From contig CAIWXX010000180.1 in NCBI GenBank assembly GCA_903916735.1, forward strand, positions 1 to 64,000: 64,000 bases of DNA, given 5' to 3'. The notes under the pieces are model-generated. The model saw only the letters and a program-made list of their open reading frames with translations, made no database searches and was not told where the DNA came from. Below, in pieces: positions 1 to 64,000 of this stretch. Position 1 is the stretch's first letter. Each line of letters opens with the position of its first letter. A program made the translations under genes and the position numbers. This stretch comes from an uncultured Acidobacteriota bacterium (GTDB lineage: Bacteria > Acidobacteriota > CAIWXX01).

Positions 1-509
1 CGGCCATCAGCGTTTATCTGAGGTTGGGTCCAAAGCTGAGAGCATATTGATCTTTGGCGGTATAGTTCCTTAAATTTTTTATAGTAATCATTTCTACTGG
101 CTACCCCTAATCCAGTTTCTTTACTGATCGCCTTTTTGTTTTTAATGGGTGAAAAAGAGGGATTTTTGTTGTTAGTTGAGAGCATGTCTCCCGCATCCAA
201 CTTTACCCCAAAAATCATATTTAAATCATGAGCCATTTTTTTTGCTATCGGAATTTCATGTTCATTGTGACCAAATGCTACAAACTGCCATCTTAAAATG
301 GGCAAAGAAGATATTTCGCCCCAATTGGAAAGCTCAATTTTTGAGATAAATGGATTTTTACCAACTAACTGTTTAAAGTTAGTAAATAACAAAAAATGCG
401 ACCCAAGAGCTTTGGCCGTTACTCCTTTTGCGGTGGGACACGAAGGGCATTTTAACTGACAAACCGTTGAAGCATCAAGGCGGATATATTTTGGCTTGAC
501 CATAATCAT
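1..509 (-). CDS. Radical SAM/SPASM protein, partial, apparently lacking the central barrel
   Basis: The frame is open from an ATG at 509 (alternative ATG 503) down to the window edge, so the C-terminus is missing. Near the N-terminus the Cys-x3-Cys-x2-Cys motif (CQLKCPSC) marks the radical SAM [4Fe-4S] cluster. It is followed by IELSNWGE, typical of strand beta-2. At the open end, CSQLWTQPQINADG resembles the start of a SPASM domain, which binds auxiliary Fe-S clusters. Between SNWGE and LRWQFVAFGHNEHEI only about five residues remain, where I would expect roughly 100 residues of TIM-barrel strands from memory of this family. The gap is in frame. The gene is much AT-richer than the rest of the window, which suggests transfer. 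Its ATG lies one base after the stop of the upstream zinc-ribbon gene, so the two are probably translated together. The substrate is unknown. It could be an internally deleted, inactive copy. Confidence 0.8.
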   Translation of the reverse strand, partial: MIMVKPKYIRLDASTVCQLKCPSCPTAKGVTAKALGSHFLLFTNFKQLVGKNPFISKIELSNWGEISSLPILRWQFVAFGHNEHEIPIAKKMAHDLNMIFGVKLDAGDMLSTNNKNPSFSPIKNKKAISKETGLGVASRNDYYKKFKELYRQRSICSQLWTQPQINADG

Positions 510-510
510 A

Positions 511-690
511 CTAACGACATCCCCCCTCAGATCGGCGCTTGAGAAGATTTTCGAGAGGTTCCAAGCGCTCGAATTGACTCCTCCAATAACACATGGAACA
601 TTGCGTCCATCGGTTATATCGGGCGTGCTCAGTAATGTCCCTTCCGCATGTGCGGCAGACAACTGTTCGGGGTTTATCTAGTGCTCTCAT
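511..690 (-). CDS. Small zinc-ribbon protein (59 aa)
   Basis: An ATG at 690 opens a 59-codon frame ending in TAG at 511. The product has two Cys-x2-Cys knuckles, VCRTCG near residue 12 and QCSMC near residue 31, separated by 15 residues, which is a classic zinc-ribbon arrangement. The tail is charged (EPLENLLKRRSEGG). The stop is one base from the ATG of the downstream radical SAM gene, so coupling is likely. Its base composition is closer to the rest of the window than that of its AT-rich partner. The function is unknown. A role as a small partner or adaptor of the radical SAM protein is inferred only from position. Confidence 0.6.
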   Translation of the reverse strand: MRALDKPRTVVCRTCGRDITEHARYNRWTQCSMCYWRSQFERLEPLENLLKRRSEGGCR

Positions 691-693
691 AGG

Positions 694-731
694 CCTAACG
701 ATTCCGCTTGCCTTCGGCGTAAGTCGTAAGG
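694..731 (+). other. Imperfect hairpin upstream of the intron-like fragment
   Basis: CCTAACGA (694-701) pairs with TCGTAAGG (724-731) with one mismatch, and an inner stem forms around GCC-TTC-GGC. No U-run follows. The hairpin lies 11 bases before the GTGTACG that looks like the 5' end of a group IIC intron. Such introns typically insert just downstream of stem-loops. It also sits directly upstream of the minus-strand zinc-ribbon start. Confidence 0.45.
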
Positions 732-742
732 TTGAGCGGTTG

Positions 743-805
743 GTGTACGCCCAGCATGGACGTAAACTTAAGGGGTCTAAGTCCCCTACAGAAGGTCAGA
801 ACACA
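743..805 (+). mobile_element. 5' fragment of a group IIC intron (putative)
   Basis: The stretch starts GTGTACGCCCAGCATGG and continues with an AGGGG-TCTAAGT-CCCCT hairpin (771-787) and then AGAAGGTCAGAAC. From memory, this order of elements matches the start of domain I of bacterial group IIC introns such as the Oceanobacillus iheyensis intron: a GUGUGCCC-GGCAUGG start, a short G/C hairpin, then a GAAGGCAGAAG segment. Similarity fades after about 805. No intron-encoded reverse transcriptase and no domain V were recognised downstream, so this is read as a truncated relic. The 11-nt distance from the preceding hairpin fits the target preference of this class. Confidence 0.5.
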
Positions 806-902
806 TAAACTGTCAGCAAAGGACAAGAGGCTATAGGGATTTGCTTTTTCGACCGGATACCGAAAACTCTACAACTGTAGTAATATAGGGACAACAGAAC
901 CA

Positions 903-956
903 CTCCTGGCACCCTTCCGTCATCTCTGGAGATGACGGACGGGTGCCAGAAGGAGA
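903..956. repeat. Long near-perfect inverted repeat
   Basis: The arms around TGGCACCC-TTCCGTCATCTC and its complement form a stem of about 20 bp with a single mismatch and a two-base loop. The outer CTCCT/AGGAG arms extend the pairing after a three-base bulge. No U-run follows, so it is not a typical intrinsic terminator. It may be a small palindromic repeat element. No gene is recognised around it. Confidence 0.7.
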
Positions 957-1094
957 CGTTTTGGGCGGTTTGCAGCAAAAACATGGGTTCAAAGCAAGGC
1001 ATTTTGAGAGTTGAGTCAAGAGCCGTGCCGACTAGAAGCAGAAGGCATCTGAGCTGGAGAAAGCCTGCCGAGAAGGAAGCGTAAAATTGGTGTG

Positions 1095-1230
1095 CTACCG
1101 GGGAAATCCGTGCCAAAAAAAGGCAAAAATTGTGACAGGGCAGGATCGTGAATTCCTCTCAGGAAGCCGGGAATAAAGGAATGCAGCAATAGTTTATGGA
1201 ACCACCACTGGTCGATATCAAAATCCATTC
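1095..1230 (+). repeat. Dispersed repeat, copy 1
   Basis: This stretch of about 136 bp has a second copy in the opposite orientation at 31141-31276, at about 80% identity by eye. Shared runs include GTGAATTCCTCTCAG, GGAATGCAG and ACTGGTCGA-like segments. Part of the unit (1152-1183) recurs as an imperfect inverted repeat at 1226-1257. No open frame crosses it. Both copies lie in intergenic DNA. Confidence 0.8.
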
Positions 1231-1306
1231 CTCCCTTCCTCGCTTCCTGAGAAGTCGAGGGGTTGTGATTGGTGCGACCTTGGTCTTTGGTTCTGGCTAC
1301 GCCAGG

Positions 1307-1936
1307 TTAGGTCGCCCATAGACCGCCGGTCTCAGCCAGCCAATCGGCAATGGTCCCGGCCGCTTGTGGAATATTGCTGTTGGAAATGTCAAGCTGCAGG
1401 ACGGGAAGGGTGGACTGCGAAATAAGGCCCTTCAGGAAATTCTGTTCATCCATGATTGAGCGCAAATCGTCGTATTGACTGGGGTTTCCCGACACCTTCA
1501 GCCTTTCGGCGCGGGCCGTTTCGAAAGATTCCACTGTCCGGGTACAAAAGATGATTCGAAAACCAAGCGCCTTTAGCCGGTCCTCAAGCCATCGAAAATC
1601 GTGATCCTTGCCGTATTTCTGCAATTGATAGGATCGTGTTGAAATATGGAATCGATCAACGATCCAGGAGTAATACTGTAGTAGTTCGAAAAGGTGGATC
1701 CATGTCCGGTAGGTTTCCATCGCCCGCGCCTCTTCCTGTGGCTCGAAGTTGATTAGACCTCGGCCCCAGGGAAAGTTCGTGAACGCACACCACTCGGCCG
1801 AGACAAGCGGCGAATGGTAGCGGTACTTGCGCGGGCCGACGATCCGCGGGTGTTCATTCAAGGCGAATGCAAGTTCGGTTTTGAGAGTGAGGCGAGTTCC
1901 TTCAAGGATGATCTTCGGACAGAGTTTGTTGCCCAT
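1307..1936 (-). CDS. P-loop kinase-like protein with degenerate Walker A
   Basis: The 209-aa protein resembles thymidylate and deoxynucleoside kinases in layout. It has a hydrophobic strand leading into a P-loop-like GTRLTLKTELAF near residue 13, a WIVDRFHIST segment near residue 90 (the DR-x-x-x-S motif of nucleoside kinases), and an FRIIFCTRT strand followed by an Arg-rich lid-like region. The usual GxxxxGK[ST] is altered: the Gly before the Lys is replaced by Leu, so phosphate binding may differ or be lost. A GTGGAG ribosome site precedes the ATG, which lies three bases after the stop of the small lipoprotein gene upstream. They form a two-gene unit. The substrate is unknown. Confidence 0.6.
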   Translation of the reverse strand: MGNKLCPKIILEGTRLTLKTELAFALNEHPRIVGPRKYRYHSPLVSAEWCAFTNFPWGRGLINFEPQEEARAMETYRTWIHLFELLQYYSWIVDRFHISTRSYQLQKYGKDHDFRWLEDRLKALGFRIIFCTRTVESFETARAERLKVSGNPSQYDDLRSIMDEQNFLKGLISQSTLPVLQLDISNSNIPQAAGTIADWLAETGGLWAT

Positions 1937-1939
1937 TTT

Positions 1940-2053
1940 CTACTCCACAATGATTTCATCGGCTGCCGGCCGTGTCGGATGTTCGACCCGAGCACGGCAT
2001 GCAGTCAGCAACAGAATGATGATGGGAATCGGAACATAAAACCATTTCGACAT
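1940..2053 (-). CDS. Small lipoprotein (37 aa)
   Basis: An ATG at 2053 sits behind an AGAGGGTGG ribosome site. The product starts MSKWFYVPIPIIILLLTAC, a short basic n-region, a hydrophobic core and a lipobox (LTAC). The mature peptide of about 19 residues is acidic at its end. Its stop is three bases before the start of the kinase-like gene, so it is the first gene of that unit. An upstream in-frame start at 2071 is possible but has a poorer signal-peptide fit. The function is unknown. Confidence 0.55.
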   Translation of the reverse strand: MSKWFYVPIPIIILLLTACRARVEHPTRPAADEIIVE

Positions 2054-2420
2054 TTTCCACCCTCTCTTCATTGGCTGCCGGCATTGTCGAGCCGGCTCGG
2101 AGCATCGACATCGGCGTATCATTGAATAGAGGTGTCAGGTTCGTCAACCAACATCGAGGCCGCGATGTGAACTCCACCGATGCGTAGAAACGATGCTGAG
2201 AGAAGAAGTGCGGCTGGTTCTCAAAGTATCGCCGAGCGATATCCGGCTTTTCTGAACGGCGCCTCTCGACAATGATCGAAGCGCAATCAGAGAGCGGATC
2301 GGGGGTTTGCCCTCTTCCACGGGACAGTCAACATTGTTTTTTTTCTCGCTTGGGGAAACCCGTTCAGAGGTTCCCCTGGAACACTCATTCGACGCCCATC
2401 AAAGCCTCTGCTGTGGTATC
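2054..2420. other. Intergenic region between divergent genes
   Basis: This gap separates the minus-strand lipoprotein/kinase unit from the plus-strand TPR gene, so promoters in both directions are expected. No strong -35/-10 pair, hairpin or repeat stands out. Confidence 0.5.
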
Positions 2421-3323
2421 ATGAGCGTCATGAAAAGGAGCCTGTTGATATTGATTCTCGCAGCGTCACTGCTTCGAGCGGATACGGCATGGCATGAGGA
2501 CTACAAAGCGGGAGTCGCCGCATTGGAACACGGCGATGCTTCAACGGCAACAGATCTCCTGGTGAGTGCGATTGAGAAACGCCCGGAGCCTTCAGCCAGC
2601 ATCAAAACGATTGGAAATAGTGTCATCAGCTATTTCCCCCATTTCTATCTCGGAAAGGCTCTCTTCCAGCTCGAACGATATCCCGAGGCGGCCGAGGAAT
2701 TCCAGACGGAAGAACGGCTCGGCGAAATCTCCAAATCGCCCGCACTGTACAACGAGCTTCTCGATTTTCGCCAAAAATCGAATGAAAAAATGTCGGGGAC
2801 GACAGGGACCACCACGGTCGACCCGGAAGTACTGAAAGCCCAGCGCATACAGCGATTCCTCTCCTCCGGATCAACGGCACTCTATGAAGGCAAATATGCC
2901 GATGCCAAGGATTTTTTCAAAAAGGTCCTAGTCATCGATCCATCGAACCTGGAAGCTCAGGATTCGCTCCGTAAGATCGGCATGGCCGAGGATGCTGCGG
3001 CATCTGAGAAGGCCGGAGCAAAACAGTTAATACGGGATGGGCTCACAGATTTCCTGGGCGGCCGGTATTCTGATGCCGCAAGGAAATTGGATGCTGGAAC
3101 TCAGAAGGATCCGTCCAGCGCCATTTGTCGTTTCTTCCTGGGATGTTCATATGCAGCCCAATACTTGCTCGCGGGCGAGAAAGACCAGTCACTGAGCAAC
3201 CAGGCAGAAGCCCAGTTCAGACAGCTCGTCATGGACAACCCAAGCTTCAAGATCCAGGAAAACTACCGCAGCATCGTCTCACCAAAGATATTGGAAATCT
3301 ACAGACGCGCAACCGGCAAATAG
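2421..3323 (+). CDS. Exported TPR-repeat protein
   Basis: The 300-aa product starts with a signal peptide (MKRSLLILILAASLLRADTA). I place the start at ATG 2421, with ATG 2430 as an alternative. The frame is open further upstream, but that part lacks protein-like character. TPR-like helical pairs are visible at FYLGKALFQLERYPEAAEEF and ALYEGKYADAKDFFKKVL, followed by DPSNLEAQ, a typical TPR end. A third unit lies near FLGGRYSDAARKLD. The protein is probably periplasmic and scaffolds protein contacts. It precedes the M64 peptidase by 53 bases on the same strand, so the two may be co-expressed. Confidence 0.8.
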   Translation: MSVMKRSLLILILAASLLRADTAWHEDYKAGVAALEHGDASTATDLLVSAIEKRPEPSASIKTIGNSVISYFPHFYLGKALFQLERYPEAAEEFQTEERLGEISKSPALYNELLDFRQKSNEKMSGTTGTTTVDPEVLKAQRIQRFLSSGSTALYEGKYADAKDFFKKVLVIDPSNLEAQDSLRKIGMAEDAAASEKAGAKQLIRDGLTDFLGGRYSDAARKLDAGTQKDPSSAICRFFLGCSYAAQYLLAGEKDQSLSNQAEAQFRQLVMDNPSFKIQENYRSIVSPKILEIYRRATGK

Positions 3324-3376
3324 GCACGCCGCTTTGCGATGCATTATCCATCTTTTTTTCAAGGAGAAGGAACCCC

Positions 3377-4834
3377 ATGAGAAAGCTCCTCATCGCCGCT
3401 TTTATCTTATCCACATTAATGGCAACGCACGCCATCGCAGGCGATTTTGAAACCTACTTCAAAGACCAGACGCTGCGAGTCGATTATATGCACACCGGCG
3501 ATGCCGCTTCGGATTTGATCACTCTGGACCAGCTCTATGTGCAGGGCGCGTGGGCAGGGAGCACGACAAACCTGATCGACATGTTGAACCAGGGCCGCTA
3601 CATGGCGAAGGTCTTCGATCTCGCCACCAATCGTCTCATCTTTTCGAAAGGATTCGACAGCTACTTTGGTGAATATCGTACGTCGACACCTGCTCTGGAG
3701 GGGCAGAAGCGCGCCTATCACGAATCGGTGCTCATGCCGATGCCAAAAGGCAAGGTGCAGTTCACACTCGAATCTCGCGATAAAAATTACATTTTTCACC
3801 GGATTTACGATACCGTTATCGATCCCACTGCGACCGGAGTGAATCGCGAGGGCTTGCGCGGCGACACTGAAGTGATCCCATTCATCCAGAGCGGAGACCC
3901 TCATCAGAAGGTCGATCTTCTGATCCTGGCAGAAGGGTACACATCCGCCGAACGCCCCAAATTCGTCTCCGATGCTCAAAGGCTTCTTGATGCCATGTTC
4001 AAACATGAGCCGTACACGACCAGGAGGAATCTCTTCAATGTGAGTGGGGCATTCAAAGCATCGGCTGAAAGCGGCTGCGACGAGCCGAGCCACGGGAGCT
4101 ACAAGAGGACGACGCTGGGCGCCAGCTTCGACTCGCTGGGAACCTACCGTTATCTGCTCGTCGAAGACAATCGCACGATGCGCGATGTCGCAGCGCATGC
4201 GCCGTATGATGCGCTGATCATCCTGGTCAATACAAAACGGTACGGTGGTGGAGGCATCTACAATCTCTACTCGACGAGCACCGCCGACAACCAATACTCC
4301 AACTATACTTTCCTCCACGAGTTCGGCCACTGCTTCGCGGGTCTCGCCGACGAGTACTACACATCCACGACTTCTTATAACGATTTCTACCCGAAGGGCA
4401 TTGAACCAATTGATCCCAATGTCACGGCGCTGCTCGACCCATCACACGTCAAATGGGCCACAACACCGGGGATCGAAATCCCGACACCCTGGGAGAAGGC
4501 CGATTTCGACAAGATGGACGCCGATTACCAGAAGATACGCGGTGAGCTCTATGAGAAAATTTCGAAGCTGAAGCGAGAAGGAAAGTCGGCTGAAGCGGTT
4601 GATCTCGAAGCACAGAGTGAAAAGCTGGCCGCTGAGCAATCGAAAAAAGTCGATGACTATCTCACCGCCAGCAAGTACGCCGGCACGGTGGGTGCTTTTG
4701 AAGGAGCCGGGTATTCAGCCAACGGCCTCTACCGCCCGATGGTGGATTGCATCATGTTCACCAAAGGCGTGAAGCCCTTCTGCAAGGTTTGTGAAGCAGC
4801 CATCATCAGAGTGATCGAATCTTATACGAAGTAA
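3377..4834 (+). CDS. Secreted M64-family (IgA peptidase-like) metallopeptidase
   Basis: An ATG at 3377 follows an AAGGAGAAGG ribosome site, giving 485 aa with a signal peptide (MRKLLIAAFILSTLMATHAIA). The first part of about 150 residues is beta-rich, as in M64 proteins. The segment VDLLILAEGYTSAE and the zinc site FLHEFGHCFAGLADEY near residue 315 (HExxHxxxxxxD) identify the M64 catalytic domain. A charged helical insert near residues 375-430 (KMDADYQKIRGELYEKISKL) and a cysteine pair (CKVCEA) near the C-terminus are typical. It probably cleaves extracellular proteins. The IgA link comes from the family name and is not a claim about its substrate. Confidence 0.9.
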   Translation: MRKLLIAAFILSTLMATHAIAGDFETYFKDQTLRVDYMHTGDAASDLITLDQLYVQGAWAGSTTNLIDMLNQGRYMAKVFDLATNRLIFSKGFDSYFGEYRTSTPALEGQKRAYHESVLMPMPKGKVQFTLESRDKNYIFHRIYDTVIDPTATGVNREGLRGDTEVIPFIQSGDPHQKVDLLILAEGYTSAERPKFVSDAQRLLDAMFKHEPYTTRRNLFNVSGAFKASAESGCDEPSHGSYKRTTLGASFDSLGTYRYLLVEDNRTMRDVAAHAPYDALIILVNTKRYGGGGIYNLYSTSTADNQYSNYTFLHEFGHCFAGLADEYYTSTTSYNDFYPKGIEPIDPNVTALLDPSHVKWATTPGIEIPTPWEKADFDKMDADYQKIRGELYEKISKLKREGKSAEAVDLEAQSEKLAAEQSKKVDDYLTASKYAGTVGAFEGAGYSANGLYRPMVDCIMFTKGVKPFCKVCEAAIIRVIESYTK

Positions 4835-5016
4835 AAAAAAGGATTCGCCCGTGCGCCGACGAGACAGGCATGGGTATCGGTGAGGAGCGGCGTGTTTCCG
4901 CGAGAAAAATTCACCCCAAAGTCTGCTGCAAGACCGCCATGCGCCATCGTCGGAGAACTGAGAACCGGTAACTGACGCACATTCTCGAAGAATCCGAAAG
5001 CTTTTCGACTCTCTTA

Positions 5017-7395
5017 TCATCGCCCGGCAGCCATAATCTGTCCAAGCGAGAGGCCTCCATCATTGGGAGGGACACGCTGGTGCCAATAGGGATGGAAGCC
5101 CTCCTGTCGAAGGCGTTGAATCGCGCGTTCGGTGAGGTATCGGTTCTGGAAGCAGCCACCGGAGAGGACGACCCGTGTTTCGGCGACTCGCATCGCAACC
5201 GACACAATGGCGTCCGCCAGGGCATTATGAAATTTCGCCGATATCACGGGGATTGGGGTCGTCGAATGAATATCCTGAAGTATCTCCTTCACCATCGAAG
5301 CCCAATCGAGCACGAGCATGTTCATCTCCGGTCCGGCATCAACCAGATCTATCGTATACTGTTCATTGGATGCAACCGTCTCCAAGAGGAATTCGAGTTC
5401 CATGGCGGCCTGCCCTTCGAAACGCACGGTTGGACACAATCCCGTCAGAGCGGCCACCGCATCAAACAACCTCCCGGCACTCGAGGTCCGAGGGCAATTG
5501 ACGCGCCGCGTCAAAGTCGAACACAGCAACGTCTCTTCATCCGCGGAAAAAACGGGGAGCCGTTCGTTTTCAAAAAGGGCCTCGCCGAAGAGTTCGAAGA
5601 GGAGGCCGGCGGCGCTGCGGCGCGGCTCCTTGATCGCCCTGTCCCCGCCAGGCAACGGGAACGTGCGGATGTGCGCAACGCGTGTAAACGAATATCGAGA
5701 GCAGCCTGCGCCGCTGCTCATCCGCTCCCCCGCTCCTCCGCTGCGATCTTCATCTGCTTCATCTCTATTTTCATGATCGGTGATTGAAGCGCTGCCAACC
5801 CTCAGAAACTCGCCTCCCCATATCGTTCCGTCGAGCCCGAAGCCGGTGCCATCCCAGGAGACTCCAAGGCAGCCCCCGGTGATTTCGTTGTCGGCCATGC
5901 AGGATAGGACATGGGCAAAATGGTGTTGCACCTTCGTCATGGGCAATCCGAGGCCCTCGGAATACTGAGTCGACAGATAGTCCGGATGTCGATCACAAGC
6001 CACTTCAGCCGGTTGCACATCGTACAGTTTCCCAAAACTCGCGATGACTCGCTGGAAAGCATCGAAGGATTGGGTGGTTTCGAGGTCTCCGATATGCTGG
6101 CTGATGAAGGCGTCCCTGCCGATGCTGACAGCAATCGTATTTTTCAGATGCGCGCCGACGGCCAGGATGACCGGCTGGGGGTGGTCAAGGGGGCGCGGGA
6201 GCGGCGCGTACCCTCGAGCCCGCCTCATCATCATTTCGCGGCCCGCAACGACGCGAATAATGGAGTCATCGACGTGGCGAGCGATGGGCCGATTATGAAC
6301 CAGAAAAGCATCGGCAATGCCGCTGAGCCTGGACAGAGCATCCATTTCATCCGTGCAGATTGGCTCATCCGCTAAGTTGCCGCTCGTGGCCACCACGGGG
6401 AATCTGAGCACAGCCATGAGCTGGTGATGAAGCGGAGCGTAAGGGAGCATGACACCGAGGTACGGGTTGCGAGGAGCAACGGCTGAGTGGATACAAGTTG
6501 TCGTCAATCGCCGTTTCAGAAGAACGATGGGAGATTCCGGAGAATCAAGCAGCCGGCACTCGAGGTCCGTCACCTCGCATTCGGCCCGTGCCACTGTGAT
6601 TGAGGGAAGCATGACAGCAAAGGGTTTCTCTTCGCGCCGCTTTCTTTGCCGGAGCGTCTGGATGGCGCTATCGGAACGGGCATCGGCCATGAGATGAAAC
6701 CCGCCGATTCCTTTGACAGCAACGATCCGACCACGGCCGATCGCGTCCGCAGCAGCGAGAAGAGCATCGTGTTTCTTCGAAATCACCGAACCGCTTCCAT
6801 CCCAGTACTCCAGTTGTGGGCCGCAAACAGGACAGGCATTTGGTTGAGCATGAAAGCGCCTGTCGAGAGGGTTCTCGTATTCGGCACAGCATGCTTCGCA
6901 CATGACGAACTGCTTCATTGTTGTACGGGCGCGATCATATGGCAGTGATTCGATAATGCTGTATCGAGGGCCGCAATTGGTGCAGTTTGTGAAAGGATAC
7001 TGATAGCGGCGGTTGCCGGGATCAAAGAGATCGTTGAGGCAATCGGCGCACGTCGCAATGTCCGGCAGGACGAGCGCTGTTTTCTCTCCGCCCGATTCGC
7101 TTTGTCGAATTTCAAATCCCACGAAGCCAGCCGCATCATGATAAGACGGCTCCAAGCTTTGAATCGACGACCGTGGCGGCTTTTCGTGGTCGATCCGTGT
7201 CAGGAAGCAGTCGAGATTTTCACGGGAGCCTTCGACTTCAATGAAAACCCCCACCGGCGAGTTGTTCACCCAGCCGGCCAATCCAAGCTCCATCGCGAGT
7301 CTATAGACAAAAGGACGAAATCCGACACCCTGCACAGCGCCTCGAATCACAAGACGAAGTCGTTGGCAATCGGCAATGGAAGGAGCCTCTGCCAT
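5017..7395 (-). CDS. hypF: HypF carbamoyltransferase, [NiFe]-hydrogenase maturation
   Basis: HypF makes the thiocarbamate on HypE that becomes the CN ligands of the NiFe active site. All its modules are visible in 792 aa: an acylphosphatase domain with GAVQGVGFRPFVYR near the N-terminus; two zinc fingers (CADCLNDLF...CTNCGP and CEACCAEYE...CPVCGP); a YrdC-like domain (KGIGGFHLMADA, with SGNLADEPI); and a Kae1-like domain with the metal site HHFAHVLSC and WDGTGFGLDGTIWGG. I use the ATG at 7395. A TTG 18 bases upstream is possible. The length is normal to slightly long. The gene points away from the hox operon 2.7 kb downstream, which supplies its client. The other hyp genes must lie outside the window. 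Confidence 0.97.
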   Translation of the reverse strand: MAEAPSIADCQRLRLVIRGAVQGVGFRPFVYRLAMELGLAGWVNNSPVGVFIEVEGSRENLDCFLTRIDHEKPPRSSIQSLEPSYHDAAGFVGFEIRQSESGGEKTALVLPDIATCADCLNDLFDPGNRRYQYPFTNCTNCGPRYSIIESLPYDRARTTMKQFVMCEACCAEYENPLDRRFHAQPNACPVCGPQLEYWDGSGSVISKKHDALLAAADAIGRGRIVAVKGIGGFHLMADARSDSAIQTLRQRKRREEKPFAVMLPSITVARAECEVTDLECRLLDSPESPIVLLKRRLTTTCIHSAVAPRNPYLGVMLPYAPLHHQLMAVLRFPVVATSGNLADEPICTDEMDALSRLSGIADAFLVHNRPIARHVDDSIIRVVAGREMMMRRARGYAPLPRPLDHPQPVILAVGAHLKNTIAVSIGRDAFISQHIGDLETTQSFDAFQRVIASFGKLYDVQPAEVACDRHPDYLSTQYSEGLGLPMTKVQHHFAHVLSCMADNEITGGCLGVSWDGTGFGLDGTIWGGEFLRVGSASITDHENRDEADEDRSGGAGERMSSGAGCSRYSFTRVAHIRTFPLPGGDRAIKEPRRSAAGLLFELFGEALFENERLPVFSADEETLLCSTLTRRVNCPRTSSAGRLFDAVAALTGLCPTVRFEGQAAMELEFLLETVASNEQYTIDLVDAGPEMNMLVLDWASMVKEILQDIHSTTPIPVISAKFHNALADAIVSVAMRVAETRVVLSGGCFQNRYLTERAIQRLRQEGFHPYWHQRVPPNDGGLSLGQIMAAGR

Positions 7396-7808
7396 CACTC
7401 GATGTCGGCCCAATCAGAGTTCCGCTGTGCTTGGGGATGAGGAACGCGAATCACATTCATGGTGAGAGTATAACCCTGTCGGCCGCGGAAAGCAGAAGGG
7501 AGCATTTGTCGCTTCCAGAATCCGCACGGGCTGCCCGATGATTCTGAACCGCCCAGGGCAATGTCAAAGTCACGCCGGCACCTCATCGCACAATCTGCGC
7601 ATTATTGCCGACTGTGACCTGACCTTGCTGAAGTATCAATGAGGCCTTGACCTCTACCATCGCGGAGATTATCTTTGACCTATGAGCATTCATTACAAAA
7701 AGGCTCGGACGTAGTGCATGACTCGACCACTGCCTTTTTTCTTACCGAGGTGTCAGTTTTTTCTTCATCGGTACATTTGCTCCATGTCTTGAATGGAGAG
7801 GGGGGTTT
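7396..7808. other. Intergenic region between hypF and the papain-type protease
   Basis: The genes diverge here, so this gap should hold promoters for both. One plus-strand candidate is listed separately. No hydrogenase-type -24/-12 element is evident. Confidence 0.5.
7647..7675 (+). promoter_or_regulatory. Candidate sigma-70-type promoter for the chagasin/papain gene
   Basis: TTGACC (7647-7652) and TATCTT (7670-7675) are separated by 17 bp. This would give a leader of about 125 nt before the ATG at 7809. The match is moderate. Confidence 0.35.
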
Positions 7809-9791
7809 ATGAGTCCGCGGAAAGAGGCAACGCGCCGGATCATAGCGAGCGTTTTCGTCGCAGTTTTGTTCCTCTCGGTACTCGCGGCCGCTGAGGCGAT
7901 TTCTCAGGAAACTCCGGATCCCAACAAGGTAACTGTTGTATGGTCACTCGACGCCGAGCTTCAGATCCCGGCAGCCGATGTCCCGGATATCGGGAATTCC
8001 GCGGAAGCTGCTTCGCCGGTGCTGCCAGGGCTCGTTGAACGGCTCCGGTTGAAAGGTATCACTGCGACAGCAGAAATGATGCGTATGGATGGGCAGAACG
8101 TAAACTGCCGGCTGAAGGCCAACGGCAGAACGACGATCGAAGAATTTCGTTCGATCCTCTATTCGACAGTGCGCCCCGAATTCAACTTGCTCGGAGGCGA
8201 AACCCTGATAGACATCTCCACAGATGCAGCCGGGCCGAGTGATCTGAATCTACTGATTGAATCCAATCCGTCGACAGGCTATCGCTGGGATGTGACAGGA
8301 GGCACCTACACCGACGCCGCTCCGAACGACTACATCATTCACACACACTCTACCGGAGCGCCCGAACGCCAGATCCTTCACTTGCGCCTGATTTCAGGTA
8401 CAACTCCTGGAGTCGACCTCCTTTACCGCCGCCCGTGGCAGGACACAGTGCCGAAGTGCCATATCAGCCTGGCCCTCTCTTCGCTTCCGGAAGTGCTCGA
8501 TTTGAGCGATCCGACCATTCGAGGCACCGATCTCACGCCTTCCAATGCGCCAGCCGAGAATGATGCCATCTTCCCGAAAATCGACAAGAGCAGCCTGCCG
8601 GCATCATGGGACTGGCGGAACGTGGGCATTGTGACACCGGTCCGGGATCAGGGGAATTGCGGGAGTTGTTGGGCGTTCGGCACCGTCGGTGTCATGGAAT
8701 CGGCGCTTTGGAAAGCCGGCGTGGCTAACCAGGATCTCTCCGAGCAGTACCTCGTTTCCTGCAATAACAGTGGCTGGGACTGCAATGGGGGCCTGACAGC
8801 TCACATGTACCATTTCAACGCGCTCGGCAAAAACCAAACTGGTATCGGAGCCGTGCTTGAATCGGAAAAGCCGTATACGGCATCCAACGGTTCCTGCCCT
8901 GGCCCTTACAGCCACCCTTTTCTGCTGACCGGATGGCAATTCATCACAGGCTCGGAGTGGACGGTCGCCACCCCGGATCAGATTAAAAGCGCGATCTACA
9001 CTTATGGCCCGGTCACCTGTGGCGTGTGCGTGCGCGGTGCCTTCGAGAATTATTTCAACGGCATTTTTTCGACCAATGAGACATGTTCCGGCGGCACAAA
9101 CCACCAGGTGGTTCTGGTCGGATGGGATGACAATGGCGGCAATGGCTATTGGATCCTGAGAAACAGTTGGAACATCGATTGGGGCGAGAGCGGCTACATG
9201 CGGATCAGCTGGGGGACATCGCGCGTTGGAGAAGGTACGTCCTGGGTCACGACAGCATCCGGATGCGTTTCACCAAACATCTTCGGACAGCCTCAAAGCC
9301 AGACGATTGCAGCCGGTCATCAGGCTACTTTGACAGTTGTCGCAACAGGAACCGATTTGCACTACCTGTGGTACCAGGGCGCTGCCAGTGATACCAGCGT
9401 GCCGGTAGGAAGTGATACGAACTCGCTTGCCGTCACGCCTGCGATCACGAGCAGCTATTGGGTGCGGATCATCAATGGATGCGGGGTCGCCGACAGCAAC
9501 GCCGCGACGGTCACAATCGGAGGTGGCGGCAGCGACGGCCCAATCATCGAATCGATCAGCAGTAAGACCAGTTCACCCGGCCAAAAAGCCTCGATCTATG
9601 GGACTGGGTTCTCGGCGACAGTCAAGCAGAATTCTGTCTCTTTCGGCGATCGCATCGCCATCATCAATCGGGCTTCAACCACCAAACTCACGATCAACAT
9701 CCCGAGGAGATGCAGAAGAGGGAACACATATGGAGTCACCGTCGTCGTCAAAGGTACGGCGAGCAATACGGTCGATTTCACAGTCAGATAG
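7809..9791 (+). CDS. Secreted papain-like (C1A) peptidase with built-in chagasin-like inhibitor domain
   Basis: The 660-aa product has a signal peptide. Residues of about 70-220 form a propeptide-like region carrying NPSTGYRW and LLYRRPW, the BC-loop (NPTTGY) and FG-loop (RPW) signatures of chagasin/I42 inhibitors of C1 peptidases. The mature C1A domain follows (WDWRNVGIVTPVRDQGNCGSCWAF), with catalytic Cys near 287, His near 431 (TNHQVVLVGW) and Asn near 452 (LRNSWNIDWGESGY). The tail has an Ig-like segment (LHYLWYQGA) and an IPT/TIG-like domain (GPIIESISSKTSSPGQKASI). The start has a strong GGAGAGGGGGG ribosome site. An inhibitor fold in the place of the usual I29 prodomain is unusual. I infer that it keeps the zymogen inactive. 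Confidence 0.92.
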   Translation: MSPRKEATRRIIASVFVAVLFLSVLAAAEAISQETPDPNKVTVVWSLDAELQIPAADVPDIGNSAEAASPVLPGLVERLRLKGITATAEMMRMDGQNVNCRLKANGRTTIEEFRSILYSTVRPEFNLLGGETLIDISTDAAGPSDLNLLIESNPSTGYRWDVTGGTYTDAAPNDYIIHTHSTGAPERQILHLRLISGTTPGVDLLYRRPWQDTVPKCHISLALSSLPEVLDLSDPTIRGTDLTPSNAPAENDAIFPKIDKSSLPASWDWRNVGIVTPVRDQGNCGSCWAFGTVGVMESALWKAGVANQDLSEQYLVSCNNSGWDCNGGLTAHMYHFNALGKNQTGIGAVLESEKPYTASNGSCPGPYSHPFLLTGWQFITGSEWTVATPDQIKSAIYTYGPVTCGVCVRGAFENYFNGIFSTNETCSGGTNHQVVLVGWDDNGGNGYWILRNSWNIDWGESGYMRISWGTSRVGEGTSWVTTASGCVSPNIFGQPQSQTIAAGHQATLTVVATGTDLHYLWYQGAASDTSVPVGSDTNSLAVTPAITSSYWVRIINGCGVADSNAATVTIGGGGSDGPIIESISSKTSSPGQKASIYGTGFSATVKQNSVSFGDRIAIINRASTTKLTINIPRRCRRGNTYGVTVVVKGTASNTVDFTVR

Positions 9792-9990
9792 CGAGGCGCA
9801 TGACGCATCCATCAACGTGATCGCCTGGATGCCTTGATTGAAAAAAGGGGAAAACAAATTCTTGCCGCATGGTGAAAGTAAGGACGTTCTCTTGATCAGA
9901 TATTCTCTCCAGAGCGCCGGCCGGAACAGAATGACACCACCTAGCAGCACCGCCGGCTCGGACAATGCCATGGGAGGCAACCCTGCTTCC

Positions 9991-10019
9991 TTGACACTCT
10001 TGTCCAGTCATCGTAATGT
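9991..10019 (+). promoter_or_regulatory. Candidate promoter of the hox operon
   Basis: A perfect TTGACA (9991-9996) is followed after 17 bp by TAATGT (10014-10019). It lies 30 bases before the leader-peptide ATG at 10049. The -10 match is weak, and no sigma-54 element of the kind known from Ralstonia hydrogenase operons was seen. Confidence 0.4.
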
Positions 10020-10048
10020 TCCTTTTCGACTAATCATGGGAGGTAGCA

Positions 10049-10150
10049 ATGCGAGCATTCCAGATTCATATCGGCCTCCTGCCCGGCTTATTCGCGATGG
10101 GAACCTTCGGATTCCAATCGCTCAACGGGCGTGAAAGAGGTCGCTTATGA
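10049..10150 (+). CDS. 33-aa leader peptide translationally coupled to hoxF
   Basis: An ATG at 10049 lies five bases after a strong GGGAGG ribosome site. The frame encodes 33 residues with a hydrophobic stretch (IGLLPGLFAMGTFGF) and a basic end (NGRERGRL). Its TGA overlaps the hoxF ATG as ATGA. hoxF itself has little of a ribosome site beyond what lies inside this frame, so coupled translation is plausible. The peptide could be purely regulatory or a small membrane peptide. No family is recognised. Confidence 0.5.
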   Translation: MRAFQIHIGLLPGLFAMGTFGFQSLNGRERGRL

Positions 10151-11958
10151 CAGCCTACAATGAAACCATCGTCAAGGACATCTGTCGGCGGTTCGGCAAC
10201 GAACGCAGCCGCATGATGGACGTCGTCAAAGAGGTCCAGACATCGTTTGGCCATGTTCCAAACGAGGCCATGGACGCAATCGCCAGAGCACTTTCCTGCC
10301 CTCGCGTGGAAGTGCAGAGTCTCGTGTCTTTCTATGCCTTCTTAACGGAACGGCCAAAAGGAAACATCATTATTCGTCTCTGCGACGATGTCATTGATCG
10401 CATGCAGGGGTTTGATCGAATCGCCGATGCCTTCAAGGAAGAACTCGGCATCGGAATCGGTGAAACCACGACCGACGGCAAGATCACCCTGGAAGCCACT
10501 CCATGCATCGGAATGTGCGACCAGGCGCCGGCCGCCCTCATCAACGACGTCATCGTGACGAACCTGACGAAGGATGCGGCGCGCGAAATCGTCGCCGGCC
10601 TGCGAGAACATGGCGACCCACAGCGGCTCGTCAAGCGGCTCGGCGACGGCAACAACGCTCACGAACTTGTGCGAGCCATGGTCGTCAATAATGTTCGCCG
10701 AAAGGGAGACGTCATCTTCGGCGAAGGGAAACCCAGCGACGGATTGAAGAACGCCCTCGCCATGAGCCCGGTGGAAGTGATTCGAGCCGTCAAGACATCA
10801 CGGCTTCGCGGCCGAGGCGGCGCCGGCTTCCCGACAGGCATAAAGTGGGAGTTCACGCGCGCGGCCAAGGATGAAACTCGCTACGTCATCTGCAACGCCG
10901 ACGAGGGAGAGCCCGGAACGTTTAAGGATCGCGTCATCCTAACCGAAAAGGCCGATCTGCTTTTCGAAGGCATGACGATCGCCGGCTACGCCATCGGCGC
11001 CCAGGCTGGCATTCTCTATCTACGCGCCGAATACGTCTACCTCCGGCCCTACCTGGAACACGCGCTGGCTGAACGCCGGAAGAGCGGACTGCTCGGCAAT
11101 AAAATCCTCGGGCACGCCGGATTCAATTATGACATCAGGATCCAGATGGGCGCAGGCGCCTATATCTGCGGCGAAGAAACATCGCTCATCAGCAGCGCGG
11201 AGGGGTTTCGCGGCGATCCCAAGACGCGCCCGCCGTTCCCGGCGCAGAAGGGATACATGGGCCATCCGAGCGCCGTCAACAACGTCGAAACGCTCTGCTG
11301 TGTCACTCGCATCCTTGAACGCGGCGCCGGCTGGTATGCCCAGATGGGTTCCAACGGCACAAGCGGCACGAAACTCCTGAGTGTCTCCGGCGATTGTAAG
11401 ATCCCTGGCGTGTACGAAATTCCATTTGGAATCACGCTCAAGGAATTTCTCGCGATGGCCGGGGCGGAAGATGCAGCCGCCGTCCAGGTGGGCGGGCCAT
11501 CAGGCCAGATGGTCGGCCCGGCCGAATTCAATCGCATCATATGCTATGACGATCTCGCCACCGGCGGCGCCATCATGGTGTTCGGCCCGCAACGCGACCT
11601 CCTGTGGGTCGTCAGCCGCTTCATGGAATTTTTCGTCGAAGAGAGCTGCGGCTACTGCACGCCATGCCGGGTCGGCAATGTGTTGCTACGCCGGAAGATC
11701 GAAGAGGTTCGTGCCGGGAAATGCGATCCGGCCGCCATCGCCTACCTCGAAGATCTGGGCCAGACAGTAAAAATTGCCAGCCGCTGCGGCCTCGGGCAAA
11801 CATCAGCCAATCCCGTGCTCACAACCCTGAAAAACTTCAGGCCGCTCTACACGGCTCGGATGAAGGAAAATGAAGCGGGTATGCAGATGACCTTCGACAT
11901 CAGCGCCGCCGTCCGCGACGCGGAAATTATCGCCGGCCGCAAGTCGGCAAATTTTTGA
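10147..11958 (+). CDS. hoxF: HoxF, diaphorase subunit of NAD-linked [NiFe]-hydrogenase (NuoE-NuoF fusion)
   Basis: HoxF binds FMN and exchanges electrons with NAD(H). The 603 aa match the length of Ralstonia-type HoxF, a fusion of NuoE-like (about 1-160) and NuoF-like (about 180-590) domains. The FMN/NAD site is seen in RGRGGAGFPTGIKW and CNADEGEPGTFKDR. The [4Fe-4S] ligands are in ESCGYCTPCRVG plus a Cys about 40 residues later (SRCGLG). In the NuoE-like part Cys79, Cys120 and Cys124 are present, but the expected partner of Cys79 (C-x4-C) is Asp, so the [2Fe-2S] cluster there may be absent or altered. It is the first enzyme gene of the operon. A separate hoxE is not needed because the domain is fused. 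Confidence 0.96.
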   Translation: MTAYNETIVKDICRRFGNERSRMMDVVKEVQTSFGHVPNEAMDAIARALSCPRVEVQSLVSFYAFLTERPKGNIIIRLCDDVIDRMQGFDRIADAFKEELGIGIGETTTDGKITLEATPCIGMCDQAPAALINDVIVTNLTKDAAREIVAGLREHGDPQRLVKRLGDGNNAHELVRAMVVNNVRRKGDVIFGEGKPSDGLKNALAMSPVEVIRAVKTSRLRGRGGAGFPTGIKWEFTRAAKDETRYVICNADEGEPGTFKDRVILTEKADLLFEGMTIAGYAIGAQAGILYLRAEYVYLRPYLEHALAERRKSGLLGNKILGHAGFNYDIRIQMGAGAYICGEETSLISSAEGFRGDPKTRPPFPAQKGYMGHPSAVNNVETLCCVTRILERGAGWYAQMGSNGTSGTKLLSVSGDCKIPGVYEIPFGITLKEFLAMAGAEDAAAVQVGGPSGQMVGPAEFNRIICYDDLATGGAIMVFGPQRDLLWVVSRFMEFFVEESCGYCTPCRVGNVLLRRKIEEVRAGKCDPAAIAYLEDLGQTVKIASRCGLGQTSANPVLTTLKNFRPLYTARMKENEAGMQMTFDISAAVRDAEIIAGRKSANF

Positions 11959-11976
11959 AACTGGAAGGAACGGACC

Positions 11977-12690
11977 ATGAATGAAAAAACAGTCACGTTC
12001 ATCGTCGACGGCAAGGAGATCAAGGCTCGGCCGGAACAGACCATCATGAAGGCCTGTGACGAAGCCGGCGTCTACATCCCGAGGCTCTGCGCCTTCAAGG
12101 ATCTGAGCCCCTTTGGCTCGTGCCGTGTCTGTACCGTCAAGGTCAACGGGCGGCCGCAAGCCGCCTGCACGCAGCCGGTGGGCGAAGGGATCGTTGTCGA
12201 AAGCCAGACGGCTGAAATTCAGCAGATTCGGCGGAACATCATCGACATGCTCTTTGTTGAAGGCAATCACTTTTGCATGTTCTGCGAGAAGAGCGGCAAC
12301 TGCGAACTGCAGGCAATGGCATATCGGCTGGGAATCCTCGCTCCCAAGTTCCCTTACATGTTCCCGGTCCGCGGTGTGGACGCCTCTCATCCCGATATCT
12401 TCATCGACTGGAACCGGTGTATTCTTTGCGCGCGCTGCATTCGCACATCCTGTGAAATTGACGGCAAAAACGCCTATGGGTTCATCGGACGCGGCCCGCA
12501 CAAGAGAGTCGCGACCAATTCTTCGGCAGGCCTCAAAGGCACCGATGCCGACGTCTCCGACAAAGCCCCGGCGAATTGTCCGGTCGGATCGCTGATGTAT
12601 AAACGCATCGGGTATGCCGTCCCTATCGGATGCCGCCTCTATGACAAAAACCCCATCGGCTCAGACATCGAAATGAAAAAGACAACCTGA
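11977..12690 (+). CDS. hoxU: HoxU, Fe-S subunit of the diaphorase module
   Basis: HoxU relays electrons between HoxF and the hydrogenase module. The 237-aa protein, of normal length, has an N-terminal ferredoxin-like [2Fe-2S] domain (LCAFKDLSPFGSCRVCTVKV and AACTQPV), then the His/Cys cluster region HFCMFCEKSGNCELQ, and the [4Fe-4S] motif CILCARCIRTSCE near residue 150, as in the N-terminus of NuoG. The GGAAGGAACGG segment before the ATG serves as ribosome site. It follows hoxF by 18 bases. Confidence 0.96.
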   Translation: MNEKTVTFIVDGKEIKARPEQTIMKACDEAGVYIPRLCAFKDLSPFGSCRVCTVKVNGRPQAACTQPVGEGIVVESQTAEIQQIRRNIIDMLFVEGNHFCMFCEKSGNCELQAMAYRLGILAPKFPYMFPVRGVDASHPDIFIDWNRCILCARCIRTSCEIDGKNAYGFIGRGPHKRVATNSSAGLKGTDADVSDKAPANCPVGSLMYKRIGYAVPIGCRLYDKNPIGSDIEMKKTT

Positions 12691-12707
12691 ACGTGTGAGA
12701 AATTAAT

Positions 12708-13253
12708 ATGCAAAAGCCAAAAATTGCCACCGCCTCACTGGCGGGTTGCTTCGGCTGTCACATGTCCCTTCTGGACATCGATGATCGCATTCTGAAACTG
12801 ATCGACCTGGTGGATTTTGATAAATCTCCAGTCGATGACATCAAGGAGTTCACCGGCCGCTGCCTCGTAGGTTTGATCGAAGGAGGCTGCTGCAACGAGG
12901 AGAACGTGAGGGTGTTGCAGGAATTTCGCAAACACTGCGATATTCTTATCTCAGTCGGCGACTGTGCGATCGACGGCGGACTCCCTGCCCTCCGCAACGG
13001 AATACCACTAAAGGAGTGCCTCACTGAGGCCTACATCACCGGGCCGACAGTTTATAATCCAAGCGGCAAGATTCCAAGCGACTCTGAGATTCCCCTTTTG
13101 CTGGATAGGATCTATCCCTGCCATGAAGTCGTGAAGATCGACTACTATCTTCCGGGCTGCCCGCCTCCGGCAGATACTCTCTGGCAGGCTCTGACGGCGC
13201 TGCTATCCGGCAAACCGATCGACTTGCCCTATGAACTCATCAAGTACGACTAG
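12708..13253 (+). CDS. hoxY: HoxY, small subunit of [NiFe]-hydrogenase
   Basis: HoxY carries the proximal [4Fe-4S] cluster next to the NiFe centre. The 181-aa product shows the four ligand regions of group 3 small subunits: GCFGCHMSLLDID near residue 14, EGGCCNEENVR, VGDCAIDGGLP, and LPGCPPPADTLW near residue 150. There is no Tat signal, as expected for a cytoplasmic enzyme. It lies 17 bases after hoxU. Confidence 0.96.
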   Translation: MQKPKIATASLAGCFGCHMSLLDIDDRILKLIDLVDFDKSPVDDIKEFTGRCLVGLIEGGCCNEENVRVLQEFRKHCDILISVGDCAIDGGLPALRNGIPLKECLTEAYITGPTVYNPSGKIPSDSEIPLLLDRIYPCHEVVKIDYYLPGCPPPADTLWQALTALLSGKPIDLPYELIKYD

Positions 13254-13262
13254 GAGTCAGTC

Positions 13263-14705
13263 ATGACGGAGAAGTCCACTATGAAAACGATACATATCGA
13301 GCCTATTACTCGGGTCGAAGGCCACGGAAAGGTGTCGATTCTCCTTGACGAGAATAATGTCGTGAAGCAGGCGCGGCTTCACGTCGTCGAATTCCGAGGC
13401 TTCGAGCGCTTCATCCAGGGGCGGTTATATTGGGAAGTCCCGGTCATGGTGCAGCGTCTCTGCGGCATTTGCCCGGTCAGCCACCATCTTGCCGCAGCGA
13501 AGGCCATGGACCAGATCGTCGGGGTCGACAAATTGAGCCCGGTTGCCGAAAAAATCCGGCGGCTCATGCACTACGGCCAAATGTTCCAGTCACATGCGCT
13601 GCACTTTTTTCACCTGGTGAGCCCGGATCTGCTTTTCGGGTTTGAAGCGGATCCCGCAATCCGCAATGTCATCGGTGTCGCGAGAAAATTTCCTGAGCTC
13701 GCTGTCCAAGGCGTCATGATGCGCAAATACGGCCAGGAAATCATCAAGGCGACAGCCGGCAAGAAAATACACGGAACCGGCGCCATCCCGGGCGGTGTCA
13801 ACAAGAATCTCACGATAGAAGAACGTGACGTCTTCTTGAAGGACATCGACCAGATGATGGCATGGTGCCGCAGCGCGCTGAAAATCGCCAAGGACTACAC
13901 GCTGCAGCATTTCGAAGAGATCAAGGATTTCGGTTCCTTCGATTCCAATCATCTATCCTTGATCCGGGCCGACGGCGCCATGGATCTCTATCATGGGAAC
14001 CTACGCGCCATCGATGCCGGTGGAAAGAAAATCTTCGATCAGGTCAATTACAACTCCTACCGGGACTATATCGCCGAGGAAGTTCGCGACTGGTCCTATA
14101 TGAAATTCCCCTTCATCAAATCCCTCGGAACCGAGAAGGGCTGGTATCGCGTAGGTCCATTGGCTCGGGTCAACACTGCTGATTTCATCGACACCCCCGA
14201 AGCCGAAGCAGCTCGCAAGGAGTTCAAAAATGTCACCAAGGACAAGCCCAACAACATCACGATGGCCTACCACTGGGCTCGGATGATCGAACTGCTGCAC
14301 TCGGGCGAAAAGATCAACGCCCTGCTCCACGACGGCGATCTCCAAGGCACGGATCTTGTCGTCAAGGGCCATCGGCGCGACGAAGGTGTGGGACTCGTCG
14401 AAGCCCCGCGCGGGACTCTTTTCCATCATTACCGTGTCAATGAAAACGACCAGGTCGTGATGGCCAACCTCATCGTTTCAACCACGAACAATAACGAGCC
14501 GATGAATCGAGCAGTGTCGAGAGTCGCGAAAGACTACCTTTCCGGAAAGCCGCAGATCACCGAAGGCCTCCGGAATCACATCGAAGTGGCCATCCGCGCC
14601 TATGATCCTTGCCTCTCGTGCGCGACCCACGCCATGGGCCGAATGCCGCTGGAGATCACTCTCATCGGCCACGAAGGCCAGGTTCTGGAGCGGAAGGCGT
14701 ACTAG
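13263..14705 (+). CDS. hoxH: HoxH, large catalytic subunit of [NiFe]-hydrogenase
   Basis: HoxH holds the NiFe(CN)2CO centre. The 480 aa carry both Cys pairs that bind it: RLCGICPVSHH near residue 63 and DPCLSCATH near the C-terminus. About 24 residues follow the last His (AMGRMPLEITLIGH...), the extension that a maturation protease removes. The HIEPITRVEGHGK start is typical. The sequence fits the bidirectional NAD-reducing group 3d when taken with HoxF, HoxU and HoxY. An AGGAG ribosome site precedes the ATG at 13263. Confidence 0.97.
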   Translation: MTEKSTMKTIHIEPITRVEGHGKVSILLDENNVVKQARLHVVEFRGFERFIQGRLYWEVPVMVQRLCGICPVSHHLAAAKAMDQIVGVDKLSPVAEKIRRLMHYGQMFQSHALHFFHLVSPDLLFGFEADPAIRNVIGVARKFPELAVQGVMMRKYGQEIIKATAGKKIHGTGAIPGGVNKNLTIEERDVFLKDIDQMMAWCRSALKIAKDYTLQHFEEIKDFGSFDSNHLSLIRADGAMDLYHGNLRAIDAGGKKIFDQVNYNSYRDYIAEEVRDWSYMKFPFIKSLGTEKGWYRVGPLARVNTADFIDTPEAEAARKEFKNVTKDKPNNITMAYHWARMIELLHSGEKINALLHDGDLQGTDLVVKGHRRDEGVGLVEAPRGTLFHHYRVNENDQVVMANLIVSTTNNNEPMNRAVSRVAKDYLSGKPQITEGLRNHIEVAIRAYDPCLSCATHAMGRMPLEITLIGHEGQVLERKAY

Positions 14706-14717
14706 AAGGATTTGCGG

Positions 14718-15212
14718 ATGTTGTTGATCGGCTATGGCAATCCCGGCCGGGTAGACGACGGCCTGGGCCCGGCGTTCGCCCAGGCCATCGAGAACTTGGA
14801 AATTCCGGATCTGGAGATCGATGCGAATTACCAGCTCATGGTCGAAGATGCATCGGCGATCGCACGACACGATGTCGTGGTTTTTGCCGATGCTTCGCTC
14901 AATGGACCCGAGCCCTACGACATCCGCGAAATCCAACCAGGCGGCCATCTTGGCTTCAGCTCACACAGCGTCTCCCCCGAAACAGTCCTTGATCTCGCGC
15001 ATAGCCTTTTCGGAGCGCATACGCGAGGGTTCATGATCGGCATCCGGGGATACGAGTTCAATGAGTTTGGCGAATGGTTGAGTGAGAAAGCGCAGGAGAA
15101 CCTCAAGCACGCCGTGCGCGAGCTCGAGCCTTTCTTCAGCGCCGGTTCATTTGATGGGGATAGCCGGCATGTTCCCAGAGAAGACAGAAGCGGCACCCTG
15201 AATACATACTGA
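14718..15212 (+). CDS. hoxW: HoxW-type hydrogenase maturation endopeptidase
   Basis: The protease cuts the C-terminal tail of HoxH after Ni insertion. The 164-aa product starts with LLIGYGNPGRVDDGLGPAFA, the GxGNxxxxDDGxG motif of the HyaD/HybD/HoxW family. The acidic residue in it and a later Asp (FADASLNGPEP) fit the Ni-sensing ligands. The family His is probably in FSSHSVSPETVL. The start is the ATG at 14718, eight bases after AGAAGG. It sits 12 bases after hoxH, in the usual place for its own dedicated protease. hoxW is assigned by context. Confidence 0.88.
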   Translation: MLLIGYGNPGRVDDGLGPAFAQAIENLEIPDLEIDANYQLMVEDASAIARHDVVVFADASLNGPEPYDIREIQPGGHLGFSSHSVSPETVLDLAHSLFGAHTRGFMIGIRGYEFNEFGEWLSEKAQENLKHAVRELEPFFSAGSFDGDSRHVPREDRSGTLNTY

Positions 15213-15221
15213 GGAGGAATC

Positions 15222-15599
15222 ATGAGAAACGGTAAATATGTTGTCCTGTGCGTTGATGACGACCCCGATGTCCTGATGGCCTTACGGATCATTTTGGAAA
15301 AAGAAAGCTATGCGATGGAAGAGGCGCCGAGCGGCGAGGAAGGCGTCAAGAAATATCAGGAAACGAAGCCGGATTTCATACTGATCGATCTGATGATGGA
15401 GGAAGTGGATGCGGGTGCCAATATGGCACGGCAGCTACTGGCACTGGGCAACAAAGCACCTGTTTATATGCTCAGTTCAGTGGGCCAACAGCTGACGGTC
15501 AACATCGATCCGAAGGAGCTCGGAGTCACGGGTTTCTTCCAGAAGCCCGTTTATCCAGAGACTCTCCTACTGACGCTCAGGCTGAAGCTTCCGCGATAG
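15222..15599 (+). CDS. Stand-alone response-regulator receiver domain
   Basis: The 125-aa CheY-like protein has acidic residues DDD at 12-14, a phospho-acceptor Asp near 56 (FILIDLMMEE), a Ser-Ser switch region (MLSSVG) and the conserved Lys-Pro (FFQKPVYP). There is no output domain. An AGGAGGAATC ribosome site precedes it, 9 bases after hoxW, so it is likely the last gene of the hox operon. A kinase gene follows 197 bases later. It may act by protein contact and link hydrogenase to signalling. That role is inferred from position. Confidence 0.9.
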   Translation: MRNGKYVVLCVDDDPDVLMALRIILEKESYAMEEAPSGEEGVKKYQETKPDFILIDLMMEEVDAGANMARQLLALGNKAPVYMLSSVGQQLTVNIDPKELGVTGFFQKPVYPETLLLTLRLKLPR

Positions 15600-15796
15600 C
15601 CCGAACCAGAGCCGATCCGGCTGCAATCTTGGAATCGATTGAGGATCTGGATTTGAGAGAGCGATGGAATCGTTGCAGCTGAGGCGTTGCGCTGCAAAGG
15701 GGCGGAGGTGCCGATATCCCGTCCCTGCATCCGCATTCAGGCGAGCCGGAATCATCCGGAATATCGAGATCGTCGGATGGCATTCAAGATAATACC

Positions 15797-17293
15797 GTGA
15801 CGACATCATCACAGCAGATCGATTCTGAGGAAGTGCAATCGACCGAGCTCTGTCTCACAACCGGTGGTCCTGTTTGTGCGCATGGGCTGTCGATCGAGGA
15901 ATGCCAGACGCTCCGGGAACGCCTCATATGGCTTGTCAAAGTCCGGTGGATCGTCGTCATCGGAGGCATCGGCATGCTCTTCGCCGGATTCCTCCTTTTC
16001 CCCGGCGATGCATTATGGGGCGCCCTGTTCACCATCATCATCTCACTTGGACTCGCCAACCTCGTCTGGTTTCTCCGTACACATAAATCCGAGGTCCGGC
16101 GGTGTGCGGGTGCCATAGATTTCGCAACATGGCAGATCCTTGTCGATTTCGCGCTGCTGGCAATTGCAGTGCATCTGACGGGAGGAATCACCAGCCCTCT
16201 CGTACCACTTTTCATTCTCCACGGTGTCTTCTCGGCGATACTGCTTCCAACTCGGCTTGCCATCCGAGTCATCATCCTGACGGTGCTGCTTATCGCTGCC
16301 TCCCTCGTTCTCGGCCACCTCGGCCTCGGCGTACCAGTCTGGGAGTTCGGCCCGGACGGCGTCGCCCCTCGATGGATCGGCGAGCTTGCCCGCTTCGCTT
16401 TTCTTGTCGTGTCGCTCGCCGGCGCGACTCTGCAGGGGCTCGATCTATCACGGGAAATACGGAACCGTTACGCCCGAATCACTCACCTCGCCCATGAGCT
16501 CGAATTACGCAACGACGAGTTGCGGCAAGTCGATGAGCAACGCGTCAGGCTGCTCGGCACGGCCTCGCATGATCTCCGGAGCCCGCTCGCGGCCGTTGAA
16601 TCCCACATCGAGCTCTTCCTGGGCGATTACGTTCCTGACGTCACCACCATACAAAAGGCATACCTGAGACGAATGAAGGAGCGGTTGCAGGGGCTTCGTC
16701 TATTCATCAACGATCTCCTGGATCTGACCGCCATCGAAAGCAAAGGAACGAAAACGGCTGAACTACGTCGATTTGATGTGGTCGCCCAGGTCATGGAAAT
16801 CGTCACAGAGCAGAGGCCGCTTGCCGAGGGGCTGGGACTGGAAATCGTCACGGAACTTCCTGATGAACCCATCCATGTTTCTGCGCCACCCGGCCACCTC
16901 CTTCTCGTCTGGACCAACCTCATTTCCAATGCCATTAAATACGGGGCCGGGCGATCGCCCTTGAAAGTGACTATTCGGAAAGAAAACGGGCATGTGGCTG
17001 TCTCGGTGCAGGACAGCGGATTGGGAATTTCCCAGGAGGATCTGGCCAAGCTGTTCACGGACTATTTCCGTTCACCTTCAGTCAAGAAAGCCGGTATTCC
17101 AGGTACTGGTTTGGGCTTGTCCATTGCCCGACGCGTCGTGGAAGGCGTTGGTGGTCACATCGACGTCGCAACGAAGCTTGGGGAGGGCTCGACATTCACA
17201 ATCGTCCTGCCCATGGCTCCTCCAGAAGGAGATTCTGTGGCGAAATCTGATCGTGCACCACAAACCCCGGCCGATTCTGATTCCCATTCGTAA
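15797..17293 (+). CDS. Membrane sensor histidine kinase
   Basis: The GTG start gives 498 aa. After about 45 soluble residues come about six hydrophobic segments (45-215), such as WIVVIGGIGMLFAGFLLF and FTIIISLGLANLVWFL, with little extracellular loop. This suggests a membrane-embedded sensor. A short linker leads to a HisKA domain with the phospho-His in GTASHDLRSPLAAVE near residue 258, and an HATPase domain with N (WTNLISNAIKYG), G1 (VQDSGLGISQEDL) and G2 (GTGLGLSIARRVVEG) boxes. The receiver-only gene upstream is a possible partner. The ribosome site at the GTG is weak, so the start is less certain than the rest. Confidence 0.9.
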   Translation: MTTSSQQIDSEEVQSTELCLTTGGPVCAHGLSIEECQTLRERLIWLVKVRWIVVIGGIGMLFAGFLLFPGDALWGALFTIIISLGLANLVWFLRTHKSEVRRCAGAIDFATWQILVDFALLAIAVHLTGGITSPLVPLFILHGVFSAILLPTRLAIRVIILTVLLIAASLVLGHLGLGVPVWEFGPDGVAPRWIGELARFAFLVVSLAGATLQGLDLSREIRNRYARITHLAHELELRNDELRQVDEQRVRLLGTASHDLRSPLAAVESHIELFLGDYVPDVTTIQKAYLRRMKERLQGLRLFINDLLDLTAIESKGTKTAELRRFDVVAQVMEIVTEQRPLAEGLGLEIVTELPDEPIHVSAPPGHLLLVWTNLISNAIKYGAGRSPLKVTIRKENGHVAVSVQDSGLGISQEDLAKLFTDYFRSPSVKKAGIPGTGLGLSIARRVVEGVGGHIDVATKLGEGSTFTIVLPMAPPEGDSVAKSDRAPQTPADSDSHS

Positions 17294-17468
17294 CGATCTC
17301 CCGCTCGTCCCCGATCCTGCCGCACCAGAATTGCGAGAGAAAAATTTTCCCTCAGGCGACAGCAGAAATGCGATGCAGCAGGGTGGCCTCAAAGTCAAGC
17401 CGGTGCCTCGTCAGGAAATATTGAATTGGTGACGTATCAGCAAAAAGTTGAACTGAAGCGCGATCGCA

Positions 17469-19472
17469 TCACTTTTGCACGACCTTGTTTGATTCGGCGC
17501 GCTGCAGCCAGACAGCCATTTCACCGTCGCCACGATGGTCCCATGCATAATAAGGAATCGCCATGAATGAAGTCGATTGAGACGCCGGTGGTTTCTGCGA
17601 GTGGGCCGTGATCAAGCGTTGAGCATCGCCGTGGATGACGGTGATGCCATTGAGCAGATCGGGTTTGTATTCGCTCATCAGAGTTGACGAATCGGGAAGA
17701 ATCAAGTCCAGCACCCGGCCGCCGTTATCAATGCCCTCGGCGCAATAAACAATCGGCCCTCGTTCAAGCGCGACCCTGCCCACATCGGCTTTCACGAGAT
17801 CGTTGCTGACGACTCGATGGATCGGCATCGGCAGATCCATTTCGATAATATCGCCCTTGTGCCAGAGTCGTTTGATTGGGAGATACCCCTTGTCGGTCTG
17901 CACAACGATGGGCTTGCGATTGACGTTGACGGTGACTTTGTCGCCGGTAGGATCGAGATAGCGATAGAGGTCGCTCGGCACAGGCTGGTTTTGAGCCCAT
18001 CCGGGTATTCGCACACACACCGTGAATTGAGCTTCATTATCCGGAGTCACAACCATTTTCACGTGGCCCGACCAGGGGTAATTCGTTTCCTGCCGAAAAG
18101 AAACCTTTCGATCCATGATATCGATCTGCGCCGTGCCGGCGATGAAAAGATTGACGTAGAGATTGTCATCCTTCACAGCGTAGATATAGCCGGGCAGAGA
18201 GGGCAAAAAGCGAGTGATATTGCCGGGGCAACAGGCGACTTCAAACCATGGACTTCGGCCATACGTGCCCTTGGACTCAAGCGGATTCTGATAGAAGAAT
18301 CGATCGCCGCCGAGTGAAACGCCCGACAGCATTCCGTTGTAGAGAATCCGCTCGAGAACATCAATATATTTCGAGTTGCCGTGCATGAGAAACAACCGAT
18401 AGTTCCAAAAAGCGTTTCCAATTGCGGCGCAGGTTTCGGCATAGCCGACATTCGGCAGTTCGTCATCGCCCCCAAATCCTTCGGTTTCCTCCCTCGATCC
18501 AATGCCTCCCGTGAGGTACATCTTTTCCCCGACGACGTTGGCCCAGAGCGTATCAATGGCATTGGCATATTCGGTGTATCCGCCAAGGGCCGCCACGTCG
18601 GCCATGCCGGAATACATGTAGACGGCTCGCACCGCATGCCCGACTGCTTCTGTTTGCCGGAGAACCGGCTTGTGATCCTGCAAATATTCACGATCGTTGT
18701 ACACAAGGAAGGGCGAATCAGGTGGAAAAGAATGGAGTGGAAGTCCTTGGCCGCGTTGATCGAGGAAAAATTTGGCGAGATCGAGATACCGTCGATCACC
18801 GCTCACCCGATACAGTTTGGCAAGGCCGATCTCAATTTCCTGATGTCCTGGGAAGGCATGTATTTTGTCAGGGCCGAATGTGTTGACCAAAAGATCGGCA
18901 TTCTTGAATGCAACGTTGAGAAAATCCTTTTCGCCGGTGGCCTGATAGTATGCGACTGCCGCCTCGTACATGTGTCCGACGTTGTAAAGTTCGTGACTGA
19001 CACGCAGAAGCGACCAGCGGGTCGGGCCGGCTCCAGGTGCCGGATTCTGAGGATCAATCGTACGCGCCGTATAGAGATAGCCATCGGGCTCCTGTGCGGC
19101 GGCGATGATGTGAATCAGATCACTCAATTTCTTCTGGAGCTCCGGATCAGGATGCAGCAGAAGCGAATAGGAAGCTCCTTCCATGACCTTGAAGACATCG
19201 CTGTCATTGTATCGCTTACCTTGGTGAAGCCCTTTCATCATCCCAGCGGCCTTGCGGAAATTATCCACCCGGCCGGTTTCTTCATTCATTTTCATCGCAA
19301 AAGGAATCGTGACGGTGCGGTTTGTTTCCAGTCGAGGTGCCCAGAAAGCATCCTGTATCTGAACACGAGTAAAATCGACAGGCCGTATCGGATAGTCGTT
19401 TTGGAGTGTTGCCGCAACGCTGCACAGTGGCGCCAGAAGAACGCCAGTCACCAGAGAAAGGAAGCGAGTCAT
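17469..19472 (-). CDS. Secreted DUF1680 glycosidase (GH127-like, beta-L-arabinofuranosidase type)
   Basis: The ATG at 19472 has an AGGAGA ribosome site, giving 667 aa with a signal peptide (MTRFLSLVTGVLLAPLCSVAA). The (alpha/alpha)6-barrel family is recognised from PIRPVDFTRVQIQDAFWAPR, GRVDNFRKAAG, DGYLYTARTI, YLTGGIGSREETEGFG and YAETCAAIGNAFWNYRLF. The latter carries the Glu and Cys of the GH127 site. The CCPGN segment gives two more zinc-site Cys, but the position where GH127 enzymes have a further Cys two residues earlier appears to be Val here. Zinc binding may therefore differ, or this is another DUF1680 subfamily. The role would be release of arabinose-type sugars from plant or glycoprotein glycans. 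It stands alone between two kinase genes. Confidence 0.88.
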   Translation of the reverse strand: MTRFLSLVTGVLLAPLCSVAATLQNDYPIRPVDFTRVQIQDAFWAPRLETNRTVTIPFAMKMNEETGRVDNFRKAAGMMKGLHQGKRYNDSDVFKVMEGASYSLLLHPDPELQKKLSDLIHIIAAAQEPDGYLYTARTIDPQNPAPGAGPTRWSLLRVSHELYNVGHMYEAAVAYYQATGEKDFLNVAFKNADLLVNTFGPDKIHAFPGHQEIEIGLAKLYRVSGDRRYLDLAKFFLDQRGQGLPLHSFPPDSPFLVYNDREYLQDHKPVLRQTEAVGHAVRAVYMYSGMADVAALGGYTEYANAIDTLWANVVGEKMYLTGGIGSREETEGFGGDDELPNVGYAETCAAIGNAFWNYRLFLMHGNSKYIDVLERILYNGMLSGVSLGGDRFFYQNPLESKGTYGRSPWFEVACCPGNITRFLPSLPGYIYAVKDDNLYVNLFIAGTAQIDIMDRKVSFRQETNYPWSGHVKMVVTPDNEAQFTVCVRIPGWAQNQPVPSDLYRYLDPTGDKVTVNVNRKPIVVQTDKGYLPIKRLWHKGDIIEMDLPMPIHRVVSNDLVKADVGRVALERGPIVYCAEGIDNGGRVLDLILPDSSTLMSEYKPDLLNGITVIHGDAQRLITAHSQKPPASQSTSFMAIPYYAWDHRGDGEMAVWLQRAESNKVVQK

Positions 19473-19603
19473 CAATGTTATCTCCTCTCCGAATGGGATT
19501 GAGAAGGCTCCGCGCCGTGCCTGATCCAAACTTGTATATTACACTCTCTTCTTCCGATCAGCAGCTCTTTCAATGCTGTTCGGACAGAGCTTTCATCGTT
19601 TGC

Positions 19604-19673
19604 CAATAGGGGTCAGGGACCGGCAACTGGGCAGGAATGATTGAGCCTCTGTACCCTTATCCCTGACCCATTG
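19604..19673. repeat. REP-like palindromic element
   Basis: CAATAGGGGTCAGGGAC at the left and TCCCTGACCCATTG at the right form imperfect inverted arms around a spacer of about 40 bases. The form resembles REP/REPIN elements seen in several phyla. It lies exactly where the neighbouring radical SAM pseudogene loses similarity. Confidence 0.6.
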
Positions 19674-20345
19674 TTGAATTCAGCACGGCTGTGCCGCGAA
19701 TTGCGATGCCTTCCAGTCGGTCGTATGGTTCAAATGCCGGGACAAGATCATCGCTCTTTGGAATGGGTTGAGCGGAGGGCGAATTCATTCCCAGCAGATC
19801 GAATAGCGGAATTGGATTGAGTGAGATCTGTCCTGAGATGACATGATCGGCTCCACTGCTTCGCACCGCATGCTCCCGACAGAGAGTTGCGTAGAGCCCT
19901 CCAAGAATGACCGGCACGTTCGGAATCACTCTCTTTAAAAATGAAACTGTCTCCTGAACACCCGTGTACCAACAGGTCATCCCCGATGTCATCAGGATGA
20001 AATCGGGCCGGGGCATGTGCCGTGTGAGATTTTCGGCAGACCAGGGAGGCACACCGTAGCGACAGTAATGGCGCGGGATGTGAGCCAGTGAAGGGGCTTT
20101 GGAAGGGCTTCGCGATAGAACTCGCCTCGTCCCGATTCGTGCCGTTGAAGATTCTGATCAAGGCGCGTCGATATCTCAGGGATCCGTGCGTGATTGAGAA
20201 GATCGATGAGAAACACATTGTGCCCGGCATCCAGCAGCATCCGCCCGATGCGGAGCAGGCCGAGAGGCCGAATCCATTAATCATATGCGGCAAAATCATG
20301 GATAGTCTCGATAGACCCGGCATGACGGCTCGGCATCCTCGCGAG
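19674..20345 (-). pseudogene. Decayed B12-binding domain radical SAM gene
   Basis: Read on the minus strand, IHDFAAYD leads into WIRPLGLLRIGRMLLDAGHN and VFLIDLL, a typical cobalamin-binding N-terminus. A TAA at 20277-20279 interrupts it where TTA (Leu) would be expected. A frameshift near 20080 moves the frame to PRHYCRYGVPPWSAENL, then PDFILMTSGMTCWYTGV, VPVILGGLYATL and SGADHVISGQ. Similarity continues to FEPYDRLEGIAIRGT and stops just before the expected GCPxxCxYC radical SAM motif, at the REP-like palindrome. The catalytic domain is gone. With a nonsense codon, a frameshift and a truncation, this is a dead gene. Confidence 0.8.
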
Positions 20346-20458
20346 CCGTGCCGCAGAGGCTCCGAAGCCATTTTGTCGCAATAGGCGCGTGCTTACTCGC
20401 GGATAGGGGTTTAGAGTAGTGCCCGCCGAGAGGAACCTTGCCGCCGTATCCAGAGGCC

Positions 20459-22915
20459 TTACTGATCTATCCCGGCCAGGACGTGCCGTAGTTTCGCTTC
20501 CAGAGTCCGTATCTGGTAAGGCTTTTGAATGTAGCCGTCGGGCCGCCGGCCGGCGAATCGACCGGTGACATCCAGTTCCTCATAACCGCTGGAGAGGATC
20601 ACTCGAATGTCGGGCCGTATGCGGCAGAGTTCGTAAAAGGTCTCTTCGCCATCCATCTGAGGCATCGTCAAATCGAGTAGCACGCAAACGATCCGATCTT
20701 CAACGAGGCTGTTCTCAGCCGAATCTTTGCGGAGAATTTCCGCAGCATCACGCCCATTTCCGGCAGTCCGAACCTTGAAGCCAAGCACCCCAAGCATCTC
20801 ACGGCCAAGAGCCTGGATTGCTTCGTCATCATCGACAAGTAGAATCGCGCCGTGGCTGTGCCATTCCGGATGAGGCGCCTCCTTTTCTCGCACGTGATCG
20901 GCGATGGCGGCCACGGCAGGAAGGAGAATCCTGAAAGTGGCGCCTTTTTCTTTTTCACTGAGGACCTTAATGGCGCCCATGTGCCCCCGGACGATGCCGA
21001 GAACAGCGGCCAGCCCGAGCCCTCGCCCTGTGAATTTCGTCGTGAAAAAAGGATCAAATATTTTTGGGAGAGTTTCAGCATCCATGCCGCAACCCGAATC
21101 CGTCACCTCCAAGTAAACATAGTTGCCTTCCGGTAGCTCTTCATCCAGCCAGGCTGATGCGAGGTAGCTGCGGTCGCACTGGAGTTCGCCGGTCGAGAGC
21201 GTGATGACACCCGGCTTATCGCCGATTGCTTCCGAGGCATTGATGACGAGATTCATGATGATCTGACGGATTTGGGAAACATCGGCCTCGACCGAATGCA
21301 AGGCATCGGCAAATTGATACTTCAACGTCGCCTTTTTCGAAATGGAGACCTCAAGCATATGCCCCATTTCGCGAATCACCTCACTCAAATCCACCGCCCG
21401 GATAATGAATCGACCTCGGCCGGAATATGCCAGCATCTGTCGGCAGAGATCGGCGGCCCTCTGGGAGGCTTTGACAGCTTCCTGCAGATTTTCCCGGATG
21501 GGGGACACCGACGAGATGCCTCGTAAAGAAAGATCCAGATTCCCCAGGATGGCCATGAGCAGATTGTTGAAATCGTGAGCAATCCCGCCGGCGAGGACGC
21601 CGAGGCTTTCGAGCTTCTGCACCTGCTGGACTTTCGCTTCCAGCTTGTGACGTTCTACATCAGCGCGCTTTTGATCGCTGATATCGCGAAAGATCCCGAA
21701 GGCCCCGGTGATCTGTCCGCTGAGATCAAACTGCGGGGTGACGGTCATCAGCAGATCCCGGCGCTCGCCATCCGGACGGATGATTTCGAGCTCATACCTG
21801 CTCTCTTCGCCTTTACGCCGTTTGACTGTTTGCTTGGTGACAAAAGCAAACTGCTCTTCACCCATGAATTCCTTCAGATTGCGACCGACAAGCGTGTTCT
21901 TGGGGACACCGAAGATGCGTTCCGCCGCGGGATTCACAAAAACGAATTTTTCATCCCAATCGACGACTCCGATCCCTTCGCCCTGATTCTCGATCAGCTT
22001 TCGATATTTTGCTTCGCTCTCACGCAAAGCCTGCTCGGCAAGCTTCCGCTCAGTGATGTCCTGAATGAGGCCGTCATACGATAGCAGTTTGCCATCGGAA
22101 TCGAAATGCTGTACCGGTGTGTTGCGGACCCATCGCCTGAAGCCGTCTTTGCGGATGATCCGGTGTTCGAGGGCAGGGACTTCCTGGCCTTCGAGGACGA
22201 GTCGCACCTGATCGATGACAGCCTGCCTGTCCGGCGCATCGACCATCCGGAGCCACAGATAGGGATCCGCGGCAAAATCATCCGACGTATAGCCGGTGAC
22301 AGCGACGCACGCCGCGCCGTGCACTGTTTCGACGGCCCTGCCATTGTCGACGCGCACGGTAAAGAAATAGTCCGTAACGGCTTGTGTCATGCGTTGGTAG
22401 CGAGCCTCGCTCTTCCGCAGAGTTTCCTCGGCACGCTTACTGTCCGTGATGTCTTCACATGTCACAAAAATCCGGCCATCTCCCACTTTCACGAAACGAA
22501 ATATGATATCGTGAAGAGCGCTGTGCTTGCTCTCGACCTTGTATTCCCGGGGCTTTGAGTCCGCGCCGACGGAGTCAGCCAGGTCGGAGGCCCATTGGGA
22601 GCTGATGTCGCGCCTGTAATCAGGATCCGGATACGCCGCTTCAATCCATTTTTCCCACGTGGGCAGGTCCTCTTTCGTATAGCCCAGGACTTCTTCGAAT
22701 TTCCGATTGACATATTCGATTTCCCCGGAAGAACGCACAAGGAGGATGGGAAGCGGGAAGTGTGCAACGAGACGTCTCAGACGCGTCTCGCTCTCAGTCA
22801 CCGTCTCTTTGGCTCGCTGTCGTTCATCCTCAGCCGCCTCTAGTTGGGCGATACGCGTGTGCAATTTGGAATTGTCAAACAGAAGTTCAGCCTTGGATTT
22901 ACTCTTTTGGCTCAT
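20459..22915 (-). CDS. Soluble PAS-PAS-PAS hybrid histidine kinase with receiver
   Basis: The ATG at 22915 has a GAGGAG ribosome site. The 818-aa protein begins with a coiled-coil stretch, then three PAS domains (near 50-175, 175-300 and 300-425; ITDSKRAEE, ITERKLAEQ and ISDQKRADV mark their ends). Next come a HisKA domain with GIAHDFNNLLMAILGNL near residue 445, an HATPase (NLVINASEAIG, DSGCGM, GRGLGLAAVLGIV) and a C-terminal receiver with LLDLTMPQMDG and an IQKPY Lys. There is no membrane segment, so it senses a cytoplasmic signal. Internal phosphorelay to the receiver is likely. No output partner lies next to it. Confidence 0.95.
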   Translation of the reverse strand: MSQKSKSKAELLFDNSKLHTRIAQLEAAEDERQRAKETVTESETRLRRLVAHFPLPILLVRSSGEIEYVNRKFEEVLGYTKEDLPTWEKWIEAAYPDPDYRRDISSQWASDLADSVGADSKPREYKVESKHSALHDIIFRFVKVGDGRIFVTCEDITDSKRAEETLRKSEARYQRMTQAVTDYFFTVRVDNGRAVETVHGAACVAVTGYTSDDFAADPYLWLRMVDAPDRQAVIDQVRLVLEGQEVPALEHRIIRKDGFRRWVRNTPVQHFDSDGKLLSYDGLIQDITERKLAEQALRESEAKYRKLIENQGEGIGVVDWDEKFVFVNPAAERIFGVPKNTLVGRNLKEFMGEEQFAFVTKQTVKRRKGEESRYELEIIRPDGERRDLLMTVTPQFDLSGQITGAFGIFRDISDQKRADVERHKLEAKVQQVQKLESLGVLAGGIAHDFNNLLMAILGNLDLSLRGISSVSPIRENLQEAVKASQRAADLCRQMLAYSGRGRFIIRAVDLSEVIREMGHMLEVSISKKATLKYQFADALHSVEADVSQIRQIIMNLVINASEAIGDKPGVITLSTGELQCDRSYLASAWLDEELPEGNYVYLEVTDSGCGMDAETLPKIFDPFFTTKFTGRGLGLAAVLGIVRGHMGAIKVLSEKEKGATFRILLPAVAAIADHVREKEAPHPEWHSHGAILLVDDDEAIQALGREMLGVLGFKVRTAGNGRDAAEILRKDSAENSLVEDRIVCVLLDLTMPQMDGEETFYELCRIRPDIRVILSSGYEELDVTGRFAGRRPDGYIQKPYQIRTLEAKLRHVLAGIDQ

Positions 22916-23511
22916 GCGAGTACTCCTCAAACCTGCAACAAGCCGTTTCGCTTGAGATCGCTGGACGCGGCCCGCAGATGCTCGTGCTTATTCACCACAC
23001 GGATGAATGAAACGATGAAGAATGCTTCCTCCAAGTCGTTTGTCTGCGGGTATTTCATATACAAAACCTAGAGCCTCCCCGATCGTTTGTCAAGAATCGC
23101 CGAGTCGGCCGGCACCGTTCGATCAACGCTTTTGGTGAAATCGTCGCCGCCGCTGGTGAGATCTCTATCGATTGAACATAACGGCAACGCCGATGAGAAG
23201 AGGGACAGTTGTCGCAGCGAGCAGGAGAGCGTAGACGACGGTCACGATGACGGCGTTCGTATGATTCGCGACAACACCATCGATCATCCTGTACAGGAAA
23301 ACCGTGGTCCTGTCGATGCGATCCTTGACAAGGACGAATTGAAAGCGATAAGAAGGAAAACTACGATGTCACAAGGAAGATCGATGATCATCTTGCAAGT
23401 GGTAGTGCCTCGGCTGTCACCTTTCATATCCTCACACATGATCATCACCCTGTTTTTCAGGCTCGCGCACGTGACTGAAGCATTCATAAGAATTGGCTCT
23501 TGGAGGCACCG
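22916..23511. other. Divergent intergenic region
   Basis: It separates the hybrid kinase from the C1B-like gene. Apart from a possible 40-residue membrane peptide listed separately, nothing convincing is seen. Frames on both strands look protein-like over parts of 23160-23480, which may reflect a decayed gene. Confidence 0.4.
23165..23287 (-). CDS. Possible 40-aa membrane peptide
   Basis: ATG 23287 to TAG 23165 encodes a peptide with one strong transmembrane stretch (AVIVTVVYALLLAATTVPLL) and codons typical of the surrounding genes. Protein-like sequence continues upstream of the ATG (DRTTVFLYR), and there is no good ribosome site. It may therefore be the C-terminal remnant of a larger gene. 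Confidence 0.25.
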   Translation of the reverse strand: MIDGVVANHTNAVIVTVVYALLLAATTVPLLIGVAVMFNR

Positions 23512-24708
23512 ATGAGACTCTGTTCATTGCATCCCATCCTGGTGATTGTGCTCCTATCCGGCCCGGCATCCGGCATGCCCGCCAATCCGACAGAGAAAAA
23601 GAAGGCCGACGAAAAGGAAAACCCGGCGCACATCTTTACGATTGAAAGCGAGGTCAAGCGCACGCCGATCAAGGACCAGTACTGGACGGGAACCTGCTGG
23701 GATTTTTCAACAACATCATTCATCGAAGCTGAACTGATTCGTATGGGGAGAGGTGAGTTCGATCTGTCGGAGATGTTCACGGTGCGACACACCTATCAGT
23801 TGAAGTCCATGAATTACATACGCCGGCATGGCGCCGCCACGTTCGGCGAAGGCGGGCAGGCTCATGATGTGCTCCATCTGATGAGAACCTACGGGGCAGT
23901 GCCTGAAAGCGCATACACAGGTCAGAACATCGATGAACCGCGTCATAACCATGGCGAAATGGTTGCGGTCATCCAGGGCATGCTGGATGGGGTTCTCAAG
24001 AAGGAGGGTAAACGACTCACCCCGCGATGGCCTGACGCGATCGAGGCCGTTCTCGACGTTTACCTCGGAAAGCCTCCTGCCTCCTTTGAATACCAAGGCA
24101 AGACCTATACCCCGCTGGCGTTCATGAACGATGTTCTGCAAATCCCATTCGACGATTACATCGAAATGACTTCCTATACTCATCATCCTTTCTTTCAAAA
24201 ATTCTGTCTGGAAGTTCCGGATAACTGGGCGGACGCGGGCGATTATTATAATGTGCCGATCGACGACTTCGAAACGATTATCGACAATGCGTTGAAGCAC
24301 GGGTATTCAGTCGTGTGGGATGGGGATGTGAGCGAGAAGGAATATTCGAGCCGCGAAACCGGCTATGGAGTCGTCCCTGCAAAAGAATGGGAAGACAAAA
24401 CCAAGGCGGAACAGGAAGCCAAGGCGACGGAGCCCGAGATCGAGAAGGAAGTGACGCAGGAGATGAGACAGAGGGCTTTCGATAATTTCACGACAACAGA
24501 TGACCATTTGATGCATATCGTAGGCCTCGCTCACGACCAGAAAGGCACCAAATTCTACCTGACAAAAAACTCGGGCGGGACGCTCGACCGCAAATTCGAT
24601 GGGTATGTGTATCTGTCACGATCATATGTCCGTTTGAAGACGATCGCCATCATGATCAATAAGAAGTCCCTGACGCCCGAGATGGCGAGGAAGTTGGGGA
24701 TAGAGTAG
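23512..24708 (+). CDS. Secreted C1B peptidase-like protein (PepC/bleomycin hydrolase type)
   Basis: The ATG at 23512 lies five bases after GGAGG, giving 398 aa with a signal peptide (MRLCSLHPILVIVLLSG). The C1 catalytic Cys is in YWTGTCWDFSTTSFIEAE near residue 66, with a Gln-equivalent region ahead of it. The His is in DDHLMHIVGLAHD and the Asn in LTKNSGG. C1B peptidases normally have NSWG here, so the Trp after Asn-Ser is replaced by Gly. A charged helical insert (KTKAEQEAKATEPEIEKE) lies near residue 300. Known PepC enzymes are cytoplasmic hexamers, so export is unusual but recurs in related proteins. It may be an extracellular aminopeptidase. Confidence 0.85.
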   Translation: MRLCSLHPILVIVLLSGPASGMPANPTEKKKADEKENPAHIFTIESEVKRTPIKDQYWTGTCWDFSTTSFIEAELIRMGRGEFDLSEMFTVRHTYQLKSMNYIRRHGAATFGEGGQAHDVLHLMRTYGAVPESAYTGQNIDEPRHNHGEMVAVIQGMLDGVLKKEGKRLTPRWPDAIEAVLDVYLGKPPASFEYQGKTYTPLAFMNDVLQIPFDDYIEMTSYTHHPFFQKFCLEVPDNWADAGDYYNVPIDDFETIIDNALKHGYSVVWDGDVSEKEYSSRETGYGVVPAKEWEDKTKAEQEAKATEPEIEKEVTQEMRQRAFDNFTTTDDHLMHIVGLAHDQKGTKFYLTKNSGGTLDRKFDGYVYLSRSYVRLKTIAIMINKKSLTPEMARKLGIE

Positions 24709-25040
24709 TTGTCGGGCGCCGCCTCCTCTTGTCAACCCGGAGCTGATCCATTGAACCGGCTCCGCTCTTCCATCTGCGGTTCACGTGTCCCTGGCTTTCT
24801 TGACAGCGACCACTCTCCGGATCGCAATTTCCGCACCATCATGCTTATCCAGGGACAGAGAGCATCCACTCCAATCGATCAAAGCAGCAGTGGCCGGTTT
24901 CAAAAAAGGTCAGCCGAAGCCGTACCAAGCCCATCCTCGATGAGTCTGCGCAGTCACGAAAAGCGGCGCCATGGGCTCATCAGACAAATAGGTCCTCGGA
25001 TGCGAATCAAGATGGAACCGATTACTGGAATCAAGAAAGC
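24709..25040. other. Intergenic region
   Basis: No gene, hairpin or repeat is recognised. A frame through this gap ends at the glycosyltransferase start as ATGA, but it has no good start and no protein-like character. Confidence 0.4.
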
Positions 25041-25814
25041 ATGAACATAGCAGATCAGATGACAATTGGAGTCAGCATCATTATCCCGTGCTTTAACGAA
25101 GCCGATCGTATCACCCCGACCGTTCAAGCGATCGTCGAGTATTTCCGGCGAGGTTCGACACCCCTCGAACTCATTTTTGTCGATGACGGCAGCACGGATT
25201 CCACCAAAGCCGTCATTCAGCAACTGTGCGAGTGCACCGTCAATCCAGCCGGGTTTCAGTCGAGGCTTTTTTCGCTTGAACCGAATCGAGGCAAAGGCGC
25301 AGCTATCAAGGAAGGGTTCCTCGCAGCGAGCCGAGAGGTCGTGCTTCTCTGCGACGCAGACCTGTCTTGCCCCATTGAGGAGGTTGCGAAGTTCATGCCT
25401 CACATTTCCAGTTACCCAATTGTCATCGGATCGAGGCGGTGCATGGGCGCGCAGGTCGCTATCCCTCAGGCCCGCTATCGTATGTTGATGGGCAGAGTCT
25501 ACTCATGGCTCTCACGAACGCTTCTCCGAGTTGATGTCACGGACTTTACGTGTGGTTTTAAAATGTTCCAACGAGGTGCAGCCGTGAGGCTCGCCAGCCT
25601 CCTCACAATCAACCGCTGGGCGTACGATTCGGAACTCCTAAAAATAGCGACGATCCATCATATGCCGATAAAAGAAGTGCCCGTTCTCTGGAGAAATGAC
25701 GAACGCTCCAGGGTCAGCCTCCCAAAAGATACAATGGCTTCTTTTCGAGATCTTATCCGCATCGTACTGAACACCTGGTTGGGAAGGTATGGCACAGACG
25801 GTCGGCAACCCTAA
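25041..25814 (+). CDS. Family 2 glycosyltransferase (dolichyl/polyprenyl-phosphate type)
   Basis: The 257-aa protein has the GT-A features of GT2 enzymes: VSIIIPCFNEADRI, the nucleotide-sugar DDGSTDST motif, RGKGAAIKEGF, and the metal-binding DADLSCPIEE (DxD). The layout (DADLS, RRCMGA, DFTCGFKMF) resembles ALG5/DPM1-like enzymes that put a sugar on polyprenyl phosphate. No C-terminal membrane helix is seen. A small membrane ORF and a methyltransferase gene follow closely and probably form an operon acting on lipid-linked glycans. Confidence 0.92.
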   Translation: MNIADQMTIGVSIIIPCFNEADRITPTVQAIVEYFRRGSTPLELIFVDDGSTDSTKAVIQQLCECTVNPAGFQSRLFSLEPNRGKGAAIKEGFLAASREVVLLCDADLSCPIEEVAKFMPHISSYPIVIGSRRCMGAQVAIPQARYRMLMGRVYSWLSRTLLRVDVTDFTCGFKMFQRGAAVRLASLLTINRWAYDSELLKIATIHHMPIKEVPVLWRNDERSRVSLPKDTMASFRDLIRIVLNTWLGRYGTDGRQP

Positions 25815-25938
25815 GGTCAAAGTCCTGCATTTTTCGCTCCTTGTGCCGATTCTGTTCCTTGTCATCAGCCTCATCGCGATCAATGACTGTGGGCAGTCGA
25901 CCGATGGAAGTCAATCACTTGTTCCACTTGGAAATTAA
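25789..25938 (+). CDS. Small membrane protein (49 aa)
   Basis: An ATG at 25789 overlaps the 3' end of the glycosyltransferase gene by 26 bases. The product has a basic start, one transmembrane stretch (FSLLVPILFLVISLIAI) and a polar tail. It ends 11 bases before the methyltransferase ATG. Purine-rich GGGAAGG lies close before the start. It may anchor or assist the glycosyltransferase, which lacks its own membrane helix. That is an inference from position only. Confidence 0.45.
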   Translation: MAQTVGNPKVKVLHFSLLVPILFLVISLIAINDCGQSTDGSQSLVPLGN

Positions 25939-25949
25939 TCCGGATCAGC

Positions 25950-26693
25950 ATGAGAGGATTCAGCACGAAAGATAAAAAAACGGCCGGGGGTTCCTTTGCA
26001 TACGTCGGCAATGAGCTCGATATTTTCGCCGCAGCTCACAATTGGAAACTCTACTGGTCTTCGCAGATCCGACACTTCATCGGCCGGAATGTGGCAGAGG
26101 TTGGCGCCGGGATCGGCGGGTCAACAGCGTATATCTGCGATGGGAGCCAGGAACGCTGGGTTTGCGTCGAGCCGGACCCATATCTCGCATCATTGCTTCA
26201 TAGCAAGGTTGCGGAAAAACAGTTACCTTCAATCGTCACAGTGAGGAATAGCACGCTCAGCCGGCTGCCCTCCACTGAGACATTCGATACGATCCTCTAC
26301 ATCGACGTGCTCGAACACATCGAGGATGACACCGCGGAAGCACAACAAGCCACCGAACATCTCGCTGCAGGGGGCCGGCTGATTGTGGTTGCTCCAGCCT
26401 ACCCGGCCCTCTTTACGGCGTTCGATAGAGCCATCGGCCATTATCGACGATACACAAGTGGCTCATTAAAACTGTTGGCTCCTGACACCCTTAAGCCTTT
26501 GCGGTGCCATTACCTGGATTCCGCTGGGCTCATTGCGTCTCTTGGCAACAAATTGCTTCTGCACGCAACAGTTCCGACACAGGATCAGATCCGGCTGTGG
26601 GACCAATTTCTTGTGCCAACTTCAAGGATCCTGGATCGGCTCTTTTTGCATGCAATCGGTAAGAGCATCCTTGGTGTTTGGGAACGGAAATAG
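25950..26693 (+). CDS. Class I SAM-dependent methyltransferase
   Basis: The 247-aa product contains motif I VAEVGAGIGGST near residue 50, an acidic end of strand 2 (CVEPDP), and the post-motif DVLEHIEDD near residue 115. The line RRYTSGSLKLL is typical of methyltransferases found with polyprenyl-linked glycosyltransferases. It follows the GT2 gene and the small membrane ORF, so it probably methylates a sugar, lipid carrier or related small molecule. The target is not determined. Confidence 0.85.
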   Translation: MRGFSTKDKKTAGGSFAYVGNELDIFAAAHNWKLYWSSQIRHFIGRNVAEVGAGIGGSTAYICDGSQERWVCVEPDPYLASLLHSKVAEKQLPSIVTVRNSTLSRLPSTETFDTILYIDVLEHIEDDTAEAQQATEHLAAGGRLIVVAPAYPALFTAFDRAIGHYRRYTSGSLKLLAPDTLKPLRCHYLDSAGLIASLGNKLLLHATVPTQDQIRLWDQFLVPTSRILDRLFLHAIGKSILGVWERK

Positions 26694-26904
26694 TCAGGGC
26701 CTCGATGCCACAACTCGTTCAGGCACTCGTAGCCGGCGACTAAAAGACCCGGGCCTATATGCAGCATAACCGGGAATCAATCCGAACACGATCACGTCTG
26801 ACGCGTTTACGCATTTCCGCAAGGATCAATAATCGATTGGATTTTCTTTTCGAATCGACTGATGATAATTTGGTATGCTTTTTCTGCCCAAAGGAGGATT
26901 TTCC

Positions 26905-28479
26905 GTGAGAGCAATCGGATTTTCACTCGCGATGATTTTTGGATTCTCGCCTCTCCTGCTACCGGCTGATCAGAAGTCGGCGCCGGCATCTCCTTCACAT
27001 GAACAACTGCAAAGTGTTATCGAATTTCTAGCCGATGATCTTCTTGAAGGGAGAGCTCCCGCGACCCGAGGCGGCGAACTTGCCGAGAAATATCTCCTCA
27101 GCCTTTTTAAGTTTATGGATCTGCAACCGGACACGCCGCAGGGATTCCTGCAAAAGTTCACCGCGAAGGGATTCACCACGACAACAGTACAATTGGAATC
27201 CGACGGCGCCATCTACCGCTATTCAGATGACATCATGGGCAATTACACCGGCGGCGAAGGTGATTTCTCGCTGGAAGGAGAAGCCGTCTTTGCCGGCTTC
27301 GGCATCAAGGCCGACCCCTGGAACTGGAACGATTATAAAAGCGGCGTCAAGGATAAAATCCTGATCCTCCGAGCCACCGATCCTGGTTTCTTCATCCCAA
27401 ATATTTTCGAAGGCAAAACCCAGACTTTCTATGGTCGCTGGACATACAAGATGGAAGAAGCCATGCGCCAGGGCGCCAAGGCTGTTTTTATCATTCACAC
27501 ACCTGAGACTGCCAACTACGGCTGGACCGTCGTTCAGAACTCCTGGTCACATGAGTCCCTCTATTTGCCATCCGCTATCGATGGAAGCCTGGTGTTCCGC
27601 GGATGGATTCGCGAGGAGTGCATGAAGAGGCTCCTGGCGGCCAAGAATATTAACCTCGATGAGCTCTACCGAAAATCCCTGGATCGCAACTTCGAGCCGG
27701 TGCCTCTGGGATTCAATCTCCGGATTGCCGGGCATAGTGTGATGCGGGACGTCACGACCAGCAACGTGGTTGCTCGAATTCCCGGGAAATGCGAGAAACG
27801 TATTGTGTTATCAGCGCATATCGATCATCTCGGCAAAAGCGACAAGAAAGATCAGGATTCAATATACAACGGCGCCATCGACAACGGCTCGGCCGTGGCC
27901 GCGCTCGTTCTCACGGCCAAACGCCTCAAAGAAATGGAAAAGGATCTCTACTACGGCATCACTATTCTCGCATGCGAGGCTGAAGAACAGGGGCTGCTTG
28001 GTTCGCGTTACTATGTTGGAAACACCGATCGAAATAACATCATTCTCGACATCAATTTTGAATCGTCGCCGGTTTGGGAAAAATCCAGCAGCTTCTTCGC
28101 CGAGGGTTCACGATTTCTCGATATTGACCGGCAGCTGGAAGAAGTCTCCAAAAAGTCGGGCCTCAAGATTTCGCACTTTTCCATGGTCGAACAGGCATTG
28201 TATTTCCGATCAGATCAATTCCCATTCGCTTTGAAAGGAATCCCAGGTATTTGGATTTCCGCCGGCGAAGATTTCGCTTCGGGGAGAGATCATATCAAGG
28301 AATTCTTCACCGGCGACTATCATAAGGTCACCGATGAATATCATACGGATTGGGAATTGGAGAGTCTGAAGCAGACTGTGGATGTCGCTGTTCAGCTGAT
28401 CGAGGAGTTCAACCGCACAAAGGCGGTTCCTCACTGGAAGACAGGTCTTGCCATGCCGTTCCCCTTTGAAAATCGGTGA
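26905..28479 (+). CDS. Secreted M28 aminopeptidase with PA domain
   Basis: I use the GTG at 26905 because AAAGGAGG lies seven bases before it. It gives 524 aa with a signal peptide (IGFSLAMIFGFSPLLLPA). A helical N-terminal segment is followed by a protease-associated domain near 110-260 (AVFAGFGIK, KDKILILRATD). The two-zinc M28 domain starts at about residue 290: AHIDHLG (His, Asp), NGAIDNGSA (bridging Asp), CEAEEQGLLGS (catalytic Glu-Glu), DINFE (Asp) and a late DYHKVTDEYH His. The family removes N-terminal residues from peptides outside the cytoplasm. It is one of several secreted peptidases nearby. Confidence 0.93.
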   Translation: MRAIGFSLAMIFGFSPLLLPADQKSAPASPSHEQLQSVIEFLADDLLEGRAPATRGGELAEKYLLSLFKFMDLQPDTPQGFLQKFTAKGFTTTTVQLESDGAIYRYSDDIMGNYTGGEGDFSLEGEAVFAGFGIKADPWNWNDYKSGVKDKILILRATDPGFFIPNIFEGKTQTFYGRWTYKMEEAMRQGAKAVFIIHTPETANYGWTVVQNSWSHESLYLPSAIDGSLVFRGWIREECMKRLLAAKNINLDELYRKSLDRNFEPVPLGFNLRIAGHSVMRDVTTSNVVARIPGKCEKRIVLSAHIDHLGKSDKKDQDSIYNGAIDNGSAVAALVLTAKRLKEMEKDLYYGITILACEAEEQGLLGSRYYVGNTDRNNIILDINFESSPVWEKSSSFFAEGSRFLDIDRQLEEVSKKSGLKISHFSMVEQALYFRSDQFPFALKGIPGIWISAGEDFASGRDHIKEFFTGDYHKVTDEYHTDWELESLKQTVDVAVQLIEEFNRTKAVPHWKTGLAMPFPFENR

Positions 28480-28519
28480 TGCAAGGAAAGACCATACCGA
28501 CAGAATTTTGTAGATTCAT

Positions 28520-28542
28520 GGGGGCGAGTCATACTCGCCCCC
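28520..28542. repeat. GC-rich hairpin with GCGAGTC-A-TACTCGC core
   Basis: A perfect 9-bp stem (GGGGGCGAG/CTCGCCCCC) closes a TCATA loop. There is no U-run. It stands 40 bases after the M28 stop. A 15-bp core differing at one base recurs at 35045-35059, also in a hairpin, so it is probably a small palindromic repeat that may also stop transcription. Confidence 0.6.
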
Positions 28543-28547
28543 TCATC

Positions 28548-28745
28548 GACTGCAAGTCGAGACAGAGCACCCCTTTGAGATAGGTGGGGTCTTTTTCGCG
28601 CTCGATCTGGTCTTATGGAACACCAGCCTGCTGCGGACATTGGCGGCACCGGCAACCCTGTTGGCCAACAGCGTGCCGATTTGGATGGCGTTGGCTTCAC
28701 TATTATTTTTCCGCGATCGCCTGCCCGGCCGCTTCCGGCTTAGAC
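28548..28745 (+). pseudogene. Relic of an EamA/DMT-family transporter
   Basis: In one frame the sequence reads GGVFFALDLVLWNTSLL, then AAPATLLANSVPIWMALAS and LLFFRDRLPGRF. This matches the linker between two helices of EamA transporters, where an FFALD..LW segment is followed by A.LLAN..PIWVAL and LFRERL. Only about 60 residues remain, with no start, no other helices and an early loss of similarity on both sides. It is a fragment and not a gene. Confidence 0.6.
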
Positions 28746-28788
28746 CGGTGATTTCCCTCCTTCAAATTCAACATGTATCGCGGACCCG

Positions 28789-30834
28789 TTACCAGATTTT
28801 GGCGCGTTCACTTTCGGGGCGGTACATAGTATCTCCAGTCTTTACATCAAAGGCTGCATAGAAAGCCGGGATGTCGCTCAGAGGGCCGAGTGTCCGGAAT
28901 TCTGCAGGAGAGTGGACATCGGTTTTCAGGCGCATCATGAGGGCTTCCTTCCGGATGTTGCCGCGCCAGCATTTGGCCCATGAGAGGAAAAAGCGTTGAT
29001 CGGGTGTGAATCCATCGATTGTTTCAGCTTTTCCGCTGTCGTTCATCGCCTGATGCAGGGCGTCATATGAAACATTGAGCCCTCCCAGATCGGCGATGTT
29101 TTCGCCAAGTGTGAGACTTCCGTTGACGTGGAGGTTATCGACGGCCACAAACTGGTCGTACTGCTTGACCAGCACATCGGCACGTGCTTTGAACTTCTCT
29201 CCGTCCTCCTTCGTCCACCAATCATTGAGGTTTCCATTTTTATCGTATAGTCGGCCCTGATCATCGAAGCCGTGAGTCATCTCATGGCCGATCACGCTGC
29301 CAATGCCGCCGTAATTAACAGCATCATCCGCTTTGAAGTCGAAAAAGGGTGGTTGCAAAATAGCGGCAGGGAAAACGATTTCGTTCATGCCTGGATTGTA
29401 ATAGGCGTTGACGGTTTGTGGCGTCATGCCCCATTCAGTACGATCGACCGGTTTCCCCATCTTCCGGATTTCGCGCGCGAAGAGGAATCGGTCGGCCGCC
29501 TGAACATTTTTCAGATATGAATCGCGGCTGATGTCGAGTGTCGAATAGTCGATCCATTTGTCCGGATAGCCGATCTTCACCTTAAAGGCGTCCAGTTTTT
29601 CGATGGCTTTCTTTCGCGTCTCCTCGCTCATCCAATCCAGTTTCTGAATCCGCGCCTGCAGTGCGATTTTTAGATTATTCACAAGCGCCAGCGCCCGCGC
29701 CTTGGCTTCAGGCGGGAAATACTTCTCAACGTAAAGTTGCCCGGCTGCTTCGCCCAGTTCTCCGGATACCGTTCGAGTGCATCTTTTCCAGCGCGGCTGA
29801 AGCTCCTTGGCGCCGGTCAGGAAGGTGCCAAAAAACCGGAAGTCCTCGGTGACGAACGGCGTGCTCAAGTAAGGGGCGCTCGCATGAACCATGTGCCAGC
29901 GCAGATAGATCTTCCAGTCATCGATGCTGACCTGGCCAATCGCCGCGTCCACTTCCTTAAAGAATTTAGGTTGCGCCACATTGAGGTCCCCCGGATGATC
30001 GAGACCAATGGTCGCGAAGTAGCCGTTCCAATCGAACTGCTGAGCTGATCGAGCCAACTCGGCGGCTGTCATTTTGTTACACAGAGCGTTCGGATCGCGC
30101 TGCTCCAGTCTGGTCATGGATGCCTGAGCCAGGCGAGTCTCGATCGTCATGACGGTTTCCGCGGATTTCCTCGCCTGCTCGCCGGCCTCTCCCATGAGAG
30201 TGAACATTTTTTCCAGGTGCTTGATGTATTCGGCCCGCACTTCCTTGGACCTGTCATCTTGTTCGACATAGAAATCCCTGTCCGGGAGCCCGAGGCCACC
30301 CTGGTAGAGCCATGCAATTTTCATGACGCTGTTTTTCGGGTCTTGTTCCGCGAAAATATTGAAGAGCGGCGAAACGCCCATCAAGTGCATACGGGCAATA
30401 TACTTCTGAAGATCCGCCTTGGTTTTTAAAGCGGCGATCTGATCGAGTTCCGCAGCCAGCGGCTTGACGCCTTCTGATTCGATCTTTTGTTCCTCTATTC
30501 CCGATGCGTAGAAATCGCCGATCTTCTGAAGGTTGGTGCCGTGAGGAGCCTGTTTGGCGGCGGCTTCTTCAAAGAGACTCCGCAGGTCTTCGATGTTTCG
30601 GGCAGCGATTTGATCCATGACACCCCAACGGGCATATTCTGCCGGAACCGGATGATTCTTCATCCAGGTGCCGTTGGCGAATCGATAGAAATTATCCCCA
30701 GGCTTCACCGTGGTGTCCATGTCGGCCGGGTCGATTGGTTTGCTCCCCGCGACACTTTCGGCGCGGATTCCGGTGGTGAGGCCGAGCGCCATCGCCAGGA
30801 TGGCACTCATCAGTCGTCGTCCTCGTTTTTCCAT
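28789..30834 (-). CDS. Secreted M13 (neprilysin/PepO-type) metalloendopeptidase
   Basis: The ATG at 30834 has a GAGGAG ribosome site, giving 681 aa with a signal peptide (LMSAILAMALGLTTGIRA). The M13_N domain begins at DTTVKPGDNFYRFANGTWM and the catalytic domain follows. NAYYNPGMNEIVFPAAIL binds substrate. VIGHEMTHGFDDQG gives the zinc His pair and Glu, and ENIADLGGL the third ligand. The tail has the typical C-terminal W (RAKIW). The family cuts oligopeptides on the hydrophobic side. It is transcribed in the same direction as the next peptidase, 534 bases away. Confidence 0.95.
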   Translation of the reverse strand: MEKRGRRLMSAILAMALGLTTGIRAESVAGSKPIDPADMDTTVKPGDNFYRFANGTWMKNHPVPAEYARWGVMDQIAARNIEDLRSLFEEAAAKQAPHGTNLQKIGDFYASGIEEQKIESEGVKPLAAELDQIAALKTKADLQKYIARMHLMGVSPLFNIFAEQDPKNSVMKIAWLYQGGLGLPDRDFYVEQDDRSKEVRAEYIKHLEKMFTLMGEAGEQARKSAETVMTIETRLAQASMTRLEQRDPNALCNKMTAAELARSAQQFDWNGYFATIGLDHPGDLNVAQPKFFKEVDAAIGQVSIDDWKIYLRWHMVHASAPYLSTPFVTEDFRFFGTFLTGAKELQPRWKRCTRTVSGELGEAAGQLYVEKYFPPEAKARALALVNNLKIALQARIQKLDWMSEETRKKAIEKLDAFKVKIGYPDKWIDYSTLDISRDSYLKNVQAADRFLFAREIRKMGKPVDRTEWGMTPQTVNAYYNPGMNEIVFPAAILQPPFFDFKADDAVNYGGIGSVIGHEMTHGFDDQGRLYDKNGNLNDWWTKEDGEKFKARADVLVKQYDQFVAVDNLHVNGSLTLGENIADLGGLNVSYDALHQAMNDSGKAETIDGFTPDQRFFLSWAKCWRGNIRKEALMMRLKTDVHSPAEFRTLGPLSDIPAFYAAFDVKTGDTMYRPESERAKIW

Positions 30835-31368
30835 TCTCTTTTTCTCCTCGGAATTAAAGATATCCTGGCGATGCCATTGCAAACGGGCGTCCGCGGAAGC
30901 GAGTACGTCCGAAGCAATTTCATCTATTCACCGTGCTTCTATTTTTTGTAAATGTGAAGCCATTTGTCGGCTATTTTCCGGCGTCGGCATTGAGTTTCAT
31001 CTGCGACGTCCATCATCCGCACGAGTCAAAAAATATCCGTTTGTGCAATTCCCTGACGCGGCATAGCCGCAATCAAACAAGATGGCTTCTACAACCATCG
31101 CATCCGAACCTTTCAGGAATGCAGTAAGAAATGAAAGCAGGAACGGATTTGTATTTCGACCAGCGGTGGTTTCATAAACCATTCCTGCATTCCTCTCTTC
31201 CTGGCTTGCTGAGAGGAATTCACGATTCTGCCTGATCACAACTTTTGCCGTTTTGTGCACAGATTTCACCGATCAGATGCCAAAAATCCCAGCCCCTATC
31301 CCCTGGCTGAACGAGGCATAAATTAACCGTGAATTCCAATCGTTTCATAAATAAAATCACCGCCTCGT
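30835..31368. other. Intergenic region with repeat copy 2
   Basis: It lies between two minus-strand peptidase genes and must hold the M13 promoter. Beside the dispersed repeat listed separately, no gene is seen. Confidence 0.5.
31141..31276 (-). repeat. Dispersed repeat, copy 2
   Basis: This is the inverted partner of 1095-1230. The two match along their whole length with small indels. Shared blocks include the complement of GTGAATTCCTCTCAG and of GGTTTATG-AACCACC. Weaker similarity continues to about 31113. The two copies face opposite ways, 30 kb apart. Confidence 0.8.
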
Positions 31369-33399
31369 TCATCTCACCATCTTCAGAGCAATATCCACAG
31401 CCTGGAGCATCGGTTTGATGTTAATCTCCGAGCCAACCGCGTTCTTCATCCAGGCTTGCGGAAGGATGCTGCCGGATGCACACATCCGTTTCATGTCCGG
31501 GCCTAGAGGTTTGTCCTGCAGATAATTTTCGATCTGGAACTGAATGATGTTTGCAATGGCATAGTTGGGAAGATAAAGCGTGTAATCGATCATGTGCTGA
31601 TAAACCGCCAGTATGACCTGATCCTTAATTCCAAAAACTCCGGCGTAGTATCTGTTCCAGACGTCCTTTGCGATCGAGAGGACGGCTTGTTTTAGTTCTT
31701 CGGGAGTCGCATTCGGGTGGTCATACATCCAATGCCATGTGTACATTTCCACCAGGGACACGCCCATCCCTTCGTAAGAGTTCCAAAAGATATCCAGGGC
31801 CTTCATTTCCTTATCGAGAGTGGTGTCCTTCTTGAAACCGAGCAGATCGAGGTCACGATCTTGGAACAGGAACGCGAATGCTTCGGTGAACGCGTTGTTC
31901 GGAACACCGCTCAACGAGTAGTAATCCATTTTGTGAAGGGTCAATACACTCTCTATTGAATGTCCCAGTTCGTGAATCGCAATATTGTATCCTTTATAGT
32001 TCATGCCGTTTTTCGTCAGCCGTGTTCGAAGACGCACCTTGAAGCGATGCATCGATGTGCCAGCGCAATGTCCGGAGCCACGTGCCGGATCGACCTGGAT
32101 CTTCGGCGCGATGAAGTCGGCATCTTCTTTGGTGAAGCCGAGCTTGATCAGGATATCGGGGATATCATTCTGGAAAGCCTCCAGGGTCGGGTACTTCTGA
32201 GCGACGATCTCGTCAAGTTCTTCTTCCGGCGCCGAGGTATCGCCTCTAAAGCCGGTGTACCAGATGTCGAATGGTTGGAGCTTTCGGCCAAGACGTTTTT
32301 CAATCAGCTTACCAACCATGGGAACCTCGGGAGATGAGAGGATGCCCACAAACATCGCTTCGACGTCCTTTTCCGGGATCTCTTTCTCCGATCCGAAGCT
32401 CCTCTGAATGAACGTCGGCAAATCTGGCCGGTAGGGATCAACCAATTTCATCGCTTCATATGTACTCTGGAGAGTTTTATACCGGGTATTGGGCTCGGGA
32501 GTCGCCGACACCTCCTGCCCGTTTTCATAAACTTTATTGGTCAGAGGATTCCACTGGTACTTCGCCGAATTGACAACTTTCTCGGGAATTTCCTGCCGGA
32601 TGATCCGATCCATAACCTTGTAAATCATCTGCTGCTTGCTCAGATCATTTTTATTGGCATACCGGGCTCGGATCTCGTCTCGAAGGCCCCAGTGCTCAAG
32701 CAGTTTCATGTCGGCTGGAAACCGAGGTTTCATCGTGTCATCGACGAGATTGCCCATGAAAATATTGTATTGAGAGACATAGGCATGAGCATCGTTCATG
32801 ATGGCGCTGATCTTCTGGCTGACGACAGCCGGAATGCGGGAACGAATCGAGTCGCCCTCGCGAGCAAACGCCCACTCCTGACGACTCCACTGTGGCCCAT
32901 TCTGCATCATTTCGGCGAGGGTGTATCGAGGGAAATTCAGAAGAACAAAAAACGCCGTTTTATTCTGGAAGAGATCTTCGCTCAGATGCGCCGCCGGGTC
33001 GAAGCTGCTCATCGCCATGTCGATCGGCATGATCTCGCCCCAGTCCAGATCCACAGGCTGATTCATGTCACGGCCCATTTCTCCGAAATATCCGTTGAGA
33101 ATCTCAGAGTAAAACTCCAACTTCTTGAAGTCGGCGTCCAGCGCATCTTTGTCGCCGATAAAAGATTGCCGGCAATATGCTGAAAATTCTTCTTGATCGC
33201 CGTCCTCCTGACGCCAAAAATCAGCAGCTTGATCAACACCCCTCTCAATTCTGAACTTCTGCCCGTCTCCGTATTTCTGAAGCAGGTCAGTCTTGACCTT
33301 GGAGCGCGTACCGCCATCGATAAAGGTAGCCTCTCCAGAGAACACCGGGGTGATAACTAATAGCAGTGGAAGGAATAATCCGAGCAACTTTGCTTTCAC
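31369..33399 (-). CDS. Secreted gluzincin metallopeptidase, M3-like
   Basis: I use the GTG at 33399, which has a perfect AGGAGG ribosome site and is followed by a signal peptide (KAKLLGLFLPLLLVITPVFS). The open frame upstream lacks both features. The 676-aa protein is mostly helical. The zinc site is IHELGHSIESV near residue 500, with the third ligand Glu 26 residues after the second His (NNAFTEAFAF), as in M2/M3 peptidases. A conserved-looking SGHCAGTSMHRF segment precedes it. Its detailed family is unclear to me. Alternatives are M2-like or an unassigned MA(E) group. Confidence 0.8.
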   Translation of the reverse strand: MKAKLLGLFLPLLLVITPVFSGEATFIDGGTRSKVKTDLLQKYGDGQKFRIERGVDQAADFWRQEDGDQEEFSAYCRQSFIGDKDALDADFKKLEFYSEILNGYFGEMGRDMNQPVDLDWGEIMPIDMAMSSFDPAAHLSEDLFQNKTAFFVLLNFPRYTLAEMMQNGPQWSRQEWAFAREGDSIRSRIPAVVSQKISAIMNDAHAYVSQYNIFMGNLVDDTMKPRFPADMKLLEHWGLRDEIRARYANKNDLSKQQMIYKVMDRIIRQEIPEKVVNSAKYQWNPLTNKVYENGQEVSATPEPNTRYKTLQSTYEAMKLVDPYRPDLPTFIQRSFGSEKEIPEKDVEAMFVGILSSPEVPMVGKLIEKRLGRKLQPFDIWYTGFRGDTSAPEEELDEIVAQKYPTLEAFQNDIPDILIKLGFTKEDADFIAPKIQVDPARGSGHCAGTSMHRFKVRLRTRLTKNGMNYKGYNIAIHELGHSIESVLTLHKMDYYSLSGVPNNAFTEAFAFLFQDRDLDLLGFKKDTTLDKEMKALDIFWNSYEGMGVSLVEMYTWHWMYDHPNATPEELKQAVLSIAKDVWNRYYAGVFGIKDQVILAVYQHMIDYTLYLPNYAIANIIQFQIENYLQDKPLGPDMKRMCASGSILPQAWMKNAVGSEINIKPMLQAVDIALKMVR

Positions 33400-33843
33400 G
33401 ATCGATCCTCCTGGTTGGAATTCCCGAAAAATGCTCCTATTGAAACTGAGTCGCTTTATTGAGCCATCGATTCCGGATATTAATTGCGGAACCCCATTGG
33501 CGTTGACTGCCATATCGAAAACGGCTTGAATAGCTTTTGCGGCCATATGTCATTGATTTGGAGTGGGATTCTTATTAATATTCATCTGCGCTGCACACCA
33601 GCCCTCTATTTAATACGAATCCCAGTGTACTTTGTTCATCGATGGCGTTCGGCATATGGCCCTTTGTGAATTTTGGCAGCCTCAGCCGCAATTTCTTGAT
33701 TTGTCTGGAAGACACAAATTTCTCCGAAAGAACTGGAAAAAGAACCTTTGATGAACCATGTGATGTGACGGCAAAATATCGTGCGCCTCTATGTTTATCT
33801 GCGGTTCAATAAACCCAGCAGTATGTTGACTGAAAAAAATGAC

Positions 33844-33872
33844 TTGACAGATCAGGTTCATGGTTGAATATT
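33844..33872 (+). promoter_or_regulatory. Candidate promoter of the TSUP gene
   Basis: TTGACA (33844-33849) and AATATT (33867-33872) are spaced by 17 bp in AT-rich DNA. The start site would fall near 33879, 85 bases before the ATG. Confidence 0.5.
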
Positions 33873-33883
33873 TCACGCGTGAA
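33872..33883. promoter_or_regulatory. Perfect 12-bp palindrome, possible operator
   Basis: TTCACGCGTGAA overlaps the end of the -10 element and the expected transcription start. This is a usual place for a dimeric repressor to bind. The binding protein is unknown. Confidence 0.4.
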
Positions 33884-33962
33884 TCAAAACCAACCAACCG
33901 TCGGGGATTGCACATCCAAACCACTCGCATGAACTCACCCAGGAAAGTACAGGTATAAAGGA

Positions 33963-34892
33963 ATGAAGACCTTCCTGCTCGCTCTATTAGGACTTCTGAC
34001 AATTGCCTACATTATTATCTGGTCAATGATCGCCCGGCGCATGCGGCGGGCGACTCAGATGGAACATCCCGCCACGGACGATCCGCGGCCGAGCCTGCTG
34101 ATGCTTGGGATCGGGTTTCTCACGAATTTTCTGGACACGCTGGGCATCGGCAGTTTTGCCGTGACAACGTCTATTTACAAGCTGTTCCATCTGGTGCCGG
34201 ATGAACTTATCCCCGGGACTCTGAACGTCGGGCATGCAATCCCGACTATCGCTGAAGCGCTCATCTACATCGCCATCATTGGAGTCGATATGAGGACGCT
34301 TTTCCTGATGATCGGCGCATCGGTCTTGGGCGCCTGGCTGGGAGCGGGGGTCGTCGCACGGATGTCCCGGCGCATGATCCAGATTGGAATGGGCTTCGCC
34401 CTTCTTGTGGCCGCTCTTCTGATGCTGCTGACGCAATTGAAAGCGCTTCATCTCGGAGGCAACACGCTTGATCTTGGAGGCGTGTCCCTCTTAATCGGTG
34501 TCGTTGGGAATTTCATGCTGGGAGCATTGATGACGCTCGGAATAGGCCTCTATGCGCCTTGCATGATACTTGTGAGCCTGCTCGGCATGAACCCCACTGC
34601 TGCTTTTCCCATCATGATGGGATCATGTGCATTCCTGATGCCGGTGGGCGGGGTCCGATTCATCAAACTCAAAGGTTACAGTATCCGAGCTGCAATCGGC
34701 CTTGCCATTGGTGGAGTGCCAGGTGTGCTACTCGCCGCCTATATCGTGAAATCGTTGCCGCTCGGGGCTGTCCGCTGGCTCGTCATCTGTGTCGTCATCT
34801 ATGCCGCTCTTATGATGTTGCGTTCGGCCAGAACAGAGCGAGCGCGGAAAGCACGGGCCGCAGCGGCGCCGGTGATGGATTCGTTGCAATAA
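33963..34892 (+). CDS. TSUP-family (TauE/SafE) membrane permease
   Basis: The 309-aa protein has eight or so hydrophobic helices and the repeated G-rich motifs of TSUP carriers: GIGFLTNFLDTLGIGSFA in the first half and LLIGVVGNFMLGALMTLG with GLYAPCM in the second. A basic loop follows the first helix. The family exports or imports sulfite, sulfoacetate and similar anions. No sulfur gene lies nearby, so the substrate stays open. The start is at 33963 with AAAGGA directly before it. Confidence 0.85.
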   Translation: MKTFLLALLGLLTIAYIIIWSMIARRMRRATQMEHPATDDPRPSLLMLGIGFLTNFLDTLGIGSFAVTTSIYKLFHLVPDELIPGTLNVGHAIPTIAEALIYIAIIGVDMRTLFLMIGASVLGAWLGAGVVARMSRRMIQIGMGFALLVAALLMLLTQLKALHLGGNTLDLGGVSLLIGVVGNFMLGALMTLGIGLYAPCMILVSLLGMNPTAAFPIMMGSCAFLMPVGGVRFIKLKGYSIRAAIGLAIGGVPGVLLAAYIVKSLPLGAVRWLVICVVIYAALMMLRSARTERARKARAAAAPVMDSLQ

Positions 34893-35012
34893 AGTTCGCG
34901 TGTCGCCCGTCCGGCCGGCGACCATTGAGAACCTGCTGTGCCCAAGGCAAAATGCCGCGTTCACTGACCTCTGTGGAAGTGCCCTCCTTCGTGAGTCAAT
35001 TCTGCGTTTGCC

Positions 35013-35033
35013 TTTTTACTTTTTACTTTTTAC
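35013..35033 (+). repeat. Short tandem repeat, three TTTTTAC units
   Basis: Three direct 7-bp units lie in the gap between the TSUP and metzincin genes. They are too short and too few for more than a slippage-prone tract. Confidence 0.7.
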
Positions 35034-35043
35034 TTCCTTGGTC

Positions 35044-35060
35044 CGCGAGTCCTACTCGCG
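35044..35060. repeat. Palindrome with GCGAGTC-C-TACTCGC core
   Basis: CGCGAG/CTCGCG close a TCCTA loop. The 15-bp core is the same as that at 28524-28538 except for one loop base. Confidence 0.55.
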
Positions 35061-35173
35061 CGGATCGGGATTTGGGAGAGGTCGGTTGCGCTCTGGAGAT
35101 AGTCCGATTAGGATAATCAAAAGGAACAAGGATTGTCGACGGACTATCGACATCGAATCTGAAGGAGAATAGA

Positions 35174-36319
35174 ATGGTGAAAGGTCGTTTCCTCTCATGC
35201 GCATTCACGACATACATCGCCTTAGCCACCGCTCTCGCGCTATTCTCAGCGGGGCCGGCACTGGCGGTCGACGCCGATGGCGATGGGCTGAATGACGACG
35301 TCGAGCTCACACTCGGCTCAAATCCCGCCCATAAGGACATATTCATTCAAGTCGACTGGCTCGTTGTCAACGGCCGCAGCATGAAACCGCGAGACGGATT
35401 GATTGCAATCCTTCAGAACTCCTTCGCAGTGGCGCCGGTATCAAATCCAGACGGTCTGCCGGGGATCACCGTGCATGTCGAACTGGGCAATGAAATTGTG
35501 GATTCGCGCGAAGCGATCGGCTATATGGATGCCGGCTACAACTACGACTGGAATGATTTCGACGCCATTAAGGCCGCTTATCTCAATCCTGCACACGTCA
35601 ACACTCACCATTACTGCCTTTTCGCCAAGTGCATCGGCGGTCAGGGCGGAGCTCCGACGACCATCAGCGGTATCTCGCGCAATAATCTCACGAATTTTAC
35701 GGCAGGGGCGAGCGACTTCATCGTGGCACTCGGCGCAGACGCTTGGCACAACTGGCCGAATTCATCGCTCTACTACCTCATCCAATCCGGCACCTTCATG
35801 CATGAACTTGGCCACGACATCGGCTTGCGACACGGCGGCGTCGACCATGTCAATTGGAAACCGAATTTCCTGAGCGTCATGAACTACACTTTTCAGCTTT
35901 GGGGAGTGCTTAATAATAAGCATTCAATCTACGACTACTCACGCATTCAGCTGCCGGATTTGAATGAGAAGAAACTCAACGAGACCAAAGGCCTTGGGTC
36001 CAACGCAGCCGGCTATGGCACCGGATGGTATTACTCCAAAGGGCATGGATCCTATGTCTACCACGAGGTACTGGATGCTACCAAGAAAATCGATTGGAAC
36101 GTCGACCGCAAAATAAAAAGTTCTGTGAAAGCCGATATCAGTCACGATGGAGCCTACTGTACCCTGAAAGGCGGTTACAACGAATGGGCACACATCGTCT
36201 TCACGGGCGGGGCCATTGGGCACACCGGCATGCGAGCCTCGCTGCCGCGTGTCGCTGGCTCAGGCTGCCTCACATTTGAAGACGTGAAGAGGCAATCGAT
36301 CCCGAGGCAGAGGCTTTAG
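35174..36319 (+). CDS. Secreted metzincin-type metalloprotease with TSP3-like calcium repeat
   Basis: The ATG at 35174 follows GAAGGAG. The 381-aa product has a signal peptide ending near GPALA, then DADGDGLNDDVELTLGSNP, a thrombospondin type-3-like Ca-binding repeat. The zinc site HELGHDIGLRHGG (HExxHxxGxxH) near residue 212 and the SVMNY Met-turn about 22 residues later define a metzincin. The domain around them (PGITVHVELGNE, HHYCLFAKC) does not let me name a family. It is the seventh secreted peptidase in the window and the last before the giant-protein locus. Confidence 0.88.
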   Translation: MVKGRFLSCAFTTYIALATALALFSAGPALAVDADGDGLNDDVELTLGSNPAHKDIFIQVDWLVVNGRSMKPRDGLIAILQNSFAVAPVSNPDGLPGITVHVELGNEIVDSREAIGYMDAGYNYDWNDFDAIKAAYLNPAHVNTHHYCLFAKCIGGQGGAPTTISGISRNNLTNFTAGASDFIVALGADAWHNWPNSSLYYLIQSGTFMHELGHDIGLRHGGVDHVNWKPNFLSVMNYTFQLWGVLNNKHSIYDYSRIQLPDLNEKKLNETKGLGSNAAGYGTGWYYSKGHGSYVYHEVLDATKKIDWNVDRKIKSSVKADISHDGAYCTLKGGYNEWAHIVFTGGAIGHTGMRASLPRVAGSGCLTFEDVKRQSIPRQRL

Positions 36320-36830
36320 CGGAGCAGAGGAACACACAAGGAAATAGTCATCGATCCGCCCGTCGGCGACGCACAATCCGGCCAGCGAGCTCTTGGCAAT
36401 TCCTCTGGAGTGTTAGCTGAGAATGCGGTTGAGTTCGGATAGGAAGCCATTGTCCAACGAACACACCGATTCGCATTCAGCGGCAGACCGATCGCCTGGA
36501 CGCTGAAGCTCTGGCCAAGCCTCATGCCGAAATAATGTTCTGGAACACAAGCGATCCCAAATGCACAGATCACTCCTGGAGGCTAGTGCTCTTCCATCGG
36601 GGATCGCTGTCATTGATTATGATGATAGGTGCAAAATTACTCGATAATCATGGAAACTCATCCAGACTGATCAACTGATAATGGCTATTTTGACGCTTTT
36701 ATATGACAATGTCAAAAACACAGAGTATTTGTATATTTATTGCAGACAAAGTGATTTGGAATAACTTAATAAAACTACTTGAAAGATAAGTGGATTTTTT
36801 GGTACTCTATACGAGGGGGTTTTTACACGC
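36320..36830. other. Intergenic region with an AT-rich promoter segment
   Basis: The left half is ordinary in composition and shows nothing recognisable. From about 36610 the DNA turns strongly AT-rich up to the promoter of the three-gene locus. Confidence 0.5.
36779..36808 (+). promoter_or_regulatory. Candidate promoter of the giant-protein locus
   Basis: TTGAAA (36779-36784) and TACTCT (36803-36808) are 18 bp apart, with a run of AT-rich DNA upstream that could act as an UP element. A GAGGGGG ribosome site (36813-36819) and the ATG at 36831 follow at once, so the leader would be short. Confidence 0.5.
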
Positions 36831-39752
36831 ATGCTAATTCCATCTCGATTGATCGATCTGAAGAACTGCCTAATTCCAGGCTTGTTTCTTCTTGCCTACG
36901 CAATTATTTCTCCCCTCAGCGCATCAGACGAATCGGCTCAACCCGGCTCCTCTCCCGAGGAACTCCAGCATCTGTTCGCCGCGGAATGCTCGTCCGGTCA
37001 GGCCAGTCCACAAGGGTCGAAGGCAACGCCAGTTGAGCTGGAAGTTGCTCGTTCCGGGGATTCCTCTGTTAAGCAGCTGAGTGAGGTTCTGAGGAACAGC
37101 CCGGATGAGTGTCTTCGTTGTGCCGCAGCACGGGCCTTGCGAGAAATCGGCCGCGCATCATCTGCTGCTATCCCTGATCTGATCGCGGCGACAAAGGATC
37201 CCAGTCCCGTCGTCCGCCTGCAAGCCGCTCGAAGCCTTGCAAAAATCGACCCAATGTCCATTCCTGCAGCCGTCGATGTGATGACCGCGGGCCTCAAGAA
37301 TGAGAGCCCGGCCGAGCGAGTGCTCGCGGCGCAAGCACTCGGAGAAATCGGCCATGCCGCTGCCGCCGCGATACCTGCTTTGAAAGAAGCCACACACGAT
37401 ACGGACACGATCGTACAATCTGCCGCCACCACTGCCCTGGCGAAATGCGCCGCTCCTGTCACACAGAAGAAGGATCAGATCTTCCTCATGGGCATCGGGA
37501 TGCTCAGGCTGAACTGGGCCAGGGTCCATGGCAACGAAATCAGATTCCGATACAGCGACCTCGGGCTGCCCGCCGAGTTTTCGACAAGAGAACGCGCCTC
37601 GTTCGTACTCGATGGCACTTTGGGCCACGGGGCATATGACCTGGACGGGCACATCGACTATGACCCGGAAAACCGCATCACCGAACCTCCTCTGGATTTT
37701 CTGGTCACAGTTGGTAACAAGCGTGAGTACGCGTCGGTCGGTGATTTCAGGATGGGCGTCTACCTCGATTCCGTTTTTTCCCAGTATTACCATCCCTTTC
37801 GCGGGGCAATCCTGGGGAAACGATGGGATACATTCGGGGCCGAGGTCCTGGGTGGAATGGCCAGGGGCGAATCGGGTATTGATGAACTGCCCGCGGATGC
37901 CGGCGCGGGCCCGTACTACATCAAGGACTCGCCGATACTCAGAGGAAGTGAGATCGTTTTCCTAGTCACGAGAAGCGCACTCAATCCCAGCCAGGAAATC
38001 AGCCGGAGACAGGTGTCCAGAAATACCGACTATTTCTTCGATTATGATCGCGGTGAAATTCTTTTCAATTACCCCATATACTCGCAGGACGAACGTGGGA
38101 ATCCCATTTCCATCCTGGTGTCGTATCAGTTCGAATCGCTGGCTGGTAGATTCACACGGTATGTGCTCGGATTTCGCACCTTCGTGTCTCCGGCTAAATA
38201 TCTGAAAGCCAGCTTTACATACATTGCCGACGCCGACAGCACGTTATCCTTCGATGAGGCCTTTAAAAACCGGCGCGGCATCTCCACCCTTGGCCTCAAT
38301 ATCGACACCACGCGGTTGAATTTCGTCGGTGAGTACTCATCCAGCGCCGAGCCCTCGATCGCGAGACAGAACGGCCTCTTTGGCGCCGGCAGGTTCTCTT
38401 TCAAAGATTCACTGAAACTCTATGTCAACTCCTGGAATGTCGACACCGACTTTTCCACATTTGCCAATCAACAACTTCAATACGGCTTCAACCTCTATCA
38501 GGTATTCCCCTACTACTCGGAGAGGAACATCTTTATTTCGCCATTTCAGTTTTCGAGAAATCTCGGCTCCGACCTCTATCCTTTTACGCAATCTCGAGTC
38601 GTCGTCGATCAGAAAGAAGTCAACAGCTTTCTCGAGTGGGATCGCGGGCAGACGAGGTTCAGTGGCGGATATGGGTTCACTCGAGAACTCTCGACCGACA
38701 CCGGGCTCGACACCGCCTACTTCTCGGTCTTCCGCAACGATGTCGCCACGAAATACTGGGGCAAGTTCCAATTCGACTCCGGGTCGGATCCTATGAGAGA
38801 CATTCAGGATGCGCGAGAAAAGGAGGTGCTTCTTGGAGTTCGGCAGCGCCTCTGGAAGCGGACGAGCGGCGATCTGTTTCTGCAAGCCGATTACAACCTC
38901 GACCAATACGATAACCTGCTGAGCGGCAGCTCAAACACGCGGGCGCAGACGTTTTCACTCTCCACCGAGTATCTGATCGGGCAGGAAGGATACTTCGCCG
39001 GGTACAGGAAAGAGCTGGTGACGGACACGGACACCAGTCGATCGCTTGCCGACAATGACATCCTGGAAGCCGGCGTCAAACACCATCTCTACAAAGGCAT
39101 TTTCATTGACAGCCGAATCAGGGATGAATCCAATACCCAGGGCGATGTGACGTCCGATGCCCAGATCATTTCAATCGGTGGCGGATATGAAGGAAAGTCA
39201 TTCAGAGGAATCGGACGATACGAAATCCAGTTGAACAAGTCGGAGGGGGCCGAGGGGCGGCGGAGGCTCTGGTCCGTCTATCTCTTTGGGTCCCCTGTCA
39301 AGGAGATGGACTTGAGCCTCAGGTACTATAAGCAAGCCGGTCGCAACGAAGCTCCGACTTCACTCACGGAAACCGCCGAAGAAGAGTTGAATTTCCGGCT
39401 ACTGTGGAGAATCACGCGGAAATATTCGGTCTATTCTCAATGGCGCTATGATACGAACGTCGAAGTTTATCCGCCACTCAACAGAACGAAAAGCAATTCG
39501 GTTGCATCGGTACAGGGTGTGAGTCTGAAGTTCACACGCAAGCTGGATTTCCTCGCTAACTATAAGCTCATCAAAGTATACGGCCCGATCGACAACCGCA
39601 AAGAATCCGGTACGGCTGAGCTCGGGTATCTCGTCTTCACGCATTTCAGGTTCGGTGTCGGCGCCGAAATCATCGACTACAGGGATCAGCAGGATCCGAC
39701 TCAGAACTACAAATCCAAGGTTGGTTATTTCAAGTTCGTGGCGCTTTTCTAG
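36831..39752 (+). CDS. HEAT-repeat protein with large beta-barrel-like C-terminal region (outer membrane)
   Basis: The 973-aa protein has a signal peptide ending near PLSASDE. Residues of about 75-205 hold three or four HEAT/PBS-like repeats (CAAARALREIGRASSAAIPDL, VVRLQAARSLAKID, RVLAAQALGEIGHAAAAAIP). From about residue 220 the sequence is made of alternating, Tyr- and Phe-rich beta strands (YHPFRGAILGKRWDTFGAEV, FRLLWRITRKYSVYSQWRYD) and ends in VGYFKFVALF. A terminal Phe is the usual signal for BAM-dependent insertion. I read it as an outer-membrane barrel with a periplasmic helical adaptor. No named family was recognised. Two large secreted proteins follow directly, so it may help export or anchor them. 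Confidence 0.8.
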   Translation: MLIPSRLIDLKNCLIPGLFLLAYAIISPLSASDESAQPGSSPEELQHLFAAECSSGQASPQGSKATPVELEVARSGDSSVKQLSEVLRNSPDECLRCAAARALREIGRASSAAIPDLIAATKDPSPVVRLQAARSLAKIDPMSIPAAVDVMTAGLKNESPAERVLAAQALGEIGHAAAAAIPALKEATHDTDTIVQSAATTALAKCAAPVTQKKDQIFLMGIGMLRLNWARVHGNEIRFRYSDLGLPAEFSTRERASFVLDGTLGHGAYDLDGHIDYDPENRITEPPLDFLVTVGNKREYASVGDFRMGVYLDSVFSQYYHPFRGAILGKRWDTFGAEVLGGMARGESGIDELPADAGAGPYYIKDSPILRGSEIVFLVTRSALNPSQEISRRQVSRNTDYFFDYDRGEILFNYPIYSQDERGNPISILVSYQFESLAGRFTRYVLGFRTFVSPAKYLKASFTYIADADSTLSFDEAFKNRRGISTLGLNIDTTRLNFVGEYSSSAEPSIARQNGLFGAGRFSFKDSLKLYVNSWNVDTDFSTFANQQLQYGFNLYQVFPYYSERNIFISPFQFSRNLGSDLYPFTQSRVVVDQKEVNSFLEWDRGQTRFSGGYGFTRELSTDTGLDTAYFSVFRNDVATKYWGKFQFDSGSDPMRDIQDAREKEVLLGVRQRLWKRTSGDLFLQADYNLDQYDNLLSGSSNTRAQTFSLSTEYLIGQEGYFAGYRKELVTDTDTSRSLADNDILEAGVKHHLYKGIFIDSRIRDESNTQGDVTSDAQIISIGGGYEGKSFRGIGRYEIQLNKSEGAEGRRRLWSVYLFGSPVKEMDLSLRYYKQAGRNEAPTSLTETAEEELNFRLLWRITRKYSVYSQWRYDTNVEVYPPLNRTKSNSVASVQGVSLKFTRKLDFLANYKLIKVYGPIDNRKESGTAELGYLVFTHFRFGVGAEIIDYRDQQDPTQNYKSKVGYFKFVALF

Positions 39753-39823
39753 GCAAAATGCCGCACAGGTTTCATCATAAAGAATTGATTGGCGACTCAG
39801 GCGGCCCCTTTCGGAGGAAAATC

Positions 39824-42800
39824 ATGATCAACAAGAAGAGGAGAGCGTTTTCGGTCGCACTCCTGGCAGCGAGTATTCTGGCGACATCACCATCGTCATT
39901 CGGCAAGACGGCGGTGAGTGAGACTCTGTGCTACACGGAGAGAGTCACCGACGCTCCATCTTATAATATTTATACTGGGCGCAATGACCCTAACAATCCC
40001 ATCGTGTGGTCCCACACCGTGCCCCCGGGCATCCTCAAATCCGTTATCCGTGTCGGGCTCTTTATCGAAGCATACGATGTGGATTACCCGGCCAACGATG
40101 AACATGACCGTGTTTTCATCAACGGCTACGACCTCGGATTGCTCGAAGGCTTCAACAACGAATGGGGCACGGTCGAGAAAACCGTACCGCCGGAAGTCAT
40201 GCGCGAAGGGATCAATGATCTCCGCATCGTTGTGGACGAACTCGATAAGGGATGGAAGGTGACGATCCGCGCCAGCGAGATCAGATTTTATTGTTCCAGT
40301 GCCGAACCCGATTTTTCAATCGGCGTGACGCCGACAAGCCTGTCGGTTCCACAAGGCGGCACGACATCGTACACAGTGACCCTCACCTCCTTGAACCAAT
40401 TCAGTTCTCCCGTCTCTCTCACTGTCACCGGCCTCCCCGACGGCGCCACCAGCCAGTTCGCGACAAATCCGTTGACTCCCAGCGGCGAGTGCGCTCTCCG
40501 CATCGACACATCTCCGACCACTCCGTTCGGGACGTATCCACTGACAGTGACCGGCACGGGAGGCGAAAAGAGCCATTCGGCCGATGTCACTCTTGTCGTG
40601 ACAGCCGGTGCCGACTTCACAATCGACGCTGATCCGCCGAGTCGCACGGTTTCTCAGGGAGGAGATGCGACCTACACGATATCTTTAAAGGCGAAAAATG
40701 GGTTTGAGTCGCCGGTCGATTTGAGTGTGGAAAATCTACCTCAAGGGGCGACAGCCGCCTTTGATCCGAATCCGAAAGTGCCGACAGGCGAGTCCAAGAT
40801 GACGGTATCGACGTCGGATACCACGCCGACCGGCACCTATTCCGTGACGGTCAAGGGCATCGGTGGCGGGAAGACACAATCCTGCCAGGTCACGCTTGTC
40901 GTCTCCAGCGCACCTGATTACACGATCCAGGCAACGCCCCCCGAGAAAACAGTCATTGCCGGTGATTCAGCCACATATTCCGTGAATCTCACCGCTCTGA
41001 ATGGATTCTCGTCGCCGGTGAACCTGAACGTCGCAGGGCTTCCGGATGGAGCACATGGCCAATTTTCAAAGAATCCCATAACCCCGTCAGGCCAGGTCGA
41101 TCTTGAAATCATGACATCCGATAACACTCCGCCCGGGATCTACTCATTGACGATCGCGGGAGACAGCGGCAGGAAACACCATGCTGCAACCGTCAATCTG
41201 GTTGTGTCACCGAAACCGGATTTCGAAATCAGCGCCTCGCCGAGTAGCAGCGTCATCGCACCCTCCGAGGTCACGACGTTCATCATCAATCTGAAATCGA
41301 TCAACGGGTTCAAACAACCCGTACAACTGTCGGCAACAGGACTTCCACCAGGCGCCGGCGGAGAATTCAAGATGAATCCCGTCACGCCATCGGGTCAAAC
41401 AACCCTGGAGGTGGCGACGACGGCCGCAACGCCAACCGGCACCTACTCGATCACGATCTCGGGCGAGGGCGCCGGCATGACTCACTCGACGACTGTTTCG
41501 CTCATCATCGTCGTTCGCCCGGATTTCTCGATCATTGCGACGCCTCCAACCCAGACGGCTACATTCGGTACTCCGGTCGTATACACAATCCAACTCCTTC
41601 CCGTCAACGGGTTCAAGGAGATGGTCGAGCTTTCCGTGGCAGGGCTGCCCAAAGGCGCCGTCGCCGAGTTCGACCGGAGAAAATTCACCCCTCCAGGCAA
41701 AACGCCGCTCAATGTGACTGTGCCGGCCGAAACTACGCCTGGTGAATACCCGATCACAATCACCGGGGTTGGTGGAAGCAAAACGCGGACAGCCGTCGTC
41801 GAACTGGTTGTTCCGCAGGACATCTGCCCGCCGTTTTCAGTGCAGATCTCGGCAACACCCGACTCCGGGCAGGCGCCTCTTGCCGTGCAACTGAAAGCGA
41901 CGATCACGGAGGAATTCCAATACAACGGCGCATACTCATACATCTGGGATTTCGGTGACGGACAGATATCGACCGACACTCAGCCGGTTCATACCTACGA
42001 ACGATCCGGTGTCTTCACCATTCACGTGAAAGTCACGAATGCGTGCGGCGATGAAAAGCAGGCGGAAAAACAAATTGCCGTGGAATCGTTCACCGGTTCG
42101 ATTCGGAAGGCCTTCTCGCCAGGTGAAGCTTCACCAGGCGAAACCGTGACGATGTCCCTTTCATTTCAGAGTGATTCGACATCCGAATTCCAGGACGTGT
42201 CGGTGCGAGACGAACTTCCCGCATCTCTGATTTACGTCGGCGATACTGCGCCGGTCAAGCCGCGTTTTGAAGGGAAGAGGATCATATGGCTGTTCCCGCA
42301 GATCCGGAAAAAGCAGCGGGTGCAGTTCGACGTCACGCTCCGCATATCAGACAGAGCAACTCCCGGCCGGATAACGAACATCGCCTACCTGGACCATGAA
42401 AGTCTGAAGCGCCCGATCTCATCGAATACCGCCGTCATGAAGGTCAGAGGCATCCAGGTGATGCTTGTGAAAAGTGTGGACAAGGTAACGGCCAAAGCAT
42501 CAGATGAAATCCACTATCAGATCCGACTTCAGAATACATCGAACATTCCGTTAACGGATGTTATCATCAGGGACGAGCTCTCAGCGTATTTGGAATTCAT
42601 CTCCCAGGAGAGCGCTCTCTCGTTCTCAAAAGAGGGCTCGACTCTCCTGTGGAAAGGTCATGCCGATCCGGGCGCGGAAACACTCATCGCCTTCACTGCG
42701 CGAATCACCAACATCGCTTTGTCGGGCACATCGGTGACAAACACCGCATCGCTCACGGCCAGAGAGCTCGCCAAGAAGATGAACTCGAATATGGTGACAA

Positions 42801-43822
42801 CGGTTCTGCAATCGGAACCGATCCCATTGACAAAAGTCTCCTTCAGGAAGAGATCCGAAGTTCCACAGGTCGAAGTGGGCAGGATGGTCCGGTTCAGGCT
42901 GGAGATCGACAACCGCTCGGATTCGGCGCTTCTATCGCCCATCATCGAGGATGACCTCCCGCAAGGGTTCTCCTACGTGGCAGCATCAACGCTGCTGAAC
43001 ACATCGGCCTTCAACGATCCCGACGGCAAGGGAACTCTCTTCTGGCATCTCCCCAACATCCCACCTCGACAGATCACGACCTTGAGCTATCAGGTCGTCA
43101 TCGATGCGGACGCAAGGCGCGGCAAGAATGTGAATAGGGCGGTTCTCAGAACCAGGGATGTTTCGGGACAGAATGTGATGCTCGAAGCTTCCGAGTTCAT
43201 CAACGTCTCTTCATCCGGCTTTACTTTCTACAGCGGAGTTGAAGGATATGTTTTCCTGGATCGCAACAAGGATGAATATTTCTCCACCGGAGACACACCG
43301 ATCGAAGGCGTCGAAGTGAAGATCTCGTCAGGTGAGAGCCTCGTCACCGATACGAATGGATACTTCAAAGAAGAGGGAATGAACCCCGGTGACTATGCCG
43401 TCGGCGTCAACACCACCACGCTGGCACAAAACCTCCGGCCTTCCAATTCGCCGATGGCCGTCAACCTGCCGGACGGCTTTACTGAGCGAGTGGATTTCCC
43501 TGTCAGGTTCCGCGTGGCCGATGATGAAATGAGCCGCGTGGAAGGCAGAGTGTTTTACGATAAAAATGGCGATGGCGCATATGGTCCTGGTGATCCGCTG
43601 GCTGCCGATTTTCAAGCGCGGCTCGACGGCACGATGCAAACTGCCGGTGCCGCCGGGCGATTCGTCTTCACCGATCTCACTCCGGGAAACCACACAATTG
43701 AAATCATCTACACAGGCAAGACAATGAAAAAAGAAGTGGTCCTCACCCCCGGACAGACCACTATCGACATACCACTGAAATTTTCAGGCATCATCATTAC
43801 CATATCTGGAGAAGTGAAATGA
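39824..43822 (+). CDS. Secreted multidomain protein: five 101-aa Ig-like repeats, PKD, DUF11-like and SdrD-B-like domains
   Basis: The ATG at 39824 lies behind GGAGG, giving 1332 aa with a signal peptide (RRAFSVALLAASILATSPSSFG). A beta-rich domain (about 35-160) leads into five Ig-like repeats starting at residues 162, 263, 364, 465 and 566, each exactly 101 residues (P-D-F/Y-x-I start, NGFxxPVxLSVxGLPxGA core, GTYxxTIxG end). A PKD domain (IWDFGDGQISTDTQPVHTY) follows at about 667-755. Three DUF11-like segments run from 756 to about 1135, and two SdrD-B-like domains with Ca-type loops (FLDRNKDEYFSTGD, FYDKNGDGAYGPGD) close it. It is 71 bases after the barrel gene and overlaps the next gene by ATGA. 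It is probably a surface fibre or adhesin-like component. Confidence 0.9.
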   Translation: MINKKRRAFSVALLAASILATSPSSFGKTAVSETLCYTERVTDAPSYNIYTGRNDPNNPIVWSHTVPPGILKSVIRVGLFIEAYDVDYPANDEHDRVFINGYDLGLLEGFNNEWGTVEKTVPPEVMREGINDLRIVVDELDKGWKVTIRASEIRFYCSSAEPDFSIGVTPTSLSVPQGGTTSYTVTLTSLNQFSSPVSLTVTGLPDGATSQFATNPLTPSGECALRIDTSPTTPFGTYPLTVTGTGGEKSHSADVTLVVTAGADFTIDADPPSRTVSQGGDATYTISLKAKNGFESPVDLSVENLPQGATAAFDPNPKVPTGESKMTVSTSDTTPTGTYSVTVKGIGGGKTQSCQVTLVVSSAPDYTIQATPPEKTVIAGDSATYSVNLTALNGFSSPVNLNVAGLPDGAHGQFSKNPITPSGQVDLEIMTSDNTPPGIYSLTIAGDSGRKHHAATVNLVVSPKPDFEISASPSSSVIAPSEVTTFIINLKSINGFKQPVQLSATGLPPGAGGEFKMNPVTPSGQTTLEVATTAATPTGTYSITISGEGAGMTHSTTVSLIIVVRPDFSIIATPPTQTATFGTPVVYTIQLLPVNGFKEMVELSVAGLPKGAVAEFDRRKFTPPGKTPLNVTVPAETTPGEYPITITGVGGSKTRTAVVELVVPQDICPPFSVQISATPDSGQAPLAVQLKATITEEFQYNGAYSYIWDFGDGQISTDTQPVHTYERSGVFTIHVKVTNACGDEKQAEKQIAVESFTGSIRKAFSPGEASPGETVTMSLSFQSDSTSEFQDVSVRDELPASLIYVGDTAPVKPRFEGKRIIWLFPQIRKKQRVQFDVTLRISDRATPGRITNIAYLDHESLKRPISSNTAVMKVRGIQVMLVKSVDKVTAKASDEIHYQIRLQNTSNIPLTDVIIRDELSAYLEFISQESALSFSKEGSTLLWKGHADPGAETLIAFTARITNIALSGTSVTNTASLTARELAKKMNSNMVTTVLQSEPIPLTKVSFRKRSEVPQVEVGRMVRFRLEIDNRSDSALLSPIIEDDLPQGFSYVAASTLLNTSAFNDPDGKGTLFWHLPNIPPRQITTLSYQVVIDADARRGKNVNRAVLRTRDVSGQNVMLEASEFINVSSSGFTFYSGVEGYVFLDRNKDEYFSTGDTPIEGVEVKISSGESLVTDTNGYFKEEGMNPGDYAVGVNTTTLAQNLRPSNSPMAVNLPDGFTERVDFPVRFRVADDEMSRVEGRVFYDKNGDGAYGPGDPLAADFQARLDGTMQTAGAAGRFVFTDLTPGNHTIEIIYTGKTMKKEVVLTPGQTTIDIPLKFSGIIITISGEVK
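40307..41821 (+). repeat. Five tandem coding repeats of 303 bp
   Basis: Units begin at 40307, 40610, 40913, 41216 and 41519. The period is exact, with no indels between units, although the DNA sequences have diverged clearly. This suggests old duplications held at constant length. Confidence 0.85.
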
Positions 43823-46800
43823 GTAACCGGAAAGTCGCCAGTTCAGATTACCCGATTGCCAATTGCCGGCCATTCACCGCCATAACTGCAAACAAAGCTT
43901 TCCGAATCCTCATCACTGTCGTGCTGTTCATCATGGCTGGAGCGCATCTGATGGCACAAACACCGGGCGTCACCGGCTCCAACCAGATCAACAAGTGCGA
44001 GACCAAAACGTACACAATCACGATACTGAACAATTCCGGGAATCCGTTAACGAACCTGGTGATTGCCAATAATATCTCGTTGCTAACCGGTTTTTCGTAT
44101 GTCAACGGGAGTGCATCCATCTGGGTGAATTCAAATCCTGCCTTTTGTACAGCAAATCCCAGCATTGGAGGAAGTGTCCTGACATGGAATATCAATACCC
44201 TATGCAGCACGACGTTCACCCTTAATAACGGGGAGACACTAAGTATCAGTTTTGACCTGCAAACCGACTGCTCCGCCGTGTCCGGCTCCATGAATGTCCA
44301 CTTTACATATGACATAGGGAGCACACCTTCATACGACGACACGGCGTTCAGCATTCAAGTACTCCCGGGTGGGGTCACAATTAAGAAGACACCGAACGTC
44401 ATTCCTCAGGAAGTCGGCCAGAACATCACCTGGACTCTCACTATTGAAAATACCGGCCTGGGGACCATTAAAAATGTGTTCGTCACCGATGTCCTGGGGA
44501 GCGGACTTCAGTATGTATCTTCCTCTCCTTCCGGTACCAATGCCGGTCAAACCACAACCTGGGATTCAAGCCCGAGTCAAGTGCCGGAATTCGCATCGAT
44601 GGATCCCGGCGATATAGTCACAATCGACATCACGGCTTTGGTTATTGCATGCACGGGTCTTGATAACACCGCCGATGTCCGCTGGGGCTGCGACGCCGGT
44701 CATATCTGTTTCGACACCGCGAATGATGGTGGCACCGCCACCGCGTCGGTACAGCACATTGTGAAGACGCCGAACACCAGTTTCACTCCGCCGAATATCA
44801 CGTTCACATATTGCAATAATACCAGTGCAAACAGTTTGACGATCACCAACATCGGCGATGGAACAGCCCATGATTTTAAGTTGCATGTGGATTTCAGTCC
44901 ATTGACAGTGGTTGCTTCATCGGTTCTGTATAATGCCGGCGGTTACTTCGAGATCCCCGATATCGCCGCAGGGGGCCATTATGATTTAACATTCACTCTT
45001 CAATACACAACCTGGTGCGGAGGATCCGATATTGCGAAGAGTCTAGTCTGGATACCGCAGTACAAAGATGACTGCGGCAATGATTTTTATCCTCCGGTGG
45101 AAGTCAGTACCATTAATTCGGTTGCAGGAAGACCTAGTCTTTCGGTGAGCAAAACAGGTGCCTCTGAAGTCATCCAGATCGGAGACCAGGTTACCTATAA
45201 CATCACGTCGTCCTATTCCGGAGATACTAGCTGCGGAAGCGGGAATGCCGGGGAAGTAACCGTTGTGGATACGTTACCCGATGGGTTTACGGTGCTGGAT
45301 GCAGACGGAGGGACCTGGGTGCCCGGAACTGGAGGAACAGGGGGGACCGTTACGTGGACGTATACTCCACCCGCCACACTGACAAAAACGCTCATACTCC
45401 AGTCGCCTCTCATGTCCGATTGTGAAATGTATTGCCATACGACGTTTACCAATACGGTGAATGCAACCGGTTTGGATTGTTGCGGATGTACACTAAATGC
45501 CAATGCTTCCGAGACTTCAGCCATCCAATGCCAGGAACTGGCAACCGTCGACAAGACCGCGACACCTTCGACTATCGAACGGTGTACAGACGTACTGTAT
45601 GCCAACACTTATACCTTTGCCACTACTGCTAATGTAAACCTTAACGACCTGGTTTTTGAAGACCTGGCAAATAATTCCCAGCAGTCGGTACCTTCCAGTC
45701 TGAGCGTTATTTTCGACGGGGTTGACATTACAGGCAGTGTCGTTGTCACCGATACTACACCTGGCGGCGTCTTGCATCTTGATTTCTCCGGGTGCAGTGC
45801 GATTTCGGTGAATAACAAAGTCCTGGTTATCAGCTATGAAATGACCATCACGACAGCCACTGCTGCTGCCTGCGCTGATTCCGGTTTCCTGTCGTGGTCG
45901 AGTATGCAAGTCGGGCCGGGAGGGGGGAGCAACTGTCTCGCAGGCGGTATTATCTACCAGGCTGTTCCCGTGTCTGTGGAAGCGCCTGCCATGTCCGTAG
46001 ACATTTCCGGCCTCCCCCGCATCGTGGATAAATGCAAAACACAAACAGTGACCATTACATTGACCCAGACCTCCACAACCGCTAATCCCAGGGATGCGAG
46101 GCTCGTGTTATCCGGATTGAATTATTATGTCGTTAATCCCTCAGCCACCGTTTGCGGCGGAACTGTTTCTCCCGTGTCCTGTACACCCACGCTTGTAGGG
46201 AATGATTATGTGTGGACATTTGATGATAGGTTTGCCGGTGCAGGTCAAACCACCACGCTGCAATTGAGCGTTCAAAAGCGCTGTACTGGGACCGGCGATC
46301 TCGTGGCTACCGCGTATTTTGATGACAAGTGCAACGATGATGCCACTCCAAACGATACCTGTTCCACCAGCGACACCGATACTCCTGCCATGCTGCTGAG
46401 CGCCGATCTGCTGATCGAAAAAACACCCGAAGTTTATTACGCAGCAACAAACTCGATCCAATGGAAAGTGTACGTGACCAACCGCGGCACAGGAACCGCT
46501 TACAATGTCTGGGTGGATGATGTGCTGGGATCCGGCCTGGCTTATGACACATTGAACCCTGCCACTGTGAATGATATGACCGGCGTGACCGTCACCGCCA
46601 ATCAAAATCACGGCGGCGGTGCTATTAATGGGGCCAATATCGCTATCGCGTTGATGCTCGCCGGTGAGAGACGTGAAATAACATTTAATGCACTTCTAGT
46701 CAGTTGTACCAATTTGACCAACGACGCAACCACCAGTTGGGGGTGCGTCTCTGTGGATTGCCAGACCCCTATATCCGACAATTCCACCGTGGAAATCCCC

Positions 46801-49800
46801 GCGCCATTGCTGGTCAATACCAATGTGGTCATTACGCCCATCAATATCTGCACAAGCCCATCGGCAACGGTTACACTCCGAAATGCCGGGCAAACCACCT
46901 GTTACAATCTGCAGATCACCGAGACTCTTCCGACGGGTTTGACCTTTGCATTGGCAAGTACGCGGTGGCGGTTGAATGGCGGTGGATGGAACGGGCCCAA
47001 TGCATCCTATAATCCCAATCCGACTGTGTCCCCTATTCGCTGGACGAAAACTGAGATTTCGGCACTGTCCAGTGTTAACCCGGGTGATACGATCGAGATC
47101 GAATTCTGGCTAAGCGCCACTTGCCCATTCAACGGCGGGCAGGTGACCGTATCGACGCAATACGAGAATCCTTGCGGTCAGGTCTTCACCAATGCCGACA
47201 GCGCCTTCGCCGTAACGCTGCAAGCCCCCGTCATCAGCGTGACGAAGACGCGAGTCAATCAGCCCATCGGCTGCAGCGAGAGCGTCACATGGACAATCAC
47301 CGTGACGAACTCCAGCGCCTATGCTCTGCCGGTCCTCTGGATTGAGGATACACTCGGCGGAGCCTTCACATTTTTTTCATCGACAGGTGATCCAACCTAC
47401 GGTCCGGCTGACAACGGCTATCATGATTCCGGTGCGCCGCAAGTTGTGCAATGGGAAATCAAGAATCTTCCCGTTGGAGCCCACGCGGATCTGACCGTGA
47501 CGGCAACGACGGATAGCAGCCCTTCTTGTAATAGCAACCTCGACGACACTGTCAATGTCTGGTGGGGATGCGGAGACACGGACGGCCTGTCATCCACCAA
47601 GCCACCGCTCAATACTCCAGGGTGTGCCAGCTGCTGCCTCGCCACGGCAACGGTCACAACAACACGGACGGAGACACGAGAACCGGAGGTGGGATTCCTG
47701 AATGTTAATATCAATCCGACGTCCATCAGCTCATGCGACGACCACACCGAGCTCACGCTCACCATCAACAACACAGGCCCGACGGATGCCAGCGATGTCG
47801 ATCTGGTCGTTACGCTGCCGCCTGGCTTGTCCTACATCACAAACTCGACATCGCTATCGTGTACGAGCGCAGCGCCGGCGCCGGCGGGCAACCCAGCCAT
47901 AACAGGCGGCGGCCTAACACTGACTTTTTACGACATCGGCAGCAAAGCCAGCAATCTCTGCGACACACTCCAAGCCGCCGGCAAGAGCGATACAATCACG
48001 CTGGTGTTCTCGGTTCGATCAAATTGCTACCCAACCAGCGACATTGGATTCAGGTTGTATTACTACGACTGCTGCGGTGATACGCAATACGACACAACAA
48101 GCAGCCAAACGATCACATCACAATATCCAAACCTGTCGATCACCAAGGTGCCCACCACCTCACAAGTGGCCTGTTCCGCTCAACAGTCTTGGACGATCAC
48201 TGTCACGAACAACGGCACGGGCAATGCTGAGGTTGTTCGTATCGAGGACACACTCGGCAATTGGATCGACTACGTGAGTACGAACCCAGCAGCTACTATG
48301 CTCGGCGGCGATCTTCAGCGTTATGGCTGGGAGATCAACAATCTCGGTCCTTCCAGCTCTGTCGTCTTCACAATCACGGGCACACTCAATCCGGACAGCT
48401 TTCCTAACCAAGCGGATTGCACGGCGGCACTCCGCCAGAACAATGCGCGCGCCATCTGGGGATGCGGAAGCAACAGTGCTGCGACAGACGGAAATCCCAA
48501 CACGATGGCGTATGATTGCACCTACGGTACATGGGCCAACGCTTCGGTTGCAACACTGCAAATGCCCGACTTGATTGTACAGACCATCACGCCCAGCATC
48601 ACATGCACTGCCGATGGTTCATTCAGTGGATCCATCTCGGTGACAGTGCGCAACCAGGGTGACGGGACAGCCTCAGGCGGTTTCACAGTATCCATTGTTG
48701 ACGGGCATGGCTGGACCGGCACGGGTACCTACAGCAGCGACCTTGGAGCGGGTTCATCGACCGTCATTACGATCAATGTAGCCACCTGGGCGCCCAGTTG
48801 TACGCACTGCACGTACAACTTCACGGCGACTGTCGACAGCACGGCTGCCGTCTGCGAGTGTAACGAAAGCAACAATACGGGCACGCTGGACTACACACCG
48901 ACGATCCCCGACATTGTCGTCGACAGCGAGAATCTGACAATCGGATGCAGCGGCAACGCCGACGGTCAGGTCCTCATTTCCGGAACCGTCAAACTGCGGA
49001 ACAGCGGCTGTGGGAACGCGCTGACGACGAACGTGCCGATGCGATTCACGCTGCACGGAGCCGGCAGCTGCGGCGGAAGCGTGATCGGCGTGCCGTGGGC
49101 TCAGAATTTCACGGGTGTGAATATCGCTCCCGGTACCACACAAACATTCACAATCACGAACCACACGATCACGACGAACATATGCACCGGCTCCACCGGG
49201 TGCACAGCATCGATCTTTATCGAAGCGGATTACAACAACAGCATTTGCGAGTGCAATGGTGACAACAACACACTCTGCTCGAGCGACAAAACCATCTCGA
49301 TCCCCGATATCGTCGTCGACGCCGATACGTTCGCGGTCGCCTGCCTGAGCGACGGCAACGTGCAGACGACGGGAACATTCACTCTGCGCAACGACGGATG
49401 TGGCATCCTGAACGTTAACGTGCCGGTGCGCTTCCGGATGTACAGCGCGTCAGGCTGCGGCGGAAGCCAGCTCGATCAATGGACACAGACATTCGCCGCT
49501 AATATCAATCCAGGCTCATCTCAGGTATTCACAATCACGGCACGCAACCATACGCAGAACCTCTGCACAAGCTCGACCGGCTGTGTCATCTCGTTCCAGA
49601 TCACTCCCGATTACGGAGGCACGATCTGCGAATGCAGCTCAACCAGCAACGCCTACTGCTCGGCAAACAAGTCAGTCAGCATTCCGGACATCCAGGTGAG
49701 CAACGACACGCTCGGAGTCAGCTGTGTCTCCGACGGCCATGTGCGGGTCTCCGGCACCGTCACGCTCCAGAACAGCGGATGCGGCTCGGACCTAACCGCC

Positions 49801-52800
49801 AGTGTTCCGGTCCGCTTCACCGTCTTCGGCAACTCAGACTGCACCGGAACGCAGATCGCGCAATGGACTGAAACATTCACAGGAGTCGGTATCGCGGCGG
49901 GCGGCGGAACGCAGTCCTTCACGATCAGCAACAATGACATCACGACGAATATGTGCAGCGGATCCACGAGCTGCCAGTTCTCGATCCGGATCGAAGCCGA
50001 CTATGACTCTCAAATTTGCGAATGCAGCTCCATCAACAACACACGATGCTCGAACAAGACTCTCAGCATCCCCGATCTCACGATCTCCTCGGTCACGCCC
50101 TTGTACACCTGCTCATCCGACGGCAGCGTGACGGGATCGGTCACAGTCAACGTTGCGAACAGCGGCTGCGCGGCTGTCATGGAAGCGGTCGTCCGACTCA
50201 CATCAAGTTGCGGATATACCTTCTCGGATCAGAAGGTGGACCTGAGCGCCGGAGGAAACAGCAATCTGACCTTCAACTTCACTCCTCTGCAGTCAATTTG
50301 TTCATGCACTTTCACAGCGACAGTCGATCCGGATTCGGCCATCTGCGAGTGCAACGGCACGAACAACAGTCTCCCCTCAGTCTACAACGCTCAACTGCCG
50401 GAGATAGAAGCTGTGAGTGAAACCCTGGCAGTTGCCTGCGCCGCGGACGGCCAGGGACAGGTGACAGGCAGTGTCACGCTCAGGAATTCCGGCTGCGGCA
50501 CATTGACGACCAGCATTCCGATGCAGTTCACCATGTACAACGCACCGGGATGCAGCGGCGGCCAGGTCACACAATGGACACAGACATTCACCGGTGTCAG
50601 CATTGCAGCGGGAGCGACGCAGGTATTCAATATCACCGCGCATACTTTCACGGCCAACCTCTGCACGAGCTCCACAAGCTGTCAGGTCTCGATTCAGACA
50701 ATCGCCGATTACAACGGCTCGATCTGTGAGTGGAACGGCGGCAGCCATCAGCTCTGCAATACAAAAACGATAGCGATTCCCGATCTCGCAGTCACCGCCG
50801 TGACACCGTCGGTTGTCTGCAACTCCGACGGCAACCTTACCGGCACGGTCTCGGTCGTCGTCGCAAATACCGGATGCACCGACGTCAGCGGCGCAGTCGT
50901 ACGCCTGACATCCGATTGCGGTTACACCTTCTCGGATCAGACCGTTAACCTCGCCCACGGCGACAGCACAACTCTCACCTTCAATTTCACGCCCGACAAG
51001 ACGCGCTGCACGTGCACGTTCACAGCCACGATCGATCCTGATCATGCGATCTGCGAATGCAGCGGCACGAACAACAGCGGGTCGGCAGGGCCATATACCA
51101 TTCAGGTTCCTGATATCCAAGTATCGGGCCAGAACGTGACTCTCACGGCCTCCGCCAATGGGCAGGTACTCCTCTCCGGCACAGTCACACTCGCCAACAG
51201 CGGTTGCGGAAACGCTCTCACAACCGACATTCCGATACGATTCACCCTTTTCAACACAGCCGGTTGCACCGGCACTCAGATCGATCAGTGGACGGAGAAT
51301 TTCTCCAGCGTCAATCTTTCACCGGGCGGGACACAGATTTTCACCATAACGAATCACCTCATCAACACCAATATGTGTACAGCCGCGGCAGCCTGCCAGG
51401 TCTCATTACGGATCGAAGCCGACTACAACAATTCGATTTGCGAATTTTCGGGCGGCAACAACACTCTGTGCGCCGACAAGTCAGTCGATGTTCCGGATAT
51501 CACCGTGCCGAATGACACACTCACCGTCAGTTGCACGAGCGACGGCCATGCTCGCATTTCCGGCGCGGTCGCACTTAGCAACATCGGATGTGGTTCGCCT
51601 CTCACGACGGATGTCCACATGCGATTCACGGTATACGACCACGCCGGATGCACGGGGAACCAGATCGCCGAGTGGACTCAGACATTCACCGGCGTGAACA
51701 TCGGCATCAACAATTCACAGTCATTCACAATCGCGCCGTTTGACACGACCATCAACTTCTGTGCCAACTCGACGGGCTGTCAGGTTTCGATTTTGATCAC
51801 CGCCAACGACGGCGACATCATCCACGAGTGCAGCGGCGGGAACAACACTCGTTGCACCGACAAACCGATCAGCATTCCTGACCTGGCGATAACAAGCGTC
51901 ACGCCTGCGGCGACATGTATTTCAACCGGCAATGTGACCGGCACCGTCATTGTCATTGTTGCCAACAACGGTTGTGCCGCCGTCACGGGCGCCGTCGTAC
52001 GACTGATATCCGATATCGGCTATACGTTCAGCGACCAGACGGTCAATCTCGCGGCCGGCGCCACTGCAACCCTCACGTTCACCTTCATACCTGATACGTC
52101 ACGATGCACCGGCAATTTCACAGCCACAATCGATCCTGATGATGCCGTTTGCGAATGCACCGCCAATAACAACTCGATGCAAGTCGCCTATACGAATCTG
52201 ATCCCCGATTTGAGTATTACCGGATTCCAAGTCACTTGCATGTCGGACGGCCAATACAGCGTGGCAGTCACAATCGATAATAACGGCTGCGGATCGGCGA
52301 CCAGCATTCCGATCCGCCTGGTCGACAACGACGGCCATACGCAGACTCTGATCATCCCATCGATGGCCGGCCATTCACAGATGGTGGTTACGTTCGCGCC
52401 GTGGCCATCCGATGGTATCCCGCCGACTCTGAATTTCATCGTGACAATCGATCCGTTGGGGACGGTCTGCCAGCTCACGAATACAGACAAAACATACACG
52501 ACCGATTACACGCGGCCCGATCTGAAGTTGACACAGATAAGCCCTGAATGCATCTCCAAAGGACACTACCGCGTGACTTTCCTCGTGGAAAATGTCGGTT
52601 CCGAGGTTGTGAATCTGCCATTTTACATGCGCCTCTCAGACAATGACGGTCATGTATCGGATGTGCTGTTTACATCGATCGGAGGCCACTTGCCGTTTGG
52701 CCCTGGCACCAGCCAAACCATCATCTTCGACAATTGGATCGTGGATTGCGATCCGAGCATCGTTGTCTTCACCGGGCTCGTCGATTCGCATCTGGAAATC

Positions 52801-55800
52801 TGCGACGGTAACCTGCCGAATAACACGAATACCGCCTCTCTGTCGATCATCGACCTCGTGACAGCGGCCGTCTCGCCGACGACATCGTGCAGCGCCGATG
52901 GTGCCATCTCCGGCACAATCGGCGTCACGATCACAAACCATGGCGGAGCACCCTGGCCGAACGATTTCTCCATCAGCGTGACGGATGGCATGGGTTGGAG
53001 CTCCGAGCTCCGATACTCGGCCGACCTCGGCGGCACTCTGCCGATCGCAGCCGGCGCATCGGTCACCGTGAGCATCCCATGGACACGGCAGTTCACAACG
53101 ACACCCTATATCTGCGATTATCCGACGATCACCGTAACAGCGGATTCGCACGGCGAAGTCTGCGAATGCAGCGACGCAAACAACACGCTCACCGGTTCCT
53201 GCCATATGCCCTACCCGGATCTGGTCCCACAGACTATGGCTGCCACATGCGCGTCGGACGGAGTCTTAAGCCTGGCGCTGACGGTGATCAACCAGGGATG
53301 CGCCGATGTCACATCCGACTTCAACATCCTCATCACCGACTCGGCGAAGCTATCCCGCACATACTCATTTACATCGATCGGCGGCAAGCTTCCGCTGCTG
53401 GTCAATGTGCCGCAAACAATCTCGGTGAACAACTGGGCCTACACTTGCGGCTCATCGAGACTCGATTTCACTGTGTCCCTGGATACAGGTGCCACCGTAT
53501 GCGAGATGTCCGGGAGCAACAACTCGCTCTCGTGGATCTACAACCTCGACGAACCGAATCTTCTCATCGGCGACACAACATGGAACTGCTCCGCTGACGG
53601 CACCATCACCTTCAACGTGGCCATAGTCAATAACGGCTATGGGACTGCAACGGGCGTCACATTCAGCGCTTTCGACGAAAAGGGCCTCGTCTATTCACAA
53701 CCTGTCACGGTGAAGGCCGGCGGCACAACGATCGTCACCTTCACAGCCGGCCCATACGCGGGCAATGTCGAACACACGTTCCGGTTCACGATCGAAACCG
53801 CGAACAAGGCATGCGAGTGCAGCGGTGCACAGCACGAGGGCTCGATCAAGACGAAATGCTCCGCTCAGCCCCCGGCGCTCGTCACCGAAAAAACCTCATC
53901 AACCTCCCGCGCGAACGCCTGCGGGGAAATTGAGTTCACACTACGCATCCAAAACGTCGGTGCCGGTGATGCGCTCAATGTGACCGTCACGGACATTCTC
54001 CCGAACGGCTTCACTTACGTGCGCGGGTCGACTGTCGCCACATGGCCGAGTGGACGCTACACCTCTGACCCGGCCATCTCAGGTCAGACACTGGTCTGGA
54101 AAACAGGCGCCAGGCTGGTCGGCGGCATTCCCGTCGGTGAAACACTGATCCTCAAATTCCGAGCTCACGCGGGTTCGTGCAAAAACGGCGGAGGAAAGCT
54201 GACCAACCAAATGGAGGCGACAGCGGTCGACGCCTCCGGCAAGCCGATTCCAAAGAAGACAACGGATCCGGATGATGACGACATCGACGATGCCTCCTCC
54301 ATCGATATCACACTGGCATGCCCGCATCTGAAGACGGAACGAACCTGCCCCTCCATCACACAGATCAGCGCGGGTGGCGTCCTGGAATATACAATCACCA
54401 TCGCCAACGACGGTGATCCCGAATCCGAGCTGACGCAAGCGATTGTGCGAGACGATCTCCCAGCCGGCTGGAAACTGGTTTCATTTACCAGCGACGGCGG
54501 CACACCCGTGACCGCGCCGACACCTGGAAGCACCGGCAACCTCGTCTGGAATTACGGCGATGTGAAAATCGTCCCAGGATCCCCCATCAAGCTGACAGTA
54601 CGAATCCAGCCCGATCAATCCACATGCGGCACGACATTCCGTGACACTGTACGCGTCACAGCCCAGGATGATTGCCATGAGACGAACTATGCCGGTGATC
54701 CGCAACAATGCCCGGTGAATGTCGTCTGCGGAGAGCCGCTTCTGGAGCTCGAAAAAATCTGCCCGACTGCTCAGCAGCCCGGCGGGATCTATCGGTACGA
54801 AGTCATCGTCAGAAACCGCGGCAATTCCGACATACGGAATGTGATGATCAAGGATGAGCTGCCGAGCCCATTTGATTACGTTCCGGGCTCATCCGCCCTC
54901 GATGGGCGGCAGATCGAAGACCCGGCCATCACCGGCCGGCTCCTCGTCTGGAGCCTCGGCACTCTGCACGGCAAAACCGAAATGCACCTCATCTATACAG
55001 CCATCGTCCCGGCCGATGCCGAACCGGGCCGGTACTGCAACGGAGCATGGGTCGAAGGAGCAGATGAGAGCGGCGCACAGATCAAGACGGATCGCCGGGA
55101 ATGTTGCGTCATCACGAGAAGAGGAAATGCGCAGTGCTGCCTCAGAGCCGACGAGAACGTGCTGGGCTTCTTCCAGGAACCCGAACAGTATATTTCGTTC
55201 ATCGATCCGTACTTCCGGACGGAAGCGGCCATGTTCACATGCTACGCATCACTTGATATGTGGCAGCGCACCAAGACCGAAATAGAAACCCCAGCGCATT
55301 TCTACAAGGAGCGCCTCAAGAACTACGCGCTGGCGACGATCGAGGAATTCTATTTGCGCTCGAAGCTCGGCATGACCCTCGACGACGGCAGCCTGCTGCT
55401 ATCACGCGGCGGCGCTCGCCCTGAAAAAGGCGACAACGGCTGGACGGATTCACGTACTGACAAAACCATGACTGTATCGCAGATGGCATTCGAACTGCTG
55501 GCCCTCAACAGAGCCGTACAAAGTGAAGACAAGCCGGATTTGCAAGCAAAACTCCGCCGGCTGATTGAAGAAAGGATCCGATTCCTGCAGCCTGTATCGC
55601 AAGAGCTTCCACACTCCTGGACCGTTGAAAAGAACAAGGCCGACAAGGGCGATGGAAAAGCCACACTCGACGATCTGGCTGCGCTCAATCTGGCACTGAC
55701 CGAATTGGAGAAAGCCGGCTACACTGGCGCTCGCCCGATCAAGCAGGATCTACAGAAAGGCCTTGAGCCGCTCAACACCAACACGATCGACAAGGACAAG

Positions 55801-58314
55801 CTCGTCGAAGAACTCTATTACGCGCTGGCTCTGATTGAAGCAGGAGATACGGAACATGCCACTGCCAAAATGAAGCAATTCAGTTCGATGTATAACGGCG
55901 GAGAAATCAAATTCGATCATCTGTATCCATTGGCCCTCGCATCATATGTTGATTTCCGAGCCGGCGGCACATCATCGGAGAAGCTTTTTGACGAGTTGAA
56001 AAAGCGGTTCTCATCGCAGGACACGAACATCTTCGCCGAACAGCAGACGGATTTCACGTACAAGGTTGATCTGCGCGATTCAGGCGCCGTCATCCTCGCC
56101 TTCGAACCGAGACTCGTCCCGCAGCAGGAGTTCGCCACGAGCACCCTGTACCGGATGTTCGACGAAACCGGGATGTTTCTGCAGGAAAAAGACCTGATCG
56201 CCGGCAGCTCTCCGCTGCTCATGCTCCGCAACTATCCACTCTCCGACCAGATGCTGCCGATTCTGTCGATCGAGAAGGGCGGGAAGAATATCGCGGCGGT
56301 CTTCACTGAAGACGCCTTGGTGCGATCGCCAAGGTCTCCCCAGGCCGAAGAAGACGTCTTCCCCAACTCCTTCTCCAAGGTTCTCTCACCGGGGTATGAA
56401 CAAACGACGTCGGGCATTGCGACGCTGTCATATCAGGCACAGTACTTGGGCCGGCAACTCATGTTGCACCCCGATCGCACGGTGCAGGAATCCGGGCGGA
56501 GCCTCGACGAGTTTGGAAAGCGATATGCCGTGGCGATGCTCGACAGCGGCGCCGGGAACCTGATGAACGAAACCACTGTAGTCCCGTCTGCCGCGGTTGC
56601 AGATAAGGGTATCAAAGAAGGCGAATTCAACCTGCAATCCATCCGAGGCACAGCTTTGTATCGCGCCGCGGATCTGGCCGACTACCTGGTTGCAGAAAAG
56701 CTCTATCTTGACGGCCATGGCCGCAGATCGGAGGACATGCGCCGGACGTTGGAGCTCCAGCGGAGGATCGTCGCGAAGTTCAAGGAGATCGGCTATGTGC
56801 CGGATCAATTCAGCCTCTACATCAGCTCCGACGGCAAGGACATCACACTTCTTCCATCAAAGGAAAAAGCCGAGAAAGTGACATCCGCGAAACTGCTCTT
56901 CGCTCTCGATGACGATTTCCTGAAACAGTCGATGGAAACACAAACCACGGTGCTCACGCCAAAGGATCTGTTCTTCCTCTCGATGGCGCCCGAGGCGTCG
57001 CGATATTTCGAAAAGGAAATTAAGAAATTCGAAGAGGAGAAGAAGACGAGCCTGGAGGCGCTCTCGGCCGCAGTTCTCTCGCGTCGGCTCATTCGCCAAA
57101 ATGATCTGGAAGCGACCAAGGCACTTCTCGACAAGTGGGATGACGAGATTGCGTTGCCGCGAACCGATCGAAATCGCGAAATGGATACGGCCATGATTCT
57201 CAATTACGAACCGCAGGACATCTTCCTTTACCTGCTGGCAACGCAGGGAAGAGACGAATTCAAGTTCAAGCGAACCTTGAGCATCTTCGGTTCCTTGCTG
57301 GAAAGCGAATGGGGCCTCAGATGGGACGGCGCCTATGCCATGCTGCCGCCGTCGGAATTCTGGGTCATCAGGGAATCTCAAAAACAGTCGCCGGAACCGG
57401 GGGATATCCTCACAATGAATGTCCGTGTCGAAAATCGCTGCCCATTGGCGGCAGCGGGTTCGGGGGATATTCCGAGCGTGCTCATCAGAGCGTCATTCGA
57501 TCCACGCCTGATTTACGCAGGCACAAACCGAAACGATGATGTGCAGGTGCTCCGCGACTTCACATGGGCAAAGAAGGACTTGTTCGAAGGAGGTTTGCTC
57601 GAATTCACCTATCATGCGCTGGTGCCCAGGGAATTCATGGATAACTTCATCGACGGCCGACTGACGGTCAATGGCTATACCGGGTACGAAGCCTTCGGCC
57701 CTGAAAGCGCAGCCGGCGTTTGGTGCGATGCCGTGGCGGATCTGAGAAGAGTGCCGATCACACCGCTGGCGAGAATGAAGGGCGTTGTTTTCTTGGATGA
57801 GAATCTCAACGGCGTGCGAGACCCGGGTGAAAAAGGGATTCCAGGAATACTTCTGAAAGACAGCCAGGGGAGGCTTTGCCGAAGCGATGCCGAAGGCGTT
57901 TTCTTCATCGATACAGGCAGCGAAAAACTGGGAGTTCAGATCGAGCTTAAATCGGTGCCCGCGCGATTTGTCCTGACAACCGATACGACTCGTCTGGTGG
58001 ACCGGAATATCACAGGCGAGATTTCGTTCGGACTGGTCGAGTGCGTGCGAGTCGAAGGGTTCGTTTATGAGGACCTGGACTCCGACGGTAAATTGACGAA
58101 AGGCGAGCCGACCGTTGAAGGAGTTATTGTCAAGGCAGTCGAAAAGGAAGTGACCTCCTCGGCCAACGGTCGCTTCATCTTCAGGAACCTGCCGATCCAG
58201 TGGCGTGACCGGATCGGAGTCGGCGATCAGCAGCCGTTCATCAAACAGCCAAGCGGCAACCTCAAGATCCACATCACGGCAGTGACGGCAATGGGCGAGG
58301 CTGGAGGGAAATGA
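43819..58314 (+). CDS. Giant 4831-aa secreted protein with DUF11-like, CARDB and SdrD-B-like repeats
   Basis: The ATG overlaps the previous stop (ATGA). A signal peptide with a long n-region ends near HLMAQ (residue 47). Residues of about 50-1580 are DUF11-like units (YTITILNNSGNPLTNLVI and many others). About 1583-3340 holds some 15 CARDB repeats, each with a Cys-SDG start, a NSGCG turn and a CECxxxNN end. About 3350-3770 has three more DUF11-like units. About 3775-4520 is mainly helical and charged (GWTDSRTDKTMTVSQMAFEL, EIKKFEEEKKTSLEAL) and matches no family I know. A beta domain follows, then two SdrD-B-like domains at about 4652 and 4742 (FLDENLNGVRDPGEKGIPG, YEDLDSDGKLTKGEPTVEG). The many cysteines suggest disulfides in an extracytoplasmic setting. 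No LPxTG, autotransporter or T9SS-type tail is evident. Confidence 0.92.
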   Translation: MSNRKVASSDYPIANCRPFTAITANKAFRILITVVLFIMAGAHLMAQTPGVTGSNQINKCETKTYTITILNNSGNPLTNLVIANNISLLTGFSYVNGSASIWVNSNPAFCTANPSIGGSVLTWNINTLCSTTFTLNNGETLSISFDLQTDCSAVSGSMNVHFTYDIGSTPSYDDTAFSIQVLPGGVTIKKTPNVIPQEVGQNITWTLTIENTGLGTIKNVFVTDVLGSGLQYVSSSPSGTNAGQTTTWDSSPSQVPEFASMDPGDIVTIDITALVIACTGLDNTADVRWGCDAGHICFDTANDGGTATASVQHIVKTPNTSFTPPNITFTYCNNTSANSLTITNIGDGTAHDFKLHVDFSPLTVVASSVLYNAGGYFEIPDIAAGGHYDLTFTLQYTTWCGGSDIAKSLVWIPQYKDDCGNDFYPPVEVSTINSVAGRPSLSVSKTGASEVIQIGDQVTYNITSSYSGDTSCGSGNAGEVTVVDTLPDGFTVLDADGGTWVPGTGGTGGTVTWTYTPPATLTKTLILQSPLMSDCEMYCHTTFTNTVNATGLDCCGCTLNANASETSAIQCQELATVDKTATPSTIERCTDVLYANTYTFATTANVNLNDLVFEDLANNSQQSVPSSLSVIFDGVDITGSVVVTDTTPGGVLHLDFSGCSAISVNNKVLVISYEMTITTATAAACADSGFLSWSSMQVGPGGGSNCLAGGIIYQAVPVSVEAPAMSVDISGLPRIVDKCKTQTVTITLTQTSTTANPRDARLVLSGLNYYVVNPSATVCGGTVSPVSCTPTLVGNDYVWTFDDRFAGAGQTTTLQLSVQKRCTGTGDLVATAYFDDKCNDDATPNDTCSTSDTDTPAMLLSADLLIEKTPEVYYAATNSIQWKVYVTNRGTGTAYNVWVDDVLGSGLAYDTLNPATVNDMTGVTVTANQNHGGGAINGANIAIALMLAGERREITFNALLVSCTNLTNDATTSWGCVSVDCQTPISDNSTVEIPAPLLVNTNVVITPINICTSPSATVTLRNAGQTTCYNLQITETLPTGLTFALASTRWRLNGGGWNGPNASYNPNPTVSPIRWTKTEISALSSVNPGDTIEIEFWLSATCPFNGGQVTVSTQYENPCGQVFTNADSAFAVTLQAPVISVTKTRVNQPIGCSESVTWTITVTNSSAYALPVLWIEDTLGGAFTFFSSTGDPTYGPADNGYHDSGAPQVVQWEIKNLPVGAHADLTVTATTDSSPSCNSNLDDTVNVWWGCGDTDGLSSTKPPLNTPGCASCCLATATVTTTRTETREPEVGFLNVNINPTSISSCDDHTELTLTINNTGPTDASDVDLVVTLPPGLSYITNSTSLSCTSAAPAPAGNPAITGGGLTLTFYDIGSKASNLCDTLQAAGKSDTITLVFSVRSNCYPTSDIGFRLYYYDCCGDTQYDTTSSQTITSQYPNLSITKVPTTSQVACSAQQSWTITVTNNGTGNAEVVRIEDTLGNWIDYVSTNPAATMLGGDLQRYGWEINNLGPSSSVVFTITGTLNPDSFPNQADCTAALRQNNARAIWGCGSNSAATDGNPNTMAYDCTYGTWANASVATLQMPDLIVQTITPSITCTADGSFSGSISVTVRNQGDGTASGGFTVSIVDGHGWTGTGTYSSDLGAGSSTVITINVATWAPSCTHCTYNFTATVDSTAAVCECNESNNTGTLDYTPTIPDIVVDSENLTIGCSGNADGQVLISGTVKLRNSGCGNALTTNVPMRFTLHGAGSCGGSVIGVPWAQNFTGVNIAPGTTQTFTITNHTITTNICTGSTGCTASIFIEADYNNSICECNGDNNTLCSSDKTISIPDIVVDADTFAVACLSDGNVQTTGTFTLRNDGCGILNVNVPVRFRMYSASGCGGSQLDQWTQTFAANINPGSSQVFTITARNHTQNLCTSSTGCVISFQITPDYGGTICECSSTSNAYCSANKSVSIPDIQVSNDTLGVSCVSDGHVRVSGTVTLQNSGCGSDLTASVPVRFTVFGNSDCTGTQIAQWTETFTGVGIAAGGGTQSFTISNNDITTNMCSGSTSCQFSIRIEADYDSQICECSSINNTRCSNKTLSIPDLTISSVTPLYTCSSDGSVTGSVTVNVANSGCAAVMEAVVRLTSSCGYTFSDQKVDLSAGGNSNLTFNFTPLQSICSCTFTATVDPDSAICECNGTNNSLPSVYNAQLPEIEAVSETLAVACAADGQGQVTGSVTLRNSGCGTLTTSIPMQFTMYNAPGCSGGQVTQWTQTFTGVSIAAGATQVFNITAHTFTANLCTSSTSCQVSIQTIADYNGSICEWNGGSHQLCNTKTIAIPDLAVTAVTPSVVCNSDGNLTGTVSVVVANTGCTDVSGAVVRLTSDCGYTFSDQTVNLAHGDSTTLTFNFTPDKTRCTCTFTATIDPDHAICECSGTNNSGSAGPYTIQVPDIQVSGQNVTLTASANGQVLLSGTVTLANSGCGNALTTDIPIRFTLFNTAGCTGTQIDQWTENFSSVNLSPGGTQIFTITNHLINTNMCTAAAACQVSLRIEADYNNSICEFSGGNNTLCADKSVDVPDITVPNDTLTVSCTSDGHARISGAVALSNIGCGSPLTTDVHMRFTVYDHAGCTGNQIAEWTQTFTGVNIGINNSQSFTIAPFDTTINFCANSTGCQVSILITANDGDIIHECSGGNNTRCTDKPISIPDLAITSVTPAATCISTGNVTGTVIVIVANNGCAAVTGAVVRLISDIGYTFSDQTVNLAAGATATLTFTFIPDTSRCTGNFTATIDPDDAVCECTANNNSMQVAYTNLIPDLSITGFQVTCMSDGQYSVAVTIDNNGCGSATSIPIRLVDNDGHTQTLIIPSMAGHSQMVVTFAPWPSDGIPPTLNFIVTIDPLGTVCQLTNTDKTYTTDYTRPDLKLTQISPECISKGHYRVTFLVENVGSEVVNLPFYMRLSDNDGHVSDVLFTSIGGHLPFGPGTSQTIIFDNWIVDCDPSIVVFTGLVDSHLEICDGNLPNNTNTASLSIIDLVTAAVSPTTSCSADGAISGTIGVTITNHGGAPWPNDFSISVTDGMGWSSELRYSADLGGTLPIAAGASVTVSIPWTRQFTTTPYICDYPTITVTADSHGEVCECSDANNTLTGSCHMPYPDLVPQTMAATCASDGVLSLALTVINQGCADVTSDFNILITDSAKLSRTYSFTSIGGKLPLLVNVPQTISVNNWAYTCGSSRLDFTVSLDTGATVCEMSGSNNSLSWIYNLDEPNLLIGDTTWNCSADGTITFNVAIVNNGYGTATGVTFSAFDEKGLVYSQPVTVKAGGTTIVTFTAGPYAGNVEHTFRFTIETANKACECSGAQHEGSIKTKCSAQPPALVTEKTSSTSRANACGEIEFTLRIQNVGAGDALNVTVTDILPNGFTYVRGSTVATWPSGRYTSDPAISGQTLVWKTGARLVGGIPVGETLILKFRAHAGSCKNGGGKLTNQMEATAVDASGKPIPKKTTDPDDDDIDDASSIDITLACPHLKTERTCPSITQISAGGVLEYTITIANDGDPESELTQAIVRDDLPAGWKLVSFTSDGGTPVTAPTPGSTGNLVWNYGDVKIVPGSPIKLTVRIQPDQSTCGTTFRDTVRVTAQDDCHETNYAGDPQQCPVNVVCGEPLLELEKICPTAQQPGGIYRYEVIVRNRGNSDIRNVMIKDELPSPFDYVPGSSALDGRQIEDPAITGRLLVWSLGTLHGKTEMHLIYTAIVPADAEPGRYCNGAWVEGADESGAQIKTDRRECCVITRRGNAQCCLRADENVLGFFQEPEQYISFIDPYFRTEAAMFTCYASLDMWQRTKTEIETPAHFYKERLKNYALATIEEFYLRSKLGMTLDDGSLLLSRGGARPEKGDNGWTDSRTDKTMTVSQMAFELLALNRAVQSEDKPDLQAKLRRLIEERIRFLQPVSQELPHSWTVEKNKADKGDGKATLDDLAALNLALTELEKAGYTGARPIKQDLQKGLEPLNTNTIDKDKLVEELYYALALIEAGDTEHATAKMKQFSSMYNGGEIKFDHLYPLALASYVDFRAGGTSSEKLFDELKKRFSSQDTNIFAEQQTDFTYKVDLRDSGAVILAFEPRLVPQQEFATSTLYRMFDETGMFLQEKDLIAGSSPLLMLRNYPLSDQMLPILSIEKGGKNIAAVFTEDALVRSPRSPQAEEDVFPNSFSKVLSPGYEQTTSGIATLSYQAQYLGRQLMLHPDRTVQESGRSLDEFGKRYAVAMLDSGAGNLMNETTVVPSAAVADKGIKEGEFNLQSIRGTALYRAADLADYLVAEKLYLDGHGRRSEDMRRTLELQRRIVAKFKEIGYVPDQFSLYISSDGKDITLLPSKEKAEKVTSAKLLFALDDDFLKQSMETQTTVLTPKDLFFLSMAPEASRYFEKEIKKFEEEKKTSLEALSAAVLSRRLIRQNDLEATKALLDKWDDEIALPRTDRNREMDTAMILNYEPQDIFLYLLATQGRDEFKFKRTLSIFGSLLESEWGLRWDGAYAMLPPSEFWVIRESQKQSPEPGDILTMNVRVENRCPLAAAGSGDIPSVLIRASFDPRLIYAGTNRNDDVQVLRDFTWAKKDLFEGGLLEFTYHALVPREFMDNFIDGRLTVNGYTGYEAFGPESAAGVWCDAVADLRRVPITPLARMKGVVFLDENLNGVRDPGEKGIPGILLKDSQGRLCRSDAEGVFFIDTGSEKLGVQIELKSVPARFVLTTDTTRLVDRNITGEISFGLVECVRVEGFVYEDLDSDGKLTKGEPTVEGVIVKAVEKEVTSSANGRFIFRNLPIQWRDRIGVGDQQPFIKQPSGNLKIHITAVTAMGEAGGK
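48565..53850 (+). repeat. Tandem array of about 15 CARDB-coding repeats
   Basis: Units begin near 48565, 48904, 49303, 49684, 50074, 50395, 50780, 51109, 51492, 51876, 52204, 52513, 52845, 53215 and 53548. Long units (about 127-133 codons) and short units (about 103-113 codons) alternate in blocks. The pair from 50395 to 51108 and the stretch from 51492 to 52203 look like a duplicated long-short module. Conserved words include ACxSDG, NSGCG, FTITxH and ICECxxxNN. Confidence 0.85.
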
Positions 58315-58454
58315 AGCAATCAGCATAACCGTGGAATGTGTCGCCAATCATGTCATGGTCAACTGCGACACATCGTCTACCGTTATCGACGGCGAAGAAT
58401 CGTGCGGCTTATCATCGTGCAGAGCCTGCACACCTCATCATCATCCGCACTCCA

Positions 58455-60011
58455 TCAACCATCTTCTCGGCGGTGGAACTCGAAGCCCAGGATCTTGCGA
58501 TCGAGTCGCGGTTGCCAGTTGATGCCTGCCCGCAGGCCATAAACCGTTCGATTCGACCACAACGGGATCAGCGGCAAATCAGCAGCAGCTATCTTCGTCG
58601 CCTGCTCCAGAAGATCCCGTCGCATGAGCATATCCATTGTTTGGTTGGCTTCCTCGATCAGGCGATCCAGAGCCGGATTCGAGTATCCCATGAAGTTGGA
58701 TTCGCCATAACCCTTGCCGGTATCTCTCGTATGCATTGTGGCATCGTACAGATCGCTCGCATCTCCGGAATCACAGGCATAGCCGGCGAGGAAAAATCCG
58801 ACACGCCCTTCTGCAAGGCGGCCATACATCTCTTTCCATGTCAGTGTCACCAGTTTCACGCGAATGCCGACGTCCGCCAGTTGAGAACGAATTTCAACCG
58901 ATTCGCGTTCCATGCCGTCGGCACATTCCAGATCCAGATCCATTCCGTCGCTGAAGCCGGCTTCCTTTAAAAGCCTGCGTGCTTCGGGCAGGTTTTGCAC
59001 CGTCCCGCTCAACGACGGGACATAGCCAAAGATCTGAGGATTCACCAATTGGCTGGCCGGTTCTGCCTGGTCCGCAAGGCCCATGCGCACAAGTCTCCGC
59101 CGATCCAGCGCTAGATTGATGGCCTGCCGGACTCGGGGGTCCGAGAGTGGAGGAGCGTTGACACGGAGTCCGAGGAAAGTCACAGCCAACCCGGAGCGCA
59201 TTCGAAGCATGCATTCCGATGCACGCGAATCGCGAGGCAAAACTTCGCCCGTCAGACTCGCTGCAACATCCACCGAACCATCCAAGAGCAGCTGAACCCG
59301 TCGTGTCGCCTCACCCGCGAACACGAATCGCATGTGCGGCCATGTCGGAGTTCCTCTCCAATACCCTTTCATGGCAGCCAAATTCAACTCTTTGCCCTTG
59401 GTATAGCTTTTAAAAGCGTAGGGACCGGTTCCAATCGGAATTTGAATTTCATCCGGCGAGTCACTCGGAACGATGGCGATAAAGCCGAGCTTGCGCAGCA
59501 GAAGCGGAAAGGGTTTGTCGGTGATGATATCGATAGTCGTTTCGTCGATGATTTGAGTATTGCGAACGGCGACCATGAATCCGGAAACCATGCTCTTCGG
59601 ATGGCGGCGAGCCCGCTGGATGCTGAATGCCACATCGTCCGTCGATAGCTTCCGCCCATCATGGAATTGAACGCCCTGCCTCAGATGGAACCGCCACCTC
59701 AGTTCGTCAGGATTCTCCCATGATGATGCGAGTGCAGGCTCGATCCGCATATCAGGATCGAAGGCCGTGAGACCCTCGTAAAGATTTCCAAGGATCGACA
59801 TTGTCGTCTTCTCATCTTGCAGATGGGGATCGAACGTCACGGGTTCGCTGCTCATGGCAATTCGCAACGTCGTTGGAGTTCCCTTGCGGCACGTCAGAAG
59901 AAAAGCCACGGCCATAGCGATCAGCAGCACGCCGATGATGCTATGGCGCCTCGGCCTCAGGCATCGCCATAGAAAGAGCGAATCGGTGAGTCGCCGGAAT
60001 AAAAATGCCAA
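58455..60011 (-). CDS. Family 5 ABC-transporter solute-binding lipoprotein
   Basis: A TTG at 60011 with a good GGAGGA site eight bases before it gives 518 aa. A long basic n-region precedes a hydrophobic core and lipobox (AVAFLLTC). The mature part has the peptide/nickel-binding (SBP_bac_5) signatures: LRIAMSSEPVTFDPHLQDE, LYEGLTAFDPDMRIEPALASSW, WRFHLRQGVQFHDGRKLSTDDV, DPRVRQAINLALDRRRLV and a final FMGYSNPALDRLIEEA. No permease or ATPase gene adjoins it, so it may serve a transporter encoded elsewhere or lie at the end of an operon. It converges on the giant gene, with only 140 bases between them. Confidence 0.9.
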   Translation of the reverse strand: MAFLFRRLTDSLFLWRCLRPRRHSIIGVLLIAMAVAFLLTCRKGTPTTLRIAMSSEPVTFDPHLQDEKTTMSILGNLYEGLTAFDPDMRIEPALASSWENPDELRWRFHLRQGVQFHDGRKLSTDDVAFSIQRARRHPKSMVSGFMVAVRNTQIIDETTIDIITDKPFPLLLRKLGFIAIVPSDSPDEIQIPIGTGPYAFKSYTKGKELNLAAMKGYWRGTPTWPHMRFVFAGEATRRVQLLLDGSVDVAASLTGEVLPRDSRASECMLRMRSGLAVTFLGLRVNAPPLSDPRVRQAINLALDRRRLVRMGLADQAEPASQLVNPQIFGYVPSLSGTVQNLPEARRLLKEAGFSDGMDLDLECADGMERESVEIRSQLADVGIRVKLVTLTWKEMYGRLAEGRVGFFLAGYACDSGDASDLYDATMHTRDTGKGYGESNFMGYSNPALDRLIEEANQTMDMLMRRDLLEQATKIAAADLPLIPLWSNRTVYGLRAGINWQPRLDRKILGFEFHRREDG

Positions 60012-60553
60012 CGGTAGATTCCTCCGTCAGATCCTGGTTGACGCCCGCCCAGGACCAAGGTCGTTCTCTGATCCTCAGAGATTAAATATAGCATGACGAA
60101 ATTCGCGAGTGAATTGCAAGAGATTTCTCCGCTCAGCAATCAGGCATCGTCGGCTCGCGAAAAAGATCCAGCGGAGAAGGGATGTGCAGAGACCAGCAAA
60201 AGGGCGGCTCTCAGGAAAACAGATTGTCGAAAAAACGCCTCCAATAATTTTGATTCAATACAAGATGAGAAGGAGGCCGATGAAGGAGCGTGTGGCGAGA
60301 AAGCTGATGGCCACCAATCCATCTTCCAGGGGTCATCACACTCGATTAGGACCATCGACCAACAATGATAAAAACAAATCAGAAGGAAGCAATTCCTGTT
60401 CATCTCCGGTTCCATACGATGGTGAGTCGAGCGATCCCGTTCTCACTTTTCCGAGGTTTCTCTCTGGAGCTCTGATTTGACACTCACCGAAGCCCTGATT
60501 ATTGTAAATCCAATGTTTTTAACTTATCTGATAAAGAGTGGAGAACCGCGCCG
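60012..60553. other. Divergent intergenic region
   Basis: It separates the solute-binding gene from the next plus-strand operon. Only the promoter at 60477-60505 is convincing. The open frames here look random. Confidence 0.5.
60477..60505 (+). promoter_or_regulatory. Candidate promoter of the DUF6599/DUF362/LVIVD operon
   Basis: A perfect TTGACA (60477-60482) and TATTGT (60500-60505) are spaced 17 bp apart. Transcription would start about 42 bases before the ATG at 60554. Confidence 0.55.
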
Positions 60554-61450
60554 ATGAGATGTTTTGCTTTAACTTTTGCCACAGGGCTTACTTTCATGAG
60601 TGCGGCCGCAGGAGGTAGCGTGACTGATTTCAAGCAGGGGATTCCTCGTAAACTCCTGGATTGGGTGTCTACAGGCGATGATGCTGTCTACGATCGAAAG
60701 ACAATATTTGACTACATGGACGGCGGCGCCGAAGTTTATCTGGCCTTCGACTTCAAGGAGGTCTTCGTTCGCGAATTCAAAACGCCCACTGGCGATCAGA
60801 TCGCCCTCGACATCTACGACATGGGCTCGTCAGCCGAGGCTTTCGGGGTTTTCACATGCGATCGAGAAGACCCGGGCGCCGGAATCGGTCAGGAATCCGA
60901 ATATGGGCTCGGCCTCCTGAGGTTTTGGCAGGGGCGCTATTTCGTTTCGGTCACTGTCGCCGGCGATGAAGAGAAGGCGGAAAGGGCCGTCCTCGAGCTG
61001 GGAAAGGCCGTCGCGCCTCTGCTGGGCCCTCCCGGCGAGCCTCCCAGCCTTATCAAGCTTCTCCCCGAAACGGGACTTCTCAAAGACAAAACAAGCTTCT
61101 TTCACAGCGTCATCAATCTGAATAACCGCTTTTTTGTTTCAAGCGATAACATCCTGAATCTGGAGCCCGGGAAGACGGATTGCCTTCTCGCCGAATATTC
61201 CACCGGTGACAAAGAGACCGGGAAACTTCTGCTGATCCAATATCCCGATGACGTGCAAGCCGAAGCGGCCCGACAGTCATTCCTCAGGGCTTTTCTTCCA
61301 GAAGCAGCCGAAACGGGAACAGCTCTCACGGAAAATAAAAAGTGGGTGCTGGCTCGTCTGAAAAAAAATCTGCTCAGCATCGTCTTCGAGGCTCCTTCCA
61401 AGGAATGGGCGGAAAATCTTGTCTCCATTATCACAGTCCCCTCAAAGTGA
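60554..61450 (+). CDS. Exported DUF6599-like protein
   Basis: The 298-aa product has a signal peptide (RCFALTFATGLTFMSAAAG). The segment IFDYMDGGAEVYLAFDFKEV, followed by ALDIYDMGSSAEAFGVFTCDRE and a FWQGRYFVSV strand, matches my memory of DUF6599. The second half repeats a similar alpha/beta layout (LLIQYPDDVQAEAARQSFL). The biochemical role is unknown. The DUF362 gene starts eight bases after it, so the two are surely co-transcribed. Confidence 0.7.
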   Translation: MRCFALTFATGLTFMSAAAGGSVTDFKQGIPRKLLDWVSTGDDAVYDRKTIFDYMDGGAEVYLAFDFKEVFVREFKTPTGDQIALDIYDMGSSAEAFGVFTCDREDPGAGIGQESEYGLGLLRFWQGRYFVSVTVAGDEEKAERAVLELGKAVAPLLGPPGEPPSLIKLLPETGLLKDKTSFFHSVINLNNRFFVSSDNILNLEPGKTDCLLAEYSTGDKETGKLLLIQYPDDVQAEAARQSFLRAFLPEAAETGTALTENKKWVLARLKKNLLSIVFEAPSKEWAENLVSIITVPSK

Positions 61451-61457
61451 GGTCATG

Positions 61458-62342
61458 ATGAACAGAGCTATCACACGTCGCGATTTTCTCAGAAACACCG
61501 CTATCGCCGCGGTCGGCACGGCTGCGGCCGGCCTTCCTGAAATTTCTCTGAGCCAGGCAGTCAAATCCAGGGTTGTCCTCATCCGGCATCAAGACGCAAT
61601 CGACGAAAACAATGAGTTCAACGAGAAAGTCCTCCAGCAGATGCTGGACGAGGCCGTCATGAAGCTCCTGGACAAAACTGATCCTGTTGCCGCCTTCAAG
61701 CTCCTGGTGAAGCCTGATGACATTGTCGGCATCAAGAGCAACGTCTGGTCCTATCTTCCAACGCCGGCACAGATCGAGAGCGCCATCAAACGTCGGTTGC
61801 TGGACGCCGGAGTGAAGGAAACGAACATCGGCATCGATGATCACACCGTCCGTGAGAATCCGATTTTCATCAAATCCACAGCCCTCATCAATGTGCGGCC
61901 GATACGAACGCACTATCTGGCGGGCATGTCCGGCTGCATCAAAAACTACATCATGTTCGCGGAATCCCAGGAGGAATTACATCCTGATAGCTGCGCCGCT
62001 CTGGGCTCGAGCTTTCTCCTTCCGCAGGTCAAAGGAAAAACCCGGCTGAACATACTCTGTGCTCTCACACCTCAGTTCCATGGACGCGGGCCGCACAATT
62101 TCAGCCGGCGTTATGTCTGGAACTACAAAGGCCTGATCATCGGCCAGGATCCCGTTGCCGTCGACACAATCGGCCTGCGGTTGATAATGGCCAAACGCCG
62201 GCAGGAACTTGGCCCCGATCAGGAACTCCCGCCCGTCCCCAAACATATCCAGATCGCCGACACGAAGTATGGCATCGGTGTCAGCGACATCAACAGGATC
62301 GAACTGATCAAGCTCGGCTGGACCGACGGCATCATGATCTGA
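61458..62342 (+). CDS. Tat-exported DUF362-domain protein
   Basis: I use the ATG at 61458, five bases after GAGG, though the adjacent ATG at 61455 is possible. The 294-aa product starts with a twin-arginine signal (ITRRDFLRNTAIAAVGTAAAG), so it is exported folded and may carry a cofactor. The DUF362 features are VGIKSNVW, NVRPIRTHYLAGMSGCIKNY and GLIIGQDPVAVDTIG. No ferredoxin-type Cys cluster is present in this version. It sits between the DUF6599-like and LVIVD genes, a grouping I believe recurs in related bacteria but cannot check here. Confidence 0.85.
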   Translation: MNRAITRRDFLRNTAIAAVGTAAAGLPEISLSQAVKSRVVLIRHQDAIDENNEFNEKVLQQMLDEAVMKLLDKTDPVAAFKLLVKPDDIVGIKSNVWSYLPTPAQIESAIKRRLLDAGVKETNIGIDDHTVRENPIFIKSTALINVRPIRTHYLAGMSGCIKNYIMFAESQEELHPDSCAALGSSFLLPQVKGKTRLNILCALTPQFHGRGPHNFSRRYVWNYKGLIIGQDPVAVDTIGLRLIMAKRRQELGPDQELPPVPKHIQIADTKYGIGVSDINRIELIKLGWTDGIMI

Positions 62343-62361
62343 GAATGACATGAGGCAGGCC

Positions 62362-64000
62362 ATGATAGAGAGAAAGATGAAATCCATTTGCGTGACGGTC
62401 ATCTCGTTTCTGTGTCTCCTCCAATGCGCATCACTGATGGCTCAAAACGCCCCGGAGCCTCCCCTGTCCTTCGTCGGCTCGACCCTGTGGACCAAAGCCC
62501 AGGATATCAAGATCCAAGGAAAGCTCGGGTATGGCGCTTTCCTGAACGGCCTCGTCATCCTGGACCTCACCGATATGAAGAAACCCATCCAGCTGTCGCA
62601 ATTGTATCTCGGCGGCGGCTACTCAATTGAAGTTCGGGATGGGATGGCCTACGTCGCCGCCGGCAAAAAGGGGTTAAGCATCATCGATGTGAGCGACCCG
62701 AAGGCTCCGACTCTCAAGGCAACACTGAACACAGCCGGTGACGCTCACAAGATCGTCCTCAACGGAAACGACGCCTTCATAGCCAATGGCCCCATCGGTA
62801 TGGTGGTCGTCGACATCCAAAATCCATCGGTTCCGAAATTAATCGCATCATGGGATTCGCCCGGCGAGACGAAAGGCATCATCATTCAGAATGACATCGC
62901 TTATCTTGCGGACGGGAGCGCCGGCCTCCAGATCCTCGATGTCAGGAATCCGGCAAAGCCCACGCTCATCGGCGCCCTTATGACAGGCGGCACGTCGGAA
63001 GACATCGCGCTCTCCGGAACACATGTTTTCATTGCAGATGGATCCGCAGGGCTCAAAGCGATCGACATCTCAACGCCCTCTTCTCCACGTCAGGTCGCGT
63101 CCTGGGCGGCATCGGGCTATTCCCGAAGCGTCTCAGTCGACGGCACAATTCTCTGCGGTGGAAGTCTCTATGACGGCGGATATCAGATGATCGACATTTC
63201 TCATCCGGCCGCGCCCGTCGTCCTCTCGTCCAACAAATACACGATGTACAACGAGAGCTGGAACGTGGCCCTGAAAGGGCCTCTTCTGTGCGTCGTGGAT
63301 TATTTCTCCGGCATCTTTTTCATGGACGTGAGCGATCCCAAGAAACCGGCTGATATCGGCTCTTTTTTCACTCCGAGCTCCATCGTGGCTGCGGCCGCTC
63401 AGGATCACACGATCTATGCCGTCGGGGAATTGTCGGGCCTTCAGGTCATTGACTGTACCGATCCGGTTCATCCTCGCTCTGTTGGATCTACCGAGATTTT
63501 CAGGGGAGTTCAGAGTATCGCTGCCGGCGGAAATTACGTTTATGTAACCGATCGATGGTCAGTTCGAATTTTCGATGTCTCCTCGCCCTCTCAGCCGCTC
63601 GCGATCACGCCGTTGGTATTGCCGACCGGCATTCCGAGGACGATCGTTGTCAAAGGCCCTAAGGCGTATCTCACTGCCGACCATGGAGGATTCTATATCA
63701 TCGACATCACCGATCCACGAGCACCCGAGATCATCGGGAAATTTCCAATGGCCGGTTTCACGTATGGCCTGACTGTGGAAGGTGATTTCGCATATCTCGC
63801 CAACAGTGACACAGGGTTTCACATTTTGAATATCCACAATCCCGCCGATCCTGTTCTCGAGGGCTCCATCAAGCTCGACGGCGAACCGAATGGTGTGGCC
63901 GTGCGCGGGGCATACGCCTATGTTGCAACGGGCGAGGCCGGTCTTCAGATCGTGGACATCGGCAAACCGTCAGCCCCCAAGATTGCGGCGACAGTCGCCG
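62362..64000 (+). CDS. LVIVD-repeat beta-propeller-like protein, partial
   Basis: The frame runs off the window end. I choose ATG 62362 (GAGG six bases before). ATG 62350 and 62377 are also in frame. A signal peptide (MKSICVTVISFLCLLQCASLMAQ) is followed by at least ten LVIVD repeats of about 40 residues, with lines such as GLSIIDVSDPKAPTLKA, GLQILDVRNPAKPTLIG and GLQVIDCTDPVHPRSVG. These repeats form propeller-like folds on exported proteins. It starts 19 bases after the DUF362 gene and belongs to the same operon. The function is unknown. Confidence 0.93.
   Translation, partial: MIERKMKSICVTVISFLCLLQCASLMAQNAPEPPLSFVGSTLWTKAQDIKIQGKLGYGAFLNGLVILDLTDMKKPIQLSQLYLGGGYSIEVRDGMAYVAAGKKGLSIIDVSDPKAPTLKATLNTAGDAHKIVLNGNDAFIANGPIGMVVVDIQNPSVPKLIASWDSPGETKGIIIQNDIAYLADGSAGLQILDVRNPAKPTLIGALMTGGTSEDIALSGTHVFIADGSAGLKAIDISTPSSPRQVASWAASGYSRSVSVDGTILCGGSLYDGGYQMIDISHPAAPVVLSSNKYTMYNESWNVALKGPLLCVVDYFSGIFFMDVSDPKKPADIGSFFTPSSIVAAAAQDHTIYAVGELSGLQVIDCTDPVHPRSVGSTEIFRGVQSIAAGGNYVYVTDRWSVRIFDVSSPSQPLAITPLVLPTGIPRTIVVKGPKAYLTADHGGFYIIDITDPRAPEIIGKFPMAGFTYGLTVEGDFAYLANSDTGFHILNIHNPADPVLEGSIKLDGEPNGVAVRGAYAYVATGEAGLQIVDIGKPSAPKIAATVA

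Follow-up and report, generated by a model that had tools for sequence, protein, structure and literature searches.

The locus at positions 36831-58314 of the window (the whole stretch of 64,000 nucleotides that was analyzed) looks like a device that puts giant proteins on the bacterial surface or ties them to it. It belongs to a member of the Acidobacteriota and is filled by three genes, hereafter P0001, P0002, and P0003, whose products of 973, 1332, and 4831 aa all have apparent Sec signals. We read it as such a device because the set recurs in related bacteria and distant pairings are found in other phyla. We give a probability of around one half to P0001 being a dedicated outer-membrane port and/or anchor of the two giants, docked by their C-terminal DUF11-SdrD_B tail. 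Judging from profile comparisons, P0001 is a divergent member of an unnamed and widespread family, which we defined in this analysis as "DUF11-SdrD_B/barrel". A barrel that is fused to the giants in some lineages and translationally coupled to them in others offers a directly testable candidate for the port or anchor of the DUF11 proteins, several thousand residues long, of Gram-negative bacteria and, if the reading is true, would correct annotations such as "TonB-dependent receptor". Among huge bacterial proteins, those with DUF11 form one of the notable groups (PMC11573180).

All three ORFs lie on the + strand, at 36831-39752 (973 aa), 39758-43822 (1354 aa), and 43819-58314 (4831 aa). For P0002 we preferred the ATG at 39824, behind GGAGGA, since the one at 39758 has no Shine-Dalgarno sequence; the gene then spans 39824-43822, encodes 1332 aa, and leaves a gap of 71 bp to P0001. 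P0002 and P0003 overlap by ATGA (43819-43822), as do their counterparts in a relative, G001. The original prediction had described these ORFs, the gap, and the overlap, all of which we found again, as well as signal peptides on the three proteins, whose N-termini we also read, by eye, as Sec signals. In P0001 (36831-39752), the signal peptide is followed by HEAT repeats (Pfam HEAT_2 at 1e-17) and a large C-terminal part predicted to be an outer-membrane barrel. P0002 comprises an N-terminal domain, 5 Ig-like repeats, a PKD domain, 3 DUF11, and 2 SdrD_B-like domains, and its Pfam matches were DUF11, PKD, CarboxypepD_reg, and SdrD_B. P0003 (43819-58314) is made of a DUF11 array, a CARDB array, further DUF11, a helical-looking core, a last DUF11-like domain, and 2 SdrD_B-like domains, with Pfam matches to DUF11 (1e-82), CARDB (4e-72), and SdrD_B. 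The gene spacing supports a putative operon. Its placement behind one promoter, as initially proposed, was not borne out: a promoter scan of the locus gave 4 matches, which is within the noise of shuffled sequence (2.2 +/- 1.4). We found no terminator-like site directly after P0003. The gene P0004 (35174-36319, + strand) lies 511 bp upstream of P0001 and encodes a secreted protein of 381 aa that combines a bacterial TSP3 repeat with a zinc motif of the metzincin type (HELGHDIGLRHGG); no such gene was seen beside the G001 locus.

The link between the three genes is well supported, and their sequences and arrangement indicate a real functional unit. The barrel occurs once in the 5.37-Mb genome of the window (G000), where 13 of 13 DUF11 matches fall in P0002 and P0003. 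In G001, an Acidobacteria groundwater MAG of the same family, the set (locus L070) encodes proteins of 988, 1350, and 4277 aa and has different flanks. Scanning the contigs of the collection with a single barrel protein found nothing; an alignment of four split-type barrels found eight loci, labeled as Acidobacteria (1), Acidobacteriota (1), Candidatus Aminicenantes (5), and a Chrysiogenales MAG (1). The order barrel, gene 2, gene 3 is present in L070, L071, L073, and L077, with differing flanks. In L074 the contig piece stops before gene 3, whose C-terminal part is found elsewhere in the same genome. Counting this locus, the gene order is shared by five other genomes, mostly Ca. Aminicenantes. 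Both L075 and L076 have the barrel and gene 2 before the contig ends, and L072 stops after the barrel. Orthologues of P0003 have frames of around 4280, 4800, and 5720 aa; identity in their C-terminal part is around 40-46%, and falls to 29-34% for the two most divergent ones. Of the 297 genomes of the phylum, only G000, G001, G239, and G279 have the P0003 core, and these four are exactly the carriers of the split-type barrel (Fisher 3e-9). Another 46 genomes matched P0003 by the SdrD_B part only, and were rejected as sources of homologues because they merely share this domain. Since DUF11 is found in no other gene of G000 and the set is kept between different flanks, it is more than a chance neighborhood. 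The functional link put forward in the original prediction is thus strengthened by the single-copy barrel, the exclusive DUF11, the recurring order, and the co-occurrence of core and barrel.

Some of these loci deserve a separate mention. The L074 locus (SPCN01000022.1) is the one labeled Chrysiogenales, a label that is probably wrong since the locus and its flanking genes closely match those of the Aminicenantes MAG QR_Bin.23 (L073). In another Aminicenantes MAG (G239, L077/L060), frameshifts or stops, owing either to decay or to an assembly error, interrupt the barrel gene, gene 2, and also gene 3. In G001, genes that resemble type III CRISPR-Cas by eye lie just upstream of the locus (L011, 1174-15397) and have no counterpart in the window, so that the set occurs in different contexts.

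The barrel domain of P0001 (37470-39749, + strand, residues 214-973) has around 32 predicted strands and a terminal Phe; in each of the nine barrels that we aligned, the last residue is Phe or Tyr. This part matched no Pfam or NCBIfam family. The AlphaFold2 model of P0001 shows the HEAT helices, around 32 strands, and a small beta insert at around residues 348-440, after strand 7. Confidence was pLDDT 63.7 and pTM 0.47 for the full protein, and pLDDT 60.8 and pTM 0.52 for the barrel alone. Using Foldseek against the PDB, outer-membrane barrels (SlpA, LptD, MtrB, ushers, TonB receptors) made up nearly all of the best matches of both models, but the TM-scores to solved barrels, around 0.2-0.4, are too low to name a relative. 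Sequence searches of the PDB with three barrel profiles matched no chain beyond SdrD for the SdrD_B domains. With modest confidence, AlphaFold2 and Foldseek argue for a membrane barrel, as first proposed, and against another fold. The insert (37872-38150, + strand) has the motif GSE..V...DYxxDYxxGxIxF...VxYE and is part of a segment common to the fused and proteobacterial barrels described below. Its position in a region modeled with low confidence suggests that it may be placed like a plug.

The HEAT module (37071-37460, + strand, residues ~81-210) is exchangeable among relatives. Among the split-type orthologues, it is present only in the genome of the window and in its same-family relative. 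In its place, L071/L072 have a bacterial SH3 domain, and L073, L075, and L077 have, by eye, a short N-terminus resembling that of a lipoprotein. Identity between the window and G001 is 71-73% in the first barrel strands and the insert, 60% in the remaining barrel, and 45% in HEAT. Because the orthologues carry these other N-termini, we rejected HEAT as a core part, and the combination of HEAT and barrel that initially defined the system has to be given up.

Both giants end in the same DUF11-SdrD_B module. The tail of P0002 (43208-43819, + strand) consists of two SdrD_B-like domains after the last DUF11, that of P0003 (57754-58248, + strand) also has two such domains, and the two tails are related to each other (E 1e-8). 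The last DUF11 and first SdrD_B of P0002 align over around 205 aa with the module preceding the barrel in a fused protein of another genome, G058 (E 4e-18). Here the domain order weighs more than the E-value, since DUF11 and SdrD_B are both common. P0003 also contains the CARDB array (Pfam; approximate limits 48556-53718, + strand) and the core (55186-57318, + strand), which has around 710 aa and is conserved, apparently helical, and unique to this gene set. We found no Pfam or PDB relative of the core, and in the PDB the C-terminal part of P0003 matched only SdrD, through its SdrD_B domains. The 157 Cys of P0003 would suit an oxidizing compartment. If extended, the DUF11/CARDB arrays, with at least 30 Ig-like domains, are roughly 0.1 micrometre long, and array lengths vary freely among relatives. 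The common tail and the conserved domain of P0003, like the fusions of DUF11-SdrD_B and barrel found elsewhere, had no place in the original prediction, which they extend. A remnant of 115 bp on contig C175 of G000 (~11904-12018, L122) matches the 3' end of P0003 (window 58180-58294) at 78% identity; it lies near an IS110-like transposase ORF and we read it as the trace of a second, lost copy.

To place P0001 in the wider family, we used profile A1 on the 297 genomes of the phylum and found the barrel in 27. Most members in the phylum are a single long ORF with up to 28 DUF11, usually one SdrD_B, a linker, and the C-terminal barrel. In 24 of the 25 loci fetched, DUF11/SdrD_B is part of the same protein as the barrel or its direct neighbor; the remaining one, L063, is cut by the contig end. 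The association is strong, with DUF11 present in 24 of the 27 barrel genomes (Fisher 1e-9). We rejected the reverse, namely that a genome with DUF11 must also have this barrel, since of the 103 DUF11 genomes of the phylum sample 79 have none. Proteins of around 800 aa from other genomes of the phylum (L094, L096, L098) have the opposite order, i.e., a barrel-like part and then two C-terminal SdrD_B.

When the barrel of one phylum member (L068) was searched in plasmids, also with its OmpA part included, we retrieved 23 records from alpha-, beta-, and gamma-proteobacteria and cyanobacteria. In 11 of the 12 plasmid loci fetched, a DUF11 gene lies directly upstream, most of them ending in SdrD_B and often with a 4-bp overlap. 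These upstream giants include proteins of 4306 aa (Roseovarius) and 6458 aa (Sulfitobacter, from record coordinates); Paracoccus has only an SdrD_B remnant beside insertion sequences. P0001 itself gave no tblastn match in plasmids, and the link across phyla hence rests on profile comparison through intermediates. Using hhalign, P0001-type barrels matched fused and proteobacterial ones with probabilities of 96.8% (E 3e-10) and 94.4% (E 9e-8), over around 160-210 columns covering only residues ~290-520 of P0001; homology of the remaining strands is likely. Over this segment, P0001 is homologous to the family barrels by hhalign and it lies, as they do when not fused, directly beside a DUF11-SdrD_B protein. 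Adjacency across phyla, which the original prediction named as the mark of a system, was found in Acidobacteriota, Proteobacteria, and a cyanobacterium. In the tree, barrels of the window's type group in a single long-branched clade (100/100). Several changes between the fused and upstream-split labels are required on this tree, so that fission or fusion occurred more than once. Annotations in the family read hypothetical, OmpA family, or TonB-dependent receptor, and one member weakly matches EpsL. OmpA domains are found at the C-terminus of the giant in Croceibacterium and at the N-terminus of the barrel in Eleftheria and L068. In the open-access literature, we found no paper that connects DUF11 or SdrD_B to a barrel of this kind, and the family is apparently undescribed.

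In the reading that we prefer, all three proteins would cross the inner membrane by Sec. P0001 would insert in the outer membrane as a very large barrel with a plug-like insert, its exchangeable N-terminal module being in the periplasm. The common DUF11-SdrD_B tail of P0002 and P0003 would dock on the barrel without a covalent bond, whereas related lineages have this tail covalently fused just ahead of the barrel. The arrays may be passed through the barrel or held by it, and would be displayed on the cell surface. Ig-like domains could in principle fit through so large a barrel, just as they pass through the usher with its 24 strands. We infer the docking of the tail, the passage, the display, and the topology, as well as the formation of a fibre. 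The OmpA domains beside the SdrD_B/barrel junction suggest that this junction is periplasmic, so that the arrays could stay in the periplasm; because of their length, they are probably outside. A bolder reading, which we hold only tentatively, is that of an unnamed outer-membrane secretion and anchoring system in which a giant barrel of around 32 strands with a plug-like insert exports folded Ig-like arrays of DUF11-SdrD_B giants. Acidobacteriota, Proteobacteria, and Cyanobacteria would have it in forms of one (fused), two, or three genes, and the form in the window, with two giants and a unique core domain, would be the most elaborate.

The barrel could also be an anchor only, as SprF/PorP for SprB, holding the tails at the outer membrane while another machine exports the giants. 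The conserved tail is C-terminal here too. However, NCBIfam revealed no T9SS C-terminal domain of type A or type B in P0002 and P0003, a search for SprA/Sov in 60 genomes of the phylum including G000 gave no match (the control also gave none anywhere), and the fused relatives need no separate anchor, which leaves this explanation unlikely. We deem it somewhat less likely still that the giants stay in the periplasm as a scaffold of the envelope and tie the barrel to peptidoglycan or the inner membrane. The OmpA-type domains at the end of the giant in Croceibacterium and ahead of the barrel in Eleftheria and L068 fit such a role, as do the SH3 domains of the orthologues, but the arrays far exceed the width of the periplasm and their lengths vary freely among relatives.

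The top Foldseek matches of both models, Deinococcus SlpA/SDBC, would be expected if P0001 were the structural barrel of an S-layer-like lattice, with the giants as outer coat. Yet their TM-scores are 0.27-0.37, no PDB chain matched in sequence, and Pfam found no SLH domain, making a lattice quite improbable. That the barrel merely shares a transcript with surface proteins and acts as a transporter or polysaccharide porin is hardly credible: the annotation of family members as TonB-dependent receptor and the weak match to EpsL point that way, against the fusions, the repeated splits, the adjacency recurring across phyla, and the one-to-one co-occurrence.

The original prediction recognized no known secretion system in this locus, and none of the families that we searched for matched. 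The T9SS translocon SprA/Sov is also a giant barrel, of 36 strands in SprA (PMC10994853). Membership was rejected, as only 2 of the 39 members of the family give a weak match to SprA in the insert segment (E 0.03) and P0001 gives none; no other part of a T9SS was found. The fused relatives recall type V secretion, having a signal peptide, passenger repeats, and a C-terminal barrel in one chain, and the split ones its partner genes; they differ by a barrel of around 760 aa that is neither an autotransporter domain nor Omp85/POTRA, and by the OmpA-like domains that some relatives carry close to the junction. The chaperone-usher systems (FimD/PapC) share the large barrel, the beta insert after early strands, and the Ig-like partners, and ushers are among the Foldseek matches, a likeness of general barrel type. 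In contrast, the locus has no chaperone gene, and its partners are single giant chains, not subunits. Pfam searches of nine barrel proteins at E up to 5 gave no autotransporter or POTRA/Omp85 (type V), no usher domain, no barrel or plug family of TonB-dependent receptors, and no DUF560 (type XI, Slam). The closest known relatives are uncharacterized pairs of Eleftheria terrae (WP_301261129 and WP_301261128) and Nitratireductor (WP_204360921 and WP_245447842), annotated as an SdrD B-like or DUF11 protein and an OmpA family protein or TonB-dependent receptor. They share with P0001 the insert segment with DYxxDYxxG, over which alone homology was shown, and a large adjoining DUF11 protein that has DUF11-SdrD_B at its end and whose gene often overlaps by 4 bp. 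Their giant is upstream instead of downstream, single instead of double, and they have neither HEAT nor a P0003-type core. In its working, the locus would be most like SprB-SprF of Flavobacterium, an adhesin that is a type B cargo of the T9SS and its dedicated barrel; it departs from that pair by the missing T9SS C-terminal domain and SprA match, by a barrel unrelated in sequence as far as tested, and by the existence of fused forms, and resembles it in its plan, since there a giant surface protein is bound at its C-terminal region by a co-expressed PorP-like barrel (PMC9143113).
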